Origin: Sphaerolaimus hirsutus
Lineage: Eukaryota > Nematoda > Chromadorea > Monhysterida > Sphaerolaimidae
NCBI GenBank assembly: GCA_964036195.1
Contig: OZ038453.1
Location: forward strand, 29,702,997-29,766,996
Length of the DNA: 64,000 bases
Direction: 5' to 3'
Positions within the stretch are counted from its first letter, which is position 1, and each line of letters opens with the position of its first letter. The position numbers were made by a program, and so were the translations under genes. Shown one piece after another: positions 1 to 64,000 of the stretch. The notes under the pieces were generated by a model that saw only the letters and a program-made list of their open reading frames with translations, was not told the origin of the DNA and ran no database searches.

Positions 1-1557
1 TTCTTTCTATTATTAAGTATTCTTTCTGAAAAACAGGGGTAGCAAATGACAAAAATACTCTTTTTGTACTCTACTCGAATAAATAAATACTTGAGTACTC
101 TCAAAAAGTATGCGTACAGGCGAGTGCAGACTTTTTCAATGTATACAATTGCGTATTTACTCAGTACTCGAGTATGCGTACTTTTTTGTGTAAAAGTAAA
201 TACGCATTAACAACTGTGACATTATTTTGAGTTATACGGATGTGATTTTTAAGTATTTGGTGTTGTAATGTGCAATGATATTCATTAGAAACGTTTATGC
301 ACATTTATTTATTTATTAACCCATATAGTTTTCAAATTCCATTTTATATGTGAAGAATAATCTGTTGACTTCTGCTCACATACCGTATTTGCTTGAATAA
401 TCCCCCTGGGGGATTATTATTTCGTCAGACTATTTTGAGGGGGGAACTAATCGAGGGGGGGAATTATTCGAGGGGGGGGAATTATTATTTCGTCAACATT
501 TTCAACCATGTTTCTATCAACTCATTTTATGAAATCTGCTTTATTCACACAAAAACGTGCCATTTTTGTTCAAATTGGGCACAATAAATTGAGCAAATTC
601 TTTAAGGGGGGATTATTCGAGGGGGGGGGGAATTATTATTTCCTCACTCGTCTTACAGGGGGGGATTATTCGAGGGGGGGAATTATTCAAGGGGGGGTAC
701 TATTCAAGCAAATACGGTAAATACATGTATTTGTGCAAATGTCATTTCATTTTTTCTTAAAACCTTCACACGACATTTTATTGTCCAATTTGTCACTTAT
801 TTTCCCATGTACTTTCTCCAAACATCGCGCAATAAAAATGCTCAAGTTTTTTTATTGAATGGAGCTTTGCTGTCCGTGCATAACAAACTGAACACTATAC
901 AAAGAGCGTTACCGTATTTTGATGAATCAAGTGAAGTGACATGGAAAAGTTTGCACCAGATTTACCTAAAGTGGGGACAGGGTATAGTACTGGGGCAATT
1001 TTATGACACTTCGAAACTTAATCGAAAAAAATGTTCGAGATTCGACATTTTTTTCAACTTTTCGATATTCAATGTTGTATATTCGATGCGATATTTCGTC
1101 CCGTGATGATAAAAAGGGGGTGCACTGATACGCACATCTGCCCGATACGCACATTTGCCCGTTTTTTCACTTGACACTTTTCCAAGTGATTTTCAGATAT
1201 GAGAAAAGTGAAAAAAGTTGCGCAATGACATTAGTGAACTTTTTTCACTTCACTCGTATCTGAAAATCACTTGAAAATGTGTCAAGTGAAAAAAAACAGT
1301 GAAAAATAGCCAATAGGCAAATTCCGGGACTGAGGCGGTCCCGGTCCCGATAAAACAAATTTTTGTTCCCGGTCCCGGCCAGAAAAAATGGTCCCGTTTG
1401 AACCCTAATAAATATATATGATTGTGGGCTTATTCAGATTGGATACTGTAGATAAAATCGTAGTGTCTCCGTTCAGTGGAATATGATTGATATTTTTGAA
1501 ATGTGTTTACGGTGTGGTTCATTTTACCAGCTTGTTCTGTGAATTTAGTTCTGAGAA
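1..1557. repeat. Duplicated block A, copy 1 (runs off the window)
   Basis: Matches 28706-30262 along its length apart from private insertions (383-717 here, 29349-29580 there) and small deletions; ends at GTGAATTTA. Confidence 0.8.
383..717. mobile_element. TA-target MITE
   Basis: CCGTATTTGCTTGAATAATC to GCAAATACGG, TA on both sides. The duplicate block at 29096 has the empty site with a single TA. Confidence 0.85.
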
Positions 1558-1689
1558 ATGTTGAGTTTAATGCAATTTGACTTAGAAATTTTAAAATTTG
1601 ATTGATTGCTCAAAATATGACATTATAGGGATAAAAATGTATAGTACATAGACCAGTTTTTAATTACTACAAAGATTCCACGGCGCTTT

Positions 1690-1850
1690 CCGGCACCCTG
1701 TAAAGTGTCAAGTGTCTTGTAGAAAGTCAATTGATAGAAAATAAAAAGTTTTATTTTTGAACTTTGACACTTTGCATGACACTTGACAAACTTGTTTGAC
1801 ATTTAGCACTTCACTTTACATTCTACAGGGTGCGGGACCGCCCCCAGTGG
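1690..1850. mobile_element. Hairpin element (GCACCCTGTAAAGTG family)
   Basis: GGCACCCTGTAAAGTGTCAA at the left and CATTCTACAGGGTGCGGGAC at the right, separated by inverted AAGTTTT arms. The orthologous copy in the duplicated block is at 23312-23475. Confidence 0.55.
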
Positions 1851-1976
1851 ATAAATTGTATTTATGAGTTTATAATATGCACAATTTTAAGGCATTTTTC
1901 AAAAATATAGTGCATTATGTATAAAAAAGTGCATTGTTTATGAAAAAAAATTTTGTTTGACCAAAATTGACATATA

Positions 1977-2353
1977 CTGTATATCCTCGAAAAAGTCCCC
2001 CGGGGAGTTATTATTTCGTCAGAACTTTTTGAGGGGGGAGTTAATCGAGAGGGGGGGGAACTATGTTTTCGTCAGAATATTACGTAAAATTCATGATCAA
2101 TATATCGTATAAAAAGGGTTGAATTAGTTGCATAAACCTGTAAGTCATTATAGAAATTCAATTATTCATGCAATGAAATGAATGGTAGTGAAGATACGCT
2201 GAAATAAATACATCCTTTGAGGTAAAACCTACATAAAAATGTTGTTTTGTATATGGACATCTTAGACACCCATTTAAGAGGGGGGAGTTATTCGAGGGGG
2301 GTATTATTATTTCCTCATCTCCTAACAGGGGGGACATAATCGAGGATATACGG
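1977..2353. mobile_element. TA-target MITE
   Basis: CTGTATATCCTCG to CGAGGATATACGG between TA copies. The empty site with one TA is at about 23582 in block B'. Confidence 0.85.
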
Positions 2354-3256
2354 TAATTTTCTACATTCGACATATAATTCAGGCCGACAAAATTTAACAA
2401 GCTATCTTGAAAAGTGAAACTTTTGCAACATTAACATGACCCATTTTGATGTTTGCAAATTGCATTATACTGAATGGCTATTCCAATAAAATGTATGAAA
2501 AGCTCTTTATAAAGTTTATATTTGCATACGGGATATACTGGAATTTACTCCACTACGCATACTTTTGTTTGATTTGAAAATATTTACAATTGCATTTTCG
2601 AAAGGTGTAAAACTCTTTCCATATTGGCCTTAGTTGACAAAAATACACTTGGGTGTCAACTCTGCCAACTCATTTCCACTCAGATTTTAGTTGACGGTCG
2701 CCGAACGATGTTCAAATGCACATATACCAAGATCAATTACAATATTGCCCTTCCCACATTGCCGCATGTTCACTTGAAAATCGTCCTGCGACCCGTCAAC
2801 TTAAATTTGAATTGAAATGGCAACCAGTTGACACCCTGTGTACGTAGCGCCAATCACATAAATAAAAATAAATAAAAATTAGTTCTTATCTTCAATTTAT
2901 TTCAGGTGTGAATTGAATTAACTTATTGGGTGTGTAAAATGGTTGTTTTAATTTGCAAATGATTGTAACATTGAGTGACCCAGTTTATTAAATAGTGAAT
3001 TAGTTGGTATGTTCAGTAAGTACTGAGGCAGTGTTTTACGCTTTTAATTTTTTTTGTAATTTCCTTAGTTATTTTTTCTAAGGACAAATTTTTTTAATGC
3101 TATTGGACCCATGCACACTAGTTTGAGCCAAAATTTTGGAAACTGATAAGATAGCTTTAAATGCATTTGAGTTTACTGGAAAAACGTGTCCATTAAGTAT
3201 TTACTGTTGATGCAGGGGTTTAGTAGGGGGGGGGGTTACCCCCCAAATCCGCCACC

Positions 3257-3946
3257 TAGGGTTGGCCGATGTTTTTTTAAAAAAAAAAAACGTTTTTTTT
3301 TAAAAAAAAACATGACGTCCGAAATGTTTTTATTTAAAAAAAAACATCGGCCGAAATTTTTAGTACTAAGCACTAGGTATTTTGCAAAATTTTTGCGCGC
3401 AAGCGCGCAATTTCACACACAAATTGACATTGGTGGTTGTTTTCATTGGTTTTGTTGCATTTTTAGTATCAAAACATCCATTTCTATGTGCTACCATGGG
3501 TGAATAAGCCGACATATGTTGCTGTAATATATAATATTGAGGTAATGTGCTTCCATGTACCTCCACAGTGTGTAACTTCACTCCCAAAGTAACAACCTCC
3601 TTTTATAACCTTGTTTGATCACCATTCCGTGCCAAACTTTACCTGAAGTCACGAACATTCGACTATAAGGCGATATACGAACGATATGTCGACGAAAAAT
3701 GGATATTTTTGACACAAATCACCACTTATAATGCTATCCCATGGCTCCACAGCCATTATATGGTCATATTTAACATCACAGAGTATTGCCAGTGTCTGAT
3801 ATACCTATATATGTTGACACTAGGTCATATCTGGGAGCTTTTAAAAAAAAACGTTTTTTTTTTAAAAAAACGTTGTTTTTTTTAAAAAAACGTGTTTTTT
3901 TTAAAAAAACATCGAGTTTAAAAAAAACGTTTTTTTTCCAACCCTA
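3257..3946. mobile_element. hAT-like element, TAGGGTTGGCCGATG ends, poly-T/A-ACG subterminal repeats
   Basis: Exact 8-bp duplication CCGCCACC; subterminal TTTTTTTAAAAAAACG blocks; inserted in 3214-4831. Confidence 0.85.
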
Positions 3947-4190
3947 CCGCCACCTATCTATCTATCCCGGAGGCCGGCTCAGCTATCTATCTATCCTGGA
4001 GGCAAATCTATGGGCTACTATCCCCTAACCCCCCCCCATATCAACCAGCTATCTATCTGGAGTGATGTTTAAGAAATTTTGCCCCAATTTTAGCTCAAAA
4101 TCGCCAATTTTGGTACCTTTTTATAGTTTTTCATCTTCAACATTCTAATTCATGTTCTGTATTGCCTATTTTCGGCTATTTTTCATACTA

Positions 4191-4599
4191 CCGTATTTCT
4201 CCGTGTAAACCGCCCCCCCGTGCACAACGCCCGGGGCGTTATACAGCTGTATAGCGCCCCCGGGGCGCTATGCTTGGTTCCAAAAACATTAGCAAAGTGG
4301 GAATATTTTCAGGACAAATCAAGCTGAATGGTAATGAAAGGTCCACTTGGTTTGAACTATTTGAACGTTGTGCATTGCGGCACGCATTGTTATTCGGCGG
4401 AATGTACGTTTTTCCATTGAATTCGGTGCACACGGGGAGGGAACACAAATTATGTAAATATTTAAGCAAAATTTTTCCTTGCATAACGCCCCCCTCGCAA
4501 TGATTTAACGCCCGGGCGTTATACAAGTTTTTAAAAAAGGTTACCGAGAAGTGCCTCGGTTTTGTATAACGCCCGGGCGGTTTACACGGAGATATACGG
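4191..4599. mobile_element. TA-target MITE, GGCGTTATAC variant
   Basis: CCGTATTTCTCCGTGTAAAC to ACGGAGATATACGG. The empty site is near 25326 in block B' (CATACTATATGTAC). Confidence 0.85.
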
Positions 4600-5957
4600 T
4601 ATATGTACTTATATATCTATTTTTAGCTGTTTTTCTCCTACTTTTGGAGATTTCTTTCTCTTTTCTTCCTTCTATACCTCGGAAAAGCCTTTATATTGAA
4701 CCCCCGTGAACCCCTCCCCCAAACCCCCCCACACCCCAAAAAAAAAAAATTGTTCAGCTATCTATCCCTCCGGAGGAGCGATTTACTATCTATATGAACC
4801 CCGGCGGGGGTCCAAATCTACAAAACCCCTGTGTTGATGAATATTGAAAATAGTTCATTCTTGTCAACTGAAATGTGTCTCATGCAGACCCAGATGTATC
4901 CGATTTTGTCAAATTGTGTGTCTAATTTTCCCATGAACTTCATTGGCACACACACTGGATGTCAACTGGTTTAAATGTCAACTCAATTGTAGTTCAATTT
5001 TAGTATAAATAATTGAATATTGACAGAAAAATAATTTACCATGTTGTGTATTGTGGATGTCTGCACCATTTAACAATCGAATTGTCCGATTACTTTACGA
5101 GCAGTATCAGACACTATTTTCAGTGACTTGTTTCAACGAGAAATTACAGTGTGTTCAACTGTTATTTGCCATTTGAGGCATTTTTTAACCGTGACAAACA
5201 TAGATTTTTAACAATAGTTGTTTTCAAAATAAATCAGAAATTCTCCCACATTATCATGGCTTACCTGATAATTATAATGAACCACATTATTTCACATTTC
5301 CAGGAAATTAATGCAGATTTTACTATATGCACATCTGGAAACAATTTTAGCTTGTAAGTTTTCACTTTTAAACCCTGGCACTCTGTAAAAGTGTTTCTGA
5401 ATTATTCGAATAGTTAACAGATGTTTGACTTTCACTTTTACACACTTCAAAAATTATATTTTGGGTTATTTTGGCAGGACTTTTGACTGTGAATGAACTG
5501 TTGAATGCTTGTAAAGTGTATTGCACCTAAATACGATATTTTCAAGGTTCTTCTTTTGTTGGATTTGGCATTTGTATGAAATTTGGAAAAGTGGAGGCAA
5601 TTGCAACACTAGTGAGCATTTTTGAATGTCAATTTAATAGTTTTTTGTCTACCATTAGTGAATAGAATTGATTTTCTAACCGTTTTACATTTTCACAATT
5701 GAAATTGAATTGTGTAAATCAATTTTCATATCCAATCGTATATAAAGCGTATACCGTATTTCCTCGAAATACCCCCCCCCCTCTCGAGACCACTATGAAA
5801 CAATCACCCCCCCCCCCCCCCCTTGAAATACCCCCCCCCCAAATTGAGTGTAAAGGGAACGTAGATGGCAATAACTGTAGTTTGTGTTCTGTGTACTGCA
5901 GAACACACGTTAAAACAATGTTGGATTCACGTGAGAACAGTGTTTATACCATCTACG

Positions 5958-6464
5958 TAGGGTTGGCCGATGTTTTTTTTAAACGTTTTTTTTTTTTTTT
6001 AACGTTTTTTTTTTTTTTTAAACATGACGTCCGAAATCTTTTTTTTTTTAAAAAAACATCGGCCGAAATTTTTAGTACTAAGCACTAGGTATTTTGCAAA
6101 ATTTTTCCGCGCAAGCGCGCAATTTCACACACAAATTGACATTGGTGGTTGTTTTCATTGGTTTTGTTGCATTTTTTAGTATCAAAACATCCATTTCTAT
6201 GTGCTACCATGGGTGAATAAGCTGACATATGTTGCTGTAATATATAATATTGAGGTAATGTGCTTCCATGTACCTCCACAGTGTGTAACTTCACTCCCAA
6301 AGTAACAACCTCCTTTTATAACCTTGTTTGATCACCATTCCGTGCCAAACTTTACCTGAAGTCACGAACATTTGACTATAAGGCGATATACGAACGATAT
6401 GTCGACGAAAAATGGATATTTTTGACACAAATCACCACTTATAATGCTATCCCATGGCTCCACA
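5958..6464. mobile_element. hAT-like TAGGGTTGGCCG element running into the assembly gap
   Basis: Left end TAGGGTTGGCCGATG and interior match 3257-3946; the right part is lost in the Ns. Confidence 0.75.
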
Positions 6465-6664
6465 NNNNNNNNNNNNNNNNNNNNNNNNNNNNNNNNNNNN
6501 NNNNNNNNNNNNNNNNNNNNNNNNNNNNNNNNNNNNNNNNNNNNNNNNNNNNNNNNNNNNNNNNNNNNNNNNNNNNNNNNNNNNNNNNNNNNNNNNNNNN
6601 NNNNNNNNNNNNNNNNNNNNNNNNNNNNNNNNNNNNNNNNNNNNNNNNNNNNNNNNNNNNNNNN
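6465..6664. other. Assembly gap (200 N)
   Basis: A run of 200 N; open frames spanning it are artefacts. Confidence 1.
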
Positions 6665-7060
6665 TTGGATCTGAAAATTTGCATGGTGGTACTTTTCGAC
6701 ACGGGCTTTTTAATGGTGCAGTCGGTTCTGCACTAGCGCATTGCGTTCCGAAGTTATTGCGATTTTAAATTTGCGATTTCCGCATTTTGGTGTGTCTGAC
6801 CATATTATGGGTGGGTCGCTTGCGCCCTCCCTCGGCAGCGAGGGATGGCGCTGGCGCGCCCACCCGATTGAATTAGCCGCGTGCTGGGAACCAAAAAAAA
6901 TATGCGGGGGATTTTGTCTGTAGAAAATGAAAGCACACGGGAAATTTTACACACAATGTTTTGCTATTTTACCATCTTACTATATAAAGCCATAAATACA
7001 ATGTTAATTTAGTGCTATTTGTAGCGTGTTTAACGTAAGTAAATATTTTTATGAAGTCCC
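6665..7060. other. Single-copy sequence after the gap, nothing identified
   Basis: GC-richer near 6800-6870 (GCGAGGGATGGCGCTGGCGC). A 60-codon open frame is present but without convincing splice sites. Confidence 0.3.
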
Positions 7061-7667
7061 CATGTATAACACCCCCCTTGGCCTAACACCCGGGTGTTAT
7101 ACAAGTTTTAAAAAAGATCGCTGAAAATTGCTCTGATTTTGTATAACACCCGGGTGTTATAAACGGAGAAATACGGTACATCTTAGCTTTAGGAAATTTA
7201 TAAATCTACCTACTTTAAAAAATTTTCAGCTTGCCTACAGAGTTGCGAAAGTGTATTTACGCTTACAAGAAATACCGGTGTAAATGGGTATTTATACTTA
7301 CGCTTTCTTGAAATACCCATACGCTTCGTTACGCTTTCCCGGTTGAAATACCCGGCTACTGAAAGCGTATGAAAGTGTGTAACTGTAGTTGACGGACCCC
7401 TCATTCCGGTGAACTCAAATGTCTTCAAAGCTGGTTTATCAGTTCCGGAAATTTCGCGTTTGATTTGAGTGCGCTTGTTCGTATTAAAATGCAATTGTGG
7501 AAATGTATAAATAATTACCTACCACATGTTTACCCCCAATACTAATACATAAATACCGTATTTCCTCGAAATATCCCCCTTCGAAATACCCTCTCAAAAT
7601 GACTACTAAAGAATTAATAGACCACCCCCCCCCCAAATTGAGTGTAAACCAAACGTAAACGACAAGG

Positions 7668-9200
7668 CAGAGTTGGAAAAACGTATTTACGTTTACCGGA
7701 AATACCCGGTTATTCGGGTATTTATACTTACGTTTACGTTTACGTTTTCCAAAAATACCACTACGTTTTGTTACGTTTTCCAACGTATTTAACATAAACG
7801 TAAAAAGTGACTGCACGCTTGCACTCATTTACACATGGAATACTGGGTAGATATTCATAAATGTGTTCAAATGCTGAACACTTTTTGTTTGTTTGTGTAG
7901 CCTTGTTGTTATAATTTTTTTTGTGATGAATTCTGACGACGCACTTGCAACAACTGTACAAAGCACACGTTTTGAAATTGGCAGGGCGAGTGCAAGCTCT
8001 GGTGCCAATCGCAGACTCTGTAAGATGCCCTGTAAAATGTAAAATTTCATGCAAATGCCAAAACTTATGTAAAATGCTCAGCAAAATGGCAAAGATTTGC
8101 CACCTTCCAGGGCATTTTGCATGACTTAGACACTTTGCATGTCATTTGACATTCTCAAGGCATTTTACAGGGTCTGGGACCATAGCGGATTTTGGGGTTA
8201 GCATTTTGGGGGGGGGGGGTCAGCCGGTCAGCACGCGTTAATAACTCGGGAACCGCTTGGCGAAAAATGTTGTAATTTGGATATGTTATGGTTTCAGGTC
8301 GGGGCTAGTATCAAGTCCGACGATTTTTTTCTACGACCCCCCAGACCGGAGATAGGGGGGGTCTATCAAAACACTGTATATTGCGTTTTTTTGGGTGTCG
8401 CCAAGAACATGCAAAATTTGAACATCAATAGCTCGGTCATTTGTGAACCGATTTTAGTCATTAAAATGTTAAAATGATCACAAATGTTCGGAGAGTTCAT
8501 TTCTGAGGTCAAATCGGAGATACACATTTGTTTATATACCGATTGAGCCCGATTTCGAAATGCAAAATTTCCGCAAAAGTTTGCCTTTTGAACATGCTAT
8601 CCTATTCTCCTGATCGAGAGAATCCCAATGAAACAAAAATGAGATCGATATCTCTCTCCGATCAAAAGTTATAGCACTTCAAACTTTCGCGTCCCATCCA
8701 TGTAAATAACCGCATGAAGGTCAATGCGTTCAAATTCAAAACTCCATATCTCGACCATTTCTCAGCCGATTTTTACCAATGAACACTTAAAATGATCAGA
8801 AAGACCTAAAGAGTCCAGTTGTATGTTCAAATTGTCTATATGCTTTTTCATAATGATAATTTCATACAAGAGTTTGCATTATTTTCTTGTGTGGGAAATT
8901 TAAGTTAGGATACAGATAAGCTGAGCATACAAATGGAACTTTCGATGGAACGTAGTTGGATTTCGCCACACTTAAAACAGAAAGTGGTGCAGATGGAGCG
9001 ATTTACCATCTACAGGTATTCTCCAAAGCACAATGGCAAATACTGTGTGTAAGTAAAATTGTTTACGTTTACGTTTTTTTTTACGTATTCCTCGGTATTT
9101 AAAAAATACATTACGTTTTAGTATTTATACTTTTGATTTGGAAAAGGTATTTACGTTTATGTTTACGTTTTCCAAAAATACAAGTATTTGCACAACTCTG
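7668..9200. mobile_element. hAT-like element, CAGAGTTG ends, 1.5 kb
   Basis: Exact 8-bp duplication CGACAAGG; ends CAGAGTTGGAAAAACGTATT and GCACAACTCTG; subterminal GTTTACG repeats. Hosts a hairpin element (7988-8170) and an unusual internal block at 8200-8860. It interrupts a TA-target MITE. Confidence 0.85.
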
Positions 9201-9348
9201 CGACAAGGGGTGCAGTTTGTTATCCAGGAAATGCAGAACACACGTTAAAACAATGACTACAAGTTCAAGAAATTTCTGGCGCAATCTAAACCCCCTTCGA
9301 GATACCCCCTCTAAATTTCTACTTTGGAAAAATAAATCCCTGGGGGTA

Positions 9349-9834
9349 CCGTATTACCTCGAATTACCCCCCCCCCCCCCCTTGAATTAACCCCCCGCCC
9401 CCGTCGAAATACCCCCCCCTAAATTTCGGCTGAGGAAATAATAAACCCCCCCCTCGAAATACCCCCCTAAATTTCGGCTGAGGAAATAATAAACCCCCCC
9501 CCCCTCGAATAACCCCCCTAAAATTGAGTGTAACGTGAACGTACATGACAAATACCGCAGTTTGTGATCTGTACAGTGCAGAACACACGTTAAAACTGAT
9601 GATTAAGTGACGTTAGGGAACGGTTTTTGTGTATATACAGTAATATATGCCTATAAACACATATAAATCTATGTGATTGTTCGATTTTTCTACGTCTGCG
9701 TATGGGGAATTTCCGACAATTTCTTGCGAAATAATAGACCCCCCCCCCCTCGAATAACCCCCCCTTGAATTATCCCCCCTCAAATTTTGCTGGCGAAATA
9801 ATAATCCCCCTGGGGGTATTTCGAGGTAATACGG
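9349..9834. mobile_element. TA-target MITE
   Basis: CCGTATTACCTCGAATTACC to GAGGTAATACGG, TA on both sides; multiple C7-C18 runs. Confidence 0.75.
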
Positions 9835-10774
9835 TATTTTGTGAAAGTACGGTACATGATTGTATATGTCGCTTTTTTGTCACCAACCACCAGTAACGAT
9901 GGCAAACCCCTTGAAATAAACTGTTTAAACCATAAGTTTTTTCCCAAAATCACTTGTTTTCCAGAAGTTTTTTAATCTTCACATTTTTTTTTGCTTTTTG
10001 TGCATTTTCTAGTCGAATAGCCTTCAAATTATCGAATTTGAATGTCAATTTTGAATACATTTTTATGTTTCCACAGGCACATTTGCACATTTTTTCGTAT
10101 TTTTATGCGGGTGGAAAAACTCATAAAAGTCCAAAAAAATGAGAAAATTTTCAAAATTTTCAAATTTTATTTTCCATCGCTAATTCTTACGTCTCAATTT
10201 GCTCCAGGCGCCAATTTTAATTCTATATTTGCACAAAAGGCGAAAATCCGCGTATATAGTAAAATGGAATATTTATCTAAATATTTACGATGAGCAAATA
10301 AATGCAACAGTCGTTGTAAGATGGATAGATAGTAAAATGCTTTACAAATGCAAACACTGAACATTTGTGAAACAAATATTTGTTTAGGATTGTACAGATA
10401 TGAAGTGGTCACTCCAAATCAGAAATCATTTCATTTGTACAATTTTGTTCACTCTGAATTCACTTTGCCCGACACACACCTTCTAATAGAAGGGTGCCCT
10501 TCTATTTATTTCGTCAACTTTTTTACCTGCCCTTCTATTAGAGACCGCCCTTCTATTTTTTTCGTCAACTTCTCAAAGTTCCGCCAAGGTTTTTCAAAGT
10601 TTTACGTCACAGACAGTTCATAGAGTGACGATACATAGATTTCATTTAATCAATCAAAAGCACAAAATCAATTAACGAAAGCCACTCAATCACAGCGTCC
10701 GCTAATATTTTTTATCCGTTTGGCACAATTCCAGCATTTTGTGTACCTTCTATTGTAGACCGCCCTTCTATCTA

Positions 10775-11198
10775 CCGTATTACCTCGAATTATCCCCCCC
10801 CCCTTGAATTAACCCCCCCTCGAAATACCCCCCCTAAATTTCGGCTGAGGAAATAATAAACCCCCCCCTCGAAATACCCCCCCTAAAATTGAGTGTAAAG
10901 AGAACGTACATGACAAATACCGCAGTTTGTGATCTGTAAAGTCAGAACACACGTTAAGACTGATGATTGGGTGACGTGAGGGAAGGGTTTATGTGTATAT
11001 ACAGTTATTAATGCCTAAAAACACATATACGTTTACGTAAACGCTTGATTTTTCTACGTCTGAGTATGCGGAATTTCTGAAAATTTCTGGCGAAATAATA
11101 GACCCCCCCCTCGAATAAACCCCCCCCTCGAATTATCCCCCCCTCAAATTTTGCTGGCGAAATAATAAACCCCCTGGGGGTATTTCGAGGTAATACGG
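10775..11198. mobile_element. TA-target MITE
   Basis: CCGTATTACCTCGAATTATC to CGAGGTAATACGG with flanking TA; close relative of 9349-9834. Confidence 0.75.
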
Positions 11199-12592
11199 TA
11201 TTTCATGATTCAAATGTGGTAAGTAGAAAACGTGTATCTTCTGTTGGAGACTCCCTTCTATTGGAGACCTGCCCTTCTATTAGAAGAAATAGGGTATTAC
11301 TATGAAAGTTGAAAAATTATGTGTGCGGATAAATAGTTTCGAAAAGGGCGCCCAAAAAAACTGATCGGGTAAATTGAATTTGGCCCCTGAATTTGTGTAT
11401 TTGCATCCCCTGCCATTTTGAATACACAAAGTTCAAATGTTGGATTCAATGACATAACTTCCACTTTTAACGCTGTGTGCAGACTTTTTTGCCACTCAGT
11501 TGTCACTTATAAGAGTGACAGTTTAGAAGTGGACAAGTGATAAATGGTAAGATAGTAAGTGGTAAGTGATGGGTAAGAAAAATGGTAAGTGATGAGTAAA
11601 GTAAAACTGACAAGTCAAGTGACAAATAGATGACAACAAGTAAGCTGATAACAGACAAGTTTTGTGACAGGTTAATTTGAAATCTAGATGATTTTGCAGT
11701 TGCTGCACACACTAGTTTACAAAATGTTTTTTTTTAAATGGTAAACTTAAAAACAAGCTTGCACACATGTGATTTCACTGAAATGAATCATTTTTACTTT
11801 CTGTCAACTGTAGTTTATGAACACCCAATTACAGATACCTCAAATGTCATCCAAACTTGATTGATCAGTTTACTTAGTTTACTGGCTGTATTACACTTTA
11901 CATGACATTACATGAGATTTAAAGAATTTGTCATACATATGACATTTGGCCAATGTGTCCCAAATTTTACATTTCCCTAGCCCAATACAAAAATATGCAT
12001 AATTATATTTGAACCCACTTTTCAACCACTCAAAATTCTCCATAAACTCATTGAATTTGAGTGACAAATGAGTGGCCAAAAGAAAGTGTAACCCCCACCT
12101 AAACACTTGAAGTGGTGCTTTTTCCATTGAGAACATGATGTGAAGTTTGAAGATGAATCTTGACATATGACTTTTTTTACTTTGGCTGAAAAAAAACGTG
12201 AAAAAGTAAACATGAATGACTTCATGATTCACATGAAAAACACTTTTCATGATGCATGAGAATCAATTCTTATTTTTGAAAGTAAATATAAATGCATGAA
12301 ACTTTATGATGTCCGAATATTTTTCCTCTTGAAATGAAGAGAGTTTCTCAAAATTTGAACATTTTTGTGATATTTTTTGCAACCAATGCACAAATTCGAA
12401 ATTTCCAACAGAAAGTGAAACATGCCACAATGTTTGTTTGCACAGTCATTCTGATTTTTGGACATTTCAATTAAATATACCTACATTTTTACACGAAAAG
12501 TAGCAAAGTCACAGTCAGGAGCTCATGCTGGATATCGACAAGTGACTCGCAAAGCTTTAAGTTCTAAAATAGTGATAAGTCAAGTGACCCGG

Positions 12593-12795
12593 TGCCAATC
12601 TCAGATCCTGTAAAATGTAAAATGTCATGCTGTGTCTACAGTCATGTAAAATGTTATGTAAAACTGCAAATATCATGCAGAGTGTCTACAGTCATGTAAA
12701 ATGTAATAAAAATGTAATTTGACATTTTACAGCGCATTTTACATGACTTTTGAAGCTTCGCATGACACTTGACATTTTGAAGTATCTGCGAGTAG
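12593..12795 (+). mobile_element. Hairpin element (CAGATCCTGTAAAATG)
   Basis: GGTGCCAATCTCAGATCCTG followed by repeated ATGTCATG motifs and an inverted copy ending near AGTAGTCCCAG. The right end is diverged. Confidence 0.45.
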
Positions 12796-12857
12796 TCCCA
12801 GTGAACTGAGTATGTTAAGTTATTCTACATATACAATTTTTTCATAGTGCACATTTT

Positions 12858-13037
12858 GAGGGCAGTCCCACACTGTGTAAAATGTAAAGACAAATGTCAA
12901 GTGTCACGCAGAATGTCAATTAAATTAAATGAAAGATAGATTTTATTACTGAAGTTTTGACATTTTGCATGGCAATTGCCCAATTTTTATGACATTTTAC
13001 CTGACGTTTGACACTTCATTGGTTGAGGGACTGCCCC
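12858..13037. mobile_element. Hairpin element (GCAGTCCCACACTGTGTAAA)
   Basis: GGCAGTCCCACACTGTG start and GGTTGAGGGACTGCCCCCAG end, with inverted ATGTCAAGTGTCACG arms. Confidence 0.5.
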
Positions 13038-13286
13038 CAGATATCTGCAAATTTCATAACACCAGAATTCTAACAAATGATCTCAACATTGAACACAAAT
13101 TTTACAGGCTAAAATTTCAATTTAAATGATTTCTATACAAGTATCGAATTTCTATTGAATTTATTATTTGTCTAATTAAATACAGAGTGCAAATAAAAAA
13201 ATTGAAAGTAGAAAAAAACGTTGCGGCGAAATTGTAAACAAATACTTAAAAATGTCTCAGAATTTTCTGGATAGTTTATTTTCCAG

Positions 13287-16200
13287 TGGAAGGACATTTC
13301 TTCTCGCTGGCTGGCTGGGAGTGTGTGGTAATTTTTTTGTTTTTTTTTACAGTAAATATTCTTCATGTTGAAACTATACTCCCCTTTTATTATTTTTTAA
13401 AACCTCCCTCTGAAAAAAAACGGTTTGAAAACTTTGGTAAGACACGTGAAATGTCAACTTCACAGTCAAAAGTGACAAACATATTGATGACAATTTATTC
13501 ACTTATCACCTACCGTATTTACTCGAAATACCCCCCCCCCCTTGAATGAACCCCCCCCTCGAAATACCCCCAGGTATTTTCGAGCTGAGGAAAAAATAAC
13601 CCACCCCCCTCGAAATACCCCCGAAATACCGAAATAAGGTACATCATGTACGCAAGGAACATGATGTATTTATTGCGACACTTTTAATATCGCAGTTATA
13701 CGTATACACTAGTTTGTGTAGTGATGTACGTTTACATCCCTGTTATGTCCCAATATACCCTATTTGGTCACGTTTATTACCGGTTTGGGGTATGTAAAGG
13801 CGTATTCTTTAGTATGACTTTCCCAAAAATTTCTGACGTAATAATAACCCCTCCTCGAATGAGCCCCCCTCGAAATACCCTCCCCCAAAATTTCCACTCT
13901 GAAAAAATAAACACTCTGGGGGTATTTCGAGGAAATACGGTAGTTTTATTTGGCGGATCGCAAAGTATGAGCCCAAAATTACCTTTTTATGTCTTAGTCG
14001 AGAACGCGCGAGCAGGGTACTTAGGTATGTAAGCACTTTCACAGAAAAATATATTTTAAGAAGAGCAAAAAAACGGAATCAAGTACAAAGTTTTTTCAAA
14101 ACAATTTTTTATTAATAATGACGTCATGATGGAGTATTTCATTCAGAAAAATGCATAACATTTTTCCGCCGAGTGTCATAAAATTCTGTCACAACTTTTC
14201 CAAATCCCACATGAAATACCGTAACCATTTTTAATGCCAAAACCGAAACGTAACTCGCAGAAACGGAACAAGAGAACCCTCCAAGGAGTGCGGAATCACT
14301 AATTGGCTGGAAGCCAATTCCTTGGCACCCAGGTGGGCAATTTAATTGACCCGAGACTATTTTGTCGGGCATCCCGAAAATGTGTTATGTGCAAAAATTT
14401 CCGTTGAAAATGCGTGTATGAAAGCACGCAAAACATTTGCTTTTTTGCATCCAAAACATTTGCAATTGCGATTATGCACTGGCAAAGTAATATAAATCGC
14501 CACAAAACACACATTCAATCGGGGAACATAAAATTCCAAATACAATTAATCGGGTTACCCGACAAAAAAGTGGCTGGGCAAATTAAATTTCGCCCCAGGT
14601 TTCGTCGTTCTCAGAAACGATCCCCCGTGCATCGCTTGTTATAATAGCGAAGAGGTGAGTAAATTTTTCTGTATACGTGAAAATCAGGGTCTAATTTTTG
14701 GCGGAAATTTGAATTTTGGAGGAAAAAGAAAAAAGAAAATTCCTGTTTTCGTAGGCTGATCTTGGCGTGTTGCCAAAACTAGAATTTTCCCCTAACTTCT
14801 ACCTTCCAGAATGTTTTACTATAGAGTATACCTAGTTGACAAGTGCAACAAATGTCAACTGGTTCTCATCCCAATTCAAAGACTTTTCACGTGCTGACGA
14901 ACGACGTTCAAATGCAAAAGTGTAGAAACATGTTTCTAATGAAGCTGGACTGTTAAAAAGCGTAGTGTGAATGATGAAGCACTCGTGATGAAGCTTTGAA
15001 TTGGGATTGTAAACGGTTCACATTTCGTTTCATTGTATGTAGGGCCATTGAACGTTTTGTAATTTGAACTTGGCTAGTTTCCAATTTCCAAATTATTCAA
15101 ATTTACCGAATTTCCCAAAAATTTTCATTTTTTTCAAATTTTGCAGGCAGCCGAGAGCGATTCTGGCGGTTTGCCGATTTTCCGAATAGATTTTTGCGAT
15201 TTTGGAACGGTGCCAAATTTCACGCGCACACCGAAAATGACCGATTTAGATTCTAAAGAGCGCATTTCCAAATCGGGAAGAAATCGTGATAGAAGTAATA
15301 CTGCTTTGTTTAGAGTCTATGAGCAGGTGAGCTTTTCTCACTTTTTGGATGAGTGCCAATTTTTTAAGGGTGGTTGAGTAGAGGCGGAACATTTTTGTTG
15401 TGTTCTGGGGGCTCAATATATCGATTTTTTCAATGTATAGGATGCAGAAAAGGAGCATAATCGCCAAAAATGGGGGAAATAAAGCCAAAAATAAGCAAAA
15501 CGCGCATGAAATAATGATTTGAAAGAAAGATTGGCTAAGAGGTCTGAAGATTAGCGATTTTGAATGAACATTCCTTCAAAAAATTTTTCAAAATCCCGCC
15601 ACCCAATTGAAAAAACTAGTGGCAGATGGACCGCCTTTGGGTCCGCGCACCAAACCTTCTATCGGATTGCAAATCCCATCTAGGTAAACAAAACGTTCAT
15701 GTGCGGCACCTCGCTGTACATTGAGCGTTTTGTCTGCCTAATACCTTTCAGCACCCAGGTTATCAAATAATCAAACCTGATCCTTGTCAGTAACCCATTT
15801 TACAACGTAAAACGTACCCTCCAGCCGCCATAGCGTTTCAACTCCTTGGCGCCCCATGCACGCGGAGTTACAGTGCCAGCTTCTGAATCCAGTTCAAAAT
15901 CGGCCAGCTATCTAGCTATCTGAAGTGTGAACACATAGTAATTTTTGCGGTACGCCGAGTAAAATAACGTACATAATGTTGCAACAACATTTTTCAGCTG
16001 GAGCCACTCGCATCTCACTGCCACACTTATGAAACATTCGACTACCGTGCGGAAAATTACGGTACTTTGCCGGCTGTGGGTTACGGTTTACATTCGGAGG
16101 ATTACGGTTTACATTCGGAAGATTACGGTAGCCGATCGCTGGTGCGGAAGGGCAGGGGGAATAAAAGAAATCGAGGTGTGTTTTGGGGCGAATTTTTGGG

Positions 16201-17121
16201 AATTTTTGTTGTTGTTTTGCAATTTGTGCGTTTTTGTTTTAGTGTCGCGCATAGTTTGCATGGTTATATTCATTTGCATTTTGATGCAATTTTGATATCG
16301 AACTTATTTCTCCATAAATTTCACATAGGTATATTTTTTATCCGTCTTTTCTCTTCTCAACTTTATCAACTACATTATGCACTACTTATCTTACATAAAA
16401 TACCGTATTTCGTATAACAAAAGAGCGCCGTTTAATTTTTGTTATCAACTTTTTCCCTGCCGTTCTATTGTGTTACAAAAAATACGGTTGATTAACATTG
16501 TAATTAATCATTTCAAGAATATTTTTATCGAAATTTTTGGCAAATTTACAAAAATTTAACCCCCCAATTAGGGTTCAAACGGGATCCCGATCCCGATCCC
16601 GGATCCCGTGAAATTCCGGGATTTAGCAGTCCCGATCCCGATCCCGAAATCTCAAAAAGTCAATCCCGTTTGAACCCTACCCCCAATCGTGTTTAAACAA
16701 ACCAGTTCGAATTCCGACAAGTAAACAAAGCGACAGGAAAAATGGTAAGTGGGCGATATATCGTATCAAAAATCTATTTTTACACATCGAATATCGATAT
16801 CGAAAATTGAATAAAATATTGAATATTGACTTTTTTGAATATCCGATATCGACCACATTTGGAATCCATGGTCCATATCGATATCAATATACGGAAAAAT
16901 CGATATCGAAAAGTCAACTCTACTTCGGGGGGTAATGTGTAGAAGAGTCTTACTATCGTAGAGATGTAGAAATATGTAATATCGCCTTAATATTCTGACA
17001 TCATCATTATTTTTATTATTCTTCATCATTAAATAACAAAATCATAAAATGACACGATTTATAATGTCCAACAATTCGTGCAGATACTGTAAATATTTTT
17101 TCAGGAGTTGAATTCCACTGA
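13287..17121 (+). CDS. Gene A: membrane protein with tyrosine-containing basic tail, 5' partial, 7 exons
   Basis: Exons 13287-13436, 14261-14332, 14599-14654, 15147-15326, 15998-16175, 16706-16744 and 17105-17121 (TGA stop). Every intron is GT...AG, and phases 1,1,0,0,1,1 join without a stop, giving 229 residues after a split first codon. Strong donors are GAG|gtgagt (14655), CAG|gtgagc (15327) and AATG|gtaagt (16745). Exon 1 encodes a membrane-spanning stretch (WECVVIFLFFFTVNIL), then the charged sequence KPPSEKKRFENF. The tail carries several tyrosines, a tandem GLHSEDY repeat in exon 5, and a lysine/arginine-rich C-terminus ending VEFH. A type I receptor or adhesion protein with a cytoplasmic tail is an inference; upstream exons, expected to end in phase 1, were not found. 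I do not recognise the family. Intron 2 is an introner. The last two exons are very short and are the least certain part. Confidence 0.68.
13513..13940. mobile_element. TA-target MITE (CCGTATTTACTCG ends) in gene A intron 1
   Basis: Starts CCGTATTTACTCGAAATACC and ends GGAAATACGG with TA on each side. Long C runs at one end and GGGGGTATTTCGAGG at the other are typical of the family. An internal GAACATGATGT segment belongs to this copy only. Confidence 0.7.
13950..14190 (+). repeat. Dispersed ~200-bp repeat, copy 1
   Basis: Shares an ordered set of motifs (CGCAAAGTATGAGCCCAAAATT, CTTATGTCTTAGTCGA-like, GAGCAGGGTACTTAGG, GACGTCATGATGGAGTATTTC-like) with 62735-62965 (same orientation) and 54755-54950 (opposite). 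A fragment is at 19095-19186. Present in gene A intron 1. Class unknown; no clear ends seen. Confidence 0.5.
14333..14598 (+). mobile_element. Introner, AATTTAATT family, forming gene A intron 2
   Basis: The intron begins GTGGGCAATTTAATTGACCC and ends AAATTAAATTTCGCCCCAG. The two ends are imperfect inverted repeats of about 45 bp that also share TTTTGTCGGG. The flanking exon ends CACCCAG and the intron ends GCCCCAG, so a short CCAG is duplicated. Splicing at GT...AG removes the element plus one copy of the duplication and keeps the frame open. Related single ends are seen at 11344-11392 and 59930-59985. Confidence 0.6.
15610..15930. other. GC-richer, hairpin-rich island inside gene A intron 4
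   Basis: Unlike the surrounding AT-rich intron it is GC-richer, with several short stems (GGACC...GGTCC, GGATTTGCAATCC, AACTCC...GGAGTT). The plus strand has exon-like stretches, for example 15629-15681 bounded by CTAG and AG|gtaaac, but their phases do not fit between exons 4 and 5. On the minus strand one frame runs about 100 codons interrupted only by a TGA and a TAG. It could be alternative exons, a structured RNA, or a decayed open reading frame. Confidence 0.35.
16569..16679. mobile_element. hAT-like MITE, TAGGGTTCAAACG ends, GATCCC core, in gene A intron 5
   Basis: TAGGGTTCAAACGGGATCCC at one end and its complement at the other. The core is a (GATCCC)n repeat. An exact 8-bp duplication CCCCCAAT flanks it. 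Confidence 0.85.
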
Positions 17122-17851
17122 GAATATATCCGTTAATCGTTCATGAAGATTGCATGTTTTTTCTTCGTTTTTCTGAATCTGAACATGAGATTTTTTTGTG
17201 CTGTATAGAGTCTTGTTTTGTCACTTTGCATGGGCGCAAAATTTTTATTATAATTAAATTTTTTTTTAATTTTATTTTTGGGTTTAGAAAAGGTAGTATT
17301 TTCGCTTTTCAAAATACAACTTTCAGAAAAAGACATCAGTTAAGCAAAAAAAGCAAAAATGGGTTGTTTTTAACTGAAAAAATGAATCTCCAAAAATTGT
17401 CAAAAAGTAAAGTAAAAAAGTAAAAAGCTTGAAAAATTTCTTAAATTTGTTGTGTCCAATTTTCAAAATTATTTTGTACATAAATCGTATTTTGTGAAAT
17501 GATTACCCATAATAACATGCTTGAAAATTTGGAAGAACTAATCCCCCTTGAATAATCCCCCTTGAAAAGTCCCCCTCAGAAAATCTGATGAAAAAATGAT
17601 CCCCAGGGGGGAATTATTCGAGAAAATATGGTAAAAAGTCATGGAGCATTTTCATTAAAAAAATTATCGACTTGTCACTTTTGATTTTACTCTACCACTT
17701 TTCTTTCTTTTTTATTGAGCTTGTGAAAATGGCCCCTGATTTAAAACAAACAAAAATACATCAAAATGATGCAATTTTCCGTCACTGAGTGTCATCAAGT
17801 GACTTGTGCATGATGCAATAAAACTTGATCACGCCCATTCCACACATAAAA

Positions 17852-18297
17852 CAGAGTTGTTAAAATGCATTTACATTTACTCAAAGAATATGTATACTCA
17901 AGTACTCAGAAAATACATTTAGGTACATTTCCTGTGGAAAAAGTACCTGTGTCCTGTACACCTTTGCACATACTTTTGAAAAGTACCTGAGTACAGAAAA
18001 TGGTTGCTCCGAAATTCCAATGACGAATAAATGGGACATAAGTATGTAAATATTTACAGAAGTGCTTTTATTAAATAATGTAAAACACTTTGTCTTCCAG
18101 TGTAGACATTAAAAAGGTACCTGCTTTTACATGTTCCATGAAAAAAGTAACTTGTTTTTACATTTGCTTGGAAATTTTTTTATACACGTTGACTCATTTA
18201 ACCTTATTTTACATTGTACTCAAGGGAGGAGCAGGTGAGTATTTGCATGAGTATTTGCATTTAGTTTGAAAAAAGTTCAGCAGTGTTAGCAACTCCA
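17852..18297. mobile_element. hAT-like element, CAGAGTTGTTAAAATG end
   Basis: 8-bp duplication ACATAAAA at 17844-17851 and 18298-18305. Subterminal GTACTTTT/AAGTACCTG motifs. Confidence 0.75.
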
Positions 18298-18902
18298 ACA
18301 TAAAATATGAGTTCATTCTATCTGTGTTTTTGCTCTATTTTCTGCATGTATTTTCTGTGTTTTGGCCCCTTTTCAGATTATGTGGTAGCTAGCTTTTTTA
18401 TTCTTCAATTGCTTTAATTTTGAAATTAATAAAAATCAGTATTGGCATTTACGCACAGCCCATGTAAAGTAAAGTTCTGTATCAAGCCATTTCACGAAAT
18501 CATTCTTAATTAACAAAAGATTTCCACTTTTTGTTCACATTGGACAATACATAAAACTATTTTTTTTGCCTGTAGTTTATATGTTCATTGTCATCAGTGG
18601 GGGGGGGGGGTATTCAAGAGGGTTTGTTTTTCTTCACCCCTCAAACAATGAACAATTATTAGAGTTGATATGGTATTTACGTTGTGCCTAACGTGCTAAA
18701 AACGCCTTTTTTCAAGTATGAAAAATTTATGCGGAGATTTTATGGTGGCTGGCACAAATTTTGTCGAATTTTAAATTTATCGAACACTTCTAAGCGTTTC
18801 CTTACAAATAGCTTCAGAAAATTTACGATTGTTTTCTAGACAATTACATTTTTCATGCATTTCTGTTTTCAGGGTATACTCTGCGAACTGCAGCTATATT
18901 TT

Positions 18903-19093
18903 TCTGGGGCACTCCCAGACCCTGTAAAATGTCAAATATCATGGAAAGTGTCAAAAGTCAGGTAAAATGCCCTGCAAAATGGCAACCGAGTTGCCATTTT
19001 GCAGGGCATTTTCCATGACTTTTGACAATTTGCATGATATTTGACATTTTACAGGGCATTTTACAGGGTCTGCTCTGGGAGTGGCACCTGAAG
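18903..19093 (-). mobile_element. Hairpin element (CAGACCCTGTAAAA family)
   Basis: Read on the minus strand it starts CAG|GTGCCACTCCCAGAG and ends GGGAGTGCCCCAG, the same end structure as gene B intron 2. It lies next to the fragment of the ~200-bp repeat, so it is not inside a recognised gene. Confidence 0.65.
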
Positions 19094-19094
19094 G

Positions 19095-19186
19095 AACAAA
19101 AACGTTTCAGGAAAAAAACATTTGCCGCTTGCACGCGACTCTGCCTTCTTTTTCTTTTTTTGAATATTATCCTTTTTGTGAAAGTA
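19095..19186 (-). repeat. Fragment of the dispersed ~200-bp repeat
   Basis: GAACAAAAACGTTTCAGGAA, GCGACTCTGCCTTCTTTTTC and TTTTTGTGAAAGTACC match 54785-54875 closely. Confidence 0.45.
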
Positions 19187-20477
19187 CCGTATTTGCTTGA
19201 ATAACCCCCCTCGAATAATCCCCCTTTTAGCCGCGTGAGGGATAGGGTTCAAACGATATATCGTATCGAAAATCGGATATCGACCATTTTTTAATATCGA
19301 ATATCGAATATCGATATCGAAAATTTTGAAAAAGTATCGAATATTGATATCGAAAATTTTGAAAAAATATCGAATATCGACCATTTTTTCGATATATCGA
19401 ACCTGTATTGTGTCCCCAAATTTACTTTTCATTTTCATTTTGAGATGTTTATGGTTGATCTGATGTGCTTATAGCATTGTATTTGATGAGTAAAAGTACA
19501 GTATTTATAATGTCATTGTTGTTGGAGTGCTAAATTTGAAGCCAGAAAACGCTGATATACTTTTTTTGCAACATGCCCTTAAGCAATTAGGTTAGGATGA
19601 ACTGTAATATGTACCAATTGTTATTTGTCTGATACACTTTGATTCATCATGTTTTTCTTCTATTTTCTACCATTGAGTGATGTAAAGCTTGTTAAAATCA
19701 CTTGCACCATTCAAATTTCAGTAAAGAGATGATTAACAATGTGTGCAACCTAGGGTTGGCCGATGTTTTTTTAAACGTTTTTTTAAAAAAAAACGTTTTT
19801 TTTTTAAAAAAAACATGACGTCCGAAATGTTTTTTTTAAAAAAAAAACATCGGCCGAAATTTTTAGTACTAAGCACTAGGTATTTTGCAAAATTTTTGCG
19901 CGCAAATGCGCAATTTCACACACAAATTGACATTGGTGGTTGTTTTGATTGGTTTTGTTGCATTTTTAGTATTAAAACATCCATTTCTATGTGCTACCAT
20001 GGGTGAATAAGCCGACATATGTTGCTGTAATATATAATATTGAGGTAATGTGCTTCCATGTACCTCCACAGTGTGTAACTTCACTCCCAAAGTAACAACC
20101 TCCTTTTATAACCTTGTTTGATCACAATTCCGTGCCAAACTTTACCTGAAGTCACGAACATTCGACTATAAGGCGATATACGAACGATATGTCGACGAAA
20201 AATGGATATTTTTGACACAAATCACCACTTATAATGCTATCCCATGGCTCCACAGCCATTATATGGTCATATTTAACATCACAGAGTATTGCCAGTGTCT
20301 GATATCGAATATCGAGTTTCAGAAAAAAATATCGAATATCGATATCGAAAATTTTGAAAAAATATCGAATATCGAATATCGATATCGAAAAGTCATATCG
20401 TTTGAACCCTAGTGAGGGACAAAAACCCTTGAATAACCCCCCCCCCCCCTCGAAGGTGGTATTTCGAGGATATACGG
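19187..20477. mobile_element. TA-target MITE interrupted by hAT-like element
   Basis: CCGTATTTGCTTGAATAACC to CGAGGATATACGG, with the element 19243-20411 inside. Confidence 0.7.
19243..20411. mobile_element. hAT-like element, TAGGGTTCAAACG ends, ATATCG subterminal repeats
   Basis: Exact 8-bp duplication GTGAGGGA at 19235-19242 and 20412-20419. ATATCG blocks occur near both ends; the centre includes a TAGGGTTGGCCG element (19751-20300) that lacks its own right end. Hosted in TA-target MITE 19187-20477. Confidence 0.8.
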
Positions 20478-20700
20478 TAGTTTTTGCATAGTGCAAATAT
20501 GCTTTCAATTTCCTTCGCGAATTAAAAATGCACGCGTATTTATTTACTATAACTGGTTTTTCTCACTCGAAATTCTATTTTAATTGAGCTGCAGGTGAAC
20601 AAAAGATTTAAGTTTATGACACCTTTGAAATTGCTTAAAATAATTGTTTGAGGCTTTTTCATGGTGGATTTAAATGAGTTTTCTTTTTTATATTGCTGTA

Positions 20701-20724
20701 GGTAATCTCCAAAAAAACACCCCA
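20701..20724 (+). CDS. Possible micro-exon before a hairpin introner
   Basis: Acceptor tatattgctgtag, 24 nt, then AG|GTGCCAGTCCC, the start of a hairpin element ending GTGGCAG at 20912. Joining to the sequence after 20912 leaves two frames open for about 25 codons. Suggestive only. Confidence 0.2.
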
Positions 20725-20912
20725 GGTGCCAGTCCCAGACCCTGTAAAAGGCCCTGTAAAATGTCAAATGTCATGCAAAGTGTCAAAAGTCATGCAAAAT
20801 GCCCTGCAAAATGGCAACTCGGTTGCCATTTTGCAGGGCATTTTCCATGACTTTTGACACTTTGCATGACATTTGACATTTTACAGGGCCTTTTACAGGG
20901 TATGAGAGTGGC
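20725..20912 (+). mobile_element. Hairpin element (CAGACCCTGTAAAA family)
   Basis: CCAG|GTGCCAGTCCCAGACCCTG to CAGGGTATGAGAGTGGCAG, a nearly perfect long hairpin whose arms contain ATGTCAAATGTCATGCAAAG. Same ends and orientation as gene B intron 2. Confidence 0.65.
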
Positions 20913-21208
20913 AGCTGGATTTTTTTTTGGCACATTTTCACTGGGGATTTCATTCGACCGAATTATTTTTTTATCGGACTTTTTAGGGGGAACTATTCAA
21001 GGTTAAATTTTTATTTCGCCAAACTTTTACGCATGTTTCTATCAACTCATTTCTCGAAATATGCTTTCTTTACAAAAATAAAAAGCCGTTTTTGTTCAAA
21101 TTGGACACAGGTAATCATATTTATGCGTAAATTTCATATTCATCGACTTAAACATGGGTAATTATTCGTGAGGGGATAATTCGAGTGAATACTGAATTTT
21201 GAAAAGTA

Positions 21209-21457
21209 CCATATTTCCTCGAAATACCCCTCGGGGGTTTATTTTTTCAGAGTGAAAATTTTGAGGGAAAAACGTGAAAAATGCAACAATAACCACCATT
21301 TATAAGTTTTTACAGCCTTATAAAAGGATGTAGATGGTATAAACGATGTTCTAACGTAACACAGTAAGTGTTTTGAACGTCTGTTATGCATTTCCCGGGC
21401 CACAAATTCATAGTGCCCATTTTGAGGGGGGGGGGGGGGTATTTCGAGGAAATACGG
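21209..21457. mobile_element. TA-target MITE
   Basis: CATATTTCCTCGAAATACCC to GGAAATACGG with TA on both sides. Confidence 0.7.
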
Positions 21458-21764
21458 TATTTGTTTACTGATTCTTGATTTCGAATTGAGAAATCAATTC
21501 ATTTGACCCATGGATTTCACAATTCGAGAAACCTAATCGTATCGATTTATTCCATTTCAATTTTCGCAGTCGAATTTCACGCACGAGTGCTTTTTTTGTT
21601 ACATTTCACTTTTCCGATGTCATTTTCTGTCGCGAATTTTTGAATGGAAATTTGACAAATGCTTTTTAATCCGTTCAGATAGTGATAAACGTATTTTATC
21701 AAAAGTGATATTTCATTTGAAATGAAAATTGGCTCAATTTCGTGAATTCTTTTGAATTTACCAC

Positions 21765-21960
21765 TTTACGTATACTAGTTTAAAGCCGAAATTTGGCAAA
21801 CCGAAAAATCTATTCAAAATATGAGTTTATCACATTGACATTCCATTTCCGTCAACTGTAGTAACTGACCCCTAGTTCTTGTCAACTGAAATCCGTTGAC
21901 GTTTGTAAACTTAAATCTTGTCAACTTAAATCTCTCCACTTGCAGAATTTGCCCAGGTAC
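21765..21960. repeat. CACTAGTTTA/GTTGAC palindromic element
   Basis: ACTAGTTTAAAGCCGAAATT and GTCAACTGTAGTAACTGACC belong to the palindromic family; ends diverged. Confidence 0.45.
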
Positions 21961-21967
21961 TTTATTT

Positions 21968-22142
21968 TGAATAACACCTGGTAGCAAGTCCCGCAGCATG
22001 TAAAGTGTCAAGTGTAAAATGTCATGTAAAATGTCATTCGAAATAAAACAAAAAATTTTATTACTGAACTTCTGACATTATGCATGACACTAGACAAATT
22101 TGTGTGACACTTTACACGTAACTTTACACTTACTCGGGGAGC
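21968..22142. mobile_element. Hairpin element (AAGTCCCGCAGCATGTAAAG)
   Basis: GTAGCAAGTCCCGCAGC start, repeated AATGTCATGTAAAATGTCA motifs and an inverted right arm ending ACTTTACACTTACTCGGGGA. Confidence 0.45.
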
Positions 22143-23311
22143 TAATCAGGGATTTACGGTATTTCGATGACCATTTCTCAACTTTTTCCATGTAAGATTT
22201 TTTGTTGAAAAATTATATTTCAAACCAAAAAGGGCTTATTTTATCCCTCTACATCTGAATAATGTATTTTCGTTCATTTTTAAACCATAATATCATGAAA
22301 AAGTGATTTATTTCAGCCCGGTCTTTTTGGCTCAAATTCAGGAATTCAAAAATCGCTGTTTTTATGCGACAAAATGGCCAAATGTGCACGCATTTCCCCT
22401 GTATTATGGCCATTTTATGCGCCATGGGAAAACTGATGTGTGCGTGTGGTTTATTTGATGATGGCAAAAAAAAATCTTTTTTTTTCTAAAAAATCAGTAG
22501 ATAGATTTTGTTTCTCAACTTCTAAATGCTGTTTTTGTTTTATGTCACAGAATGTATGTTTAGTGAATACACAAGACAAACCAGTAAATATGGTTTCAAT
22601 ATGAACCCAGACCCTGTAAAATGTTGTGACATGCAAAATGTAATTTTACATGTTTGACATTTTACAGTATGTGGGTTTGGACATGTTTGAATTTAATGTC
22701 TCTTATTTGCATCTGTTATATTCACATTTTGTTACTATCCATGTGAAATACACTTGTCATTTAAATGTCATTTAAAATGTAATATGCTTTATTTGAATTC
22801 AAATCTAGTGTTCGAAATTTCAGAAAAATACATGATTAATGTGAACAATGATGGAAAAATCCTAAAACAATATTGTGGATAAAAATTCAAAATGTAAAAA
22901 CATCTAAATATATTAAGGTATTTTTCAGGTACTTTTCCACCCTGAGTGCTATATATTCAGTTTCAAAAGATTTTTTAAGACTATTTGCTCTCAAAGAAAT
23001 TCTTTGTATATAATTTGGTATCTTTTGTGCTGGATATTTTGAGCCTTTCATGAACTAATCTCTGCAGGTTTTATGATCAAGAATATTTCAGAATAATTTC
23101 AGATCAAGAATATTGATGTACATATTATTTACAAGACACAATGTAATTTTGAGTATTAAGTTTGCAGAGAAATGTTGCGTTTAATGCATAGTGACTTGAG
23201 AAATTTTAAAATATGATTGACTGTTCAAAAAATGACATTATAGAGGCCTAGATAGGTATATATTAATAGCACATAGGCCAATTTTTCATTTCTAGAAAGG
23301 TTCTAGGGGGC

Positions 23312-23475
23312 AGTACGGCACACTGTAGAGTGTCAAATGTCTTGTAAAATGCCAATTAATTGATTTAAAAATACAATGTTTTGTTATTGAACATCGACAC
23401 TTTGCGTAACAATTGACAAATTTGTATAACATTAACACTTTACTTTACAGTAACAGGGTGCGGGACTGTCCCCAC
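23312..23475. mobile_element. Hairpin element, orthologous to 1690-1850
   Basis: CGGCACACTGTAGAGTGTCA at the left and CAGTAACAGGGTGCGGGACT at the right. Shared by both copies of block B, so it predates the duplication. Confidence 0.55.
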
Positions 23476-24023
23476 TGGAGAAATTGTATTATGAATTAAT
23501 AATAAGAACAATTTTATGGCATTTTTAAACAAAACAGTGCATTGTTCATGAAAATTATTTTTGGTTCACCAAAATTGGCATATAATTTTCTACATTCGGG
23601 ATAGGTATAATTCAGGCCTACAAAATTTAAAACTTGCAAGTGACAAGCTGTGCAAACAAGTTGCATACATAAATATCTTGAAAAGTGAAACTTTTGCAAC
23701 ATTAACATGACCCATTTTGATGTTTGCAAATTGAATTATACTGAATGGCCATTCCAATAAAATGTATGAAAAGCTCTTTATAAAGTTTATATTTGCATAC
23801 AGGATATACTGGAATTTACTCTACTACGCATACTTTTGTTTGATTTGACAAATATTTACAATTGCATTTGCGAAAGGTGTAAAACTCTTTCCATATTGGC
23901 CTTAGTTGACAATAATACATTTGGGTGTGAACTCTGCCAACTTATTTCCACTCAGATTTTAGTTGACGGTCGCCGAACGATGTTTTTACCAATATCAATT
24001 CCAATATTGCCTTTCCCACATTG

Positions 24024-24253
24024 GGCCCACACACACTAGTTGACATCGCAAATTCGCGTCAACTCAGTGTCAATTGAATAAAACAAGAAGTTTGTAAAAA
24101 GCATCACACTTTACAGGAACAATGAAAATGAAGTGTCATGATGTAAAATTAACTATGCTCTATCAGATAGATAAGTTGAAATCAGAGTATCACTTAAATT
24201 CAGTTGACATTTAGTTGACACGAATTCAGTTGACATCCAGTGTGTGGGGGCCC
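24024..24253. mobile_element. GGGCCCACACACTAGTTGACA MITE
   Basis: Absent at the orthologous site 2765 in block B. GGGCCC at both ends, CACTAGTTGACA inside; target duplication 2-3 bp (TT or ATT). Confidence 0.8.
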
Positions 24254-24742
24254 ATTGCCGCATGTTCACATGAAAATCGTCCTGCGACCCGTTAACTTAA
24301 ATTTGAATTGAAATGGAAATCAGTTGACACACTGTGTGCGTAGCGCCAATCACATAAAAATTAGTTCTTATCTTCAATTTATTTCAGGTGTGAATTGAAT
24401 TCACTTATTGGGTGTGTAAAATGGTTGTTTTAATTTGCAAATGATTGTAACATTGAGTGACCCAGTTTATTTAATAGTGAATTAGTTGGTATGTTCAGTA
24501 AGTACTGAGGCAGTGTCTTTCGCTTTTAATTTTTTTTGAAATTTCTTTAGTTATTTTTTCTAAGGACAAATTTTTTGAATGATATTGGACCCATGCACAC
24601 TAGTTTGAGCCAAAATTTTGGAAACTGATAATATAGCTTTGAATGCATTTGAGTTTACTGGAAAAACGTGTACATTAACTATTTACTGTTGATTTTGGCA
24701 AACCAAAAGATAGGCAAAATTTTGGGCTACTATCCCCTAACC

Positions 24743-25158
24743 CAAGGACGTATCCAGGGGGGGGGGTGGGGGGGGGGCTGCAGCCCCCCCCCCTTCCTGG
24801 GGTGAGACCTAAAAAGTCCCGGAAAATGCAACATTTCCTATATATTTTTCGATGTTCTAAAAAAATTTGCGCGCAAGCGCGCAATTTCTTTCCCATGCAT
24901 TGTATTTTCAGCGGAACTGTCCCTGTAAACCAATATCCTTCGAAATAAACACATTTTTGCCACTTTCTCTGTATATGTATGCGTATTTACATACATATAA
25001 AGTGATTTCTGGCGCTGGCGCAAACGCCAATAGTGCCATGGTGTGGCGCCTTTGTATGGCGCTAGCGCCAAAACACCTTTCCGTCCCTATATAGGGAAAA
25101 ATTTTGGGGGGGGGGGGCTGAGCCCCCCCCCCCCCGTTTGCCGGGCTCCGTAAACAAG
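24743..25158. mobile_element. hAT-like element, CGTATCCAGG end, right end deleted
   Basis: CAAGGACGTATCCAGGGG start. 8-bp duplication CCCTAACC at 24735-24742 and 25159-25166. The right ~25 bp of the element, seen in other copies, are missing. Confidence 0.7.
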
Positions 25159-25525
25159 CCCTAACCACCCCCCATATCAGCCAGCTATCTATCTATCTGG
25201 AGTGATGTTAAAGAAATTTTGCCCCAATTTTAGCTCAAAATTGCCAATTTTGTACCTTTTTATAGTTTTTCACCTTCAAAATTCTAATTCATGTTCTGTA
25301 TTGCCTATTTTCAGCTATTTTTCATACTATATGTACTTATATACCTATTTTTAGCTGTTTTTCTCCTACTTTTAGCGATTTCTTTCCCTTTTCTTCCTTC
25401 TATACCTCGGAAAAGCCTTTATATTGAACCCCTGCGAACCCCTCCCCCAAACCCCCCCCAACCCCCCCCCCCCAGAAAATTTTTCAGCTATCTATCCCCC
25501 CTCCAGAGGAGCAATTTACTATCTA

Positions 25526-25949
25526 CCGTATTTCCTCGAAATACCCCCCCCCTCGAAATACCCCCCTCAAAATGGACACTATGAAATTATAAACCCCCCC
25601 TCGAAATACCCCCCCCCAAATTTAGTGTATAGAGAACGTAAATGACAAAGGCTGCGGTTTGTCATCTGGGTAATGCAAAACACACGTTAAAAACGATGAC
25701 TCTGTTATGTGAGAACAGTGATTATACATCCTCACACTTATACAAATCTTTAGAGTCTTATAAATGGCGATTTTTGTTGCATTTTCGACGTCTGCGTACG
25801 TTTCAGACGACAATTTAGTACTTGGTTTTCAAAAAATTTCTGGCGAAATAATAACCCCCCCCTCGAAATACCCCCCCCTCGTTTAACCCCCCCTCAAAAT
25901 TCTCACTCTGAAACAATAAACCCCCCAGGGGTATTTCGAGGAAATACGG
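25526..25949. mobile_element. TA-target MITE
   Basis: CCGTATTTCCTCGAAATACC to GGAAATACGG; empty site near 4795 in block B (CTATCTATATGAA). Confidence 0.85.
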
Positions 25950-26934
25950 TATATGAAACCCCGCGGGGGTCCAAATCTACAAAACCCCTGTGTTGATGAA
26001 TATTGAAAATAGTTCATTCTTGTCAACTGAAATGTGTTTCATACAGACTCAGATGAATCCAATTTTGTCCAATTGTGTGTCTAATTTTCCCATGAACTTC
26101 ATTGGCACACACACTGGATGTCAACTGGTTTAAATGTCAACTCAAATGTAGTTCAATTTTGGTATAAATAATTGAATATTGACAGAAAAATAATTTACCA
26201 TGTTGTTTATTGTGGATGTCTGCACCATTTAACAATCGAATTGTCCGATTACTTTACGAGCAGTATCAGACACTATTTTCAGTGACTTGTTTCAACGAGA
26301 AATTACAGTGTGTTCAACTGTTGTTAGCCATTTGAGGCATTTTTTAACCGTGACAAACATAGATGTTTAACAATAGTTGTTTTCAAAATAAATCAGAAAT
26401 TCTCCTACATTATCATGGCTTTAATGAAAATTAAAATGAACCACCTTATTTCACATTTCAAGGAAATTAATGCAGATTTTACTATATGCACATCTGGAAA
26501 CAATTTTAGCTTGTAAGTTTTCACTTTTAAACCCTGGCACTCTGTAAAAGTGTTTCTGAATTATTCAAATAGTGAACAGATGTTTGACTTTCACTTTTAC
26601 ACACTTCAAAAATTATATTTTGGGTTATTTTGGCAGGACTTTTGACTGTGAATGAACTGTTGAATGCTTGTAAAGTGTATTGCACTTACGATATTTTCAA
26701 GGTTCTTCTTTTGTTGGATTTGGCATTTGTATGAAATTTGGAAAAGTGGAGGCAATTGCAACACTAGTGAGCATTTTTGAATGTCAATTTGATAGTTTTT
26801 TGTCCACCATTTGTGAATAGAATTGATTTTCTAAGCGTTTTACATTTTCTCAATTGACATTGAAGTGTGTAAATTAATTTTCATATCCAATGTAAAGCGT
26901 GTATATGTAGTTTTTTTCGGCGCAAGGCACACTG

Positions 26935-27068
26935 GAGGCAGTCCCAGACCGTGTAAAATGCCCTGTAAAATGTCAAATGTCACGCAAAGTGTCAAAAGTC
27001 ATGCAAAATGTCATGTCATGTCTTTTGTCACTTTGTGTCACGTTTGACATTTTACTGGGCATTTTAAC
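26935..27068 (+). mobile_element. Hairpin element, right end degraded
   Basis: GGCAGTCCCAGACCGTGTAAAA start with ATGTCAAATGTCACGCAAAG arms. It lies just after the end of duplicated block B'. Confidence 0.45.
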
Positions 27069-27291
27069 AGATTTGTCAGCTTTGCAAATTTGAATTGTCA
27101 ACTAAATTATGTTGGTAGCACCTTTGCGAATTTACCCCAGTTATTGAAAACTGTCTGCGACAAAAAAAAAGGTGTGGCAAATTTTTCATTCACATAATTT
27201 GTTCACACAGGATGCACCTAATTAATAACACCTAACGCTAAACAATATCACTCCTCAATTAAAAACTAATTATAAAAAAAAATTTCCGGCA

Positions 27292-27538
27292 ATGTTTACC
27301 CATTCCCAATCGCCAAATTCTAATCCCTGTCAGGGCCGGAAAATTTCATTTTTAAAACGCAAATGCCTAACCCCATTATTGCCGCGACGTTCGACTACCA
27401 GCGACAATTTACCTGTGCAAATTAGCTGTGCAAAATCAAATGCAAATTCGTTGCATGCAAAAAGTGTCCGGCAACAATGTGGCGCCATGTTTAAAAGTAG
27501 AACTTTGATGTGGCCGGCGCAGAAAAAAGATTTCCTGG
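27292..27538 (+). CDS. Possible first coding exon, basic cysteine-containing peptide
   Basis: ATG after CCGGCA opens 82 codons plus one base, ending at CTGG|gttagt (phase 1). The composition (PCQGRKISFLKRKC, LPRRSTTSDN, MWPAQKKDFL) and higher GC are coding-like and it is not part of a repeat seen elsewhere here. A putative acceptor at 27211 would make a 5' UTR with stops, consistent with a first exon. Confidence 0.38.
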
Positions 27539-28097
27539 GTTAGTGGAATTTGTGGGTTTGCAAAAGTGTCCGTGCTCACTTGTTTACTGCCAGTCAACTC
27601 AAAACTTTGTCAATTGACAAAAATCGGCTTTGAATGTCATTTGAGTTGACCATAATGTGGCGCCTGTCAACTACAGTTGACGCAGATTGTAAATTACTCA
27701 TTCTGGTAAACTCAAATGTGTTCAGAGCTGATTTATGAGTTTACTAAGTTTTCAAATTTTCGTCAGTAAGCAATTCAGTGTGTGCAGTAATAATGTAAAG
27801 GAATTTTGCACATCCACAATTTTTTCTGTCTTGGTGGGAAGTATTCGGGGTATACTTGAATAATCCCCACATTTGAAAAACTCCCTTTGATTCGCTGCAT
27901 AAGATTTATTTGAGGATTTTTGTAATCCTGACAGTAATCCTGACAGAGTTGTTAAAAGTACCAAACTTTTTCAAAGTATGCGTATGTGTAAATTTTTTTT
28001 TTTGGCACCCCCGAGTACAAAAAGCGTAAGGTAAAAATTATCTACTTTTACTCGCGAGTTGGTAAGTGAGAGTAAAATACTTTTTCCCAGAAAGCAT

Positions 28098-28589
28098 CAG
28101 GGGTATCTTGAATTTCGACCCCCTGAGTGGTTGGATATATAGCAAATCACTCTTCTGGAGGGATAGATAGCTGGAAAATTTTCTGGGGGGGGTTGGGGGG
28201 GTTGTGGTGGTTCGATATATAGGCTTTTTCGGGGCATAGAAGGAAGAAAAGGGAGAAAAATCGCTAAAAGTAGGTGTGAAATAGCTCAAAAATGGTATAC
28301 AAGAGCATTTAGTACTAAAAATAGCTGAAAATAGGCAAATAGGAACCAGAACTATGATTTTGGAAGTGAAAATCTATAATATGGTATGAAAAATAGCGAT
28401 TTTGAGCGAAAATTGGGTATACTTTCTCAAAAATCGCTCCAGATAGGTAGGTAAATAGCTGGGCGATTTTGGGGGGGGGGGTTAGGGGTAGTAGCCCAAA
28501 ATTTTGCCTCTGGGATAGATAGATAGCTGGACGGTTTGGGGGGGGGTAACCCCCCCCCCACTCAACCCCGCCCCCATTCGAGACCCCTG
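28098..28589. mobile_element. hAT-like element, CAGGGGT ends
   Basis: Exact 8-bp duplication GAAAGCAT on both sides. CAGGGGTATCTTGAATTTCG at the left and TTCGAGACCCCTG at the right; G and C runs and GATAGATAGCTG motifs inside. Confidence 0.88.
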
Positions 28590-29348
28590 GAAAGCATAAA
28601 TGTGAAGAAAAAAATTTCAGGAAAGTGTAAATGCATGTGAATTTATCTTTTCTTTCTGGAAAAAGCATTATTATGAATGAATACCCTGGAGTCTGGACAA
28701 CGAAAAAGTGATTTCTTTCTATTAATAAGTATTCTTTCTGAAAAACAGGGGTAGCAAATGACAAAAGTACTCTTTTTGTACTCTACTCGAAAAAACTAAT
28801 TTACTGTACTTGAGTACTCTCAAAAAGTAAGCGTACAGGCGAGTGCAGACTCTTTTTCAATGTATACATATGCGTATTTACTCAGTACTCGAGTATGCAT
28901 ACTTTTTTGTGTAAAAGTAAATACGCATTAACAACTGTGACATTATTTTGAGTTATACGCATGTGCTTTTTAAGTATTTGGTGTTATAATGTGCAATGAT
29001 ACTCATTAGAAACGTTTATGCACATTTATTAACCCATATAGTTTTCAAATTCCATTTTTTTATGTGTATAAGAATCTGTTGACTTCTGCTCACATAAATA
29101 CATGTATTTATGCAAATATCATTTCATTTTTTCTTAAAACCTTCACACGACAATTTATTGTCCAATTTGTCACTTATTTTCCCATGTACTTTCTCCAAAC
29201 ATCGCGCAATAAAAATGCTCAAGTTTTTTTTATTGAATGGAGCTTTGCTGTCCGTGCATAACAAACTGAACACTATACAAAGAGCGTTACCGTATTTTGA
29301 TGAATCGAGTGAAGTGACATGGACAAGTTTGCACCAGATTTACCTACT

Positions 29349-29580
29349 GGGCCCCCACACACTGGATGTCAACTGAATTCGTGTCAACTAAATGTCAACT
29401 GAATTTAAGTGATACTGTGATTTCAACTTATCTATCTGATAGAGCATAGTTAATTTTACATCATGACACTTTATTTTCATTGTTTCTTTTAAGTGTGATG
29501 CTTTTTACAAACTTCTTGTTTTATTCAATTGGCACTGAGTTGACGCGAATTTGCGCTGTCAACTAGTGTGTGTGGGCCCA
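29349..29580. mobile_element. GGGCCCACACACTAGTTGACA MITE, inverted
   Basis: Absent at 966-970 of block A, where TTTACCTAAAGTGGGG is uninterrupted. Same element as 24024-24253 in reverse. Confidence 0.8.
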
Positions 29581-29996
29581 TAGTGGGGACAGGGTATAGT
29601 ACTGGGGCAATTTTATGACACTTCGAAACTTAATCGAAAAAAATGGTCGAGATACGACATTTTTTTCAACTTTTCGATATTCAATGTCTATAAGTTATCG
29701 CATCTATATTCGATGCGATATTTCGTCCCATGATGATAAAAAGGGGGTGCACTGATACGCACATCTGCCCGATACGCACATTTGCCCGTTTTTTCACTTG
29801 ACACTTTTTCAAGTGATTTTCAGATATGAGAAAAGTGAAAAAAGTTGCGCAATGACATTAGTGTACTTTTTTCATTTCACTCATATCTGAAAATCACTTG
29901 AAAATGTGTCAAGTGAAAAAAAACAGTGAAAAATAGCCAATAGGCAAATGTGCGTATCGGGCAGATGTGCGTATCAGGCCTGCCCCGATAAAAATA

Positions 29997-30124
29997 GGGT
30001 TCAAACGGGACCACGGTCCCGGTAAATGGTTCGGCAAAATTCCGGGACTGAGGCGGTCCCGGTCCCGATAAAACAAATTTTTGTTCCCGGTCCCGGCCAG
30101 AAAAAATGGTCCCGTTTGAACCCT
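29997..30124. mobile_element. TAGGGTTCAAACG-ended element with GGTCCC core
   Basis: AGGGTTCAAACGGGACCACG left and GGTCCCGTTTGAACCCTA right. No clear 8-bp duplication. A deleted orthologue is at 1325-1410. Confidence 0.6.
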
Positions 30125-30774
30125 AATAAATATATATGATTGTGGGCTTATTCAGATTGGATACTGTAGATAAAATCGTAGTGTCTCCGTTCAGTGGAAT
30201 ATGATTGATATTTTTGAAATGTGTTTACGGTGTGGTTCATTTTACCAGCTTGTTCTGTGAATTTATGGATGACTGAATTGGTTTATTGATGTTTTATTTT
30301 CGACAAATTTAACTTCAATGAACATATAAAATTATATTTGTTATTCCAAAATTTAAAATGTATTTGTCGAAAATAAATTTGTAAGAATGAACTTTTCAGA
30401 AGAAAATTCACACTCAGAAAGCTAAATTGTACATAAAAGTTTCTGAACGCTTAGAAAATGACTATAAAAACTTGAATCACTTAGTCTGTAATTTTTTGGT
30501 TTGCAGCTGTTCATTTTGGAACACAAAAGGTGTAAAATAACTATTTCAAGTGAATGTTCCTTCCCTACGAATCTTGCATTTTTAGGTAAATTTTTCTTTT
30601 TAGCTTTGATTGATAATTTTAAGGGCGCAGTTTGAATATTAATCCAGCATTACGATGCAAAATTCTGATTATTTCCGTTTTTAAACGGCCCAATTTTTTG
30701 GATTTTTTATTTTCAAATTCTTATCTGATCTCATGGCACTACACACACTAGTTGACATGGCATCGCGTGTCAAC

Positions 30775-31773
30775 TAGGGTTCAAACGGGATCCCGATCCC
30801 GATCCCGAATCCCGTAAAATTCCGGGATTTAGCAGTCCCGATCCCGATCCCGAAACTTTTCAAATCCCGATCACGATCCCGAGAAACTCCAAAGTCCGGG
30901 ATCCCGATCCCGGAAAAATTAGTGGAAATTATCAAAAGTGAAAAAACGACGTTTTTGCATGCAAAAATGTGAACGGAAACCCCCAGCGCAGGGGTCTCGA
31001 ATGGGGGGGGGGGGGGGTTGGGGGGGGGGTTACCCCCCCCCAAACCGCCCAGCTATCTATCTATCCCGGAGGCCGCTCAGCTATCTATCTATCCCGGAGG
31101 CAAAATTTTGGGCTACTACCCCCTAAATCCCCCCCAAATCGCCCAGCTATCTACCTATCTGGAGCGATTTTTCAGAAACTATACCCCAATTTTCGCTCAA
31201 AATCGCTATTTTTCATACCTTTATATAGATTTTCACCTCCAAAATCACTAGTTCATGCGTCTAACTGCCTATTTTCAGCTATTTTAAGTACTATATGCTC
31301 TTGTATACTCATTTTGAGCTATTTTACACCTACTTTTAGCGATTTTTCTCCCTTTTGCTCCTTCTATGCCCCGAAAAAGCCTATATATCGAACCACCACA
31401 ACCCCCCCCCCAACCCCCCCCCAGAAAATTTTTCAGCTATCTATCCCTCCGGAGGAGCGATTTGCTATCTATCCAACCACTCGGAGGGTCAAAATTCAAG
31501 ATACCCCTGCCCCAGCGTTCATTTTATGCCACGTTTCTGGCATCCAACAGTGTTTTTAGACCTTTATGAACAACTGTGGATGCCAAAACATTGGCCAAAA
31601 TCTCTATCACAAGACGCCAATCCCGATCCCCAAAAAATGCCAATCCCGATCCCGAAAAAATGCCAATCCCGATCCCGAAAAAATGCCAATCCCGATCCCG
31701 ATCCCGTGACCCCAATCCCGGCCAATCCCGATCCCGATCCCGATCCCGAAAAGTCAATCCCGTTTGAACCCTG
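30775..31773. mobile_element. hAT-like element, TAGGGTTCAAACG ends, GATCCC repeats
   Basis: Exact 8-bp duplication GTGTCAAC; GATCCC repeats near both ends; carries the CAGGGGT element 30989-31509. Confidence 0.85.
30989..31509. mobile_element. hAT-like element, CAGGGGT ends
   Basis: Exact 8-bp duplication CCCCAGCG on both sides. It is inserted inside the TAGGGTTCAAACG element 30775-31773. Confidence 0.88.
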
Positions 31774-31947
31774 GTGTCAACTGAGCCGACTGGAACTGTA
31801 TTCCATTCAGACTGAGTTCAGCTGACTGGTTTTAGTTGACAATGTTCCAATGCACGTGCCAATATGAATTCATTATCGGCACTACGGCACGTGCACTTGA
31901 GAATTGTGCTGCGACCGTCAATTAAAATCTGAATCTCAACTAAAATA

Positions 31948-32402
31948 GCAAATCGCTCCTCCGGAGGGATAGATAGCTGAAAAATTTTCTGGGGGGGGGG
32001 GGTTGGGGGGGTTGGGGGGGGGGGTTAGGGGGGGGGGTTGTGGTGGTTCGATATATAGGATTTTTCGGGGCATAGAAGGAAGGAAAGGGAGAAAAATCGC
32101 TAAAAGGAGGTGTAAAATAGTTCAAAATGGGTATACAAGAGCATTTAGTACTAAAAATAGCTGAAAATAGGCAAATAGGAACCAGAACTATGATTTTGGA
32201 AGTGAAAATCTATAAAAAGGTATGAAAAATAGCGATTTTGAGCGAAATTGGGGTATAGTTTCTCAAAAATCGCTCCAGATAGGTAGATAGCTGGGCGATT
32301 TGGGGGGGGGTTTAGGGGGTAGTAGCCCAAAATTTTGCCTCCGGGATAGATAGATAGCTGGGCGGTTTGGGGGGGTAACCCCCCCCCCATTCGAGACCCC
32401 TG
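31948..32402. mobile_element. hAT-like CAGGGGT element, left end truncated
   Basis: Starts within the GCAAATCGCTCCTCCGGAGG region of the family and ends GAGACCCCTG. The left terminal ~50 bp are missing and no duplication is seen. Lies inside a CACTAGTTGACA element. Confidence 0.6.
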
Positions 32403-32766
32403 TTTGACATGGAAACCAGTTGACACCCAGTGTGTTTAGCGCCAACGGTATTTCGGTATGGCGTCGTTGGCTCATGGCACTCTTTTTCTGGGGGGTTGTA
32501 CTCGAAATGGCGCCAGAACAGTTGGCGCCAGTGTGGTGGTGTACTTTATGTGGCTGATTATTTCTGGCGCCTTTTTTAAGCGCCATGGCGCCATATTTTG
32601 GAATGACGCAGTACTTGTTCCACCCTCAATAATTTTTTAAGTGTACTACCAAATGTTCCTGCACTAGTGATGGAAAAAAGCCAGGACTTTGGCGCCAGCC
32701 GCCAAGCGCCAAAAGCGCCATAACTTCGGTATTGAGTACTTTTTTTGGGAGATTGATTTTGGCACC

Positions 32767-33475
32767 TAGGGTTGGAAAAAAAACGTTTTTTTTTAACTCG
32801 ATGTTTTTTTTTTTTAAAAAACGTTTTTTTTATTTAAAAAAACGTTTTTTTTAAATAAAAAACGTTTTTTTTTTAAAAGCTCCCAGATATGACCTTGTGT
32901 CAACATATATAGGTATATCAGACAGTGGCAATACTCTGTGAGGTTATATATGACCATATAATGTCTGTGGAGCCATGGGATAGCATTATAAGTGGTGATT
33001 TGTGTCAAAAATATCCATTTTTCGTCGACATATTGTTCGTATATCGCCTTGTAGTCGAATGTTCGTGACTTCAGGTAAAGTTTGGACGGAATAGTGATCA
33101 AACAAGGTTATAAAACAAGGTTGTTACTTTGGGAGTGAAGTTACACACTGTGGAGGTACATGGAAGCACATTACCTCAATATTATATACTACAGCAACAT
33201 ATGACGGCTTATTAACCCATGGTAGCACATAGAAATGGATACTTTGAAACTAAAAATGCCACAAAACCAATTAAAACAACCACCAATGTCAATTTGTGTC
33301 TGAAATTGCGCGCTTGCGCGCAAAAATTTTGCAAAATACCTAGTGCTTAGTACTAAAAATTTCGGTCGATGTTTTTTTTTTTTAAAAAAACATTTCGGAC
33401 GTCGTGTTTTTTTTAATAAAAAAACGTTTTTTTTTTTAATAAAAAACGTTTTAAAAAAAACATCGGCCAACCCTA
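32767..33475. mobile_element. hAT-like element, TAGGGTTGG ends, inverted copy
   Basis: Exact 8-bp duplication TTGGCACC at 32759-32766 and 33476-33483. Same interior as 3257-3946 in reverse. Confidence 0.88.
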
Positions 33476-33551
33476 TTGGCACCTACATATTAACATTCAT
33501 AAATTTGGGATTTGTTTAATTTTTTTAATCTTTTTGAACCTGGGAATTCAG

Positions 33552-33695
33552 AGTGCTTTTCTGCTGTCAAATGTCAGTAAATCTTTCGTTTTCGTCACTA
33601 GATCTTCCGAGAGTACCTATAACCTTCGATTAGCATTTCGTTACTTTTGTCATTTTTCCAGACATTTGGAAATTGACATTTCTATGACAATTAGA
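33552..33695 (+). CDS. Probable internal coding exon, unknown protein
   Basis: Poly-T tract and acceptor gggaattcag, exactly 48 open codons, then a consensus donor AGA|gtaagt. The peptide alternates hydrophobic and polar residues (NVSKSFVFVTRSSESTYNL) as beta-rich extracellular modules do, but I do not recognise a domain. Phase 0 on both sides. Confidence 0.4.
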
Positions 33696-34099
33696 GTAAG
33701 TGACATTAGATTTTATGTCACTTTCTGCGTATACATTGTACAACTTTATTATTATTCATTTCCTTGTAAGTCGATCTATAAGCATTTTCGAAGTTTCAGC
33801 TGCTAGTGAATGTACAGTGTGATTCAATTTTTCAACTTTTCTATTACGTATTTGTAGTTTTTCTTTTGCACTCACTCCTTGCCACTTACTTTTTTACTGA
33901 AATTTTTCGTCAAGTTTTTTGTTCACGTGTGAAATCGGTGCTAAATAAAAAGTGTCATTAAACACAATTTTTTTGGGCCACCTTGCACTCTGCTAGCCAC
34001 ATCTTATTTCAAGATTCACTACTTCTATTTATGCATATACAGTGTGTTACACAACTTGTGGCGGGTGTAAATCATTTGTGCTTTCTAATTGGAAGTTGA

Positions 34100-34400
34100 C
34101 TAATTTCATATACACATCACCATTGGTGGTGGTTTTCATTGGTTTTGAGGCATTTTTAGTGTGAATTGTAAATGCTATTGTGTCATAATAAGCTGTGATA
34201 TGTTAGTGTAGTATATAATATCCAGTCAATGTGTTTCCACATACTTATGAAGTATGAAAAGTCAACCTGAATTAGGAATGACTGGTGTTTATCAATGTTT
34301 TGATATACACAAAAACAAATATTTGACTACAATTAGTTGAATCTGTAGCCAATTCTATAAGTGGAGATATGACAAGCTCAGACATAGATGGCATGTCAAG
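34100..34400. repeat. Diverged fragment of the TAGGGTTGGCCG element
   Basis: CACCATTGGTGGTGGTTTTC and GTAGTATATAATATCCAG match the interior of the family at low identity; an old copy. Confidence 0.55.
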
Positions 34401-35520
34401 TTGCATTGCTTCAATAAAAGTAATGTTTAAAGTGTCACATCTCAGAGCTTCAGATATAACAAATGGACTGTGGCACTGTCACCTGTAAATTTGCTGGTCA
34501 TTACACCTACCACTCCACTGTTTCTTGTAACTTTTTTACTTTGAGAATTGGACCCTAGTTATTTTATATTTATGTTTGCTATTAACAACATTTTTCCTAT
34601 TAAAGTGGTTATATTCTGTTGAAAATGATAGGTTTATAATGCACTGGTTTAATTCAGAGTGTAAAAAAACTATAAATTAAGTGTTTTTCTGCCCGTCAAA
34701 TCTCATGTCTCACCCTATACTTCTAAAGTGGCAACATTCACTCCCATTCCAATTTTGGGTACTAAGCTCTTAGCGCATTTTCCCAGATTTTATGTGATTG
34801 AGTGGCGTTTTGCAAGATTTAACAAAAAGTTTTTAAAGTGCAAAAAGTGTAGAAAAAGTGCGCTTAGATTTATTACAGTGTGATTGAGAATAAGCTGAAA
34901 ATATTGAAAGTTGACTGTGATTGATGTGTCTTTGTAGTGTTTTGACAGCTTCTAAATTCTTTAAGTAGTACACGTATTTATACGATATAAATAAAAACAC
35001 CCGCACTGGCAGATTTATGGAAAATTTTGTTTATCTATTTTTACGTATGCAAAAGCGAAGTTGCAAAATCATATGGAAAATACGGAAAATTTTCGTATTG
35101 AAAGCAGAAATTTCTAACTGTGGTAGTTACGGTTTTGCAATGTAGATTTTGCACTTGGAAAATCTTCACCACCAATTCTATAAACTTTTGCATAAAATTC
35201 AATTACCATATTTGCTCGCATTTGCCTCCTTTATACATGTGATCAATTTGTTGTGTCTATTTTAAAAAGCATATTTCGTGAAAATGATTTGATAGGAATA
35301 TGCTTGAAAATTTTGATGGAAAAGTGTCCCTTGAAAAATACCCCTGAAAAAAGTCTGGTTAAACAATAGTTGCCCAGGGGGATATTCGATCAAATGCGGT
35401 AAAAAAATTAGTCAGACAATTAATTATATATTTTATTCATTCATTCATTTCAGATTAATATTTCTCCTCTATATATACGTTACCACCTACCACATTTTAT
35501 CAAATTTGCCCCCAAATAAT

Positions 35521-35713
35521 ATGACGGAAATAACATTTTCCGAACCTAAAGCACTAATATCGGATTTCGGCCACAAAATTATCAATCACATTAAAAATGA
35601 GAGGCAGAAAAATTGTTTCAAGAAAAGTTGGACAATTGCCAGATGTTCTTTAAAGGATTCTGTAGATTTTCGCAGGAGAAATTATGGCAAATGCATTGTG
35701 CATTCTTTGGAAG
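35521..35713 (+). CDS. Probable coding exon, unknown protein
   Basis: Acceptor tttcattcattcatttcag at 35453 leads into an open frame. The ATG at 35521 (AATAATATGACG) gives 64 codons plus one base, then donor GGAAG|gtcagt. The peptide is lysine/arginine-rich with several cysteines (NCFKKSWTIARCSLKDS, RRRNYGKCIVHSLE). If the exon is internal the frame also stays open back to 35455. It ends in phase 1 and no partner exon was established. Confidence 0.45.
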
Positions 35714-36057
35714 GTCAGTTTAACTTTAAAGTGACACTTGAGAAACACTTTAAACTGGAGTGACTTATTGTTGATCTTTACTTATTTACTACCACACACT
35801 TTACAATGAAACCATACTACATTCAGTCTCATAAAACCCCAAATATTTTGGGTTATTTTAGTAGTTGACTACCTATTTATTTGACGTTAGTTGACTGACC
35901 ACTCATTCTAGTAAACTCAAATGCTTTTAAAGTTGATTTACCAGTTTACAAAATTTCGAAATTAAACTTTTTTCAAAGGGGCAGTAGAAACAGATAGAAA
36001 ATAAGCTACTTTTGCATTTTTTTATCAGTGGCCAAATTTTGATTGCACTGTGTTATT

Positions 36058-36295
36058 GGGCCCACACCCACTAGTTGACATCGCAAATTCGCGTCAACTC
36101 AGTGTCAATTGAATAAAACAAGAAGTTTGTAAAAAGCATCACACTTAACAGGAACAATGAAAATGAAGTGTCATGATGTAAAATTAACTATGCTCTATCA
36201 GATAGATAAGTTGAAATCACAGTATCACTTAAATTCAGTTGACATTAGTTGACACGAATTCAGTTGACATCCAGTGTGTGGGGGCCCATTGTGGT
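36058..36295. mobile_element. GGGCCCACACACTAGTTGACA MITE
   Basis: ATT|GGGCCC...GGGCCC|ATT; more than 90 percent similar by eye to 24024-24253. Confidence 0.8.
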
Positions 36296-36297
36296 AT

Positions 36298-36485
36298 TTA
36301 CACACTAGTTTATGCTTGAAACTTCATAAATTCACAATTCTGTTTTGACACATTTGAGTTTACCAGAATGAATCATTTGCGAACTCCATCAACAGCAGTT
36401 GCCGAAGTCTTCATTCCGGTAAACTCAAATGTGTCTAAAGCTAATTTATCAGTTTCCAACATTTCAGCTGTAAACTAGTGTGCGT
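36298..36485. mobile_element. Palindromic CACACTAGTTTA MITE
   Basis: Inverted CACACTAGTTTA ends around TTTGAGTTTACCAGAATGA and its complement CATTCCGGTAAACTCAAATG. Confidence 0.7.
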
Positions 36486-36490
36486 GTATT

Positions 36491-36900
36491 CAGGGGTATC
36501 TTGAATTTTGACCCTTTGAGTGGTTGGATAGATAGCAAATCGCTCCTCCGGAGGGATACATAGCTGAAAAATTTTTCTGGGGGGGTTGGGGTGGTTCGAT
36601 ATATAGGCTTTTTCGGGGCATAGAAGGAAGAAAAGGGAGAAAATCGCTAAAAGTAGGTGTAAAATAGCTCAAAATGGGTATACAAGAGCATATAGTACTT
36701 AAAATAGCTGAAAATAGGCAGGTAGACGCATGAACCAGTGATTTTGGAGGTGAAAATCTATATATAGGTATGAAAAATAGCGATTTTTGAGTGAAAATTG
36801 GGGTATAGTTTCTGAAAAGTCGCTCCAGATAGGTAGATAGCTGGGCGATTTGGGGGGGGGGGGTAACCCCCCCCCCCAACGCCCCCATTCGAGACCCCTG
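36491..36900. mobile_element. hAT-like element, CAGGGGT ends
   Basis: Exact 8-bp duplication CGTGTATT on both sides; same ends and GCTATCTATCC motifs as the copies at 28098 and 30989. Confidence 0.88.
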
Positions 36901-37272
36901 CGTGTATTCATTCCGCCGAATTTTGTATAGCAATATGTCACTGGGTTTTTTATATTTGGCTTCAAAAAAGTTGGTGCATCTTCATGTTTTCTTTGTTATT
37001 GTTTTTGTTGCTTTAGGCGTTTATTCAGTTCATAATGTCAGATTTTTCATTGTTTGCGCAATTTTACAATTTGTTTACCTTCATTTCATTGTTGTATTCA
37101 TTTATTATCCACCACATTTGTCAATTTGTATCTATTGAGAGTGAATTTTTCATTTTTTCAATTTTTTATAAATTTTATTGACCAATTTTTATCCCAGATT
37201 TGCTTGCATCTATTTTGTCCGTATTTATTTGTTTCGATGACCTTGCGCTGAATTTCATGCTATACTCGGCGG

Positions 37273-37927
37273 TAGTGATGGAATGGCGCCATTGGCGCTT
37301 GGCGCCCTTTTCCTGTGGCGCCATTGGCGCTTGGCGCCCTTTTCCTGTGGCGCCATTGGCGCTTGGCGCCCTTTTCCTGTGGCGCCATTGGCGCTTGGCG
37401 CCCTTTTCCCGTGGCGCCATTGGCGCTTGGCGCCCTTTTCCCGTGGCGCCATTGGCGCTTGGCGCCCTTTTCCCGTGGCGCCATTGGTGCTTGGCGCCCT
37501 TTTCCTGTGGCGCCCTTGGCGCTTGGCGCCCTTTTCCCGTGGCGCCATTGGCGCTTGGCGCCCTTTTCCCGTGGCGCCATTGGCGCTTGGCGCCCTTTTC
37601 CCGTGGCGCCATTGGCGCTTGGCGCCCTTTTCCTGTGGCGCCCTTGGCGCTTGGCGCCCTTTTCCCGTGGCGCCATTGGCGCTTGGCGCCCTTTTCCTGT
37701 GGCGCCCTTGGCGCTTGGCGCCCTTTTCCCGTGGCGCCATTGGCGCTTGGCGCCCTTTTCCTGTGGCGCCCTTGGCGCTTGGCGCTCACTTTCTGAAAGG
37801 CGCCAGACGGCCTTGGCGCCCTTTCACCGTGGCGCCCTGCCTGAAAAGGGCGCCAAAATGGCGCCAGCAGGGTTTCAAGGTGAGCGTGGCGCCTGGCGCC
37901 CTTTGTTCTGGCGCTTTTCCATCATTT
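37273..37927. mobile_element. hAT-like element, TAGTGATGGAA end, with internal 32-bp tandem array
   Basis: Exact 8-bp duplication CTCGGCGG at 37265-37272 and 37928-37935. Left end TAGTGATGGAATGGCGCC, right end GGCGCTTTTCCATCATTT. Most of it is the tandem array described separately. Confidence 0.85.
37282..37790. repeat. 32-bp tandem array, about 16 copies
   Basis: Unit GCGCCATTGGCGCTTGGCGC + CCTTTTCC(T/C)GTG. Variants are T/C before GTG and CCATTG/CCCTTG. The 32-bp period is not a multiple of 3, so three frames per strand stay open for 140-240 codons with repetitive products. These are not genes. Confidence 0.92.
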
Positions 37928-38396
37928 CTCGGCGGACATCACACTTACCTAGTCTGGAAACTTTACATCTGAATAATGAACCGAACATTATACAGTTTTC
38001 TCATAATAATACTTCGTTTTTAGTATGGAATAAGTAATTACGCAATTTTTCACAAGATTTTATTCATAAAATTATGGTAGGCTTAGGATTCTGCGCATAC
38101 GTTGCGGTTCGTTGAGTAAACTAAAAATATCAGTAAACTATAAATTTGGTAAACTATTGAATCAGCTTTGAGTTTACCGTAATGTGGTATTTCTTAAGTC
38201 GGCGTTGATTACAGTTGACAAAAATTGAGAAAACTTATTCCGGTAAAATCAATTGCATTGAAATGAGTTTACTAAGGAGAGTTTTCAAATTCATCTTTAT
38301 TAGATTTTATTCATCAAACTACTGTAACTCTCCTTGCATAGTGTGCCGATCAATATATCGTTCTATCAAACTGAATTTACCGCTTTTTTATATATA

Positions 38397-38962
38397 CCGA
38401 GTTGAATAATTCCCGTCTTGAATACCCCCCCCCCCCCCTAGGCATATGTTCAAACTGCGTGCGATTTGAACATAAATGTTATTTTGTACATCTTAAGCAT
38501 CTTTCGTGATTCAAATCATAAAATATGCTTGAAAATTTTGACAAAAAATTCCGCCTGCTTGAATATTTTCTCCCTCAAAAATGTCTCCAAAAATAATAAT
38601 CCCGGGTTGATTATTCGAGCATATACGATAATTTTTTGTCCACCTCTATAATTATGTGAAATTGTTCCAAGACTATGTTTGTTTGTCTGAACTTTTGAGA
38701 GTTTTTACCTTAAGTATCAATAAATATTGTGCAAACAAAAACACAGAAACCTAGTTGAATTGTTGTGATTGAGGATGGCAAACTTTCTGCAAAAAGTGTT
38801 TAATTTTTTAGTGTTGTTCAAAAAAGACATTTCGAATCTTCCGTATTCCCCCAGGGGGTTTATTTGAGAGGGAGGGGGGGGTTAAACAAGGGGGGAACTT
38901 CAAGGGGGGTTTATAAGTTCATAGTGGTCATTTTGAGGGGGGGGGTATTTCGAGGAAATACC
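38397..38962. repeat. Two degraded TA-target MITE copies
   Basis: ATTCCCGTCTTGAATACC...GATTATTCGAGCATATACG (to ~38632) and CGTATTCCCCCAGGGGG...TTTCGAGGAAATACC (38842-38962). Confidence 0.5.
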
Positions 38963-39417
38963 ACAGTTTTTATTTTTCAAATTTTTTGGAATAATTTACG
39001 AATTTTCGAATTTTTACGATGAATTATGGATTGGATACACCTTGTTTGGTTTTGTTTTGTTCTTTATACGCATTTTATACGCATTTTCAACCAAAAATGC
39101 TCGACAAATTACTTCTAAGTGTTTTTCTATTGGTGAAATAAAAATAAAAAAACTTAGAATTTTGAAAATTCTGAGACGTTTTCAAATTTTTGTTTCCCAT
39201 CTTTATGTATGACTAAGTGATGCTTTCTCACAGTTATAAAGTGCCTAAAAGTCGTTTTTTATCTTCGAAAGTTTGTCGAGTATACAAATGTGTACTAAAT
39301 ATGACAGCCGAAAAGTTTTGGTGAAAAATTAAGTGTGTTTATTGACTGTTCGAAGTTTCATTGTTGTCCGAAAATGAGTTGCATTATAACTGAAATATGC
39401 TGCATACCTTTAGGCTA

Positions 39418-39704
39418 AAGTGATGTTAAAGCGCTATGGCGTTTTTGGCGCTTGGCGCCTTGCCCATGAAAAGTGCCATTGCGCTTTTTGGCGGTTGTCC
39501 CTTGGCGCAATTTTCGTCCGGTGCCAAGAACAAAACGCCTGGCGCTGGAGCTTGGCGCAGCGCCAAAGCATAAAGCGCCATGGCGATTCTGGCGCTTTGC
39601 GCCATTTTGCTTTGCTGACATTGGCGCCTTGCGCTATAAGTCGGAAAAGTGCCATGGCGCTTTTGGCGCTCGGCGCCAAAGTCCTGACGCTTTTTACATC
39701 ACTA
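39418..39704. mobile_element. hAT-like element, (T/A)AGTGATGT ends, GGCGCC-rich
   Basis: Exact 8-bp duplication TTAGGCTA. Right end GCTTTTTACATCACTA. Interior is a mosaic of palindromic GGCGCTTGGCGCC motifs. Confidence 0.85.
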
Positions 39705-39865
39705 TTAGGCTATTATACCTGCTGAGGTGTGTTCACTTTATAAAAACACTTTAAAGTGTTTTTGGTGTGTGTTTTTTTGCAATGTGGTCGCAGACATCAG
39801 TTTACAGCGAAAATTTGTGGAACTGATTAATTTGTTTTGAACACATTTGAGTTTGCCGGAATGCA

Positions 39866-40060
39866 GGTGCCATTCCCAGACCCTGTAAAAAGCCGTGTAA
39901 AATGTCAAATGTCATGTAAAGTGTCAAAAGTCATGGAAAATGCCCTGCAAAATGGCAACCGAGTCGCCATTTCCCAGGGCATTTTCCATGACTTTTGACA
40001 CTTTGCATGACATTTGACATTTTACACGGCTTTTTACAGGGTCTGGGAGTATTGCCTACA
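39866..40060 (+). mobile_element. Hairpin element (CAGACCCTGTAAAA family)
   Basis: CAG|GTGCCATTCCCAGACCC to GGGTCTGGGAGTATTGCC, a long near-perfect hairpin, inserted in a CACTAGT-type palindromic element. Confidence 0.6.
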
Positions 40061-41160
40061 TTATTTAATTTTCAACTCAAATTTTTGAAAAACTCATAAA
40101 TCAGCTTTCAACGCGTTTGAGTTTACTGAAATGGGTTTGTCTACATCAACTGCAGTTGACCAAAACATTCCAGTGAACTCAAACATGTCCAAATCTGGTT
40201 TATGAATTTTTAACTTTCAAACCATATGTCTCCGAGTATAATTCCCTCACCCCCCCCCCCGATGATGGTGCCCGGGGCACTATAAATTGCAAAAAGTAAA
40301 TTGCAAATTGCAAATAAATTGCAAAAAAATTTTTTACAAACAAGAAGGATTACATAAGTCCCTCACCCGAATTGTGGTAACCGTAGGGTGAATAATTCAT
40401 TCTTGATATTTGTCAACAGTAGTTGAGTTGACGTACTCCTCATTCCGGTCAACTCAAATGTGTTCAAATCTGATTTATCAGTTTCGGGAATTTATGCTGT
40501 CAACTCAATATTGTGCGTGAGTATAAAAATCTTTGTTTTAATTTCAGTGTCAAGTAAAATTTGAACTGTCACTTGAAATGTCATTTTTTATCCGTCACTG
40601 TCCATTGTCAATAAATAAATTTGAGGATAAAAATATGTTTTCGGCTTTTATTCAGATGGGGTATGAAGATTTTATTTGTAAAGTGCGTGTTCAATTTTTT
40701 CCTTTTAATTTACTATTAAGCCATTTCAAAACATTTATTTTTCTGCCCCCGGGCTGCACCCTCAAAGTTTTGACTTTCGTAATGTTGACAAATTTTACTT
40801 CGGATAAAAAGTTTCCACCCATTGTCTACATTTTCGGTTGTTTTTCTATTCTTTTTTTTTGAACGCCCGAAAAATGGCATTCCATCAATTTGCCATTGTG
40901 CTACAGGGTCTTTCGAAATGGAAATTTTCTTGAGTGTAAAATCGATAATTTTCATTGCCAGATTTAACAATGTGGGGGGTAATTTTGTCGTGTTTTAATT
41001 AAAGTTGTGTTGTAAGTTCTTACATGTAGTAATGTGACACGTGAACTTAAAAGTGAGAAGTAATTTTCTAAATAAGAATACTTTCCTTTTGTTAACTCTT
41101 GACTTATCACTCAGTTTTCTTTTTGTGTAACTTATCACCTATTATGACACTTTCTATTGA

Positions 41161-41918
41161 CACTCCCGGACCCTGTAAAGTGTCAAAGACCCTGTAAAAT
41201 GTCATGTGTCATGTGAAATATATGTTAAGTGTCAAATGTCATGTAATAGACGCTGTAAAGTGTATCCAAATCTTATTTCATCATATCCAAATATAATGTT
41301 TTTGTATTTAAATCTTATGTCTAAAAGTAAGATTTGGTACAAAAACCAGGGCCGTATCCAGGGGGGGGGGGCGGGGGGGGGGCCGCAGCCCCCCCCCCCT
41401 CCCGGGGCGAGACCAGAAAGTGACCGGAAAATGCGACTTTTTCAACGTCAGCGTCAAAAATTCTGCGCGCAAGCGCGCATTCTTCACCAGAGATAAGGTA
41501 TTGGCATCAGATTTGCTCCATGTGGCCGCAAATCGCTATAAATACACTCAATGTTGAACTTTTCGCTGTTTGGTATGTATATTTACATACGTATACAGCA
41601 TTCCATGGCGCTGACGCCAACGCCAATGGCGCCACATGGCGCCATTCAGCCACTATGAAGCTAAAATTTTCGGGGGGGGGGGCTGAGCCCCCCCCCCCTC
41701 GCCGGCCTCCGTAAACAAGCAGCCCCCCCCGCTCAAAAATCCTGGATACGTCCCTGACAAAAACGTAAGATTTGGATATTATCAAATAAGATTGGGATAC
41801 ACATGACAGATTACAGGGTTTTTACACTTTACAGAGTGTTTTACATGACACATGACATTTTAGAGTGCCCTCTTTGACACTTTACAGGGTCTTTTACAGG
41901 GTCTGGGAGTGGCACCAG
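41161..41918 (-). mobile_element. Hairpin element interrupted by a hAT MITE
   Basis: ACTCCCGGACCCTGTAAAG at the left and CAGGGTCTGGGAGTGGCACC at the right; the hairpin arms are split by the hAT-like element at 41347-41756, which is therefore younger. Confidence 0.6.
41347..41756. mobile_element. hAT-like element, CAGGGCCGTATCCAGG ends
   Basis: Inverted ends CAGGGCCGTATCCAGG and CCTGGATACGTCCCTG with exact 8-bp duplication ACAAAAAC. Internal CCCCCC/GGGGGG runs flank GCTGAGCC and GCAGCC motifs. Confidence 0.9.
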
Positions 41919-42688
41919 GCGCCAAGTTCAATTACCAAATACGCTACTGCGCGCATATCGCTTTTTGACCTTTTCATTGAATTTGGAACTGTAAAGCCAC
42001 TTTGCACCTGAAAGCTGCGAGTTAATTTCGATAAAGCCTAAATAAATATCGATAAATGCATCTGAATGTGTTATCTGATTTTTGATAAATTTGTTTGGCG
42101 CCATGTTTTCGCTGAAAAAATCTTTGGAGGTATATTTTTGTGGCTGCAGCGACTAGGCGCTTTTTCCGTTAAGTGCCAAGTCAGAATAAAGTGATAAGTG
42201 GTAACTAGTGAATTTATAAATGACAAGTCAGTGACATTCAGAATTCACTTGGGACAAAATGTGCACCCAATATTTTCTGTTAAAAAATGTAAAAACGCAC
42301 CCCCAATTTGACACATCTGAATCTAGATTACATATTTACTTTTTATAACGATTTTCATTTCTTAATTCAATGGATTTACATCGAACTTTTTGTTTAAAAA
42401 ACTTGCTCAAAACATTTCAATGTATTTATTATCTTTTGACATTTTCAAATCTTTGTTCCTTCCCACATTGTTCACGTATCCTTCCTTTAAAAACACGGAA
42501 ATACTAGGTTGTTCAAAAAGTTCTGAGACAGTGTATTTTTGCGATTGTCAGTTACCTATTTATCAGTTTGGTGAAAATGTTAATGGTAAACAATTATATC
42601 TTTATGTTGTTAATTTATCACTTCCATGACAATTGGGGTCTGTTTATATTGATTAATTCTCAAGCATTTTTTGTTGATTTTGCCCCAG

Positions 42689-42783
42689 AAATGGTGATAT
42701 CTTTTGCTTTATGCTGTATTGTCCTGTTATTTTTTGTGAGTGTCAGGAAAAACAGTTTATTAAAGTGCCAGGAAAAGTGCCAG
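42689..42783 (+). CDS. Possible membrane-segment exon upstream of gene B
   Basis: Acceptor gttgattttgccccag, 95 nt open (phase 1 in, 0 out) and TGCCAG|gtgata. It encodes a strongly hydrophobic stretch (VISFALCCIVLLFFV) then basic RKNSLLKCQEKCQ. T-rich DNA readily gives hydrophobic peptides by chance, and its phase does not link to gene B as modelled. Confidence 0.2.
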
Positions 42784-42941
42784 GTGATATGTCAAGTGAC
42801 ACGAAAATAATAATCAACAAGAATTTTCAATACAAATTGCCAGTTTGGTGGTAATTTGCATGCACAGTTATAAGTGAACTTCTGTGACAAATATTTTCAG
42901 CGACAAATTGACTTGTCAATTGACTTTGCACTCACAACTTC

Positions 42942-43092
42942 AGGCAGTCCCGCACCCTGTAAAGTGCAATGTGAAGTGTCAAATGTCATGCAAAATGTCA
43001 ATATAAATAAGAAATCTTATTGCACATGTTTAGACATTTTGCATGATATTTGACACTTCACGTTACACTTTACAGAGTATGGAACTGTCACC
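42942..43092. mobile_element. Hairpin element (GCAGTCCCGCACCCTG)
   Basis: GGCAGTCCCGCACCCTG start and CAGAGTATGGAACTGTCACC end followed by AG. It is nested in a GTGATAAGTGG-type element upstream of gene B. Confidence 0.5.
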
Positions 43093-43275
43093 AGTTGCCA
43101 CTTTAAAAATGCCAAATCAGTGATAAAATAAGTGACTCAATACTTTCCGAACGCGCCAAAGACATCCTTGTTCAAGTTCAAGTTCAAGTGCACAAATCTC
43201 TGTGTTTCAATGACAATTTTTCGATGTCCAGATGCAAAAATAAAGCCCTAAAAATCGGTCAAATTCCCGACCAAA

Positions 43276-46200
43276 ATGCACACTTGGATTCCCGGGCGGC
43301 CGGCGAAAATTATTTCTTCTAAAAATTCTACAAATAATTCTAAAAACTCGATCCAACAATCGAATTCTCTGATTAATGTTCCTGTTTCTGTGATGAATAA
43401 TAATAATATGGCCGCAAATCGACATTTAACTTCCAGGTGCCAATTTTGCTAGTGTGAAAGTGACGAAAAGTGGTAAGTGACGTTATAGGTAGGGTTCAAA
43501 CGATATCACTTTTCGATATCGATATTCGATATTCGATATTTTTTCAAAATTTTCGATATCGATATTCGATATTAAAAAATGGTCGATATCCGATATTCGA
43601 TATTCGATACGATATATCGTTTGAACCCTAGTTACAGGTGGCTGGTCAAGTGACAAATTGAATAATAGGTGACAAGTAAATCTTCAAGTGACAGGTTATT
43701 TTATTCACGGATTTGATTGTCAGCTGTAAGTTTATTTGTCTTGTCACTCTGATCTGAGGTTAAAAAATTTGAATCTCGAATTAGTAAAATAAAAAAAATT
43801 ATTTAGGACTAAAATCAAAACTCATTTAAAGAAAGGACAACACTTGAAGATTTTTACATGAAGAAGTGTTTTTACCAAGGTTTTACAAAAGTAGTTTTCG
43901 AATTTTCGATTTTTGGATACACTTCGACATTTCGTTTTTTTCCTCTATTTTTCTCAATGTGAAATAAAAGTTTTAAACTGTGTTTTCTACCCATTCAAGT
44001 TTTTTTTTGCTGGTGCAAAGAAATTCTATTTTCTGTTTGCCATCGTTACTTACCACTTTTATCGTCACTTCTCCACACTTGAAATTGGCACCAGAAAAAC
44101 ATTTCACACTAGCCGCAAAAATTTCCAACCGCCCCCAACTTTAAATGGACCAAATTTTGGGTCAAAATTGGTCACTTTTAGACCAAATAAAAGGGCAAAA
44201 TCGCTGCCTAAAATCAGTCAAAATTCCAGCGGAAAAATGAGGATAGTTTTGGAAAAGCGCCAAGCTCATTCACCCCCAGGTGCCACTCCGAGACCCTGTA
44301 AAATGCCCTTGACAATGTCAAATGTTATGCAAAATGTCAAAAGGCATGTAAAATGACCTCTCAAATTTCAAATGTAATACAAAATGTCAAAAGGCATGTA
44401 AAATGTAAAATATAAAATGTAATGCAAAGTGTCAAGTCGTGTAATATCCCTGTAAAAAGTAAAATATCATGCAAAATGCACTGTAAATGTTAAATGTCAT
44501 GCTCATGCAAAGTGTCAAGTCGTGTGGTGTAGCATGGCCTTTAAAATGTCAAACGTCAGGCTAACCGTCAAAAGTCATGTAAAATGCCCTGTAAAATGTC
44601 ATATGTCATGTAGCAATTTTCCATGGCATTTCATATCTTGATATTTGAGACATGTTGCATTACATTTTAAATTATACGGAACATTTTATGGGGTCTGGGA
44701 GTGCCCCCAGCAACGAGTCATTTGAAATTCAGGGAAACTAGTCAAAATCACAATTTTCCTTTGTACGGACCTCTGCAAGGTGAGGGGAATTATTCAAAAA
44801 AATTTCTTTTTAATATTTCCTTTTCTAAAAAAAAACAATTTTATTCCACATTTTCCATTAAAAATGGCAGGATTCCCGCTGCTGGAGCAGCAACATTCTC
44901 TTTACGGGCCATGTGCATATGCAAGTACAAATTTTGCAAATGACGAACTTCAGTGCCACGATGTATACCAAAGGGGCAGAAGTAGGCCGCAGGTTGGCAC
45001 CATGCGAAGGGCGAAATCTGTTAGCAGGAGAAATAATCATTTTGGTGAGATTTTTATGTATTTTTTACATTTTACATTTTTCAAATTACCAGTTCAATCA
45101 CTACATTGTATTTGAGATAATTCGCTCAAAGCCTTTCATTTATTTCATTCCAAATATTTATCTTTACAATTTGCATCAACATCCGCATAACCATAAATCC
45201 TTAAAGATGCCCTCTACTAGGTATTTTTACTTAATATTTAAATTACTTTATTTTAAATATGTTTAGTGGTAAGATTTTATCATTTTGCAAGCGATCTTTT
45301 TATGGGAATTTTTCATGCCACTTGACTGATCTTAAAATCAAAAAGTGTACAAGAAGTTGTAAGTAAAGTGCAACGATAACTATACTAATAAAGTGACAAG
45401 TTCATTTATAAATGAATAAACTGGTGACATGTGGGTTGTGTTCACTTAGTCATTTGTGAGTTCCCTCGTCACCTTAGTTCCCACTTATTAGACCACTTTA
45501 CTTGTGACTTGTCCACTCACAGAAACTTTACACTTTAGCTTTAGATTTACCACTTTGCCACACTTCTCTTGTGACTCCCGGTGGCAGTCCTCACCATGTA
45601 GATTGTCAAAAATGATGCAAATTTGTCAACAAAAAAAATTATTACTGAATATACTGACATTATGCATGGCATTTGACAAATTTGTATCACATTTTACATG
45701 ACACTTGACACTTTACAGGGTGCGGAACTGGACAGAGGCATCAAAAAGTTATCATATTTGTCATGTCACCCAAATAAGTACAATGTATGCGTCCATACCT
45801 ATCATCTGAACTCATAACCTTTCATTTTGTCTGAAAGTATGCATTTTTAATGAATCCATCATAAATAACTATCAGTTGTGTGGATGACATTCATTTCCGA
45901 ATAAGTTCCACACTTTACTTGTTTGCGCATGGTAAATGTGAAAAATATGGACTTTGGCAGTTTTTTTCTTGTTTTACTTTTTTCTTTTTTTATCATGATT
46001 TTGTATTTGCTTAATGCCAAATATTAAGCATGTTTACTTTTTCTTACTCAGTTTTGAAAGGTTTTATATTTAGCTGTCCTGTGTAAATAAATACAGTATT
46101 TCCTCGAAATGGGCACTATGAATTTGTGGTCCGGGAAATGCATAACAGACGTTCAAAACACTTACTGTGTTACGTTAGAACATCGTTTATACCATCTACA

Positions 46201-46567
46201 TCCTTATATAAGGCTGTAAAAACTTATAAATGGTGGTTTTTGTTGCATTTTTCACGTTTTTCTCTCAAAATTTCCACTCTGAAAAAATAAACCCCCTGGG
46301 GGTATTTCGAGGAAATACGGTATGCGAATTTCATGTGTATTTGAAACTGCCCATTTTAAAATCTATTTTTGCCACGAAATTGTATATTTTCCGATGTTTA
46401 GATTCCGATGTTTAAAATTTAAAAAGTTAAGTTTTATGTGGTGCAGAAATCATAAACACACATAATAAGAGTTTTATTCAATACATATTTCAGTTATGAA
46501 TGAATTTACCTGCGATAATGTGTACCGACACTATACTGGGCAGACACGATACTCTACAAACAGATAG
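43276..46567 (+). CDS. Gene B: basic 220-residue protein of unknown function, 5 exons
   Basis: Exons 43276-43436, 44095-44279, 44711-44779, 44871-45044 and 46494-46567 (TAG stop) total 663 nt in one continuous frame, with intron phases 2,1,1,1. The start ATG lies in ACCAAAATG, with an in-frame TAA just upstream. The first part is rich in asparagine and serine (VMNNNNMAANRH). The rest is basic and proline/tyrosine-containing, with PLYGPLQG and QHSLYGP as a loose repeat, then RRAKSVSRRNNHF, and it ends GQTRYSTNR. No signal peptide or membrane segment is visible. Donors CAAG|gtgagg and TTTG|gtgaga are good. Introns 1 and 2 are introners of different families. The protein may be the tail of a larger product, because a second long open frame overlaps the first exon (see findings). 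Family not recognised. Confidence 0.68.
43437..44094 (+). mobile_element. Introner, GTGCCAATTTT family, forming gene B intron 1, with nested hAT
   Basis: It starts GTGCCAATTTTGCTAGTGTG and ends AAATTGGCACCAG. The ends are inverted repeats, continuing inward as GTGACG..AAAAGTGGTAAGT on the left and its complement on the right. CCAG is present on both sides. The reading frame joins precisely when the element and one CCAG are removed. The body carries a later hAT-like insertion (43490-43630). Other members of this GTGGTAAGTGACAAGT-rich family appear near 42172, 45360, 49857, 51905 and 55350. Confidence 0.6.
43490..43630. mobile_element. hAT-like MITE, TAGGGTTCAAACG ends, ATATCG core
   Basis: Inverted ends TAGGGTTCAAACGATATC and its complement. 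The core is made of ATATCG units. Target duplication is GTTATAGG / GTTACAGG (7 of 8). It sits inside the introner of gene B intron 1, so it is younger than that intron. Confidence 0.75.
44280..44710 (+). mobile_element. Introner, CAGACCCTGTAAAATG hairpin family, forming gene B intron 2
   Basis: It begins GTGCCACTCCGAGACCCTG and ends GGGTCTGGGAGTGCCCCCAG, imperfect inverted repeats. The inside consists of many near-copies of ATGTCAAATGTCATGCAAA. CCCCCAG precedes the element and also closes it. Removal at GT...AG joins exon 44095-44279 to 44711-44779 in phase 1. Confidence 0.6.
45583..45735. mobile_element. Hairpin element in gene B intron 4
   Basis: GGTGGCAGTCCTCACCATG start, inverted arms with ATTATTACTGAATATACTGA, and CTTTACAGGGTGCGGAACTG at the right. 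It lies within the 1.45-kb last intron. Confidence 0.5.
46094..46320. mobile_element. TA-target MITE in gene B intron 4
   Basis: CAGTATTTCCTCGAAATGGG to CGAGGAAATACGG with TA flanks; internal CATAACAGACGTTCAAAACA shared with 21209-21457 (inverted). Confidence 0.75.
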
Positions 46568-46770
46568 GAGTTATGTCTTTGGCTGGCAGACGGCCAGCCG
46601 AGAACTTATGGAAGGCGTGATGACGACGAAGTGATGTGGTCATGAAGAGGAAGAGGACGTGATGGCGACGAAAGTGATCACGTCATGATGGAGTGTTTCC
46701 TCCGGACAAATGTACGGCGTAATGTCATCCGAGTATACTTTGCTACCAAAATTTGAAATAAATTAGTGAA
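46568..46770 (+). other. Probable 3' UTR of gene B with AATAAA
   Basis: GC-richer than its surroundings, it follows the TAG of gene B. It contains a perfect small hairpin (GGCTGGC...GCCAGCC near 46580-46600) and an AATAAA at 46757-46762. The stretch near 46683-46745 resembles part of the dispersed repeat in gene A intron 1 (14118-14185). An inverted-repeat element starts directly afterwards, so the true cleavage site is uncertain. Confidence 0.4.
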
Positions 46771-47168
46771 CTCTTAAACCTGCTTTGAATGCATCTGAGT
46801 TTACCAGAATGATTTATTTCTACTCTCCATCAATTGTAGTTGACGAACACCTCATTCCGGTAAACTCAAATTATCGCTCAAAGATAATTTTTGAGTTTTT
46901 AAATATTCAGTTGAAAACTAATGTGTGTAGGTGCAAGGTGTTTTTAAGACTTTTGAGACACGTCACACGTTTGCGTGCATGAAAAGTGACTTGGTGAATA
47001 GATAGTCTGTTTTCATTCATGAAAACTGAAGGTTTTGTTAAAAGTTTAGAAAAAATGTTACACTGTACCAAATAACTTAAAGTTGAGAGCACATTTTAGT
47101 ATATAAATAGGTACTGCGTATATATGCGTGTGCAGAATCGTAACTGCGTAATAAAACATTTCCACACC

Positions 47169-47606
47169 CAGGGACGTATCCAGAATTTTTGAGCGGGGGG
47201 GTGGGCTTCTTGTTTACGGAGCCCGGCGAACGGGGGGGGGGCTCAGACCCCCCCCCCCCAAAATTTTTGCCTGTATAGTGACGGAATGGCGCCATAGCGC
47301 TAGCGCCATTCGTAGGCGCCACGCCATGGCGTCATTGGCGTTGGCGCCAGCGCCAGAAAGCGCTGTAAATGTATGTAAATATACGTACATTCACAGCGAA
47401 AGGTACATTTTTGGGTGCATTTTCTGGTATATGTTCCACGGGGACCGATATACTGATAATAGAGTGGGTTGAGGGGGTAAATCCCGAATTTTTGCATACA
47501 CCGTCGGAAATTTGTACTAAAAAGTGCATTTTCGGGGGGTTTTCATGTCTCACCCCGGGAAGGGGGGGCTGCAGCCCCCCCGCCCCCCCCCCTGGATACG
47601 CCCTTG
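47169..47606. mobile_element. hAT-like element, CAGGGACGTATCCAG ends
   Basis: Ends CAGGGACGTATCCAG and CTGGATACGCCCTTG with exact 8-bp duplication TCCACACC. Contains a GGCGCCA-rich internal stretch at 47285-47360. Confidence 0.9.
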
Positions 47607-48109
47607 TCCACACCCAAAGTAGCCACACACACATACTGTCAATTCAGATTTTGTTTGACAGGCTGCAGGACGTTTTCCCAACTTTTATGTATCTGAAAAC
47701 TTAAAAAATAAATATTTACGATTTTGCAAATTCCCTTCTGCATACTTAAAGTTATGAACTTGCTCACGCCCAATTTGCATGGTTCCATTGGTGAAATCAT
47801 GCATTTTTTCTCTTAATTTGATTTGATTATATGATACCTGATTGCATGCGATACTTTGATTAAATTCGAACTTTTCTATGAATTTTTTGACACTTGAAAA
47901 CTGGATTTTTGGAATGTCGCTTGATTTTGCGCATTTCTGGTTTTTCTCGATTTGATTTCCTTTTTTGAAAATATTCATTTTGCACCGATTTTATGATGGA
48001 ATATCGTGAAACGTTGCGTTGTTTCTATCATTTTGAATTGAAAATTGATATTTAAAACCGCAAGAGTTCAATTTTTCTTCAATTTTTGAGTCGCTAATTG
48101 TCATGAATT

Positions 48110-48600
48110 TTTTTGCCCAGTTTTACCTTCAAATTCACTAGCTTTCGTGCCTTATTGTATATTTTCAGCTATTTTGCCTGTGTATGTACTGGTATACCTA
48201 TTTATAGCTGTATTTCAGCTACGTAGTTTCAGCGATTGTCCCCCTGTTCTGCATTCTACACTTTGAAAAGCCTATACCTATATTGAACCCCCCATGTCTA
48301 GTGATGTGAAAAGCGCCAAGCGCCAATGGCGTCACAGAAAAATGGCGCCAAGCGCCATGGCGCCTTTCAGAGACACGGCGCCAAGCCAATGGCGCCACAG
48401 CATTATTGCGCCAAGCGTCAAAAGCGCCATGGCGCTTTTTACTTTGGTGCTAGCGCCAGGCGCCAGCGCCATGGCGCTTTTACATCACTACCCATGTCCC
48501 CCCCAATAAAAAAATCAGCTATTTATCCCTGCAGAGAATCAATTTGGTATCTATCCAGCCCCCGGCGAGTCAAGCCCCCGGCGGCTTCCTGGAGACCTTT
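48110..48600. mobile_element. Diverged CAGGGGT-type element with nested TAGTGATG element
   Basis: Carries the family's TTTTCAGCTATTTT, GAAAAGCCTATA and CAGCTATTTATCCCT motifs, interrupted by the hAT-like element 48299-48490. Ends are too diverged to define. Confidence 0.5.
48299..48490. mobile_element. hAT-like element, TAGTGATGTGAAAAGCGCC ends
   Basis: Exact 8-bp duplication CCCATGTC; ends TAGTGATGTGAAAAGCGCC and GGCGCTTTTACATCACTA. Compact 192-bp copy. Confidence 0.9.
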
Positions 48601-49928
48601 GAACACATTTAAGTTGAGTTGTCACTTACCACTTTTCTTTTTTCCACTTTTCCTTTGCGGAATTGGCACGTAAGTGGTGAAATTTCCATTTTTGACTACA
48701 AATTGATTCTGTCAATGTTTTATCTATTTCTGTAAACAAAGCTAAAATACTGATGTTTTTGTAAATAAATTTACATCAAGAATATGTTTTTTTAAATTTT
48801 TTCCGCCATTTACTGCATGTTTAAAGTTCTGCAAAGTGCACAAAATCCATCAAAAAGCTAGAGAGCTCTTTGTGAGATTGAAGTGATCCATTTTCGTGCC
48901 ACAAATTTCATCATGCTTCGATGGCTTTTATATTTGATGCACACTTTAACAAAAAATAAAATGTTCTTTTTTTAATTTTTTTTTTAATTTTTTCTGGCGG
49001 TTAAAAAACGAGTGGCGGAAATCATGTGTTATTTTTTAGGAAATTTCAATTTTTGTATTCGAAAAACTTTTGTATTCGAAAAACGATGTGTTACTCGAGT
49101 TGAAAATGAGATAAAAATGGTAAATTACTCATTAACAAAAGTTTTTAGAAATGAAAGTGTTTAAAAAACACCACTTCGGTGTAAATGCTTTTCACTCAGA
49201 ATTTCAATTGATATGAATATTTTCATGACTCAAATTTTTTTTTCACTTTTCATCTTTCAAAACTTCACCAAACTTTTCCCATGCAATAAACAAATTTTTA
49301 GGTTTCAATCTCTGATTTCCCGCTATCTATTTTTAATTATTCGCGTAAATTTTGTGCACTTTTGTATTTAAAAAATTCCCATCTGTGTTGATTTGTGTGA
49401 GGAACAGCATGCAGCGTGTAATTTTCCCATGCTGTTTTGCCTGTGCAGGGCTGTTAGCTGAATTTTGGAAATGGAATTTTGGAATTGACAAAATTCTGAA
49501 GTGCCTAAGTGACAAAAAGTGCTCATTGACCACATACTGGTTTCGAATTCGAAACACTACAACTTCAAAACCCATAATTCAGCTTTGAACACATTCGAGT
49601 TTGCAGAAATGACTTTTCTGTAAACTACAGTTGACAGAGATTTAAAATGACAGATTTTAGTACACCCAAATGTGTTTTAAGCTTATTTATTAGTTTTCAA
49701 ATTCCCGTTGTAATGTAAGTGTGTTTATGCGTAATGTCACTGCACACATTAGTTTGATTAACTTTAGTAGAAAATTAGTAATTTTAGTTAACTCATAAAT
49801 TAGCTTTGAACAGATTTTACTGTCCAATAATGATTTATTTTGATTTTGAGGTTACTGGGAGGGGAGTACACTGTACAAGTACAAGTGACATGTAAACTTG
49901 TAAGCGACAAGTGAATCTACGAATGCAA

Positions 49929-50572
49929 TTGAGGCGTCTAATTCTAAAAGTCGACAAGTCCACAAAATGCGATTTTGAGTAAATCGCATTTTAAGTTTCA
50001 TTTCCAATTCCAGGTCCGTGGTTCGTGTCCAATGTTGCTCTCTCATGCTCAACATTAAGTTCCAAATGTTAACAATTACGTGTCAAATTTTCAGCCCCTG
50101 CTCTCAACGTCTAATGGAAAAATTGGGTGTCTACAAAATTCTTCTCGGACAGAACAAAACTGTTTTGGGGAGGGAAATGGACTTGTCGACTTCTCGCACG
50201 TGACGACATTTTTGTTCCCGCCAGCGTAGCGCCTGCCTTATGGGAAATTTATGGATTTGTTGACTTTTAGAAATCAGTGTCCATGATGGACTTATCACAT
50301 TTCTTGCGTTTTTTTCCCATAAAAAAGGCTGCGAAAGGTGGACTTGTCAACTTTTAGCCAAAAAGTAAGTGGACTTGTCGACTTCTTTCCCAAATTTTTT
50401 GCATTTTTCCCAAAAATGTCAAATTTGGCACTTCGTCATATGGGCATATGAGGTCAAAAACTTTATGGAAAATTATGAAAAATGTGCAGGAGTAGCCCCA
50501 GATGACGTTTCCGGGCTTAACTCTAAATTTTCATATTTTGGACTTGTCGACTTTTAGAATCGGACGCCTCAA
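49929..50572. mobile_element. GAGGCGTCTAATTCTAAAAG inverted-repeat element
   Basis: Ends GAGGCGTCTAATTCTAAAAG and CTTTTAGAATCGGACGCCTC; several internal GACTTGTCGACTT repeats. Nested in the introner-type element that precedes 50628. Confidence 0.7.
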
Positions 50573-50627
50573 TTCTTTACTTGTCACTTGACTTATCACT
50601 CACAACTTTTCAATTATCCACTCTCAG

Positions 50628-50772
50628 GTTTCCAATCAAATCTTCCAAAGTTTTTATTAGAAAAAAATTCCCCCTACATAACAAATCTGCCCTTCAAATG
50701 CATAGTGCCATTTTTCCATCATGCAAAAATCTATGCACACGTTGGCTCCCATTTCATCATGCAAATACATAG
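50628..50772 (+). CDS. Possible internal exon downstream of an introner-like acceptor
   Basis: Preceded by TTATCCACTCTCAG, the end of a GTGACAAGT-rich introner-type element, and followed by CATAG|gtgaaa. Two frames are open; the one open through both borders is phase 1 in and phase 2 out and includes KNSPYITNLPFKCIVPFFHH. No joined partner found. Confidence 0.28.
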
Positions 50773-50887
50773 GTGAAAAAAACAACATTCTCTGTGGGCC
50801 ACGAAACTCGCATTAATGCGTACTGATGGAATAGCGGTGGGAAAGTATCTGTTTTATGGCGCTATAGCGTTTCATCACAATGGCGCG

Positions 50888-51127
50888 ACACACACTAGTT
50901 TTCACCGTGACTTCGTGTGAAAACTGAAATTTTTTTAAGTGCAAATTAATCAACATGGTTGAAGTACTTCATTAATTTTAAATTTTAATTGAAATTTATG
51001 AAAGTTAAACTTTGAAAATTTCAAACCTAAAACACATATAGCATACAATAAGAGTAGGTTGAATGTGGCCATGATGCCATTTCAGTTTTCACATCAGTCA
51101 CAGTGAAAACTAGTGTGTGTAGGGCCA
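50888..51127. mobile_element. Palindromic CACACTAGTTTTCACCGTGAC MITE
   Basis: CACACTAGTTTTCACCGTGA left, its complement with CAGTGAAAACTAGTGTG right; a second copy is 61405-61636. Confidence 0.75.
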
Positions 51128-51890
51128 TTGGCGTGACACACACTAGTTGACATGGGTCAACTGGGCTGACTGGTTTGAATTCAGATTTTAGTTGACCGGT
51201 AGCGGATTATGTTCAAATGCACATAAATACCTACCAATATCAATTCTTTTTGCCCTTGCTGCATGTTTACGTGCTAATCATACTGCTACCCATTAACCAA
51301 AATCCAAATTGACATGGAAACCAGTTTGCATCTTAGTCACCAGTGTTTGTAGCATTATTGTGATGACGACCCTAGACACTAGTTGACAAGGACATCAAAT
51401 GTCAACTGGTTCCCATCCCAATGGAAAGCTTGTAGACAAGCAACACAATGCATTGTTGTCTGCACATATAGTTTATGCCTACCTTGAAAAATGATTTGAA
51501 AAATCAAGGCATTTGAAGAAATGATTTTTTTCCAACCCTAGAATTTATGTTTATTCGAATATCATTATGTGACCAGTCAACTAAAATCTGAATGGGAACC
51601 AGTCAGCCCAGTTGACACTGATGTCATTGTCAACTAGTTTGTGTGGAACATTTTGACCATGGCAGCCCGCACACTAGTTGACACATGTGTGTCAACTGGT
51701 CTGTGTCAACTCAGATTTCAGCTTCACATGTTGCAGAGCGATCTCCAAATTCACATGTGGTGATGTTTAAAAATAAATATCACTGCAGGTGCATTCAAAG
51801 ATCACTGTGCGACATGTGAAGCTGAAATCTGAGTTGACATAGTCCAGTTGACACACATGTGTCAACTAGTGTGTGGGCTGACATTTTTGG
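51128..51890. repeat. Three neighbouring CACTAGTTGACA palindromic elements
   Basis: Copies at about 51135-51355, 51370-51645 and 51668-51885, each with CACACTAGTTGACA-like inverted ends and ATTTTAGTTGAC subterminal motifs. Confidence 0.6.
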
Positions 51891-52359
51891 AATAAATGCT
51901 ATATGAGTGAATATTTTAGTGACAAAAAGTGGTAAGTGGTAAGTTGAGAGACAAGTAAACTTATGAGATAAGCATGTTCATCTAGAAATAAACTTTTTCT
52001 ACAATTTTCCTTGTCATCACATGAATCACCACTTACAACTTTTGTTATCACCTGTCCACTTTTATGCTAGTATTTTATCACTCTTAGAGTTGACACAATC
52101 CAGCCTCATGCTAGTTTGCATCCAAAATTTCTTCAACTGGTAAATAAATCTGTTGTAAACACATTTGATTTACCAGAATTAGTTATTTTCTATCTCTGTC
52201 ACATTGGTGCTGCGCACACTAGCTTACTCCCAGTAAACAGAAAGTTTTGTAAACTGATAAATCAGCTTTGGAAACATTTGACCTCACCAGAATGTAGTGT
52301 CTGTCAACTACAGTTGAAGTGATAAAAAACAACCTCATCCTAGTGCCACTTCAACACGT

Positions 52360-52560
52360 GGAGAAGTGAAAGCGTAAATGGCAAAAGCGGAGTGAAATGG
52401 CAAGTAAATCTGCAAATGAGAAGTGAGAAGAGGAATGATGCATTTGTTTTCTAACCTGACTTCTCATTTTACTTCACTCTTGCCAATTTACTTGCCATTT
52501 CACTCCGCTTTTGCCATTTGCGCTTTAACTCATTTGCGCTTTCAATTCTCCACTGTGCAG
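52360..52560. mobile_element. Palindromic element with CACGTGGAGAAGTGAAAGC end
   Basis: Left arm GAAAGCGTAAATGGCAAAAG, right arm CTTTTGCCATTTGCGCTTTA; ~200 bp; single copy here. Confidence 0.6.
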
Positions 52561-53952
52561 AACTGGTCCCTGGTAAACTCAAATGTGCTCCAAGCTAGCT
52601 GATTTATCAGTTAAAAATTTTTCTCAATTTTGTCAGTAATTAGTGTGTGTACTTTGTAGGCGACCTCATCATTCTGGTGAACTCAAAGCTGAGTTTTCAT
52701 TTTTTTAAATATTTGCCGTAAACTTGTTTACATTAAGCCATTGTCTTTCAAATTAATATCATCACGAAATGGATTTTTCATGGCGCTATTGGCGTTTTTC
52801 ACACCACTAATGTTTTCCTCGCTGCAGCAACGGAATTTTGTCTACCATTTTTCGCTGAAAAGTGCGTGTTAAAAAAATAAATAAATACCATAGGCATAAA
52901 TGATATTTTTATATGTGATGATTTTAGCGTGAGATTTACGAATTTTTTCTCCTCCTATTTTTGCATGAAAATTTAATCATAAAACTACGGTATTTTTAGT
53001 GCGCATTTCAATTTTGCACACATCAATTTTGCAAATTTGCACGCAAAACTGTCTTTTGCGTGTAAATCTGTTTAAACTGAAATTTGATCTTGTGCATGTC
53101 CGTGTCGATTTTGAAGTTTTTTTAGATGGAATGACATTGAAAAGTGCTATAAGTATGGCATAAAAATACGTGAGAACTTTTCTACACACACACTAGTTTT
53201 CAACCGAAATCTCGAAAGATCATAGATCAGCTTTGATTGCATTTGAGTTTAGAATGAGTTATTTTTTAATTAAGTCAACTTATGTTGATCGGCTCAAAGT
53301 ATACTCAAAGGTGTTCAAAGCAGTTGTTTACAAATAAATTGGTTTTTGAAAATTTCGGTTGAAAACTAGTCTGTTTAGACAATTTTTTCTGAATGATAAT
53401 ATGTGTTCCCTTTTTGAACTTTTTGATTAAACTTCCTTTTATGGTTCATATTTTGTAGATAGGTACTTGACATAGGTACCTATGTGGAACTTATTACATA
53501 CTTTGTCAAGTGATATGTAAAGTATATATGTGCCACTAAAACATGATATCTAAATTACTCAATCATGAATTGCAAGAATTTAGTTGATATCTTGTCTATG
53601 TCTAGTTAATTAACTGAAATTTTCTTTTCACTGATGTCAGAAATTCTTTTTATGTAACAGATACATTCACAGACACCCTGTATTTTCTTATCACATTATT
53701 CATGTTTTTTTCTCGCTTTCATTTCATTCCAAAACATTGTGTGTGTACAAATGCTGCCGCACACACTATTTACTTTATTAAACAGAAGTAAACTCGAATT
53801 TCGTGCTCATAAATCAGCTTTGAACATATTTTGAGTTGACCACAATGAGTTTTTTAAAATCTTCGTCAACTGCAGTTGACAGACTCCCCACTCATCCTGG
53901 TGAACTCGAATGCGTCCAAAGCCGATTTATAGGTTTATCAAAATCCTTTATG

Positions 53953-54341
53953 CTGCGATTACAGCTCGGGCGTAAAATTGATATTGAGCGTAAAATTAAT
54001 TACAGGTGAATGGATAAAGATATGGTGTTGTAATTTCAGTCAAAGGAAACGCACATGCAGATGTTGCTTGTGTCCAAAGCTCATCAGTTTATTTCAATTT
54101 TACTAGAAGTTATTAATTTTGGCGCAAATTTTTTTAATTTTACGCCCTAATTTTACGCTAGTTACAGCGCATAATTGGAAAAACTGTGCTAAAATTCATA
54201 AGTCCCAGTACGATTGAAATAAACTCATGAGCTTTGGACACAAGAAACGTCTGCATCTAAGCTTTCTTTGAATGAAATAACAATGTCGTATCTTTATCCA
54301 TTCATCTGTAATACATTTTACGCCCGAGCTGTAATCGCAAC
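53953..54341. mobile_element. TGCGATTACAGCTCGGGCGT inverted-repeat element
   Basis: TGCGATTACAGCTCGGGCGT left and its complement right, with AAAGATA.GGTGTTG subterminal similarity; about 390 bp, just upstream of the exon at 54469. Confidence 0.7.
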
Positions 54342-54468
54342 ATAACTGACACAAAAAACGCAAGTTTGTGCAGCGACAAAGTTCACATTTTACGTTTATT
54401 CACTTTCACACATTTTGCATGCAGAATTCTATGACAACACTTGAAAAAATTTACGAGTCAACGCCAAA

Positions 54469-54685
54469 ATGATACGAAATATACTCAATTACGTATCGTC
54501 CATTTTACAACGATTCTTATCACTTATAACCTGCGGATTACTTTATAAAAGGTCCACAATTGATGAGAAGTTTTGCAACTATAAAAATGACCCTGAATTT
54601 CAAGGAAATCTGGAGAAAACGCCTTTTATTGATAGTGAAACACAGGAAAAGGTCCCGGTTATTGTGGAGGTTGTGCAGAAAAATG
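54469..54685 (+). CDS. Probable first coding exon of a membrane-anchored protein (gene C, 3' partial)
   Basis: ATG in GCCAAAATGA context opens 72 codons plus one base, followed by the donor AATG|gtatgt at 54686. The N-terminus has a hydrophobic stretch (ILNYVSSILQRFLSLITCGL) followed by basic YKRS, which suggests a signal anchor. Then comes a polar, acidic region and a beta-like VPVIVEVVQKN. Exon end is phase 1. No downstream exon could be assigned with confidence. The family is not recognised. Confidence 0.5.
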
Positions 54686-54754
54686 GTATGTTTCTTTCAA
54701 ATTTTTTTATATTTTATTTTGTGTAGTCCTTGCTTTTCATTAGCTGAATGACAC

Positions 54755-54950
54755 ATTTCATTATGACGTCATCGTTAATAATTAAAAATTGTTCCAAAAA
54801 ACGTTTAAGCAAAAAATATAGTTTGTATGCGACTCCGCCTTTTTATTTTTGAAATATTTTTGTGAAGGTACGTGCATAAGCATCCTGTTTTCGCGTTATC
54901 GACTAAGACATAAGTAATTTTGGACGCATACTTTGCGGTCCCCAGAGTAT
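54755..54950 (-). repeat. Dispersed ~200-bp repeat, copy 2 (inverted)
   Basis: Contains TGACGTCATCGTTAA, GTATGCGACTCCGCC, GTGCATAAGCATCCTG, GTTATCGACTAAGACATAAG and ACGCATACTTTGCGG in the reverse order of copies 1 and 3. It lies in the first intron of the exon at 54469. Confidence 0.5.
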
Positions 54951-55429
54951 ACAAATTTTATTTCACTGTCACTTGAAATTTGAAATTTCAATTTTCCGGT
55001 TAATTCCTTAATGATTGCTGAAGTGTCATTGGAATGCATTTCTTTTATTCGACCGTATTCGAGTGTGATTTCCATTTTATTTCACATTTTCCATTTTTTA
55101 TACTTACCTACATTCTTTTCAATGATTATTGTCTGTTTCAAAAGTGTTGAACACTTTTATTTGGGAATAGATGATTGAAAGCGGCATAAATTTTCCGAAC
55201 AACCTTTTTCAAAATATCTTTAATAATCTATCATTTATCATTTCATGCGAAATCATAGTCGTGATTTTCGCGCAATTTTGTTTTGATCTGTTTTGATGAC
55301 CTCTTATTATAACATTTCACCGTAATTTGACCACTTTTTAGTGATAAATATATGGCGCTGTTTAAGTCAAGTGTCAAGTGATATAAAAGTGATAAGTGAC
55401 AAGTTAAGTTTTAGATGATAACTGAGGCC

Positions 55430-55622
55430 ACACCCAGACCCTCTTAGATGCCCTGCAAAATGTCAAGTGTCATGCAGTGTCAAAAAGTCATGTGAAATGC
55501 AGTGGAAAATGTTCAATTTTATTGCATTTTGTTACTGGTCATTTAACATTTTTCATGACATTTCACATGACATTTCACACTTTGCATGACATTTAACATA
55601 TCACAGGCTGTGGAAGTAACAC
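55430..55622. mobile_element. Hairpin element, diverged
   Basis: CACACCCAGACCCTCTTAGA start, ATGTCAAGTGTCATGC arms, inverted copy with CATGACATTTAACATATCAC at the right. Confidence 0.4.
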
Positions 55623-56364
55623 CTTATTTAATTTTCAAAATTAAACTTTCACTGATCACATATATTCTGTGTTTACTTGACACTTTTTTACTATAACTTA
55701 CTTCTATTTTACTGCAGGGTGTCGAATTAAGTGCCCTGTCAAATGACAAATTTGTGTAAATTCACTTGTCACTTTATCACGCATTTGGAAGTTTTTACCT
55801 GTCATTTTGCTGTTAAATTTGATGGTGCCATGTGTTCTGCCATTTTTCAACCACTGTTCGAATTAATATTGCGCTCTTAATTATATATTTATTTTCGCAT
55901 TACAACGAAAACTGGATTTTGATGGATTTTCGTAACTTCGTGATTGTGGGAAAATCCTGTAAAGTACGAAAATTGACACATTAATTTCGTTTGAACTTTT
56001 CGGCTGTGAAATTTGCATTTTTGTTAAATGAATCAGTGTTTAATTGAGTGTGCACTTTTTATCAAATTGGTATTTAAGTTTTTTGCATGAAACATTTGTT
56101 TGAAGTGCATTTGTTTGAAGTTCTTGATTTTGCTGCACACACTACTTTACTATTGAAATTTAGAAAATGTAGTTAACTCAAAAATGAGCTTTGAACGCAT
56201 TTGAGTTGACTGAAATGAGTAATTTTCTCTCTCTGGTAACTGCAGTTGACGAACACCTAGTTCTAGTCAACTCAAATGTCATTCAATGTTGATTTCTGAA
56301 TTAACTAGATTTTTATTTTACTGGCAGTAACTAGTGTGTACAACAACGATAGATTTAGTATATA

Positions 56365-56929
56365 CCGTATTTCCTCGAAATACCCCCGGGGGGTTTATTT
56401 TTTTCAGAGTGAGAATTTTGAGGGGGGGGGGGTAAATCGAGGGGGGTTAATTATTTCGCCAGAAATTTTTTGAAAACCAAGTACTAAATTGTCGTCTGAA
56501 GCGTACACAGACGTCGAAAATGCAACAAAAATCGCCATTTATAAGACTCTAAAAACTTGTATAAGTGTGTAGGCGTATAATCACTGTTCTCACATAACAG
56601 AGTCATCGTTTTAAACGTGTGTTTTTAACATTACCCAGATGACAAACCGCATCCTTTGTCATTTACGTTCTCTTTACACTAAATTTGGGGGGGGGTATTT
56701 CGAAGGGGTTATAAGTTCATAGTGTCCATTTTGAGGCGGGGGGGTATTTCGAGGGGGGGGGGGGTTATAAGTTCATAGTGTCCATTTTGAGGCGGGGGGG
56801 GGTATTTCGAGGGGGGGTTATAAGTTCATAGTGTCCATTTTGAGGCGGGGGGGGGGGTATTTCGAGGGGGGGGTTATAAGTTCATAGTGTCCATTTTGAG
56901 GCGGGGGGGGGTATTTCGAGGAAATACGG
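56365..56929. mobile_element. TA-target MITE with internal ~62-bp tandem repeats
   Basis: CCGTATTTCCTCGAAATACC to GGAAATACGG. At 56690-56910 the unit TTATAAGTTCATAGTGTCCA...GGCGGGG is repeated about 3.5 times. Confidence 0.75.
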
Positions 56930-57390
56930 TAAATAATCCACTGACGGTACACTCCCAACACAAATGACCATAACTCAAGGAATAAAAAACATCCTATTTT
57001 TTTCATCACATCACATGTGCATAATTTTTCAATTGACTTTATTCCTCAAAATATGGTAACATTCATTGTATAACGTTCGGTCAATTCAGTGTATTTTTAT
57101 AGGCTTTCTGAGATAATGCTAGTCTTATTTACCAGCTGTTGTTTAATTGCATGATATTTATGCCTATTTTATGTCAAAAGATTCACCTTGAAAACCGAGA
57201 AAAGTGATGTATTTGACATTTGAGTGGCTGTGAATTGTCTAAAATTTGGTCCAAGTCTGTTTTGTGGGTAAGGGCGCCCACAGACTGGATGTCAACTGAA
57301 TTCGTGTCAACTAAATGTCAACTGAATTTAAGTGATACTGTGATTTCAACTTATCTATCTGATAGAGCATAGTGAATTTTACATCATGAC

Positions 57391-58591
57391 TAGTGATGTA
57401 AAAAGCGCCAGACTTTTGGCGCCAAGCGCGAGCGCGAGCGCCAATGGCGCCACAGCAAAATAGCGCCAAGCGCCAAAAGCGCCATGGCGCTTTTCTAGAC
57501 CACGGCGCCAAGCGCCAATGGCGCCAGAGGATGTTGGCGCCAAGCGCCAATAGCGCCAGCGCCAAAAAAATTTGCTGCTCATAAAGTGCACTAGTTTACA
57601 ACGACAGCCAATGTCAACTAGTTCCCATCCCAATCCAATGGTTGCTAATGAAAAACTCTACCCAGTGTTGTATACACATACATTTACTTCATTCCGGCCT
57701 AGTACATTGCACTTACCAACAATACAACATCATTTTCAACATAATGCAACACTATGTATTTGAACATCGCTCATGAGCTAGCTTTGAATTGGGATGGGAA
57801 CCATTAGGCCCATTATTTGGGAAATTTTTTTTGAATATCCTTGCAATTGCATGGACATACCGTATATCCTCGAATAAGACCCCCTTGGATAACTCTCCCC
57901 TCAAAAACACTGATGAAAAAATAACTCACCCCTTGAATAACCCCCCCCCTATGATGAATGGAGAAGATACTGCAACAAGTGAAAAAAAAAACGAAGTACA
58001 AATGCAGTGCTGCGTATGAGACAAAAAATACTAAATGAAGGTAGCCTACGCAGCGAAAGCAGGATGCACAGTGTGTATTTTACGCAGTGTATACACACCT
58101 ACCTACCTGCAAGTTTTCCTGAAAGTTATGATGAAAAAATTACTCCCCCCTTGAATAACTCCCCACCCTTGAATAACTCCCCCCTCAAAAACTCTGACGA
58201 AAAAATAACTCCCCGGGGGACTTATTCGAGGATATACGGTAGTTTACAAAAATAGTAAATAGAGGGTTTGTTCTTCCTGGAATACACTTAAATACAGTAA
58301 CACATATTCTTATGTAAATTATGCACACAAGGTCTTTTTACATAAAATAATGATAAATTTTTTGAACTTCTTGGCGCTTTTTTGGCGCTTTTTAAAACGC
58401 TAGCGCCAAGCGCCAATGGCGCCACGGCATCATAGCGCCAAGCGCCAAAAGCGCCATGGCGCTTTTCCGTAGCACAGCGCTAAGCGGCAATGGCGCCACA
58501 GCAAAAAGGCGCCAAGCGCCAAAAGCGCCATGGCGCTTTTTGCTTTGGCGCTAGCGCCAGGCGCCAGCGCCATGGCGCTTTTACATCACTA
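57391..58591. mobile_element. hAT-like element, TAGTGATGTAAAAAGCGCC ends, with nested insertions
   Basis: Exact 8-bp duplication ATCATGAC at 57383-57390 and 58592-58599. It lies inside the CACTAGT-type element 57275-58711 and itself holds a CACTAGTTTACA element and the TA-target MITE 57860-58239. Confidence 0.88.
57860..58239. mobile_element. TA-target MITE nested in hAT-like element 57391-58591
   Basis: CCGTATATCCTCGAATAAGA to CGAGGATATACGG with TA flanks. Confidence 0.75.
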
Positions 58592-58977
58592 ATCATGACA
58601 CTTCATTTTCATTGTTCCTGTTAAGTGTGATGCTTTTTACAAATTTCTTGTTTTATTCAATTGACACTGAGTTGACGCGAATTTGCGATGTCAACTAGTG
58701 TGTGTGGGCCAAATGTGGGGGACATTTCGGCACTTTGTCAAATGACAAGACAATGTTGACAGAATGATAAGTTTGTGCCAATTTTGTGTTGCATGTTTAA
58801 CAATTTTTGAAGCTTGACCTTTAACACTTGCGTTTCAATTTATTTACTAGGTATAGAAGTAAAAATGTCACATTGCTAAAAATTGCGTACATTGTATTTG
58901 TTTCCCTACATTTTCAAAGTTTACCCTTTGTTTACCGAAATTTCCAAAATGTATCGCAACTTTTACTGATTTTCCGC

Positions 58978-59190
58978 CAGGGGTAGGAGGGGGTTTGGCC
59001 CAACAAACCCCTCAGCTATCTATCTTTCCCGAAAGCAAATTTTATGACTACTGACTCCTGAACCCCCCCCCCCAGAATCGGTCAGCTATTTATCGATTTG
59101 GAGCTACTTATGATGGATTTTATAACAATTTTTTCTAAATCGCCAATTTTCATACCTTTATTAATATTAACCTTCAAAATAGTTGCTACA
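58978..59190. mobile_element. Diverged partial CAGGGGT-type element
   Basis: CAGGGGTAGGAGGGGG start and CCTCAGCTATCTATCTTTCC follow the family order; the right half is missing. Confidence 0.5.
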
Positions 59191-59249
59191 ATTGTATTGA
59201 TATAGCGTGTGATTTCTTGGATATAGCGCGTAATTTACATGGATATCGC

Positions 59250-59652
59250 CAGGGACGTACGTATCCAGGATTTTTGAGCGGGGGGGCTGCTTGTTTACGG
59301 AGGCCAGCGAGGGGCTACATAGTGGCGGAATGGCGCCATGGCGTTCGCGCCATTAGAAGGCGCCACGCCATGGCGTCATTGGCGTTGGCGCCAGCGCCAT
59401 GGAACGCTGTATATGTATGTAAATATACATACAAAACAGCAAAAAGCACAACATTGAGTGTATTTATCACGATTTGCGGCCACATGGAGCAAATCTGATG
59501 ATAATACCTTGTATCTGGTGAAGAATGCGCGCTTGCGCGCAAATTTTTTTACGCTGACGTTGAAAAAGTCGCATTTTCCGGTCACTTTCTGGTCTCGCCC
59601 CGGGAGGGGGGGGGGCTGCAGCCCCCCCGCCCCCCCCCTGGATACGGCCCTG
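59250..59652. mobile_element. hAT-like element, CAGGGACGTACGTATCCAGG ends
   Basis: Ends CAGGGACGTACGTATCCAGG and CCTGGATACGGCCCTG; duplication GATATCGC / GATATAGC (7 of 8). Confidence 0.82.
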
Positions 59653-59734
59653 GATATAGCGCGTAATTTGAAAAGTACATTGAATAGTCCCCTTCATGAA
59701 TGACTTACAAAAAATGACGAAAAAAACGCAGCAG

Positions 59735-59884
59735 TGAGCAGTCCCGCACCTTGTAAACGATAAAGTCATGTGTCAAATGTGATGTAAAACGTCAAATTAA
59801 ACAGATAACAAGTATATTATTACTTTTTTTGATATTTACATGACGTTTGACACTTCACTTTACAGAATACAGGGTGCGGGACAG
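59735..59884 (+). mobile_element. Hairpin element (GTGAGCAGTCCCGCACC)
   Basis: Starts GTGAGCAGTCCCGCACC and ends CAGGGTGCGGGACAG. The GTGAG start and CAG end would serve as splice signals. Flanking frames are open on the right side but do not join on the left. Confidence 0.5.
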
Positions 59885-59996
59885 GCAATCGTGGACTTTT
59901 TCGTAGGATTTATACCGGTAGAGTTAATTGTCGGGTTGCCTGCAAAAATAACCCGACATATCGGGTAAATTCAAATTTGGACACAAGTATCACAAT

Positions 59997-60134
59997 ATGC
60001 ACAAAAAACGTTATTTTTATACGAGTCGATGTCAAGGTCAACAAAGTGAATTGCAGCAAATTACCGTTATTTCAAGGTTATTCCCCGCTTTTGGCAGCGA
60101 GCCAAATTTGTTTCAAATGTTGCGTTTAAATAAT
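59997..60134 (+). CDS. Possible coding exon, 46 codons
   Basis: ATG or upstream in-frame sequence leads to 46 open codons ending AAT|gtaggg. The peptide (RYFYTSRCQGQQSELQQITV, LFPAFGSEPNLFQMLR) is protein-like. It begins next to a copy of the AATTTAATT introner end. A second overlapping frame is also open over much of the segment but closes with TAA, so the choice of frame is uncertain. Confidence 0.3.
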
Positions 60135-60382
60135 GTAGGGTTTTTTTTGTTTTCGGTTGAATTTTCAAGTGTTTGTTTTGATTTTTTGTACTAGGTTTGA
60201 ATTTGATGAGTGTGATTTGTGAATGTAGTGTGTACTTCCGATTGAAATAGTTAAATCAATGACAATGTTTTTTATTTACTCAAGTAACTGTGTGCCTATA
60301 AACAGGTATTAAACCAAAAACTCATAAATCAGCTTTGAGGGCATTTGAGTTTACGGAAATGACCTGTAACTGTAGTTGACGG

Positions 60383-60811
60383 TAGGGTTCAAACGGGATT
60401 GATTTTTCGGGATCGGGATCGGGATTGGTTTTTTGAGATTTCGGGATCGGGATCGGGATTGGCCGGGATTGGGGTCACGGGATCGGGATCGGGATTGGGG
60501 TCTTGGGATGGAGATTTTGACCAATGTTCTGGCATCCACAGTTGTTCATAAAGGTCTAAAAACACTGTTGGATGCCAGAAACGTGGCATAAAATGAACGC
60601 TGGGGGTTTGCGTTCACATTTTTGCATGCAAAAACGTCGTTTTTTCACTTTTGATAATTTCCACTAATTTTTCCGGGATCGGGATCCCGGACTTTGGAGT
60701 TTCTCGGGATCGGGATCGGGATTTGAAAAGTTTCGGGATCGGGATCGGGACTGCTAAATCCCGGAATTTCACGGGATCCGGGATCGGGATCGGGATCCCG
60801 TTTGAACCCTA
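60383..60811. mobile_element. hAT-like element, TAGGGTTCAAACG ends, GGGATC repeats
   Basis: Exact 8-bp duplication GTTGACGG. The middle (near 60530-60620) resembles the flanks of 30989-31509 in inverted orientation, showing the same element without the nested insertion. Confidence 0.88.
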
Positions 60812-60907
60812 GTTGACGGCCACTTCGTTGCGGTAACCTCAAATTCGTTCAGTGCTTAATTATTGAGTTTTTATATTTCGGTTTAAATATAGTGTGTAAA
60901 GCAACTA

Positions 60908-61040
60908 CCGCAAATCCTCGAATAAGACCCCCCCCCTCGAATAACTCCCCCCTCGAATAACTCCCCCCCTTGAATAACTCCCCCCTCCAAAACGTCTGAC
61001 GAAAAAATAACTCCCCTGGGGTCTTATTCGAGGATTTAGG
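60908..61040. mobile_element. Short TA-target MITE
   Basis: CGCAAATCCTCGAATAAGAC to TTATTCGAGGATTTAGG. Confidence 0.6.
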
Positions 61041-61404
61041 GTATCTTTACTCGAAAATTGACTTCTACAAATTTACTTGCCACTTATTTATATCTTTTTA
61101 CCATTCGCAAAATTTGCATTTGTATATCCAAATGCATTTATTATTTAGAAATCTTCTAGGTTGAAGTTGTAAATACTAAAATTGATATACCACCCCATGT
61201 CTTTCAATTTCTTTTATTTCACATTCATTTGTTTAAAAAATTGAATTTTCTTGTTTGAAAAGAAATTCATTATGTCTAAAGCCAATTTTTCTTTGGAAGT
61301 AAATTTTCTGTTCTGTATTCATTGTAAAGATTCATGTCTCACACAGACAAGAATGCGTGAATAGAAGTGATGTGTTTTTGTATGGTTTTGTCTATTGTGC
61401 CTAC

Positions 61405-61636
61405 ACACACTAGTTTTCACCGTGACTTCGTGTGAAAACTGAAATTTTTAAAAATGCAAATTAATGAGCACAGTTGAATGATTTGATTTTATTTAAATTT
61501 GATTTTAAATAAATGATAGTTAAACTTTGAAAATTTGAAAACTAAAACACATAAAGCACACAAAAAGAGTAGGCTGGATGTCGCCATGTGGCCATTTCAG
61601 TTTTCACATCGGTCACGGTGAAAACTAGTGTGTAGG
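61405..61636. mobile_element. Palindromic CACACTAGTTTTCACCGTGAC MITE
   Basis: Same ends and interior (AGAGTAGGCTGGATGTCGCC) as 50888-51127. Confidence 0.75.
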
Positions 61637-62734
61637 GCCATTCTGTCAACTCAAAACACTGCATTTAACTGAAATGTTTTATGAAAAAAGTTGCGTGATA
61701 TGTTTTGCATTTTCAGTATTTTTGTCAATTTTTTTCGGGATTTTGGTTTACAAATAATTGTTCAGCCATTCATGAATATATACAAAAAATTTACATATAC
61801 TTACAAAAAATAATTCAGCCACTCAAAACTATCAAAATGTTCCAATAACCACAAATTATAGTGCAAAAAACTTCCTTTGAACGTGTACCATATCAAATTT
61901 CATTAGTAAATACAAATGCAAAGTGACATTTTCAGGAAGTGTTTTTGTCGCTTGATAGAGTGTCTTGATAATGGAATGGAACATGATATTCTGATGTGTT
62001 AAAATGGCGCCGCGCGCCAAGCGAAAATGGCGCTGTTTTTTCTTCAAATTGTCTCTTGATAGAAATTTGAAAAATATAGAATGGATCTCCGGAAAATAGA
62101 TAAAATTGAGCTTTTTCGGAATTGGAAAAGTGAGCGTAATTGGAAAAGATTAAATTCCTTTTGTGGGAGAATTTTTATTTTTGAATTTTTGAGACAAGTA
62201 GGATGATATTTATTTAAATAATTCAGCAATTTTTGTGAAAATTGTAATCATATCACTCGTTGTTTTAGATTAATTAATTCGTTCTTTTAAGATTAAATGA
62301 CGTGACGAAAATTATTCCACGGTACAATTTTGGCTTTGTGCCAAACCGGTCAAGTTTTTCACATTGCTAGTTGGACATAGAAAGTGTCTCAGAATGTGCA
62401 GATATGTCAACTAGGTATCTTTTCGGAATTTTTGCTCAGTCCATTTCTATTTACAAAAGTAAACCTTTGATATGTTATGCAGTGCTTCCTAACTCCTTGT
62501 TGTTTATTTACCAGTGTATCAGTTATCAGACAAAATTATTGAATGGTTTTAAATTTCAATTTCCTGCTTTTGTACACAATACAGGCAAAAAAGTATGGAA
62601 AATTCCAAGAATTATTTTCAGGGGATTTCATGTTGACATATTTAGCAATATTCTTGCTTTTATGGTCAAATATTAAGTACAAAGTACAAATACACTAGTT
62701 GTACATCAGTATGTGAATATGTATACTACATGCA

Positions 62735-62965
62735 CCACAAAGTGTGCACTCAAAATTACTTATGTCTTGTCTTTATCGATAACACGAGCAGGATACTTAT
62801 GCATGCACTTAAAATTACAAAATGAAGAAAAATAGATTGAAAAAATACAAACATGGAGTCACATACAAATGTTTTTTGTCTGAAACTTTTTTCTTTTTTT
62901 TCTGAATAATTTTTATTTATTCACGATGACGTCATCTTGTAGTATCTCCTCCAGAAAAATTCGCA
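62735..62965 (+). repeat. Dispersed ~200-bp repeat, copy 3
   Basis: GTGTGCACTCAAAATTACTT, CTTTATCGATAACACGAGCA, GGATACTTATGCATGCACTT and GATGACGTCATCTTG occur in the same order as in the copy at 13950-14190. Confidence 0.5.
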
Positions 62966-62999
62966 GATTATATACAAAATCCAACATAATTTTCTAACA

Positions 63000-64000
63000 C
63001 CACCCAAAAATTGGGTCCCAAATTTACCCCCCCCCCCTAGTTTTACATATCTGCACATTATTATGGTTTTGTGACCATGTAAAGTGAGTGATGCATGTGG
63101 TGATTCATTCAAAGGTTATCACTGATTACACAGATATGTATGAAATGGGGAATTGGGTATTTGCATGAGTAAATACACTTTGTGTTTGGGTGCATTAATG
63201 TACTTTATTTTTGGTCATTTACATAGTATTTCACTGTTTGTATAAAAATGATCTGTGTTTTTTTGGTTGTTGCTGGTATGGGCTTTTGTTAATCTTTTAT
63301 TTAAGTTTAGGTCATTTTTGAAAATGACAATATATACACCAGGATGTAATAATTTCCATTCATAGTTGACTACACTATTATTTACAAGTACAAACTAACA
63401 AAAATATCTATTTTATGCTATTTGTATTTTATTAACTTTTTACACTGTCGACCGGTGAAATTTTCAAAACTAATAACTCCGTTTTAAATACATTGAGTTT
63501 ATCAGAATGGATCATTTTATATCTCCATCGATGGTAGTTGACGGATTTCACATTGCGGTGAACTCAAATGTTTGAAAAACAGATTTATCACGTTTGGAAA
63601 TAATAGTTGTCAACTAGTTTGCGTGGTGCCTAAGCACACAGAAAATATATAATCGGTAAATATCATCTCTTTACATGCGATTTCTGCTTTACGCGTTTTT
63701 ATACTGCTCCTAAAATTAAAATTGTATCAAAGTTGACGTTTTTAAAACAGCCAGCCCGTTTTTAAAAACTTTCTCCAACCCCCAGAAAATGCAACACACT
63801 GCAAAGTAAACCACTATTCAATAAAGTGCAGCGTTCCAGTTTATTTACCTGTGCAAATGTCCCTGATATTTTCATATTCTAGAAGGTCATTTTACTGGCA
63901 CTGGGATTAATGTAGGTATTTATGAATATGTTTGAAAGTGTTTTGCTGTCAGATTACAGTTCTTGGTTTTACACATGTGCTGATTTGAGTATTGGGGGGG
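63000..64000. other. AT-rich stretch, one palindromic element, no gene seen
   Basis: A CACTAGT-family palindrome (TTTGAGTTGAC/GTGAACTCAAATG motifs) occupies about 63445-63625. Nothing else was recognised. Confidence 0.35.

Follow-up and report, generated by a model that had tools for sequence, protein, structure and literature searches.

The origin of new introns is a long-standing question, and few animal examples of intron-making transposons are available. In the introner survey of Gozashti et al. (2022), non-autonomous DNA elements were reported to constitute introns, with several families per genome; the word "nematode" does not occur in its main text (PMC9860276). Introns of the larvacean Fritillaria have been linked by the authors of that study to introner transposons (PMC13326754, available portion). 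NuwaI, a member of the PHIS superfamily (PIF/Harbinger, ISL2EU, Spy), generates a 3-bp CWG target duplication, has a terminal inverted repeat (TIR) that usually begins GGG, and was described in 16 animal genomes, none of them a nematode; neither "intron" nor "nematode" appears in the main text (PMC4482050).

Three elements in a 64,000-nucleotide stretch of the Sphaerolaimus hirsutus genome (the window) were compared with these systems and are designated E1, E2 and E3 (Table 1). As in introners, a non-autonomous DNA element coincides with the predicted intron, one splice site would come from the element and the other from the duplicated target, and several families occur in one genome; the example pictured in the survey, whose 5′ site is carried and whose 3′ site is co-opted, lacks inverted ends and shows duplications of 4 bp, whereas here the duplications are 3-bp CWG and the ends are inverted (PMC9860276, available portion). 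With NuwaI the elements share the 3-bp CWG duplication and animal hosts; one end is GTG here, where NuwaI usually has GGG (PMC4482050, available portion). Fritillaria is likewise an animal genome with introner-linked introns, although most of its introns do not follow the GT/AG rule and the ones predicted here are GT-AG (PMC13326754, available portion). The genome is 348 Mb in size, and its Argonaute gene points to a nematode.

Table 1. Coordinates of elements and gene models in the window
Feature	Position	Strand	Remarks
Gene A, candidate first exon (MSQNFLDS..), of lower certainty	13253..13328	+	by reading; fetched paralogue stretch covers only its last bases
Gene A, exon 5′ of E1 (in-frame part)	14262..14332	+	open frame with paralogue, no indels
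E1, CWG-target inverted-repeat element, predicted exact GT-AG intron of gene A	14333..14598	+	element 14333-14595, right CAG copy 14596-14598
Gene A, exon 3′ of E1	14599..14654	+	1/56 substitutions relative to paralogue, no indel
Gene A, exon	15147..15326	+	paralogue comparison
Gene A, exon	15998..16175	+	paralogue comparison
Gene A, last exon with stop	17105..17121	+	one change in 17 nt, valine unchanged
E3-family copy outside both gene models	18907..19087	-	CAG on both sides; edges by eye
E3-family copy outside both gene models	41158..41914	-	CTG at GTG end, TAT at other; no intact duplication
Gene B model, unproven	43276..46567	+	exons 43276-43436, 44095-44279, 44711-44779, 44871-45044, 46494-46567
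E2, CWG-target inverted-repeat element with nested second repeat, predicted gene B intron	43437..44094	+	element 43437-44091, right CAG copy 44092-44094
E3, CWG-target element, internal units of ~50 bp, predicted gene B intron	44280..44710	+	element 44280-44707, right CAG copy 44708-44710

The original prediction placed three introns exactly on inverted-repeat elements, and direct reading reproduced its coordinates to the base. The edges are ..CACCCAG/GTGGGCAATTTAATT...AAATTAAATTTCGCCCCAG/GTTTCG for E1, ..CTTCCAG/GTGCCAATTTTGC...AAATTGGCACCAG/AAAAAC for E2 and ..CCCCCAG/GTGCCACTCCGAGACCC...GGGTCTGGGAGTGCCCCCAG/CAACGA for E3. All three have inverted ends, GTG directly 3′ of CAG and a second CAG at the far edge, as had been claimed. 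When the window was scanned for 14-bp inverted ends with ≤3 mismatches and CAG or CTG on both sides, 13 pairs were listed, including E1 and E3; E2 lies outside the limit by one mismatch (counted by hand). In a window so rich in repeats, with 13 such pairs, chance could produce this layout by itself, and it was rejected as proof since other CAG/CTG-flanked inverted pairs exist there.

Independent support for the elements comes from CWG adjoining related ends genome-wide in all three families, against an estimated 2% or so expected from base composition. In the genome search with the element ends that had been proposed, CWG adjoined 56/77 ends of the E3 family, 13/14 right ends of the E1 family and 6/6 E2-related ends, two of which have identical flanks. 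For E2, a nested second inverted repeat (about 43480-43630) had accounted for the matches elsewhere when the whole element was used (40/547 candidates scored), and the search was rerun with the right part. The E3 ends were picked by likeness to GTGCCAG or GGGGCAG and not by flank; 23/100 raw matches did not satisfy the end rule, and six loci nested within longer ones were removed. E3 is a large family with asymmetric ends (GTGCC and GGGGC) and a CAG or CTG duplication. T occupied position 2 in 40 of the 77 ends, with CWG adjoining 32; among the 37 ends without T, CWG adjoined 24, and G was found at positions 1, 2 and 3 in 34, 29 and 34, respectively. Identical CWG triplets flanked 9/18 paired E3 elements under a rule specific to this analysis; some copies carry CTG duplications, and the two triplets differ (CTG/CAG) at one intron of the Patched-type gene described below and at L017. 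The NuwaI-type 3-bp target duplication was seen at E3 ends and in paired E3 elements, and for E1 and E2 relatives by single ends.

The strongest case is provided by E3 relatives outside the window, which are predicted to be exact GT-AG introns of conserved genes. The Argonaute locus lies at C13:3207300-3217299, the Patched-type locus at C1:30189200-30199199 and the channel locus at C2:8815500-8817800. In the Argonaute gene, a Caenorhabditis angaria homologue was used for spliced alignment, and the sixth of 11 introns fell exactly on an E3 copy (CAG/GTGCCACTCC...AGTGCCCC/CAG), leaving no gap in the protein; this homology-driven alignment found the element edges unaided, and the alignment of human AGO2 continues through the same junction. 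In a Patched-type gene (L021), the exons joined over two E3 introns matched PF02460 (profile 3-155 of 156, 1.6e-38). In a ligand-gated channel gene, PF02931 was matched at 1.5e-14, and GluCl and GlyR align across the E3 junction. An Ig/titin-type gene (L012/L022) has a strong I-set stretch after the junction, and its alignments across the junction are weak. At the 34 loci fetched, firm homology backs four introns, spread over three genes, and weaker homology backs one more in a fourth gene; at the predicted junctions coding continuity is exact in all five. Similar sequences fill predicted introns up to both splice sites in several genes, as is characteristic of introners. Several further copies were not counted: a third copy in the Patched-type gene, which is reversed and has no donor; a copy with a CTG acceptor (L008/L024); a locus with a weak Srx match (L018, 0.013); and five loci (L015, L016, L031, L033 and L037) with open joined frames alone.

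These elements might have been ordinary MITEs sitting within pre-existing introns, their match to the splice sites being coincidental. Inverted repeats abound in the window, and homology-supported introns were found at 4 of the 34 E3 loci fetched and at none of the other 30. Wherever an E3 intron is supported, and likewise for E1, however, the element and a single triplet make up the whole intron, and no further intron sequence is left on either side; since a pre-existing intron would leave remnants, this explanation is disfavored and is considered very improbable.

For E1, the evidence comes from a tandem paralogue of gene A that also carries the element, at 94% identity. The two E1 copies differ by 16/266 substitutions (6.0%) and four gene A exons by 12/508, a count that omits the last exon (1/17) as well as the first exon (49/76), which is misaligned owing to the later start of the paralogue stretch. 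Spliced across E1, the frame differs from that of the paralogue by 10 synonymous and 3 nonsynonymous changes and no indels (dS about 0.09, dN about 0.008). The frame across E1 is under purifying selection in two paralogues, both with the element, and the divergence of E1 is intron-like. Gene A had no match in Pfam or protein searches and was accepted as a gene because the paralogue supports its frame. The claim that removal of each element restores the frame is supported for E1; for E2 and the window copy of E3 it is unproven, as is gene B itself.

Among other members of the E1 family, left-end candidates were recovered at 5/13 loci fetched (22 listed); they start with GG or GA, and none of the five starts with GT. 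E1 therefore looks like a lone spliceable copy, the rest of the examined family being non-spliceable, and the family is not established as a general intron maker. At locus L050, an apparent E1-family insertion lies within an open frame; it was rejected as an intron because, with the joined frame open, it has no GT donor, no Pfam match and one chance-level PDB match. Such a locus is what would be expected if transposon insertions simply split exons and disrupted genes or pseudogenes, the joined frames being flanks read through, and the in-phase test of joined E3 flanks was not significant (5/10 on the spliceable strand, p 0.21; 11/26 otherwise). Against this stand the purifying selection across E1 with the element in both paralogues, and the open and conserved frames around E3 elements in the Argonaute, Patched-type and channel genes; we regard simple disruption as highly unlikely.

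Judged from genomic sequence, CWG-targeting NuwaI-like elements whose GTG end comes first after insertion at CAG very probably act as exact introns. Short non-autonomous NuwaI-like (PIF/Harbinger-related) DNA transposons would insert into CWG and duplicate three bases. In the E3 family the left end is GTG and the right end GGG, the latter probably ancestral. After insertion into an exon at CAG, GTG end first, the RNA would read CAG/GTGCC......CCCC/CAG, in which the element end, with T at its second base, would supply the donor GT and the second copy of the CAG target the acceptor AG. Splicing is predicted at the element edges, and removal would restore the original coding sequence exactly. T at position 2 may be favored since the inserts become harmless. 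This would give animals a direct route to gain introns, through mobile elements that carry or create both splice signals, and a single copy is enough to show how it would work: one altered base at the end of a transposon, together with a target triplet that also serves as acceptor. Selection for splice-ready insertions could be tested directly through the asymmetry of the ends, the division between CAG and CTG, and the E1 relatives that are not spliceable. More tentatively, at slightly under even chances, a nematode CWG-targeting PIF/Harbinger-like lineage may have become an intron maker via GGG to GTG at one end only; with CAG an ordinary 3′ splice-site triplet as well as the target, and the transposon end a donor, all right-orientation insertions would be born splice-ready, and thousands of copies may have added introns across the genome, also in conserved genes.

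The reading of transposon-made introns, in which the element end contributes GT and the duplicated target AG, is supported for E3 by homology in conserved genes and for E1 by the paralogue. The three families had been called unrelated and taken as several independent intron-generating families. Their bodies indeed lack matches to one another, short weak ones aside, which would suit a separate origin of intron-making in each. All three nevertheless target CWG, duplicate 3 bp and have G(T/G)G at their ends, and so look like one design; independent invention is unlikely, and E3 alone is seen as an intron in more than one gene family. E3 would represent repeated intron gain, E1 the same design seen once and E2 probably the same.

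The elements would have been mobilized by a NuwaI-type transposase. The transposase profile PF13359 gave at least 163 matches (150/306 candidates scored). Six loci were fetched: five hold members of two families, in which the right end terminates at an apparent ANT, and one has no clear ends. Reading of the right ends revealed no CWG-type autonomous partner among the six, and the two families look unlike partners, since the apparent ANT differs from CWG.

The five exons of gene B join into a single open frame of 220 amino acids. No Pfam match, homologue or second copy was found, and its codon usage is not distinct. Codon-usage scores were -0.16 for gene A (75th-90th percentile of window open frames) and -0.37 for gene B (just under the 75th), and were uninformative as a gene test for both. 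Gene B may thus be no gene, with E2 and the window copy of E3 lying outside genes and intron-like in appearance only. E3 has many copies, and we treat this as a substantial possibility, somewhat under even. The 220-residue frame speaks against it, as do the CAG duplications and the spliceable orientation of both elements for gene B; orphan genes are, moreover, common in nematodes. Dependent on gene B, E2 is probably an intron of the same design as E3.

Copies of the E3 inverted-repeat family coincide, by homology, with exact predicted introns of conserved genes, in agreement with the original prediction that transposons have made introns in this genome. The Argonaute gene at locus L023 was modeled by spliced alignment with a Caenorhabditis angaria homologue (protein P0001) and GT/GC..AG as sole inputs; 11 introns were called, not all with reliable edges, and one coincides exactly with an E3 copy. 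The protein is gap-free across this intron (FPQWP|DAVKY vs FPRWP|DLVKY), alignments to PDB AGO2 sequences cross the same junction, and the best named protein matches are all nematode (Caenorhabditis angaria 62%, Gongylonema 63%, Aphelenchoides 58%, Romanomermis 49%). Two E3 copies form predicted introns of a Patched-type gene (L021; triplets CTG and CAG around the first, CAG and CAG around the second), and joining the exons yields a match to the Patched domain (profile 3-155/156, 1.6e-38). A third copy in this region (reverse complement, ~7851-8042) is reversed, without a GT donor, and was left out of the intron count. For a ligand-gated channel gene (L040; PF02931 match, 1.5e-14), GluCl and GlyR align over the ..EWHDQ|PIHTEQ.. 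junction, GluCl with one additional residue just before the join. The candidate E3 intron of an Ig/titin-type gene (L012/L022), where a strong I-set stretch follows the junction and junction-crossing alignments are low-scoring, is less well supported than the other cases. In all of these genes the E3 element and a single triplet together account for the whole intron. Homology-supported E3 introns were found at 4 of 34 fetched loci and none at the rest, the family search having been run at only part of them.

The genome search with E3 (G000: 348,482,957 bases, 762 contigs) scored the best 40 of 3509 candidates, namely the copies closest in sequence to that in the window; matches were listed at 38 places besides the window copy, and 34 were fetched. 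E3 has asymmetric ends, [CAG]GTGCCANTCCCAGACCCTGTAAAATG on the left and, in inward orientation, [CTG]GGGGCANTCCCAGACCC on the right, and its interior is built of ~50 bp units in variable number. From 100 raw hits in all fetched loci and the window, six contained loci being left out, 77 ends passed the end rule. Position 2 was T in 40 ends and another base in 37 (G 29, A 5, C 3). The outside triplet was CAG at 23, CTG at 9 and other at 8 of the T-ends, and, read from outside, CTG at 15, CAG at 9 and other at 13 of the non-T ends; the target is therefore CWG. In T-end orientation CAG is about twice as frequent as CTG (38 vs 18 ends, two-ended elements counted twice). Because copies with CTG duplications (e.g., L001) also carry T at position 2, this base is a family trait and was not mended one copy at a time. 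A simple in-phase test of the joined flanks around E3 copies was not significant.

An element landing at CAG with its GTG end first would yield CAG|GTGCC...CCCC|CAG, in which, judging from general splicing knowledge, U1 could read CAG|GTG at the left edge and U2AF the short pyrimidine run preceding CAG; a CTG target, or the GGG end first, would leave one splice site absent. Neither an introner from a nematode nor one of the CWG type was found reported in the titles, abstract openings and passages of the literature consulted.

In the window, direct reading confirmed the claimed coordinates, inverted repeats, CAG flanks and GTG starts of E1, E2 and E3. Taken alone, this layout is weak evidence for introns, because the window holds 414 inverted-repeat pairs and a blind scan also turns up further pairs flanked by CAG or CTG.

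Elements and other sequence features of the window
Feature	Position	Description
E1	14333-14598	inverted-repeat element, CAG both sides, GTG directly after first CAG
E2	43437-44094	inverted-repeat element, CAG both sides, GTG directly after first CAG
E3	44280-44710	inverted-repeat element, CAG both sides, GTG directly after first CAG
N run	6465-6664	200 N
Tandem array	37175-38037	open over long stretches in several reading frames, with repeat units resembling WRHWRLAPFP / RAPSANGATGKG; similar fragments at 48305 and in L021
Recurring repeat	13530-13940, 46100-46320	around 'gggggtatttcgaggaaatacggta'; reminiscent translated fragments in L021-L023
Nested inverted repeat	~43480-43630 (in E2), 19243-19401, 20328-20413	'cgatatcgatattcgatat', bounded by gggttcaaacg / gtttgaaccct; also in many other genome places

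Searched against the genome, E1 had 24 matches, every one scored: E1 itself, one full-length 94% copy and 22 right-end matches. The 94% copy lies 26 kb upstream, inside a tandem duplicate (L041) of gene A, which holds E1. Across 501 nt of coding exons, the comparison of the paralogues counts 10 synonymous and 3 nonsynonymous substitutions (S 110.3, N 390.7) and no indels; in the E1 intron 16/266 sites differ, again without indels, and the remaining introns diverge by 4 to 9% with many indels. E1 diverges more than the exons (12/508, p = 0.014; this exon count uses edges slightly different from the 501-nt set and excludes the first exon, which was misaligned, as well as the last, at 1/17). Selection has thus preserved the frame that exact splicing across E1 produces. 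At 13 fetched loci of the 22 right-end matches, the triplet flanking 14 right ends was CAG (9), CTG (4) or CCG (1), and left-end candidates, present at five, start GG or GA, never GT. As judged by eye, E3-like sequence lies inside L049, L050 and L052. L050 (C9:9254000-9255600) carries at 508-815 an E1-family insertion with CAG both sides and a GG, not GT, start within a long open frame; the gene is either broken or spliced non-canonically.

The first matches of E2 elsewhere in the genome arose via its nested repeat. The right part of E2 as query gave nine matches, all scored (E2 itself, two internal and six right-end). CWG adjoins all six right ends: CAG|GTG in two, CTG|GTG in one and CTG|GGG in three. 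Two of the six share identical flanks; no second ends to pair with them were found within the fetched stretches. Gene B, modeled with E2 and E3 as introns, is a single open frame of 220 aa in five exons, with no Pfam match, no homologue among ~5.8 billion proteins in a search requiring shared 5-residue words, no second copy elsewhere in the genome and no signal in codon usage. The claim of three intron elements is supported for E1, where the paralogue comparison also bears out that its removal restores the reading frame; for E2 and the window's E3, which depend on gene B, it is a prediction.

All three families, here with G(T/G)G ends, fit the target rule described for NuwaI transposons in PMC4482050 (section 7), where NuwaI makes 3-bp CWG duplications and its terminal repeats are usually GGG; NuwaI is a good working comparison for these candidate members. 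A DDE_Tnp_4 profile search of the genome, with 150 of 306 candidates scored, gave at least 163 matches, many nearly equal in score and length, and no CWG-type transposase was found at the six loci fetched. In five fetched copies (two families), whose left ends lay outside the fetched stretches, right ends terminate in GGGGCC, after which comes AAT or ATT, resembling the ANT mark that PMC4482050 gives for its Pangu group. The DDE_Tnp_4 (PIF/Harbinger-like) matches include G000 C2:10037349, C9:23027630 and C4:21011072; three fetched copies are ~99% alike, which suggests recent activity. At L060 (C4:16437000-16441500), a DDE_Tnp_4 open frame of 174 aa, with no recognizable transposon ends in the fetched stretch, is possibly a domesticated gene.
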